A DNA stretch of 20,521 nucleotides from a virus, in the IMG/VR virus record IMGVR_UViG_3300037961_002121, positions 347-20,867 of that record; one strand, 5' to 3'. This document shows positions 1 through 20,521 of this stretch, piece by piece. The number at the start of each line of letters is the position of its first letter. The first letter of the stretch is position 1. The position numbers and the translations under genes were made by a program. The notes under the pieces were generated by a model that was not told the DNA's origin, made no database searches, and saw nothing but the letters and a program-made list of their open reading frames with translations.

Positions 1-263
1 TAAGCACTACCGCCCCTACTTTCCATGTATTCCAGATGTTCTGTTTCGTTAAGAGTCTGAGCAAAATGTTCCTCCATCAAATAAATGTGTTCTGGACCTC
101 GTAATCCTAAGGATTCTCTTAGATGTAGAACACTTAGGAAAGCAAAGTAGGGTGCCCTAGCAATTTCTTCGAGCACCCAGAAACGTTGATAATCCCTCCC
201 TTTGTATAAGAAATCAATGATTGCGACTGTGATATCTAAAACTAATTTATTGAGATTCTTCAT
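1..263 (-). CDS. ptox: Plastoquinol terminal oxidase (PTOX), N-terminal part, cut by window edge
   Basis: PTOX is a di-iron oxidase of the alternative oxidase family that passes electrons from plastoquinol to oxygen at the thylakoid membrane. The reading frame is open from 263 to base 1 with no stop, giving 87 residues. Seen directly: the first di-iron helix LEEIARAPYFAFLSVLHL (E32 the likely ligand), then HFAQTLNETEHLEYME, which holds the ExxH ligand pair E73/H76, and the following RGG typical of the family. The second pair of iron-binding helices lies beyond the window. Start: ATG at 263 or, in frame, at 272; 263 gives a 17-base overlap with the preceding 58-residue gene, similar to other junctions here. 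It follows petE in the same transcription unit. PTOX is known from several Synechococcus cyanophages, where it is thought to act as an electron safety valve. Confidence 0.88.
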   Translation of the reverse strand, partial: MKNLNKLVLDITVAIIDFLYKGRDYQRFWVLEEIARAPYFAFLSVLHLRESLGLRGPEHIYLMEEHFAQTLNETEHLEYMESRGGSA

Positions 264-423
264 CTTCTTCATAGTCGTAAGTTAATCGACAATCCCAGAT
301 GTAGTCTTCTTCCCACTCTGGTTCATAAAGAGGACAAGGTTCCTCAAAGAGATGCTGCATTCTCAATTGTTTGATGCGCTCTCTAAGAGACTTATAGAAT
401 TCCCTCTTCTGGTTTGAATTCAT
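247..423 (-). CDS. Small acidic protein of unknown function between petE and PTOX
   Basis: A 58-residue protein that I do not recognise. The first third is basic and likely helical (start MNSNQKREFYKSLRERIKQL); the rest is rich in Glu, Asp, Tyr and Trp and ends in EEDEESQ. No signal peptide, membrane segment or metal motif is seen; there are two cysteines. The reading frame could extend 16 codons upstream into petE, but the ATG at 423 is chosen because it forms an ATGA overlap with the petE stop codon, a typical sign of translational coupling, and the same junction recurs through the window. Its tight placement between two electron-transport genes suggests, but does not prove, a related role. 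Confidence 0.7.
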   Translation of the reverse strand: MNSNQKREFYKSLRERIKQLRMQHLFEEPCPLYEPEWEEDYIWDCRLTYDYEEDEESQ

Positions 424-743
424 TCGACGTGAACTGTACCAATCATACCTGCACCTTTGTGAGGAGCACACCAGTAAGTATAGTCACCAGGATCGTTAAA
501 GACAACATCAAACTCTTCACCTGGTAACATTGCCAGGGATTCGTGACCTAAGTCAGGGCGATCTTCAACGATAACGTTATGAGGAGGGAGCATATTATTA
601 ACAAAATGCACCGATTCGCCAGCTGAGATAGTAACTTCTGCAGGATCGAAAACAAGATTACCATTAGATCCCATTTGAACGTCTACTGCCCATGCTGGTG
701 CGGCAAGAAATAATGTGGCAATGAATGCGAAAATAAACTTCAT
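420..743 (-). CDS. petE: Plastocyanin (copper electron carrier), phage-encoded
   Basis: Plastocyanin is a soluble blue-copper protein in the thylakoid lumen that carries electrons from cytochrome b6f to photosystem I. The 107-residue product has a hydrophobic signal peptide (residues 1 to 19, cleavage expected after AWA) and a cupredoxin domain. The four type-1 copper ligands are visible: H55 (in LPPHNVIVED), C92, H95 and M100 (in YWCAPHKGAGM). The mature length of about 88 residues is slightly shorter than the 97 to 105 usual in cyanobacteria. It lies 22 bases after a 68-residue unknown gene and is coupled to the next gene by an ATGA overlap, with PTOX following. petE is an established cyanophage auxiliary metabolic gene. 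Confidence 0.95.
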   Translation of the reverse strand: MKFIFAFIATLFLAAPAWAVDVQMGSNGNLVFDPAEVTISAGESVHFVNNMLPPHNVIVEDRPDLGHESLAMLPGEEFDVVFNDPGDYTYWCAPHKGAGMIGTVHVE

Positions 744-765
744 AAAGTTTACGCAACTACACTAT

Positions 766-972
766 CTATGTCTTCCTAATTGAAGTGTAACGGGGGTTTG
801 TTTTGACTTCCTGACTTACCATTTTGCCAAATTCTGTAACACAGTTACTCCATTTTTGCCTTGCTTCTTTTGCTTCTTTACTGTTGGAATCTCTGTCCCA
901 TAATTCTTTCCACGAGAACCAGAGGTCAGCACATTCGTCTGACTTCCTCTGCAAGTGCGGTTCCCGATACAT
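766..972 (-). CDS. Small hypothetical protein, first gene of the petE/PTOX unit
   Basis: A 68-residue protein with no family I recognise. It is highly polar, rich in Lys, Glu, Ser and Trp, with two cysteines (in DECADLW and SNCVTEF) and a likely helical centre (SNSKEAKEARQKW). There is no signal peptide or membrane segment. ATG at 972 follows a late-promoter-like CTAAATAT box by about 36 bases; the ribosome binding site is weak (AGG about 10 bases upstream). The gene ends 22 bases before petE, so it probably shares its transcript. Confidence 0.6.
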   Translation of the reverse strand: MYREPHLQRKSDECADLWFSWKELWDRDSNSKEAKEARQKWSNCVTEFGKMVSQEVKTNPRYTSIRKT

Positions 973-1008
973 GGGAACACCTGGGGAGTGATGCCCGTGA
1001 CTACAGTA

Positions 1009-1016
1009 ATATTTAG
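1009..1016 (-). promoter_or_regulatory. Putative T4-type late promoter box upstream of the petE/PTOX unit
   Basis: On the minus strand the bases read CTAAATAT, close to the T4 gp55-type late promoter core (TATAAATA). It sits just after the stop codon of the gene ending at 1018 and 37 bases before the ATG at 972, in one of the few intergenic gaps of the window. Two similar boxes occupy equivalent places at 1481 to 1488 and 3994 to 4000. Confidence 0.45.
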
Positions 1017-1017
1017 A

Positions 1018-1458
1018 TTACATCTTGTATTTTTCGTCGCTCTTGGCAGGAGCGGTTGTGATACTTAATGGTGCTTGTTCAATGCGAATCACTTGAGCAG
1101 GTGCTGCTTGAGTTGCTTTCTCAATCAACTTCTCCATGTCTGCTTTGGTGACTGCACCAGCAGCGCCAGCACCATTCATCTTCATGGTGCCGTCACCAGA
1201 CTTCTTCGCCGTCTGGACTCCGAACGTAGCTAACACACCGGTGAACACGGAGGCTATGAAGGTCGGATCGATTTTTTGCTGTGGCAATCCAGGGATTGTC
1301 ACATAGTTGAGGGTGAGAATACCACCACTCCAAACAAGAATGCCAAGTCTGACAAGTGTACTGAGAACTGCCAATTGCTCATCAGCATCCTCAATTTTGT
1401 CCTTTAACTTTCCAATAGGACCTTTTTTCTTTTCTACAGTTTTTACATCTTCGGACAT
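1018..1458 (-). CDS. Two-pass membrane protein, unknown function (holin-like topology)
   Basis: A 146-residue protein. Residues 1 to 28 are charged (Lys, Asp, Glu), followed by two hydrophobic stretches, about 30 to 52 (from AVLSTLVRLGILVW) and 64 to 83 (TFIASVFTGVLATFGVQ), separated by a short loop with IPGLPQQK. The tail (84 to 146) starts with KKSGDG, has an Ala/Gly-rich linker and a short helix (ADMEKLIEKATQAAP), and is probably cytoplasmic. A charged N-terminus with two close membrane helices resembles small phage membrane proteins such as class II holins, but the long tail is unusual for one and I see no family signature. A late-promoter-like box lies 24 bases before the ATG. Confidence 0.72.
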   Translation of the reverse strand: MSEDVKTVEKKKGPIGKLKDKIEDADEQLAVLSTLVRLGILVWSGGILTLNYVTIPGLPQQKIDPTFIASVFTGVLATFGVQTAKKSGDGTMKMNGAGAAGAVTKADMEKLIEKATQAAPAQVIRIEQAPLSITTAPAKSDEKYKM

Positions 1459-1480
1459 GAGTCACCAGCAAAAGGCAACT

Positions 1481-1488
1481 CTATTTAG
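1481..1488 (-). promoter_or_regulatory. Putative T4-type late promoter box
   Basis: The minus strand reads CTAAATAG, overlapping the last sense codon and the TAG stop of the upstream gene. The ATG it would serve is at 1458. It shares the CTAAATA core and position just ahead of a gene with the boxes at 1009 to 1016 and 3994 to 4000. Confidence 0.42.
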
Positions 1489-1750
1489 ATTGAAGAGATT
1501 CCATGGTGTATTGATGTCCAGATTCTACCACTTCATCATGAAGGTTGGCAACATCTAGCAATCCTTCTACTGAATACCACGGTGCGGTTTCCCAGTCAAA
1601 TCCTTCTCCGAAGGTGTTGTCGGCATTAACAATATACCAGTGACAAGATGTATCAGGAACATCAACAGCACAATTACTCCAATCATCGCTCCATTGTGGG
1701 ACTTGTACCCAGAGAGTTACTGCAAGAAAAAAGTTAAGAAGCGCGGGCAT
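1481..1750 (-). CDS. Small secreted or anchored hypothetical protein
   Basis: An 89-residue protein with a hydrophobic N-terminus (MPALLNFFLAVTLWVQVP), which may be a signal peptide or membrane anchor. The rest is acidic and rich in Trp, Tyr and His, with two cysteines (SNCAVD and TSCHWY) that could form a disulfide outside the cytoplasm. No family is recognised. The start codon lies 17 bases inside the 50-residue membrane protein gene upstream, so the two are probably translated together. Confidence 0.6.
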   Translation of the reverse strand: MPALLNFFLAVTLWVQVPQWSDDWSNCAVDVPDTSCHWYIVNADNTFGEGFDWETAPWYSVEGLLDVANLHDEVVESGHQYTMESLQSK

Positions 1751-1886
1751 TTTTAAGTGTTTCTAGTAAGTGCATGTGTCCGTGGAAATATCCTGCCACA
1801 ATAATACTTATACCAAAAAGAAAACATGCCACTAAACCAAGGACTAATGGCACGGTTGGGTTTTCAGGTTTATTTGATGTATCCAT
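1734..1886 (-). CDS. Small single-pass membrane protein (50 residues)
   Basis: Reading the minus strand from an ATG at 1886 gives a 50-residue protein ending in a TAA at 1734. A polar N-terminus (MDTSNKPENPT) is followed by one strong hydrophobic helix, about residues 12 to 33 (VPLVLGLVACFLFGISIIVAG), and a short tail with YFHGHMHLLETLKNARAS. A purine-rich stretch, GAGAAAGA, lies directly upstream of the ATG. It overlaps its neighbours by 17 bases on each side and exactly fills what would otherwise be a 119-base gap in a gapless region, which supports it being real. Function unknown. Confidence 0.65.
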   Translation of the reverse strand: MDTSNKPENPTVPLVLGLVACFLFGISIIVAGYFHGHMHLLETLKNARAS

Positions 1887-2547
1887 TCTTTCTCAACCAT
1901 TCACCTGTCATAGGTGTGGGTTCATAGTCAGTCCACATAGTTCCAGCAGCACAAGACTCAAGTGCTTTGGCAGTCATACCTTCAGTGTGTCCTGCCCAGT
2001 ATGCTTCTTTCTCCCAGGGAATAGCATGTGGTTGAGACTTGTATGTGTCTTTCGCAATCGCTTGCCAAATCTTAGGGACATCTTCCTCAGGTTTGATAAT
2101 AGCAATAAAGTTATTATCAATAGTGCCTGCCATGCAGTCCTGAGCAGCGTGCCATCCTTCATGACGCATCACTGACATCACCACACCAGGACGCTTCATG
2201 TGAGCAACATTCAAAAAGAAGTTGTTACTTACAGTATGATAGACGCCACGATGTCCAACTGGGAAGTATCGAATGTCTGCTAGAAAAACCCTAGCTCCGA
2301 CTGCATTAAGTGATCGGATGAGAGAGTTAAACTCATCAGCAACACCACTGTAATCGCTATCAACCAGTTCCTCATGTTTGTTGAGATCAGAAACTGTTTT
2401 AAGTTCTTGAACATGATCGGTGCATTCTCCTAGGAGCATACACCCCTGAGCATGAGGGGTGAAGAACTCATCTTCCGTGATTGGGTCTGAATGGGCAGGT
2501 AGGACAACCGCTGCCGCAGCAACCAGGGAAGCAATAATTTTTTTCAT
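1870..2547 (-). CDS. Secreted HExxH metallopeptidase-like protein
   Basis: A 225-residue protein with a clear signal peptide (MKKIIASLVAAAAVVLPAHS, about residues 1 to 20). The centre carries H129-E130-G-W-H133, an HExxH zinc-binding motif within VMRHEGWHAAQDCMAG, as in zincin metallopeptidases. A downstream IPWEKEAYWAGHTEG (E179 and E181) could supply the third zinc ligand, as in gluzincins. There are four cysteines in the mature part (C36, C42, C138, C194). The fold fits an exported zinc-dependent protease or peptidoglycan peptidase, but the substrate is not visible from sequence. It lies among small membrane and secreted proteins and downstream of a lysozyme-like gene, so a role at the cell envelope or in the virion is plausible. 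Confidence 0.7.
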   Translation of the reverse strand: MKKIIASLVAAAAVVLPAHSDPITEDEFFTPHAQGCMLLGECTDHVQELKTVSDLNKHEELVDSDYSGVADEFNSLIRSLNAVGARVFLADIRYFPVGHRGVYHTVSNNFFLNVAHMKRPGVVMSVMRHEGWHAAQDCMAGTIDNNFIAIIKPEEDVPKIWQAIAKDTYKSQPHAIPWEKEAYWAGHTEGMTAKALESCAAGTMWTDYEPTPMTGEWLRKNGYIK

Positions 2548-2556
2548 GTTTGGTTA

Positions 2557-2802
2557 TCAATATGGAAGAGCGGGAGGAAGAGCAGGAACAGCGCCACCAG
2601 TGGCACCAGGAAGTTCGGGCATAGCAGCATCCATCATACCAGGAAGTGCGTCTGCAATCGCCGCTGTTGCTGCCTTGGTGATTTTCTCAGTGACTCGCTC
2701 AGCGATAGCATCACGACGGAGATAAACAACTGTTCCCGTGCCGATGATACCAGCAGTTCCTACAAATGATAGAACTGCTAAAACATTAATTACCTTTTGC
2801 AT
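2557..2802 (-). CDS. Small single-pass membrane protein with proline-rich tail
   Basis: An 81-residue protein with an N-terminal hydrophobic helix (about residues 4 to 27, VINVLAVLSFVGTAGIIGTG), then YLRRDAIAERVTEKITKAATAA, an amphipathic helix, and a tail rich in Ala, Pro and Gly ending PALPPALPY. The helix could be an uncleaved anchor. The ribosome binding site is good: GAGG six bases before the ATG. It overlaps the upstream gene by 17 bases. I do not recognise a functional family; it resembles small conserved cyanophage membrane proteins in general layout. Confidence 0.65.
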   Translation of the reverse strand: MQKVINVLAVLSFVGTAGIIGTGTVVYLRRDAIAERVTEKITKAATAAIADALPGMMDAAMPELPGATGGAVPALPPALPY

Positions 2803-3007
2803 AATATGCCTCGTAATATTTTACAATCCCCGCAGTGTTCATGTTGCCTTGAGACACCCAATCATGAACACACTCGTAGATTGATTGACTGGAGTATTTA
2901 GGAGTTGTCCCCTTCATTTCTCCACCAAATTTAGAGAGCAAAACCTGAAGTCCTTGCTCCCTAACCTTCATTTTGTAATCACTGTAGCGCCAATCATCGA
3001 TGGACAT
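2786..3007 (-). CDS. Small hypothetical protein
   Basis: A 73-residue soluble protein starting MSIDDWRYSDYKMKVREQG, probably mainly helical, rich in Tyr, Ser and Lys, with a single cysteine. No membrane segment, signal peptide or known motif is seen. The frame could begin at a TTG at 3043, but the ATG at 3007 is preferred because it gives a 14-base overlap with the upstream gene, like most junctions here. Confidence 0.6.
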   Translation of the reverse strand: MSIDDWRYSDYKMKVREQGLQVLLSKFGGEMKGTTPKYSSQSIYECVHDWVSQGNMNTAGIVKYYEAYYAKGN

Positions 3008-3380
3008 TTTCAGAACCGCCTTGAAAGTTTTCGGAACCACCAACAGGATTCAACTGAGTAGTGGTTTTACCAGATTTAGTTGCCAATTCATACATCTCTT
3101 GATGAATGTTAGGAGACTCACCTCCAGATTCTTTACGCATGTCTTCATGCAATCTTTCAGTTGCTTCTACATGTTCTTGTTGCTTCTCGGTGATAGCAGT
3201 AGGTGCTCCGTATGAAGAGGAGAACCATTCGTCAACAGGATTCAAGATAGGAGCAGGGACACCAATGTATGCTTTATCCTGATCGTCATCTAGATGTTCG
3301 CAATCAACTTTTTCTTCGTCAACAGCACACTCTAGTTTGTCGTTTTTGTTGAACAATTTGGCAAGAACTTTTTTAATCAT
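2994..3380 (-). CDS. Acidic hypothetical protein
   Basis: A 128-residue protein. The N-terminus is basic (MIKKVLAKLFNKNDK), followed by an acidic segment with two cysteines (LECAVDEEKVDCEHLDDDQD) and a likely helical segment around residues 62 to 85 (TEKQQEHVEATERLHEDM). The C-terminus contains a short duplication, GGSENFQ then GGSENVH. There is no signal peptide or membrane segment. The start codon forms an ATGA overlap with the stop of the lysozyme-like gene, so translation of the two is probably coupled. Function unknown. Confidence 0.62.
   Translation of the reverse strand: MIKKVLAKLFNKNDKLECAVDEEKVDCEHLDDDQDKAYIGVPAPILNPVDEWFSSSYGAPTAITEKQQEHVEATERLHEDMRKESGGESPNIHQEMYELATKSGKTTTQLNPVGGSENFQGGSENVHR
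3007..3041 (-). repeat. Two-copy 21-base tandem repeat inside a gene
   Basis: Near-identical 14-base blocks at 3007 to 3020 and 3028 to 3041 (two mismatches) lie 21 bases apart and encode the duplicated GGSEN at the C-terminus of the 2994 to 3380 protein. The ATG of the next gene touches the first block. Confidence 0.5.
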
Positions 3381-3949
3381 ACCACAAATTCCAGTCGTAG
3401 TTTTTTACTATACTCGTATGCATATTTTTCGCGGTTACCTTTGATACCCCACCCCAACCAACGATATGCAGGTTTCATATACTGTGCGATGGTGTGCCCA
3501 TAACCTTCAAAATCAGGAAGTACATCCTGAAACTGTGACTCGTTAATCATGTAGCGAGTCTGACACTCTAGTGTGCTTTCATCACATTTATATTTCTTGG
3601 CGAACTCGCCTAACCCCAAATAACGGTTCTCAGAGGTCCACTGAATGAGTCCGTACCCACCCCGATGGCAATCAGAGTAAGGAACTCTAGCCCCTCCCTC
3701 GCAAATGTTGGAATGGAAGTTACTTTCCTGTTTAATGTTTCCCAAGATTGTTGACAGAACATTCTTATCTCGAATCTTTGTTTTTCTTTGGATTTCTCTG
3801 AGGACATATTTTTCTGATGGAGTGCAGTCAGGGCATGTCCATTCGGGAGATTTAAGTGACGGAAGTGGTTTCGGATGTGGAACCGACTTAACCGCTACTG
3901 CTCCAGCGATAGGTAAGGTAATTGCTGTTGCCAACAACGCCTTGAACAT
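3377..3949 (-). CDS. Secreted phage tail-lysozyme-like peptidoglycan hydrolase
   Basis: A 190-residue protein resembling the phage tail lysozyme family, which cuts peptidoglycan. An N-terminal hydrophobic segment (MFKALLATAITLPIAGAVAV) looks like a signal peptide. The catalytic domain starts near residue 58: VLSTILGNIKQESNF supplies the likely catalytic E75, and GGYGLIQWTSENRYLGL (97 to 113) matches the GxxGLxQWT..R motif of the family. Six cysteines (C39, C42, C83, C94, C120, C127) suggest disulfides and export. It is the first gene after the strong promoter region near 3980 to 4008, with GAGGG 10 bases before the ATG, and is coupled to the next gene by ATGA. It may be an endolysin with its own signal or a virion lysozyme. 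Confidence 0.75.
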   Translation of the reverse strand: MFKALLATAITLPIAGAVAVKSVPHPKPLPSLKSPEWTCPDCTPSEKYVLREIQRKTKIRDKNVLSTILGNIKQESNFHSNICEGGARVPYSDCHRGGYGLIQWTSENRYLGLGEFAKKYKCDESTLECQTRYMINESQFQDVLPDFEGYGHTIAQYMKPAYRWLGWGIKGNREKYAYEYSKKLRLEFVV

Positions 3950-3979
3950 AGACTTTTAACCCTCAATCATGTAGTCCCC

Positions 3980-4008
3980 ATTATAGGGGGAAATATTTAG
4001 GATGTCAA
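3980..4008 (-). promoter_or_regulatory. Perfect-consensus sigma-70 promoter upstream of the lysozyme-like gene
   Basis: On the minus strand TTGACA (4008 to 4003) is followed after exactly 17 bases by TATAAT (3985 to 3980), a full match to the bacterial sigma-70 consensus. Transcription would start near 3973, leaving a leader of about 24 bases that holds the GAGGG ribosome binding site before the ATG at 3949. The -35 box lies in the last codons of the peroxiredoxin-like gene (Leu-Thr-Ser-stop). It should be read by the host polymerase without phage factors. Confidence 0.75.
3994..4000 (-). promoter_or_regulatory. Putative late promoter box nested in the sigma-70 spacer
   Basis: CTAAATA on the minus strand, overlapping the stop codon of the peroxiredoxin-like gene and lying between the -35 and -10 boxes of the sigma-70 promoter. 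It has the same core as the boxes at 1009 to 1016 and 1481 to 1488, so the same genes may be read both early and late. Confidence 0.4.
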
Positions 4009-4575
4009 GGTTCTCTTGAGATAGTTCAGAGCAACCTCTGGTGTTGGTTTGATGTATACGTCCTCATAGGAATCTTCTTCCTTGTCATCTTGCTCAAACC
4101 ACTTAAACATTCCATTATCAATATATGAAACATATCTGGCAGAACGATTAAGCATACCCCAATTTCTCATTGAAAGAGACATTCCTACAGCGTCAGTAAA
4201 GAATCCATTACCATCAATGAGGAACTTAACTTTCTTAATACCAAGTTTTTCTGCCCAGGCATCGACTACATGTTTATCGTTGACGATACAACACCACACA
4301 TCATCAATCCCTAATGCTTTGAATTCATCAACTTTTGCTTCAAACTCCAACAACTGCTTTTCACACGTTGGATTGAATGCACCTTTAACAGCAAACAAAA
4401 CCACTTTGATATCTTGAAAGATATAGTGTGTAGGAGTGCTCTTCATCTTGCCATCTTCCATCCAGAAGATTTCAACGATTGGAATATATTGTTCAGAAAA
4501 TCCGTTAGTCACGTCACTAGTCTCCGTATCAATAACAACTTTATTTTGTCTTGGGAAAAGAGATTTAATTGCCAT
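3997..4575 (-). CDS. Peroxiredoxin-5-like thiol peroxidase with altered active-site motif
   Basis: The 192-residue protein follows the Prx5/AhpC-TSA layout: KVVLFAVKGAFNPTCEKQ (57 to 74) matches the segment with the peroxidatic cysteine (C71), VWCCIVNDKHVVDAWAEKLG (93 to 112) matches the strand with the VND motif, then FLIDGNGFFTDAVG and NRSARYVSYIDNG, with R144 or R147 near the place of the conserved active-site Arg. In family members the motif is PxxxTxxC (PGAFTPTC); here it reads KGAFNPTC, so both the Pro and the Thr are replaced. C95 and C96 are possible resolving cysteines. An N-terminal extension of about 50 residues and a C-terminal acidic tail flank the domain. It ends the glycan operon and may protect the infected cell from peroxide or have changed function. 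Confidence 0.72.
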   Translation of the reverse strand: MAIKSLFPRQNKVVIDTETSDVTNGFSEQYIPIVEIFWMEDGKMKSTPTHYIFQDIKVVLFAVKGAFNPTCEKQLLEFEAKVDEFKALGIDDVWCCIVNDKHVVDAWAEKLGIKKVKFLIDGNGFFTDAVGMSLSMRNWGMLNRSARYVSYIDNGMFKWFEQDDKEEDSYEDVYIKPTPEVALNYLKRTLTS

Positions 4576-5407
4576 TCTGCTTATGTTCTCCTCTTTCTAT
4601 TTGTTCTTTAGTAAATGAATTTTCAGTCATTCTACCAAGGTAAGGATCGTAATCCATCAATTGTTTAATGTCAATAGATGCACCATTCTGTTGCCAGTAA
4701 TTAGTCTGTGCTTTGTAGTTCCCTACATGGAAAGCATCAACATGTTCTGGGTGAATGGACGAACCCAATTCCGTTTTGTAAACCAATAGTGGAATAGAAT
4801 AAGTGTTGCCAGCGTTGTAAATCAAATCATCGGCAACAGGACGTGGTTTGACGCCATTGTCCAGACGATATTTATCACCACGACAATGATGTTTAATCAG
4901 TTTCTCTGCATGATGTCTAGAGATTACATAGCAGGCAGTAGAGAAATCATTAACAAACCTCTTGTGAAGTTTAGTATGAATGTCTCCCGTACAAATAATT
5001 GAAATCTGAACTACATCCCAATCATATGGAAAGTTTCCATAGAAGTCTGCCCAAGTAAAGTTCCAGTTCTGAACTAAGTCAAGACTGCAATCATCCTCCA
5101 TCATGATTGCATAAGGACTATCAGAGGTTTCAATCCAATGCTTGATTGCCTTGAGGTGAGAGGTGATACATCCAACCTCACCACCAGTCATCATCTCAGG
5201 ATAGGTTCCTTTGAGAATGCCACTCAAATCATCCTCTCTACCATCGTATGCAGAGATACGTTCATAGTTGTCAATCTCCCAGAACTTAAACTGGCTCTCC
5301 ATATATTCCCATCTGTCTGTCTGTTCATCCAGATTAATACAGTAAATGGGTCCGATGCCTTTCAGTTTATATGCGGACTTATTCTTATCCAGAAGTGCGA
5401 TATCCAT
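4565..5407 (-). CDS. Glycosyltransferase family 25 (LPS-type)
   Basis: A 280-residue protein of the GT25 family, which includes bacterial beta-1,4-galactosyltransferases acting on lipooligosaccharide. Motifs seen: IYCINLDEQTDRWEYM (21 to 36), the usual 'INLDxxxxR' opening; GEVGCITSHLKAIKHW (76 to 91), the GxxGCxxSH signature; YAIMMEDDC (99 to 107), with the acidic EDD expected to bind the metal and nucleotide sugar; and PVADDLIY further on. Length is normal for the family. The start ATG shares one base with the stop of the preceding dehydrogenase gene (TGATG). The donor sugar cannot be read from sequence. Confidence 0.88.
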   Translation of the reverse strand: MDIALLDKNKSAYKLKGIGPIYCINLDEQTDRWEYMESQFKFWEIDNYERISAYDGREDDLSGILKGTYPEMMTGGEVGCITSHLKAIKHWIETSDSPYAIMMEDDCSLDLVQNWNFTWADFYGNFPYDWDVVQISIICTGDIHTKLHKRFVNDFSTACYVISRHHAEKLIKHHCRGDKYRLDNGVKPRPVADDLIYNAGNTYSIPLLVYKTELGSSIHPEHVDAFHVGNYKAQTNYWQQNGASIDIKQLMDYDPYLGRMTENSFTKEQIERGEHKQNGN

Positions 5408-6549
5408 CAGATATTAATTTGATATACAGTTTGACTTGGTTTGCCGAAGAGTGCTCTGCCTCCATACTTTGCAGTTAGATTGGTTTCAATCTGTTTGATA
5501 ATATCATCAATATCATCAATGTAAACCGTGTAACCAGCGTCAAGCAAATCTAAACACAGTTTATATTGCTGACTCTCCACAAGCATGTCGGTGCCTTTCT
5601 TATACGAAACGTATGGGAAATAGAAAGGATATCCATCGCTATTGTCTGCGATAACTTGCTCCAGGAGGAACGTTGCATGTTGCCTGTTAAAATTATCTGT
5701 AGTCTCTCCCAGGTTGTACTCCAGTCCTACACTCTTAGCAAAGGCAGCAAAGGCACGGTTATCTCTAGGCAGACAAGGACCGCCGAAACCATATCCATAC
5801 TTCAGAAACTTATTACCAACTCGGGTGTCATCACCGATTGCTTTGAGAACCGTATTAATTTCTGAACCAAGTCCTGCAAGTGTCATGACTTCACCAACCA
5901 TATTTGCATAACTGATTTTAGTTGTGAGATAGCAGTTCATTGCTAACTTCACTACCTCAGCAGCAGTGACTGACATCACACCAAACTTAGGTTCAGTTGT
6001 CTGAATCTTCTTATATAACTTACGAAGTTCATTCAGAGTTTCAAACTCCTCCTCATCACCACCAATCAAAACCATGTCTGCATGACGCAAGTCTTTGACA
6101 ATGGAACCTTGTGCAATAAACTCAGGGTTGTAGAATACTTTCCAACCGCAAGCATCTAGTTCCTCTTGGAACTTTGCACAGTCCCCAGGGTTAGTGGTAC
6201 ATCCAACAATAAGTGCCTTGTCTTTGACACCAGAGGCAATCACATCATTAACAACTTTCCAAACAGCAGAGACATCATAGTCTCCACTCTCAAGAGAGGG
6301 AGTTGCTACAAGAGTGTAAATGATATCACACTCTTGAATGACTCTAAAGTTATCTGTAGTTGCCTCAAAATTCTGAGAAGTCTCAAGTAGAAGTGGAACC
6401 TGCGGTTCGTTTGTAGTAATCTTCTTGCTCTGGAGAGCAGCGACATACTCCTCTCTGATGTCCGAAACTAGAACATCATAACCTGCTTGCTCACACAGGA
6501 GAGAAAAGCAGATGCCCAGTCTCCCTGCGCCAATAAGTCCAATCTTCAT
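5407..6549 (-). CDS. UDP-glucose/GDP-mannose 6-dehydrogenase family protein
   Basis: A 380-residue NAD-dependent enzyme that oxidises C6 of a nucleotide sugar to a carboxylate in two steps, giving a uronic acid donor. Seen: Rossmann motif GLIGAGRLG (4 to 12), ATPS loop (TLVATPSLES), NPEFIAQGSIVKDLRHADMVLIGG (141 to 164), AEVVKLAMN with K201 and N205, and GYGFGGPCLPRD with catalytic C259. The C-terminal domain has the expected SYKKGTDMLVES. All key residues are present, although the usual GGSC is GGPC. UDP-glucose or UDP-N-acetylhexosamine are possible substrates; sequence alone does not decide. Coupled to nadE by an ATGA overlap. Confidence 0.88.
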   Translation of the reverse strand: MKIGLIGAGRLGICFSLLCEQAGYDVLVSDIREEYVAALQSKKITTNEPQVPLLLETSQNFEATTDNFRVIQECDIIYTLVATPSLESGDYDVSAVWKVVNDVIASGVKDKALIVGCTTNPGDCAKFQEELDACGWKVFYNPEFIAQGSIVKDLRHADMVLIGGDEEEFETLNELRKLYKKIQTTEPKFGVMSVTAAEVVKLAMNCYLTTKISYANMVGEVMTLAGLGSEINTVLKAIGDDTRVGNKFLKYGYGFGGPCLPRDNRAFAAFAKSVGLEYNLGETTDNFNRQHATFLLEQVIADNSDGYPFYFPYVSYKKGTDMLVESQQYKLCLDLLDAGYTVYIDDIDDIIKQIETNLTAKYGGRALFGKPSQTVYQINI

Positions 6550-7385
6550 AGTTTAAACGTAGGAATAGAAATCATTTTGTGCTTGTTCTGACGGTTGAAC
6601 TTCATATACTGCTTGATAGCAGACTTCTGTTGTTCAGTAATAGGTTTACCAATCCACTGAGTGCATTCATTTGGATCTTTGGCATGTTTAGTAATTTCAG
6701 TATCCATCACCCATTCCAAGTCCTCATAGGACGCACCTACCTGCTCTTCATCAGTCCTACTATCCTCCCACAGTCCATCTGTAGGAGCAGCATTAATGAT
6801 ACGTTCATCGACACCAAGGTGTCTGCCAAGTTCCCATACTTCTGTTTTGTACAAGTCAGCGATAGGTGCGATGTCCACACCGCCATCACCATATTTAGTA
6901 TAGAATCCGATACCGTAATCTTCAACCTTATTGCCAGTGCCGACAACAATACCACCAACAGTTCCTGCAATCTGATACAGAGTCACCATACGAAGACGTG
7001 ACTTAGTGTTGGCATTAGCAAGATTGTTAGAAGTGTAAGTGCCTTTCTCTCCACCATGAGCATCCGTCCACCAATCAATGGAGTGAAGGAATTTCTCATA
7101 CACAGAGGAGAGTTCAACGTTCTGCATTGTAACGTTCTCATACTCCTCTCTCAGTTGAGTTGCATGTGCAGTGGAGAGAATTGTATTCTCCATCTTTGAG
7201 TTGAGAGGCATCGTCAGGACAAACGTAGGAAGTCCTGTGCGAGCACACAATGTTGATACAACAGCGGAATCGATACCGCCAGAGACGCCACAGACTAGTG
7301 CGCTGATACCATTGTTATCAGCATACTCTCTAATCCAGGCAACAATTCTTTCTTCTAATTCAGTGTAGTCTTTAATTCTGTTCAT
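6546..7385 (-). CDS. nadE: NAD synthetase, ammonia-dependent type
   Basis: NadE joins deamido-NAD and ammonia, using ATP, in the last step of NAD synthesis. The 279-residue protein shows the ATP pyrophosphatase loop SGGIDSA (35 to 41), NTKSRLRM (126 to 133), GTGNKVEDY (149 to 157), TKYGDGGVDIAPIADLYKT (163 to 181) and APTDGLW...TDEEQVG (200 to 217), all signatures of the family. No glutaminase domain is present, so free ammonia is the expected nitrogen source. The frame opens at a TTG at 7397, but the ATG at 7385 is chosen as it forms ATGA with the upstream stop. It follows a GT11 gene and precedes the NAD-using sugar dehydrogenase. Confidence 0.9.
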   Translation of the reverse strand: MNRIKDYTELEERIVAWIREYADNNGISALVCGVSGGIDSAVVSTLCARTGLPTFVLTMPLNSKMENTILSTAHATQLREEYENVTMQNVELSSVYEKFLHSIDWWTDAHGGEKGTYTSNNLANANTKSRLRMVTLYQIAGTVGGIVVGTGNKVEDYGIGFYTKYGDGGVDIAPIADLYKTEVWELGRHLGVDERIINAAPTDGLWEDSRTDEEQVGASYEDLEWVMDTEITKHAKDPNECTQWIGKPITEQQKSAIKQYMKFNRQNKHKMISIPTFKL

Positions 7386-8239
7386 AGGACAATCCAATCG
7401 GGACAGTAGAGATCTTTAGTATCTTTGTCTGCATAAGCAGGTCCGAACCATCGTTTCGGTGCAATAACCTTCTTGTTCGGATTAGTCTGGAGCCATGCTC
7501 CCCACCAACTCATACTACTATTGGCAATAATAGCATGAGAACATAAAGACATCAAGCACAAGTCAGCATATGGTGTGAAAGAACCATCTGCATAAGTCTC
7601 TTCGGGTTCAGAAAGTAAGAATCTATCTCCTTGGAAGAATGGTTGTTCCTTTACCCATTCAATAGAGTCTGAGAATACTACAACAGGTTGCTCATCATCA
7701 AAGTGTGATAGTGCTTCCTCATAGTATTCAACAGTCTGAGTGGGATGCATATCACCACACTGAGTGTAACTCCATTTAAATCCTCTAGAGTCAGTCAGAT
7801 TAGGATTTCCACGTCTGACATGAAGCATGATTGGTTCTTGTCCCTCCAAGGTGTCAATCATTTGCTTACATGGTTCAAGATGCTCATTGCAGAAAGTATA
7901 TTCCTTACGAATAACATCTTCTACATTCTTAAAGTATTTTTCAGATTGAAAGAATCCATAAAGACTTACGTTATCTGGACAGTCACGGACAAGTTCTTCA
8001 TCAAAGTGAAAGCATCTTTCCTGAACATATCCATAGTCTTCTCTAACACACAAGTTATCTTCTTTCACATCCTCCATATTAAAGCAGAAGTGAAGACTAT
8101 AGTTCTCAATTCCCTTTCTGTCATATGTTGGAATGCACCAATCATATCCATGACGTGCAGCAATGCCACGAAGAGCAGCATACTCAAACATTTGATTACC
8201 AAGTCTGCCAAGACTTCCGATATGATTAAAGGCTAACAT
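7382..8239 (-). CDS. GT11 family glycosyltransferase (alpha-1,2-fucosyltransferase-like), copy 1
   Basis: A 285-residue GT11 protein. These GT-B enzymes usually transfer L-fucose from GDP-fucose in alpha-1,2 linkage. Seen: GRLGNQMFEYAALRGIA (11 to 27), the N-terminal glycine-rich motif; HVRRGN (140 to 145), the HxRRxD-like motif that binds the GDP-sugar; FSDSIEWV; and DLCLMSLCSHAIIANSSMSWWGAWL (226 to 250), the C-terminal motif. Related members of this window lie at 9773 to 10588 and 12010 to 12900. Actual donor might be GDP-fucose or GDP-L-galactose, given the GDP-mannose 3,5-epimerase at the far end of the operon (inference). Confidence 0.9.
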   Translation of the reverse strand: MLAFNHIGSLGRLGNQMFEYAALRGIAARHGYDWCIPTYDRKGIENYSLHFCFNMEDVKEDNLCVREDYGYVQERCFHFDEELVRDCPDNVSLYGFFQSEKYFKNVEDVIRKEYTFCNEHLEPCKQMIDTLEGQEPIMLHVRRGNPNLTDSRGFKWSYTQCGDMHPTQTVEYYEEALSHFDDEQPVVVFSDSIEWVKEQPFFQGDRFLLSEPEETYADGSFTPYADLCLMSLCSHAIIANSSMSWWGAWLQTNPNKKVIAPKRWFGPAYADKDTKDLYCPDWIVL

Positions 8240-9038
8240 ACTTCTCCAAATACTTTTGATTAGAATAATACTCCATTAGAGTCTTTTTGTCCATCTTTGC
8301 AATCTTATCCCACTCATTCATATTGTCTTGCATGTGTGGGTTAGAGAACCAAGAGTTCTCACCTCTAGCGTGTTCCAGATGATAGACGACATCATTCACT
8401 CTACCAACTTTATATCCAAGTGTGGTGAAGCGGAAATATCTTTCCTTATCTTCTGGAGCATAGGCACGAAAGTTTTCATTCTCCATGCCACCTTGGATGT
8501 AAACACTACGACGGAAGAACTGTGCCCATCCAAAGTCAGAAGTGTGCTCATTGGATGCTCTATCTAGAAAACCATAATCATTACTGTCAAGGAAAGCAGA
8601 CACCACTCCATCTTCAGCGTTCACTCTTCTCTGGTACATCCCATCGCCATATGGATATACAACATCAAAGACTCCTTCCATAATCCCTGTGTAAGCAGAC
8701 ACGTAAGATTCAAGAGGAAGAATGACATCGCAGTCATAGTTAACAACAATCTCTGTGTCTGCCTCCATAATCATTTCGTTGAGAACCTTCTGACGATGGA
8801 ACAAAGGTTCATCACTCTCTTCAAAGATATGATTTACGTTGACTTCTCCAAAAAAGTCTTGGAGTTGTGGCAGTGCTCTTTCTTTGAATACAGATGTCTT
8901 ATCAACTTCTTTGATAATGATATTGGTATTGAAGTTGTTAAGGAGAAATGCCACTGAGGTAATGACATTTCTAAGTCTATCCTCAGACTCAATACGAATC
9001 GGGATGATAAAAGTCGCTTGTGTTAAATCAATCTTCAT
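8226..9038 (-). CDS. GT-A type glycosyltransferase (galactosyltransferase-like)
   Basis: A 270-residue protein of the GT2/GT7-like GT-A fold. It opens with a nucleotide-binding strand ATFIIPIRIESEDRLRNV (8 to 25), has the metal-binding DCD (102 to 104) in EIVVNYDCDVILP, and carries GWAQFFRRSVYIQGGMENENF (170 to 190) followed by APEDKERYFRF (194 to 204), the GGxxE...ED pattern of galactosyltransferase C-terminal domains. The frame extends upstream to a TTG at 9059, but ATG at 9038 gives a short 11-base overlap with the gene before it and is preferred. Acceptor and sugar are unknown. Confidence 0.8.
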   Translation of the reverse strand: MKIDLTQATFIIPIRIESEDRLRNVITSVAFLLNNFNTNIIIKEVDKTSVFKERALPQLQDFFGEVNVNHIFEESDEPLFHRQKVLNEMIMEADTEIVVNYDCDVILPLESYVSAYTGIMEGVFDVVYPYGDGMYQRRVNAEDGVVSAFLDSNDYGFLDRASNEHTSDFGWAQFFRRSVYIQGGMENENFRAYAPEDKERYFRFTTLGYKVGRVNDVVYHLEHARGENSWFSNPHMQDNMNEWDKIAKMDKKTLMEYYSNQKYLEKYVSL

Positions 9039-9786
9039 CGGGATACTTTCTTGTTGCAAAAAATTCAGGATGCTTACGATAGATATGCTCTACTTCTGCC
9101 TTATTTACCAACCAAGTTCTAGAGGAGTCTGAAATAGTAGCGTCATAATTAACACCACCAGCACTAACCCTATTGTCATGTTCTCTATTAGCAATGAGAA
9201 CATCCTCCATCAGAGCAGGCATACCATGTTTAATTCTCATGCGGTGATAAAGTTCAGTGTCAATGAGAAGTTTCAATTCCTCATCCATACCATCATAAGT
9301 TCCATTCAGAAAGGCAGTGCAAGATGGACTTCCAAGTAGATTATCACCCTCTACCATCCTTGGTGTCCATTTAGGAGCACAATCTCTATGAGTTTCTACA
9401 CCATCAGTAGTATGAGTGAACCCATGAACTAACCATTTGACACCACTTTGAAATGCATCGTGGATTTTCTGAAGAGCATTATCATCCACAAACATATCAT
9501 CCTGATAGATGAGTTTGATAATTTCACCCTCTGCATTTTCAATGGCACAGTTTGTATTAGGTGCCTGATATCCACGTCCGTTGATATTTTTAACGTAAGT
9601 GATTTCAAAATCATAGTGGCAATGACGACACCACTCCATGATTGCATCATCCTTACTATGATCTGAGATGACAATATCAAAGTCAGTGAAAGTCTGACGT
9701 TCAAGAGAGTCAAACAACTCTGCTAGAAACTCAATTCCCTTACCTTTGTATTCATAGGTGGGAATACAAATACTAATTCTTGACAT
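9028..9786 (-). CDS. Glycosyltransferase family 2
   Basis: A 252-residue family 2 glycosyltransferase. The start shows the classic layout: SICIPTYEYKGKGIEFLAEL (5 to 24), DIVISDHSKDDAI (37 to 49, in place of the usual DDgSxD), then PNTNCAIENAEGEIIKLIYQDDMF (76 to 99) with the DxD-type metal site at YQDD (94 to 97). The second half, around GSPSCTAFL, is less conserved, as usual for the acceptor-binding part. ATG at 9786 (14-base overlap with the GT11 gene upstream) is preferred over a TTG 25 codons earlier, because the IPTY strand is normally near the N-terminus. Confidence 0.85.
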   Translation of the reverse strand: MSRISICIPTYEYKGKGIEFLAELFDSLERQTFTDFDIVISDHSKDDAIMEWCRHCHYDFEITYVKNINGRGYQAPNTNCAIENAEGEIIKLIYQDDMFVDDNALQKIHDAFQSGVKWLVHGFTHTTDGVETHRDCAPKWTPRMVEGDNLLGSPSCTAFLNGTYDGMDEELKLLIDTELYHRMRIKHGMPALMEDVLIANREHDNRVSAGGVNYDATISDSSRTWLVNKAEVEHIYRKHPEFFATRKYPDED

Positions 9787-10588
9787 CAAGATACTCCCAA
9801 CGATCGACATAGATATCAGTCGGATCTTCACCATCAGGTCCGAACCAAAGTTTAGGTGCAATCACATTGTCGTGTCCTGCGAGCCATGCTCCCCACCATG
9901 AGAAGGTGGAGTTTGCGATGATGTTGTATTGACACATTGACATGAGGCACATGTCCACAATGTTATCATTCTCAGAGATAAAGAAACGATCAGATTCAAA
10001 GAATGGGTGTCCGAATGCCCACGGTGCATCATCCGTGAATACAAACACAGGGATATCCTCTGGCAGTCGCCCAAGTGCTTCCTCATAATAGGAGATTGGT
10101 AGGACTGGGTGGTAAGTTGGTTTGATGAGATGATCAGTTCGTCGTACATGGAGAGAGATTGCTTCGGTGTATCCATCTTCAGTTACGATTTCGTTGTAGA
10201 TGCCATTGCATAGGTTCTTTACATCGTCACGGAACTCAAAGTCCTGACGAATCTCATCTTCAATATGAGCGAACCAATTCTCTGATTGAAAATATCCGTA
10301 AAGACTTACGTTATCACTACAGTTCTCAAACAAATCTCCATCAAAACGGAACGATGATTCCTGACAATAGGGAGCTTTCAGCATTCCAAGTTTTCTCAGT
10401 CCAGACATCTTAAATGCCATGAACAATTTGTGTTGATTCTCTTCGTCCTCAAACTCATCATCAGTCTTAGGACCGTCAGGAATCATGAACTCATATCCAT
10501 GTGACTCTGCAATGCCACGGGTGGCAGCATACTGGAACATTTGATTTCCAAATCTTCCGTTTTTACCAAGGTGATTGTGTGCTAGCAT
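9773..10588 (-). CDS. GT11 family glycosyltransferase (alpha-1,2-fucosyltransferase-like), copy 2
   Basis: A 271-residue GT11 protein, clearly homologous to the one at 7382 to 8239. Shared signatures: GRFGNQMFQYAATRGIA (11 to 27), HVRRTD (147 to 152), VFTDDAPWA, and DMCLMSMCQYNIIANSTFSWWGAWL (212 to 236). This copy retains the Asp in HxRRxD that copy 1 lacks at the same place. The middle, between residues 35 and 80, is quite different, which suggests a changed acceptor. One base separates it from the sulfotransferase gene upstream. Confidence 0.9.
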   Translation of the reverse strand: MLAHNHLGKNGRFGNQMFQYAATRGIAESHGYEFMIPDGPKTDDEFEDEENQHKLFMAFKMSGLRKLGMLKAPYCQESSFRFDGDLFENCSDNVSLYGYFQSENWFAHIEDEIRQDFEFRDDVKNLCNGIYNEIVTEDGYTEAISLHVRRTDHLIKPTYHPVLPISYYEEALGRLPEDIPVFVFTDDAPWAFGHPFFESDRFFISENDNIVDMCLMSMCQYNIIANSTFSWWGAWLAGHDNVIAPKLWFGPDGEDPTDIYVDRWEYLDVKN

Positions 10589-10589
10589 G

Positions 10590-11309
10590 TTATCCGAATC
10601 GTGATTTAGTTTCTATCATTTCATAGTCTTTAGTATACCATGTTTCTATGAAATTTCTACATTCTTTTGTAATGTCTTTATCTGCATCTCCTGCTGGAGA
10701 TTGATTTCTCTTCGTAAAATGGGGACGGAATCCAAACCTTTCTTCAAAAAAATCTGCGAGAGGAGTGAACTCTGGATACATGAACAGGTGAGTGTCCTCT
10801 CGAATAAAATCACACTGCGGGCGAAAGTGATTATCCCAGACAACTGGATTAGCAATATAAGAACGTTTCATGTTCTCCAACCACTCTAAGAAATCATCAG
10901 TGCGTTGATCGTGTCCAGAGTGCTGTCCTAAGTCCCAATCTTGCCAACTGAATGCATTCTCAAGTCTAGTAAATGCTTTATGCCTAAATCTAAACTCACT
11001 ATACATTCTATCCACAGGATCTCTCACCATTGCAAAAGAAAAGTCTATCTTATCAAATAAGACAAACAACTCTGCAAGTTCCATGTGCCAATGTTGCAAA
11101 GATATTTCCCAATTATCATCAGGCATCCATCCTTCTTGAGATACAACATTACTCCAATCTTCTCTTTTACCTGCCGTCTTTATGTCATGTTCATTACTGA
11201 TGAACACATTACCTGGTGAGTGTGCTACAGCATGTATTACACTACTTCCCGCGCATTTTGGTATGTGAGAATACCATCCATAAGTTCCGTTATATCTAAT
11301 GAGTGGCAT
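10590..11309 (-). CDS. Sulfotransferase family protein (PAPS-dependent)
   Basis: A 239-residue protein of the sulfotransferase superfamily, resembling the carbohydrate-type group. Such enzymes move sulfate from PAPS to a hydroxyl or amine of a glycan. The 5'-phosphosulfate-binding loop is HIPKCAGSSV (15 to 24) and the 3'-phosphate-binding segment is AMVRDPVDRMYSEF (93 to 106). NHFRPQCDFI (160 to 169) matches the H-x-RPQ segment common in glycan sulfotransferases. The total length is short but all key motifs are present. No transmembrane anchor is seen, unlike Golgi enzymes, so it would act in the cytoplasm. It shares TAATG with the previous gene. Confidence 0.82.
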   Translation of the reverse strand: MPLIRYNGTYGWYSHIPKCAGSSVIHAVAHSPGNVFISNEHDIKTAGKREDWSNVVSQEGWMPDDNWEISLQHWHMELAELFVLFDKIDFSFAMVRDPVDRMYSEFRFRHKAFTRLENAFSWQDWDLGQHSGHDQRTDDFLEWLENMKRSYIANPVVWDNHFRPQCDFIREDTHLFMYPEFTPLADFFEERFGFRPHFTKRNQSPAGDADKDITKECRNFIETWYTKDYEMIETKSRFG

Positions 11310-12013
11310 TATTGATTCAGAGTAACTCCTGGTGGCAATCTGTAATGGAAACCAAAAGGCATGATACCTTCTGCTTCAGGCACCCTTGTCTCTTGAGAGA
11401 ACCTAACGGCAACATCTACAGGTGCATACTGCATACCCTGATTTTGATAGATGTGTCGGTTGTGAACACAGACGTTTCCATCTTCATGATAGTTCACCAC
11501 ACCCTTTGGCATCCAGTAGAAGTCACTGTTGTTTGTTTCCCAAGGGACTTCAACCTTAGTAGGGACTTCCAGGAATGCTTTACTCCTCAAGGAGAATCCG
11601 CCGTTGCCAACACGCCAGTGTCTACCGAAAGGATCGATGTATGCATCCTCCACATATGCCCAGGGAGCACCGATGTAGTCATACTTCAACCACGTATCAT
11701 CCCACTTGTCAGGGAACAACACGAAACCATCAGGTTGAACCAACAGGCAGTGTGAAGTCTCTACGTGCTCATGCAGGTGATAGATGACATAATGGTTGTA
11801 ATCATTATAGTCTTTGATAGGAACTACAGATACTTCAGCAGTGATACCCTCATCAGCAAAATGTGGGTTCTTATCGATGTTCTCTTGTGTGGTGATTAGT
11901 TTCACGGCACCATACTTAATTCCAGACATGCTGGTATAGACACCGTTGAGAGTGCCCTCTAGATTATCTGTAGTGTCTACAGAAATAAGTGTTACATCTG
12001 GCAGATTAATCAT
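11309..12013 (-). CDS. DUF5672 family protein, probable glycosyltransferase
   Basis: A 234-residue protein with features of the DUF5672 family, found in sugar biosynthesis clusters and thought to be glycosyltransferase-like. Seen: VTLISVDTTDN at the start, CLLVQPDGFVL (89 to 99, in place of a DxD), KYDYIGAPWAYVED (110 to 123) and RVGNGGFSLRSKAFLEV (134 to 150), the two best-known signatures. The C-terminal third has EDGNVCVHNRHIYQNQGMQYAP followed by a short tail with PFGFHYRLPPG. Enzymatic activity for this family is inferred. Linked to both neighbours by overlapping stop/start codons. Confidence 0.75.
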   Translation of the reverse strand: MINLPDVTLISVDTTDNLEGTLNGVYTSMSGIKYGAVKLITTQENIDKNPHFADEGITAEVSVVPIKDYNDYNHYVIYHLHEHVETSHCLLVQPDGFVLFPDKWDDTWLKYDYIGAPWAYVEDAYIDPFGRHWRVGNGGFSLRSKAFLEVPTKVEVPWETNNSDFYWMPKGVVNYHEDGNVCVHNRHIYQNQGMQYAPVDVAVRFSQETRVPEAEGIMPFGFHYRLPPGVTLNQ

Positions 12014-12900
12014 AAGTCACCTTTGTAAATATCAGAAGTCTTTTTATACTCTTCCCATTCTACCTTACATTCGTCAGGTGTAAACAGTTTGCCATCTCTA
12101 TCCATATAATATGTTGGATAACTGTAAATACTACACCCAAGACTCCACCATCCTTGTGATAGGTTGTGGTGGAACCAATACTTAGGTGCAATACACATCT
12201 CTAGATTTTTGGCTGTCCAGAGAGGGAAACAGGAAAATGTGGAGGTAGTACATATAACGTTCCTGGCATTCTTGACAGCGACATAATCCCATGCCACGTC
12301 AATATGATATGCAGGGATGTCAGGGAGCATCCAATTAGCAGTTTGTACATCATCGGTAACAATGCAATACTCCATATTAGGGTTATATTCTGACATATGC
12401 TCCATGGCATTATGCCAATATGATGCAGGAACAAACGCTCCAGCATTTCCAACCATATCTCCACCACGGAAATTGAGAACACAGATGTTCTTTCCGTTTG
12501 TTTCATCATGTTCGTGCATAACACGAACTTTCAACCACTCTTTGACTAACTCAAGTTCATCTCCAAAGTAATCTTCCGACTGAAGATTACCATAGATTAT
12601 ATGATTATCAGGAATAGATAAAAGTTTCTTATCAGTAAGTCTAATATCAGTTCTTAGATAATCATCTGTATGTAATCCATGCCGATACTCATCATATCGT
12701 GTCAAATCATCAGGGACTTCCTTTCCATAATCAAGGCTCATGAAGTAGAACCCTTTCTTATTTACTCTAGAGTCCCCAGCACATCGAAGTCCTTTAATAC
12801 CAAAATCATATCCAAGTTTTTTTGCAAGCATTCTAGTGGTGACATAGGCAAATAATTGATTACCCATGCCTTGCCCATGAAGAAATTCAGTCGCTAACAT
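12010..12900 (-). CDS. GT11-like glycosyltransferase, divergent copy 3
   Basis: A 296-residue protein that opens like the two GT11 proteins of this window (MLATEFLHGQGMGNQLFAYV versus MLAxNHxGxxGRxGNQMF). The GDP-sugar motif is NFRGGD (143 to 148), where most members have HxRRxD, so the His and one Arg are changed. The C-terminal part has ARNVICTTSTFSCFPLWTAKN, equivalent to IIANSS.SWWGAWL, and IAPKYWFHHN, like IAPKRWFGPA. It also has a longer C-terminal region (about 50 residues) with YMDRDGKLFTPDEC. Probably an active but specialised family member. Confidence 0.75.
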   Translation of the reverse strand: MLATEFLHGQGMGNQLFAYVTTRMLAKKLGYDFGIKGLRCAGDSRVNKKGFYFMSLDYGKEVPDDLTRYDEYRHGLHTDDYLRTDIRLTDKKLLSIPDNHIIYGNLQSEDYFGDELELVKEWLKVRVMHEHDETNGKNICVLNFRGGDMVGNAGAFVPASYWHNAMEHMSEYNPNMEYCIVTDDVQTANWMLPDIPAYHIDVAWDYVAVKNARNVICTTSTFSCFPLWTAKNLEMCIAPKYWFHHNLSQGWWSLGCSIYSYPTYYMDRDGKLFTPDECKVEWEEYKKTSDIYKGDL

Positions 12901-13648
12901 GTTCTTTCATCTTGTCAGATAGAATCCAGTTCCCAAGCCAAATAGTATACAATGCCCTCTCAATCATCTGCCCTTCGCCAGTGACTCTTGCATGTCTAGT
13001 AAATGTTCTGAGGTTTTCATAGAAAACCTTGGGATACTTCAGTATGTATTCCTTCGGAACAACGAAGTTTGCACCAGGTGGGAATTTGACATACTGAGGA
13101 TGAATAATATCATCGAAGCAGAAGTCTAGGAAGTCATTATAACTGGTGAAGTATTTCACAGGATGCTTTGGAGTATCCTCATTATACTTAATATCTCCAG
13201 CAAGATACCAACTATTATTATATTCCATCCATCCACCGTCACATGAAAGCATTGCATAACCATTCTGCAACGCTGCCTGATGAGGATCGTGTGATTGCCA
13301 TTCCTCAATGCAGGTAAAAGTTTTATTGTTAATTACTCTGTCGAAATACTCTTTACTGACGTGTCTACCAATGGTATTTCCTTTCAAGAAACATACCACA
13401 TCAGGAAGATTATCATAGTAATCAATAATAAACTTCATATAATCGGAGATGTTGTATCCGTTAGGATCTCCATTGACAATATTATAATCTGGATACTTCT
13501 CCTTCAAACCTGAAGGTGGAAGGAACCCACTATTATCATTATCAACAACGCCTCCTGCCCACGTTTTATCATAAATGATGTGTGGGTTTGGATATTCTGA
13601 TACCCATTCCAAGTCGTTATTATAATTTGAAATTACAAAGAAGTTCAT
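12887..13648 (-). CDS. DUF3431-like protein, possible glycosyltransferase-related
   Basis: A 253-residue protein that resembles the DUF3431 family by two regions: NISDYMKFIIDYYDNLPDVVCFLKGN (66 to 91) and PPGANFVVPKEYILKYPKVFY (190 to 210). The N-terminus, MNFFVISNYNNDLEWVSEYP, followed by HIIYDKTW, is also typical. The family has no proven activity; similar proteins occur in polysaccharide loci and in fungi. No signal peptide or membrane segment is seen. ATGA overlap with the exostosin-like gene upstream; overlaps copy 3 of GT11 downstream by 14 bases. Confidence 0.6.
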   Translation of the reverse strand: MNFFVISNYNNDLEWVSEYPNPHIIYDKTWAGGVVDNDNSGFLPPSGLKEKYPDYNIVNGDPNGYNISDYMKFIIDYYDNLPDVVCFLKGNTIGRHVSKEYFDRVINNKTFTCIEEWQSHDPHQAALQNGYAMLSCDGGWMEYNNSWYLAGDIKYNEDTPKHPVKYFTSYNDFLDFCFDDIIHPQYVKFPPGANFVVPKEYILKYPKVFYENLRTFTRHARVTGEGQMIERALYTIWLGNWILSDKMKEHVSD

Positions 13649-14577
13649 ACCACCTCCTCAATCATTTTATTGTACCATGAACCAAGATTAAGTCCACTCA
13701 AGTCTGTCATATGTGCTTCTACCATAAGATTTGAGTTATTCTTCAACAATTCTTCAGTCACCTCAGAGAAATCATCAACCCAAAGAACAGGATAATCTTT
13801 AAACAGAGTCTGTAGATACTCATCTCTCATCATGATAGGGACTCGGCGCATGTAAACAACCTCCCAGTTCCTATGGCAGTCGATAGCATTACCTCTAGGG
13901 CAAAGCATGAACTGATGGTTACTGAGGTTACGGAGAAACTTGCCATATTCAACTCTCTCAACATCGACTGTTGCCCACGATTTGTCCGCGAACATTGCTT
14001 TCGTTCCCTTTCTACTCTCATGAGAGGATTCATTATGACTTACATACAATAAATTCTCTGTATGTCCAATCTGACTATCATTAATCGCCTTCACAAGTTT
14101 TTCAATCCTATCATCATTGCGATGCATCTTCCTTTGAACACCATAAGGAGCAGGAACTACCTTACCACCATTAGCAACAGCATTGACAGCACAGATACGC
14201 AAAACATTATCAGGAATACAATCGAAGATAGCATCATCAATCGGAGTATCCTCAAGATTAGTGAAGATAATAAACCTCATGTCAGGGAAGTTTGAACACA
14301 AGTCAAGAAGATTGCTTGTGTTCATCATGGCATTCACGATGGGTTTATCACTCTCCTTTACTTCAGCAATATCTCTCTTATATAAGCGAATATTATCAAT
14401 AAAGAGAGTCATATAATCTCTCTTTTTCTGAATTGAAAATACCTTGGACGCAAACTCTACATTTAAAAGATTTGCATCCTTCATGAAGTGAGTATAGATT
14501 CTACTCCACTGTCCTGCTTGATCTCCAAAAGAATAATCGCAGAGTTTAGATAGTGCTACACCTTCAATCAGTTCCAT
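13645..14577 (-). CDS. Exostosin-like glycosyltransferase (GT47-type)
   Basis: A 310-residue protein with the GT-B C-terminal pattern of exostosin-family enzymes: FMLCPRGNAIDCHRNWEVVY (223 to 242) then MRRVPIMMRDEYLQTLFKD and YPVLWVDDFSEVTEEL. The first 200 residues contain the acceptor-binding half and include RFIIFTNLED (101 to 110) and LLYVSHNESSHESRKG (176 to 191). Members of the family transfer sugars such as glucuronic acid or N-acetylglucosamine in eukaryotic and some bacterial and viral polysaccharides. Donor not deducible here, though the dehydrogenase in the same operon could supply a uronic acid. Overlaps the GT17 gene by 10 bases. Confidence 0.75.
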   Translation of the reverse strand: MELIEGVALSKLCDYSFGDQAGQWSRIYTHFMKDANLLNVEFASKVFSIQKKRDYMTLFIDNIRLYKRDIAEVKESDKPIVNAMMNTSNLLDLCSNFPDMRFIIFTNLEDTPIDDAIFDCIPDNVLRICAVNAVANGGKVVPAPYGVQRKMHRNDDRIEKLVKAINDSQIGHTENLLYVSHNESSHESRKGTKAMFADKSWATVDVERVEYGKFLRNLSNHQFMLCPRGNAIDCHRNWEVVYMRRVPIMMRDEYLQTLFKDYPVLWVDDFSEVTEELLKNNSNLMVEAHMTDLSGLNLGSWYNKMIEEVV

Positions 14578-15425
14578 GGTTTAATAAACTCCGCATACTT
14601 TTCTTGATTGTTCTGAATATATTCAGGATAACTTTCATCAATAGGAACTGCCCTGTAAACCATTCCACGGTTCAGAGGATCGAGTCCTTTCTCAACCTTC
14701 TCCTCTGCATTAGAAATGTTAGCATCAGTATTATTTTCAGTGTGTTCGTATGATGCCAGTTTCAGTTTAAAGTTCTCAGCGTTACCTAGGAAACTAAAGT
14801 GCCAACATGCATCCTCAATCTTATGTGCTCTTGCATGATCTTGACGATGCTGATCGATAGTAGTTCCTTTAAGATGCTTCCAGGTGCAAAGACGTGTTCC
14901 CATCCAGTCATCCTGATATAGGAAGTTCAATTTGTAGTAGTAAGCATTGCCAACAGCAACGTAATGATTGTTAGGATTGAACCAAGAGGTATCCTCTAAA
15001 ACATATGGATTGATAATTTCATCAGCATCACTAGTCATCACGATGTCACCATCTTCCGCACCTGCCTTTTCAATGCCGAAGCAACTAGCATTGCGATTAT
15101 AGACAGCACGTTGGAAACGGATAGGTAAATCAATGAAACGTTGTCCATATGGATCGCGTTCTGCATATCCAATATGAAACTTACTCTTCTCCATCATGTG
15201 AGAGAAGTCATTTGGAATCTCCTCTGTGATGTTATGGACAATCTTATCGTGCCACTTAGCAAACTTGTCTTTATTCTCCTCATAGTATAATGGTTTTTCA
15301 TTACCACTAACAGTGTAAGGAGATTCAGTAAGAACAAACTTATCTACCACATCACCCAAGATGTTGAGACGCATCTCAAGCAACTCAAGTTCATTGAAGA
15401 AAATAAACGAATCAAAAATTTTCAT
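14568..15425 (-). CDS. Glycosyltransferase family 17 (N-acetylglucosaminyltransferase-like)
   Basis: A 285-residue GT17 protein. Family members include the beta-1,4-mannosyl-glycoprotein N-acetylglucosaminyltransferase of animals and many bacterial and viral relatives. The N-terminus, MKIFDSFIFFNELELLEMRL (1 to 20), with DKFVLTESPYTVSGNEKPL (28 to 46), is diagnostic. The acidic metal site is SDADEI (132 to 137). CTWKHLKG and HFSFLGNAENFKLKLASYEH further on are also typical. It covers nearly the full catalytic domain with no membrane anchor. It starts six bases after the FkbM gene at 15431. Confidence 0.88.
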   Translation of the reverse strand: MKIFDSFIFFNELELLEMRLNILGDVVDKFVLTESPYTVSGNEKPLYYEENKDKFAKWHDKIVHNITEEIPNDFSHMMEKSKFHIGYAERDPYGQRFIDLPIRFQRAVYNRNASCFGIEKAGAEDGDIVMTSDADEIINPYVLEDTSWFNPNNHYVAVGNAYYYKLNFLYQDDWMGTRLCTWKHLKGTTIDQHRQDHARAHKIEDACWHFSFLGNAENFKLKLASYEHTENNTDANISNAEEKVEKGLDPLNRGMVYRAVPIDESYPEYIQNNQEKYAEFIKPWN

Positions 15426-15430
15426 GTTAC

Positions 15431-16045
15431 TTATTTAATGTAAAGTGCGTCTCCCCAGTCTTCGCAGGATTTCCAAACTTCTTTAATTTTTTTAAAACCA
15501 TGCTCCTCTAAGAACTCATCCATTTGTTCTATTTTAGCACAATCTTTGTAAATTTCGGCTCTATTGATTTCGGTGTAAACCATCTCAATATTTTTAAGAA
15601 CTTTGGTTCCTCCTTTAAGAACCTCCAATTCATATCCCTGAGTGTCCATATTTAGGAAGTTATATGGGTGTTCCTCAGGAACTTCATCATCTAATCTTGA
15701 CACCTCAACAGTGAACTCTTCAGTAAACTCAAGTCCAGGCATCTCTTTTGCTACAACAGGTTCTAACAACGAACCCGCCAGTCCAGTGGGATCTGCAAAC
15801 ATCTCATGCTCACCTACAAAGTTTCCCAGTGCTTTATTGACAATTTTGCAGGTATCTTCTATACCAAAACCCTTAACGTTCTGTTCAAGTATTTTGAAGC
15901 ACTCAGGATTAGGTTCAAACATAATCACATGAGGGAGTCTTACATACTTGTTAAGTTCTTCACCATGGTGAGCACCAACATGAATAACTCCTTTTATCTC
16001 CTTACCATTCTCTCTGAGAATATTATCAAGTAACTTTATGAGCAT
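15431..16045 (-). CDS. FkbM family methyltransferase, first of two
   Basis: A 204-residue SAM-dependent O-methyltransferase of the FkbM type. Motif I is VIHVGAHHGEEL (20 to 31), the acidic end of strand 2 is MFEPNPECF (42 to 50), and the family signature NMDTQGYELEVLKGG (132 to 146) is complete. FkbM enzymes methylate hydroxyl groups of sugars and other natural products. It overlaps the second FkbM-like gene (16036 to 16752) by 10 bases, which makes it likely that the two modify the same glycan at different positions. Confidence 0.88.
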   Translation of the reverse strand: MLIKLLDNILRENGKEIKGVIHVGAHHGEELNKYVRLPHVIMFEPNPECFKILEQNVKGFGIEDTCKIVNKALGNFVGEHEMFADPTGLAGSLLEPVVAKEMPGLEFTEEFTVEVSRLDDEVPEEHPYNFLNMDTQGYELEVLKGGTKVLKNIEMVYTEINRAEIYKDCAKIEQMDEFLEEHGFKKIKEVWKSCEDWGDALYIK

Positions 16046-16752
16046 AGAATAATGTTCTCATAATCCGCATTATCTATAACGAATTTACCCCACACCTCAC
16101 GGGAAATCGCTTCAGGATCTACCCACCAATCCTCATAGGGATTGCCTTCATTATGAACGTTCTGACATACTCTTACATACCCATGATCTTGCAGGGTGTA
16201 CATGCTTTGAGTTTGAACATCATAACCTCCAGCATACTTGTCAGTCTCAAAGGTAATCACAGAGAACCTATAGTCATCTAATGGCAGTTTATTAAGTGCT
16301 GCCAGTGTAACGTGGGGAGGATCGCAATCCAGTTGCAAATAATCAATCTGCTTTGGATAATCATTCTCTTCAAAAAATGTTTTGTAGTCAAATGTGGTTG
16401 CATCAGCACAAACACATTTGTTCTTCCGAATGGTATTGAAGTATTCAACTTTGTAATCTTCAATCTCAAACGAGACACCTTTCCAATCAAACTTATCCTC
16501 TAGTAACCAGGTGTTGTTGATTGTTCTAGGACGATCTCCACCAATCTCAACGTAATATCCTTCTGTCTTTCCTTCCAGCATGGAAAGAACAAACATATCT
16601 TGCATTGATTGGGAGTAATTCTCTACAATACCTGCAGCGCCAGGGAACGGCAGTCTCAGTCTATCGTACTTTTCTGTTGTATAACGTTTGCATCCTCCAG
16701 GAAACAAACCTTCAAAGTCATAATCCTTAGGGATTTCACTTCCAGTAGTCAT
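16036..16752 (-). CDS. FkbM-like methyltransferase, second of two
   Basis: A 238-residue protein. SQSMQDMFVLSMLEGKTEGY (47 to 66) leading into YVEIGGDRPRTINNTWLLE (67 to 85) and KGVSFEIE (91 to 98) are characteristic of the FkbM subgroup. A later IDYLQLDCDPPHVTLAAL (136 to 153) takes the place of the usual 'DIEGxExxxL' motif, so this copy is more divergent and the usual Glu is changed. An N-terminal extension of about 45 residues precedes the fold. A 17-base overlap with the epimerase gene upstream suggests linked translation. Confidence 0.75.
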   Translation of the reverse strand: MTTGSEIPKDYDFEGLFPGGCKRYTTEKYDRLRLPFPGAAGIVENYSQSMQDMFVLSMLEGKTEGYYVEIGGDRPRTINNTWLLEDKFDWKGVSFEIEDYKVEYFNTIRKNKCVCADATTFDYKTFFEENDYPKQIDYLQLDCDPPHVTLAALNKLPLDDYRFSVITFETDKYAGGYDVQTQSMYTLQDHGYVRVCQNVHNEGNPYEDWWVDPEAISREVWGKFVIDNADYENIILCS

Positions 16753-17725
16753 AGATATCCCTCGTTACTTCATATTCCATACGCTTGACTTTTCTATTCG
16801 GTTGTTTCATTGCCCAAACAAACATCTCTTCAACAAGTTCCTGAAGGTTGGTATTATCACGGAACTCAAGCATTGTCTTTGCCTTTGTGTGATCGCAATA
16901 GGCATGTTTTACTTCATGGCGAGGTTCACCATGTTCAATGGGAACTTCATAACCATACTTTTTACCAATTGCTTGCACAGTTTCAGCAACTTCATTCAAA
17001 GTGAAATACTTATCAGCACCGATGTTAAATGTTTCTCCATCAAAACCTGTCAGGAGTTTATCAAACGGTTCCATATAGTATTTGATATCAGAGAATGCAC
17101 GAGTCTGTTCTCCATCACCATACACAAGAATGGGTTCTCCACTCAAAGTCTTACGAATGAAGATACCAATAACATTACGATACTTATCCCAAATATTCTG
17201 ATAGATACCCAGAACATTGTGAGGACGAACAATATTATATCGAAGTCCGAACTGCTCATGAGCAAGTTTCAAATCACACTCTACAGCATACTTAGCAATA
17301 CCGTAAGGATCTACTGGTTGTGGACGCTTGTCCTCAGTGAATGGTGGAGTTTGTTCACCATATACTGCCATGCTAGAAGTAAAAATCATCTTAGTATCAT
17401 GACTGATACATTCGTTGATTAGATTAGCGGAAACGATAAGATTATTACGATAATTGTAATTACGAATAAAAGGAGAAAGTCCCTCAGCCGCATACGCAGC
17501 GAAATGAACGAGAACATCAGGGTTATGCTCCTGAAAAAGTTCAACAACTTTCTTCCTCCTTTCTAAATCAAACTTAGCAAAGGTAAACTTCTCACCACTA
17601 GGCACAAACGCTTTATATCCACCAGACAAGTCGTCAATACCAACAACTTCATGCCCACTTGCAAGAAGGTGACGAGTATAATTTGCACCAAGTAATCCAG
17701 CGCATCCTGTTACAAAGATTTTCAT
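16736..17725 (-). CDS. NAD-dependent nucleotide-sugar epimerase/dehydratase (extended SDR)
   Basis: A 329-residue extended short-chain dehydrogenase. Features: NAD-binding GCAGLLG (7 to 13), DD at the end of strand 2 (31 to 32), FTSSMAVYG (115 to 123) with the catalytic Ser, and the Y141-G-I-A-K145 pair in DPYGIAKYAVE. RPHNVLGIYQNIWDKYRNVIG (from about 167) and YGDGEQTRAFSDIKYYMEP resemble UDP-glucose/UDP-GlcNAc 4-epimerases. It most likely interconverts UDP-hexoses, but substrate assignment from sequence alone is uncertain. Joined to the preceding gene by an ATGA overlap. Confidence 0.85.
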   Translation of the reverse strand: MKIFVTGCAGLLGANYTRHLLASGHEVVGIDDLSGGYKAFVPSGEKFTFAKFDLERRKKVVELFQEHNPDVLVHFAAYAAEGLSPFIRNYNYRNNLIVSANLINECISHDTKMIFTSSMAVYGEQTPPFTEDKRPQPVDPYGIAKYAVECDLKLAHEQFGLRYNIVRPHNVLGIYQNIWDKYRNVIGIFIRKTLSGEPILVYGDGEQTRAFSDIKYYMEPFDKLLTGFDGETFNIGADKYFTLNEVAETVQAIGKKYGYEVPIEHGEPRHEVKHAYCDHTKAKTMLEFRDNTNLQELVEEMFVWAMKQPNRKVKRMEYEVTRDIYDYWK

Positions 17726-18543
17726 CTATAGTCTAAAATAAATTGCCGTTGCTCTTCTGTGTTTTGCCAACTACATGGAATTACTGGAATATAATTCTCC
17801 AATTCCATGACATGAACATCGGCATCTGTATTCATCATCATAGTATAATTTAGATGCTCAGTCAACAGTAAGTCTGTGGTGTACAGATTTTTAATACGCT
17901 TGGAGCATAGTGCTGCTGCCATGGCGAATGTTCCAACACCAGACAATGCCACATTCTCTGCGTTCATTAGAGTTGCAAAGTCCTCTGAAACTGAAGATGA
18001 CTGTATCTGAACCTTATCAATTTTGCGAAGTTCATGTACAATAGGATTCTCATCATCAGATTCAGTGATGAGAATACACTTATCAAAACTCTCAATCAAA
18101 TTGAGATAGTAGATAAGTGGATTAGGAACGTAATTAGTAGGAGGATTGAATACTCTATGGTAATTATCTCCACTCCTTAGGTGCATGACAATAGTATCAC
18201 TGCCAATAGCATCTTTCTTCGGAAGGATTAACTGATGTCGAACGTAGTCTTTACAGATACGTCGCATGTTTTTGTAAACATACTCTTTATCAACACCAAT
18301 TTCATTACCACCTTCAAAGATTCCTTTCTCACAATGAACCAGAGGTTCCCAACAATAAAACCTCCCAGAATGATTTCCTGGTTGAGGTTTATTGCCAAAG
18401 TCTAATTCAAATTGTTTAATATATGGATGAACAAGTTTTTGAATACAATCATCATCCGTCAGTTCTGCTCTCATAATGCAGTTGGCAACCTGTTGAATAT
18501 TGTTTCCTAGTCGCCCACTCCAATGTGAAATAGAACACGTCAT
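17722..18543 (-). CDS. Glycosyltransferase distantly related to GT11
   Basis: A 273-residue protein. SGRLGNNIQQVANCIMRAEL (9 to 28) resembles the GxGNQxxQ motif of fucosyltransferases, and MHLRSGDNY (120 to 128) the HxRRxD motif that contacts the GDP-sugar. The region ENVALSGVGTFAMAAALCSKRIKNLY replaces the IxANSSFSWWGA motif, a pattern found in many divergent members. No membrane segment. It is embedded between the SDR and a methyltransferase with ATGA overlaps on both sides. A GT-B type glycosyltransferase is likely; linkage and sugar are unknown. Confidence 0.68.
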   Translation of the reverse strand: MTCSISHWSGRLGNNIQQVANCIMRAELTDDDCIQKLVHPYIKQFELDFGNKPQPGNHSGRFYCWEPLVHCEKGIFEGGNEIGVDKEYVYKNMRRICKDYVRHQLILPKKDAIGSDTIVMHLRSGDNYHRVFNPPTNYVPNPLIYYLNLIESFDKCILITESDDENPIVHELRKIDKVQIQSSSVSEDFATLMNAENVALSGVGTFAMAAALCSKRIKNLYTTDLLLTEHLNYTMMMNTDADVHVMELENYIPVIPCSWQNTEEQRQFILDYR

Positions 18544-19301
18544 ACCTTAAGTCCTAACTCGACTTCGATTGCATCCAAGTCCTGATTCCAATCAATATAG
18601 TTTGGATTAGACTTATTGAAGTGCAAATCTGCCAACCAGTTACGGGTGTCAAAGACTTCCTGCCAGTTCTCGATGTTAGCCTTGAACTTAGGGATAGCAT
18701 CCAGAGTCTTGACTTTGATGAAAGTCATACCAAAACTGGGCTTGAAGTGATTGAGAACGATATTTTCATCCTCATAGATGTCCATCTCACGGACACTCTT
18801 AGGAAGTCCAAAGAAGTCTGTGATAGCAACGTCAACACGCTCGTGCTGAACACCACCAATCACGTCGCCACCTTGTTCCCAATGAGAATCGTGGAAGATG
18901 AAGAATCCGCCTTCCTTAAGATGATCTGCCCAGTAGTAAAGTTCTGCAAGAACTTGTTCGCGGGTGTGAATTGTATCGACAAAAATAATATCAAAGGGAT
19001 CTTCATCCCAGTTTTTACCAAGAGTCACACTATCTGCCTGATAGCACATGTAATCTGGGTTGACGAACCGTGCTCCTTCGCGTTGGAACCCGTCGAACAT
19101 CAAGTCGCAACCATGCACCTTATTGCCCCTGTCTGCCGCCTCTACGGACATCACAGCAGACGATGCACCAAGACGAACACCTAAGTCGATGAAACGTGCA
19201 TTCTTAAATCCACGAACAACATCCAATAATTTCCATGCATTCTCCCCCAAGTCACAATGGGGTTGAGCAATAAAATTACGAAGAGGTGTCAAATTAGTCA
19301 T
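18540..19301 (-). CDS. Class I SAM-dependent methyltransferase
   Basis: A 253-residue protein. Residues 37 to 49 (FIDLGVRLGASSA) correspond to motif I, VHGCDLMFDGF (62 to 72) to the acidic loop after strand 2, and FDIIFVDTIHTREQVLAELYYW (103 to 124) to the 'DxxFIDGxHxYxxVxxDL' motif of the Methyltransf_24/cephalosporin-hydroxylase-like group. KEGGFFIFHDSHW (129 to 141) completes it. The DTIH in place of DGxH is a small deviation. These proteins often methylate sugars in polysaccharide loci. Eight-base overlap with the SDR gene upstream. Confidence 0.8.
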   Translation of the reverse strand: MTNLTPLRNFIAQPHCDLGENAWKLLDVVRGFKNARFIDLGVRLGASSAVMSVEAADRGNKVHGCDLMFDGFQREGARFVNPDYMCYQADSVTLGKNWDEDPFDIIFVDTIHTREQVLAELYYWADHLKEGGFFIFHDSHWEQGGDVIGGVQHERVDVAITDFFGLPKSVREMDIYEDENIVLNHFKPSFGMTFIKVKTLDAIPKFKANIENWQEVFDTRNWLADLHFNKSNPNYIDWNQDLDAIEVELGLKV

Positions 19302-20154
19302 TGTAGCCGTACTCCTTTTTCATTTCGTTGAACACTTTTCTGATACCTACGTCAATAGTAGTTTTGGGAACCCACCAATCAAGTATATATGCGCTTGGAG
19401 AATTCCTCTTATCCAGTTGAACGCTATCTTTAGCAAGTCCAGACTCGATTTTTACGTCAAACTTATCAATCAATCCGAAACAACCCTGAATGATATTTGC
19501 AATCTCTCTAATGGTAGTAGAACGGAATGATGTAATATGTAGCTCATCTTCAGGTTTGAAGTCTGTGTAATTTTCCATCACTGTCTCTAGTGCCTCACAG
19601 CAGTCCTCAGCGTAGAGGAACTGACGCTCTTCGGTGCCATCAGTCAACATCTCAAATTGCCCTTCTTCAAACCCTTTGCGGATGAAGTCAGTGATGACAT
19701 GTGCTTTATCCATGTCTTTCTCGATGCCATAGACATTCCAGAACTTCACAGTCAATCCTTTCAGTGATGTAGTGTAAAGTTCACCCACACGCTTCAACAC
19801 ACCATAAGGAGAGTAACTCATGTTACTCATCTGAGATGATGCAAAGACAAAACGTTTCTTATACTTACCAAGCAAGTCAAATACGTTTGCCATCATGCGA
19901 GTGTTGTTATTAACAAAGTCAAACGTATGCTGATACTTCTTCAGGTAGCGCGAACCACCTACATCAAAGGCAAGAACAAACACAAAGTCTGCATTTTTAA
20001 TTGCACGTTCGAGATTGTGGTTAGGAATCTGTGTCAAGTCCTCACCATGATGTCGGGCGACATCGAATGGCGTGACTTCATGTCCTTTGGATTCAAGGTA
20101 CTCGAATAGGTAAGCACCAATCTGTCCACTAGAACCTAATACGGTTACTTTCAT
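19294..20154 (-). CDS. NAD-dependent epimerase/dehydratase (extended SDR), second
   Basis: A 286-residue extended SDR. NAD-binding GSSGQIG (7 to 13), FASSQMSNM (104 to 112) with the catalytic Ser, and SPYGVLKRVGE (115 to 125) with Y117 and K121 are intact. KFWNVYGIEKD and ERQFLYAEDCCEALE correspond to the conserved substrate-side segments. The N-terminal half is shorter than in typical UDP-hexose 4-epimerases. Coupled by ATGA to the GDP-mannose 3,5-epimerase-like gene before it, so the two may act on the same nucleotide sugar. Exact reaction unknown. Confidence 0.82.
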   Translation of the reverse strand: MKVTVLGSSGQIGAYLFEYLESKGHEVTPFDVARHHGEDLTQIPNHNLERAIKNADFVFVLAFDVGGSRYLKKYQHTFDFVNNNTRMMANVFDLLGKYKKRFVFASSQMSNMSYSPYGVLKRVGELYTTSLKGLTVKFWNVYGIEKDMDKAHVITDFIRKGFEEGQFEMLTDGTEERQFLYAEDCCEALETVMENYTDFKPEDELHITSFRSTTIREIANIIQGCFGLIDKFDVKIESGLAKDSVQLDKRNSPSAYILDWWVPKTTIDVGIRKVFNEMKKEYGYND

Positions 20155-20521
20155 TTGTTATTAATTTGCTCCTGAATCCAATTATACGTCTTTGTGATTC
20201 CTTCTTCAAGTGTTTGTGAGTAATCCCAACCAAGTTCTTTACGAATCAAGTCATTATTAGAATTACGTCCACGAACACCAAGAGGTGCATCAAGTTTATG
20301 AATTTTTTGAACGTCCTTACCAGCAACCTTGGCAGCAGTATCAACCAATTGATTGATAGTTACCATCTCTTCGGAACCAATGTTTACTGGACCGATGAAC
20401 TCACCGTCCATCAGTCTTCTAGTTGCTTCAATGCATTCGTCAACGAACAGGAAGGAACGAGTCTGTAAGCCATCTCCCCACACCTCGATTGCTCCACCCT
20501 GCTCCGGGAGGTAAGCGACTT
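20151..20521 (-). CDS. gme: GDP-mannose 3,5-epimerase-like protein, C-terminal part, cut by window edge
   Basis: The frame is open to the right edge, so only the last 122 or so residues are visible. The segment EVWGDGLQTRSFLFVDECIEA, then PVNIGSEEMVTINQL and PLGVRGRNSNNDLIRKELGW, closely matches GDP-mannose 3,5-epimerase of plants and bacteria, including the VRGRNSxNxLI motif that marks this subfamily within the extended SDRs. That enzyme turns GDP-D-mannose into GDP-L-galactose (and GDP-L-gulose). The catalytic Ser, Tyr and Lys would lie outside the window, so activity cannot be judged. It is the most upstream gene seen and ends in an ATGA overlap. Confidence 0.82.
   Translation of the reverse strand, partial: VAYLPEQGGAIEVWGDGLQTRSFLFVDECIEATRRLMDGEFIGPVNIGSEEMVTINQLVDTAAKVAGKDVQKIHKLDAPLGVRGRNSNNDLIRKELGWDYSQTLEEGITKTYNWIQEQINNK

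Follow-up and report, generated by a model that had tools for sequence, protein, structure and literature searches.

Since 2005, it has been a standing question whether the large sugar gene clusters of ocean cyanophages function at all, and on what target they might act. The viral DNA analyzed here, a window of 20,521 nucleotides from IMG/VR record IMGVR_UViG_3300037961_002121, carries such a cluster. New in this work are the evidence of selection on its genes and the 5' end of the cassette, with a GDP-mannose 3,5-epimerase gene, a wcaG RNA, a terminator, and an early promoter. The data argue against the idea of stuffer DNA, and the last three elements define a testable early regulatory region. 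The account that we tentatively prefer, at a probability somewhat short of even, is that of a modular cyanophage cassette that is expressed early and whose enzymes would assemble a branched, decorated oligosaccharide on a virion protein.

Gene content and phage origin

The ORF listing places 21 tightly packed ORFs on the minus strand (3997-20521), mostly overlapping by a few bases and running to the end of the window. Among the encoded proteins, approximately 11 resemble glycosyltransferases and three resemble methyltransferases; the others include three epimerases, a UDP-glucose-dehydrogenase (UDPGDH)-type enzyme, one sulfotransferase, and an NAD synthetase of the NadE type. The initial annotation had described a nearly gapless one-strand operon of 21 glycan genes; the packing stands, but the peroxiredoxin and NAD synthetase genes had gone unrecognized. 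Its count of about 11 glycosyltransferase-like proteins, three methyltransferases, and one sulfotransferase agrees with Pfam and PHROG matches, motifs, and fold models. Pfam or PHROG families support the three epimerases, UDPGDH, GT17, two GT11, GT2, GT25, DUF3431, DUF5672, Sulfotransfer_2, Methyltransf_24, FkbM, and NAD_synthase, while four proteins (17722-18543, 16036-16752, 12010-12900, and 8226-9038) have no Pfam family. The features, in order of transcription, are as follows.

20151..20521 (-): GDP-mannose 3,5-epimerase, 3' part only (contig end); full gene at L001:4226-5275
19294..20154 (-): NAD-dependent nucleotide-sugar epimerase/dehydratase; PF01370, 92 bits; YxxxK motif
18540..19301 (-): methyltransferase (Methyltransf_24), 48 bits
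17722..18543 (-): FUT8/NodZ/POFUT-like GDP-L-sugar glycosyltransferase, by AlphaFold and Foldseek; no Pfam family
16736..17725 (-): UDP-glucose 4-epimerase-like enzyme, 153 bits
16036..16752 (-): FkbM-like methyltransferase by fold only (class-I methyltransferase fold, moderate model)
15431..16045 (-): FkbM methyltransferase; PF05050, 73 bits
14568..15425 (-): GT17 glycosyltransferase; PF04724, 89 bits
13645..14577 (-): glycosyltransferase-like, weakly resembling the RXYLT1 C-terminal domain (E=7e-4, below cut-off)
12887..13648 (-): DUF3431 protein, glycosyltransferase-like (Pfam); replaced by other modules in relatives
12010..12900 (-): GT11-like (fucosyltransferase-like) protein; phage glycosyltransferase PHROG phrog_2644, E=1.5e-10
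11309..12013 (-): DUF5672 protein, glycosyltransferase-like, 67 bits
10590..11309 (-): sulfotransferase (Sulfotransfer_2), 29 bits; galactose-3-O-sulfotransferase PHROG
9773..10588 (-): GT11 glycosyltransferase (Pfam/PHROG)
9028..9786 (-): GT2 glycosyltransferase; PF00535, 44 bits; start corrected from 9861
8226..9038 (-): putative GT-A-type glycosyltransferase with an invariant DCD motif, from conserved motifs alone
7382..8239 (-): GT11 glycosyltransferase (Pfam/PHROG)
6546..7397 (-): NadE-type NAD synthetase (TIGR00552), adjoining the UDPGDH-type gene in related phages
5407..6549 (-): UDP-glucose/GDP-mannose dehydrogenase family enzyme with a short C-terminal domain (Pfam)
4565..5407 (-): GT25 glycosyltransferase (Pfam/PHROG), last conserved cassette gene; nearest solved structure mimivirus R655
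3997..4575 (-): peroxiredoxin (profile match), adjoining the cassette, outside the conserved set

The source is a T4-like cyanophage (Kyanoviridae). The window encodes PetE, PTOX, a tail lysozyme, and cyanophage PHROGs, and the flank of the cassette matches phage Bellamy at 82% identity over 39%. A second contig (L001), identical or nearly identical to the window, adds 4.2 kb upstream that include the missing 5' end of the cassette, together with a tRNA (2100-2173) and, from ORF reading, a high-light-inducible-type protein (81-284). The locus thereby has the Kyanoviridae-type arrangement of epimerases at one end, GT25 at the other, and hli and tRNA genes nearby.

L001 carries the first gene in its entirety; it encodes a GDP-mannose 3,5-epimerase (the part in the window is 100% identical) that is homologous over its full length to the Arabidopsis enzyme (2c59, 274 bits). 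The motifs SACxYPE, YxxxK, and GGREKAP are retained with the catalytic Cys, Tyr, and Lys, whose roles we take to be those of the plant enzyme. This identity, read from sequence, would imply the production of L-galactose. The protein at 17722-18543 is modeled with a pLDDT of 91 and its best Foldseek matches are POFUT2, FUT8, and NodZ, at low TM scores; on this model it appears to fold like GDP-fucosyltransferases. No PDB match at E<=1e-8 was obtained for 19294-20154, and no significant solved-structure match for 8226-9038.

Selection, modularity, and known phage clusters

The cassette gene order recurs in 30 other marine viral contigs and is therefore no assembly artefact; the peroxiredoxin gene was not found after GT25 in these relatives. 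Purifying selection was detected in 18 of 20 genes, with dN/dS of about 0.04-0.17. Such clusters sit in the largest cyanophage genomes, and the possibility that they are non-functional stuffer DNA filling a large headful genome has been left open (PMC3037559). The dN/dS values argue against this, as do ORFs that extend throughout the cluster and the conserved RNA elements described below, and we regard it as the least probable of all the readings considered here.

Several slots are exchanged among the 30 contigs, namely the sulfotransferase, a DegT aminotransferase with an epimerase, a radical SAM protein, extra methyltransferases, and a second short dehydrogenase. The sulfotransferase occurs elsewhere only in L001 and, in divergent form, in L002, while the GT17 family is rare among phages, occurring in just 7 of 50,697 records. 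Judged from gene content, the cassette is a modular, strain-variable set for glycan building, with about 19 soluble enzymes of sugar pathways besides NadE, and strain-specific swapping of modules may yield a variable glycan.

That only smaller LPS-type sets are known in cyanophages, as first proposed, proved wrong: the two clusters of P-SSM2 together hold 24 LPS-type genes (PMC2984593), and S-SSM7 is comparable. Clusters of like kind and size are thus already known in Kyanoviridae, and the present one is a variant with GT17 and sulfotransferase modules. The 'LPS' clusters of P-SSM2, S-SSM7, S-SCSM2R, S-SCSM1, and RB11-B likewise consist of consecutive epimerases and glycosyltransferases, often terminated by GT25, with hli and tRNA genes nearby; in S-SSM7 and S-SCSM2R NadE also lies beside UDPGDH, and S-SCSM2R shares the wcaG RNA of L001. 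The best isolate-phage matches to the cassette genes are 40-85% identical, whereas GT17, DUF3431, DUF5672, the FUT8-like protein, and the sulfotransferase are additions of this lineage, missing or distantly matched in the isolates.

With many glycosyltransferases in the cassette and phage DNA glycosylation being known, the glycan or single sugars could serve to hypermodify the phage DNA and so protect it from restriction. However, genes for a hydroxymethylase, TET, or another base-modifying enzyme are missing from the cassette, a set of about 11 transferases combined with sulfating and methylating enzymes goes beyond known DNA modifications, and there is no evidence of modified or glycosylated DNA in cyanomyoviruses (PMC2984593). 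We consider this reading very unlikely.

The early regulatory region

L001 has a wcaG RNA (RF01761, a riboswitch candidate; score 93 bits, cut-off 42) immediately 5' of the cassette, in the part that lies outside the window. It exceeds the gathering threshold upstream of the sugar genes in L001 and 12 or so relatives and falls below that score in about half of the related cassettes. What sets this one apart from wcaG RNAs in general is the covarying intrinsic terminator and the early promoter that lie downstream of it. In the terminator hairpin, all 63 of 63 pairs are kept and compensatory changes on both sides occur at six of nine positions; the sigma-70-type early promoter was identified with controls. 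The cassette starts behind the RNA, the hairpin, and/or an early-type promoter in L001 and many relatives. Late-promoter control, as for virion genes, is unsupported, since the late motif NATAAATA is missing just before the cassette in all examined relatives except S-SSM7. Host RNA polymerase would transcribe the cassette early in infection.

These elements bear on the acceptor. The glycan may be built on a host lipid carrier or on LPS or capsule, with the phage adding or changing surface sugars early and relying on the host for a flippase or ABC exporter; the benefit might be, for instance, the exclusion of competing phages or protection from grazers. An early-type rather than late promoter favors this reading, as does the wcaG RNA, which is associated with exopolysaccharide or high-light genes (PMC2864571), and the proposal is a long-standing one for P-SSM2 (PMC2984593). 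On promoter and RNA, a change of the host surface fits at least as well as virion glycosylation, and we hold it to be a serious possibility, with a probability clearly below one half.

Export components and the glycan acceptor

Membrane-helix prediction across the cassette found no helix in any protein, bearing out the initial annotation. A membrane segment in 9028-9861 was an artefact of a TTG start placed too early, and translation probably begins at the ATG near 9786. The reported absence of flippase, polymerase, ligase, and ABC transporter also extends beyond the window, to the additional 4.2 kb of L001 and four complete relatives. Wzx, Wzy (Wzy_C), an ABC exporter, and an initiating sugar-phosphate transferase (sought as Bac_transf, with no separate search for the WecA-type family) were not found in 13 related records (four complete genomes), and when membrane proteins were surveyed across the whole genomes of two complete relatives, just PsbA, PsbD, and unrelated ORFs came up. 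ABC-domain matches in relatives (577 and 318 aa) are probably gp46 and gp44, judging by length and sub-threshold scores. Wzx/Wzy- or ABC-dependent O-antigen and capsule loci similarly combine sugar-nucleotide enzymes with several glycosyltransferases per operon, but the present cassette is without the flippase or ABC transporter, polymerase or ligase, and initiating transferase of such pathways. This lack of membrane components in the phage counts against a host-surface acceptor, as do the GT17, FUT8/POFUT-like, and RXYLT1-like families, which are chiefly familiar from the glycosylation of proteins or from glycosylation of the eukaryotic type. The absence of an exporter is nevertheless weak evidence on the acceptor, because soluble glycosyltransferases could use host lipid carriers and host exporters.

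The glycosylation systems of chloroviruses and mimiviruses offer a parallel, with nucleotide-sugar enzymes, soluble glycosyltransferases, methylation, and no membrane segments (PMC4691112). For those viruses the linkage of glycans to virion proteins is established, whereas here it is a proposal; the present system also differs in its bacterial host, sulfotransferase, GDP-mannose 3,5-epimerase, and NadE. GT25 is homologous to mimivirus R655, a putative collagen glycosyltransferase that was mis-annotated as an LPS enzyme (PMC9546862). The match is only a lead, because the PDB is biased and GT25, GT11, and FkbM also occur in bacterial LPS loci. No glycosylation is mentioned in the part of the S-SCSM1 virion proteome report considered here (PMC9602691).

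In the pathway that we tentatively propose, GDP-mannose 3,5-epimerase would convert GDP-mannose to GDP-L-galactose and UDPGDH would convert UDP-glucose to a UDP-uronic acid. Several GT11/FUT-type enzymes, with GT2, GT17, GT25, and others, may then assemble a single branched oligosaccharide within the cytoplasm, to be O-methylated and, in this lineage, sulfated; the predicted sugars and groups are thus L-galactose, uronic acid, and sulfate. Gene identities agree with the earlier prediction of a methylated, sulfated glycan made by soluble enzymes, with sulfation being lineage-specific. As acceptor, a phage virion protein, such as a fibre or a capsid decoration, is slightly favored over the host surface, which would parallel the giant DNA viruses; we favor it with less than even confidence. 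If true, this would give phages a variable coat of sugars like that of giant viruses. A bolder reading seems improbable: a self-sufficient, riboswitch-controlled, strain-variable phage system would place a sulfated, methylated L-galactose/uronamide oligosaccharide on the proteins of the phage's virion, hydroxylated residues would be the target of GT25, as in mimivirus, and NadE would amidate UDP-uronate rather than act as an NAD synthetase.

The NadE protein itself scores 180 bits against TIGR00552 (curated cut-off 63.65) and retains the positions conserved in bacterial homologues; its closest homologues come from marine Chloroflexi genomes, in which they are the sole full NadE. The uronamide idea is backed by adjacency to UDPGDH and not by the residues or these homologues. 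In every related phage the gene lies strictly beside the UDPGDH-type gene, even where the dehydrogenase is only ~25% identical, and a uronate is a possible substrate.

Gene content and conservation of the cassette

The source viral fragment is 20,867 bases long, and the first operon gene is truncated at the right end of the window (fragment positions 347-20867) because the fragment stops there. ORF calling yielded 21 minus-strand ORFs from 20521 down to 3997, packed with short overlaps. Family searches identified three epimerases, a UDP-glucose/GDP-mannose dehydrogenase (UDPGDH), a sulfotransferase, Methyltransf_24 and FkbM proteins and an NAD synthetase (NadE), together with the glycosyltransferase-type families GT17, GT11 (two genes), GT2, GT25, DUF3431 and DUF5672; the last ORF encodes a peroxiredoxin. 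A T4-like cyanophage is indicated by the downstream genes for a tail-lysozyme-type protein, plastocyanin and plastoquinol terminal oxidase, and this flank places phage Bellamy as the nearest isolate. Four cassette proteins without a clear family gave the following.

17722-18543, minus strand: structure model of pLDDT 91; top structure matches POFUT2, FUT8 and NodZ, with E-values only about 5e-4 and low TM scores
16036-16752, minus strand: class-I methyltransferase fold in a predicted structure of moderate model quality
13645-14577, minus strand: weak similarity to the RXYLT1 C-terminal domain
8226-9038, minus strand: putative glycosyltransferase, with an invariant DCD and further glycosyltransferase-like motifs across 17 sequences; no significant match in the structure search

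POFUT2, FUT8 and NodZ are GDP-fucose-type transferases.

The same cassette in the same gene order occurs in 30 viral contigs, and median dN/dS was 0.04-0.17 in the eighteen genes with usable orthologues, although these ratios are approximate as synonymous sites are partly saturated. Such values count against "stuffer DNA", an option that Sullivan et al. 2010 (PMC3037559) had still allowed, and a cassette without function is most unlikely. Some slots of the cassette differ in content between loci. The sulfotransferase is present only in the window, in the identical contig L001 and, in divergent form, in the related contig L002. Variable slots of related cassettes hold a radical SAM protein (L002:11145-12278; L030:12529-13662), a DegT aminotransferase paired with an epimerase, additional methyltransferases or another, short dehydrogenase, so the predicted glycan would vary among strains.

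Gene sets of this kind and of similar size are already known, with 24 genes in cyanophage P-SSM2 and large clusters in S-SSM7, and cyanophage S-SCSM1 has already been described as having both GDP-mannose 3,5-epimerase and wcaG RNA (PMC9602691). The GT17, FUT8-like, DUF3431/DUF5672 and sulfotransferase modules set the present cassette apart as a new version. In the literature searched, there appears to be no earlier account that brings together selection, leader architecture, missing exporters and NadE-UDPGDH linkage.

Leader RNA and promoters

The riboswitch candidate wcaG RNA (RF01761), tied to exopolysaccharide or high-light genes of cyanophages by Weinberg et al. 2010 (PMC2864571), lies upstream of the first gene, where it scores 93 bits in L001 and passes threshold in roughly half of the loci, S-SCSM2R included. 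A hairpin and U-tract come after this RNA in eight loci; across seven distinct hairpins 63/63 pairs are kept, with both-side changes at 6/9 positions, whereas a slid alignment pairs 35-55%. After the hairpin, and also in loci without wcaG RNA, a TATAAT-like box with a -35-like box sits 21-33 bases ahead of the start codon in about 27/30 loci. A promoter score of at least 9/12 was reached by 28/30 loci versus 26% of shuffles, several of the 30 being near-duplicates that make the effective number smaller. The cyanophage late motif NATAAATA, which in Bellamy lies ahead of genes annotated as baseplate, structural and neck, was not found just before the cassette in the loci examined, S-SSM7 excepted. 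The early-type promoter and the absence of the late motif suggest that the cassette is transcribed early. The early promoter and the wcaG RNA both favor the host surface as glycan acceptor, as proposed earlier for P-SSM2 (PMC2984593), and we consider this a plausible second choice.

A perfect TTGACA-N17-TATAAT promoter also lies at 3950-4010, 30 bases before the tail-lysozyme-type gene, implying a putative separate early transcription unit downstream. Upstream tRNA clusters of related cassettes contain matches to manA RNA, abiF RNA and tRNA-Sec models, at the following positions.

L025:1161-1364
L020:866-902
L017:755-791
L013:1516-1601
L024:1009-1094

Predicted sugar chemistry and NadE

All 20 cassette genes of L001 are identical to those of the window, and this contig extends 4.2 kb further upstream through small ORFs and genes for a 2OG-Fe(II) oxygenase, a tRNA, a ferredoxin-like protein and a high-light-inducible-type protein. 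In L001 the first cassette gene is uncut and encodes a full GDP-mannose 3,5-epimerase with the plant enzyme's catalytic motifs; this protein would be expected to make GDP-L-galactose. It is accompanied by four GT11/FUT-type transferases which, from family chemistry, would be predicted to use GDP-L-sugars. In a Kapaibacterium contig (L048:6557-10050), genes for GDP-mannose 3,5-epimerase, NadE and a GT11 protein lie near one another, so that a bacterium parallels the order seen in the phages.

The NadE gene adjoins a UDPGDH-type gene in all related phages, with one intervening gene in Bellamy; the pairing was recorded in the window (5407-7397), S-SSM7, S-SCSM2R, P-TIM68, Sf-FS3, Bellamy, HTVC008M and LR756502. 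It extends even to a pelagiphage and to a huge phage, with dehydrogenases of only about 25-28% identity. This adjacency across unrelated phages suggests a shared biochemical step. The dehydrogenase (5407-6549) is about 60 residues below usual length, as are its relatives, and matches the UDP-binding C-terminal domain only partly; its substrate may be other than UDP-glucose. The nearest solved structure to NadE is the Francisella enzyme, described as an NMN synthetase (PMC3376133), which shows that the family is able to change its carboxylate substrate and makes it conceivable that the cassette enzyme produces uronamides. Plain NAD supply is equally possible, since the enzyme retains almost every residue that its bacterial homologues share and its closest homologues are the sole full NadE of marine Chloroflexi genomes.

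Export machinery and glycan acceptor

The initial annotation described a glycan operon without export machinery or membrane segments, and both points hold, the former beyond the window as well. No membrane helix was found in any of the 20 cassette proteins, no exporter in the 4.2-kb extension of L001, and no Wzx, ABC ATPase, initiating sugar-phosphate transferase or Wzy above cut-off in nine related contigs and the complete genomes of S-SSM7, S-SCSM2R, P-SSM2 and Bellamy, with control searches positive. By a crude helix count, the multi-helix proteins of whole S-SCSM2R and Bellamy are only PsbA, PsbD, one 11-helix ORF and two further ORFs with no resemblance to exporters. The 11-helix ORF (S-SCSM2R 136999-138585; 528 residues) resembles the NADH dehydrogenase subunit NdhD at its N-terminus. 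However, exporter absence is no proof that the glycan stays intracellular, because the host owns exporters.

The initial annotation also placed the product perhaps on capsid or tail-fibre proteins, and a virion protein is the acceptor that we tentatively favor, because the enzymes are soluble, polymerase and carrier steps are missing, and the enzyme families resemble those of protein glycosylation. GT25 is structurally closest to mimivirus R655, a putative collagen glycosyltransferase formerly mis-annotated as an LPS enzyme (PMC9546862), and giant viruses provide a precedent for virion-protein glycosylation (PMC4691112); both lend further support to this acceptor. DNA as acceptor is very unlikely, and the remaining probability falls to acceptors other than virion protein, host surface and DNA.
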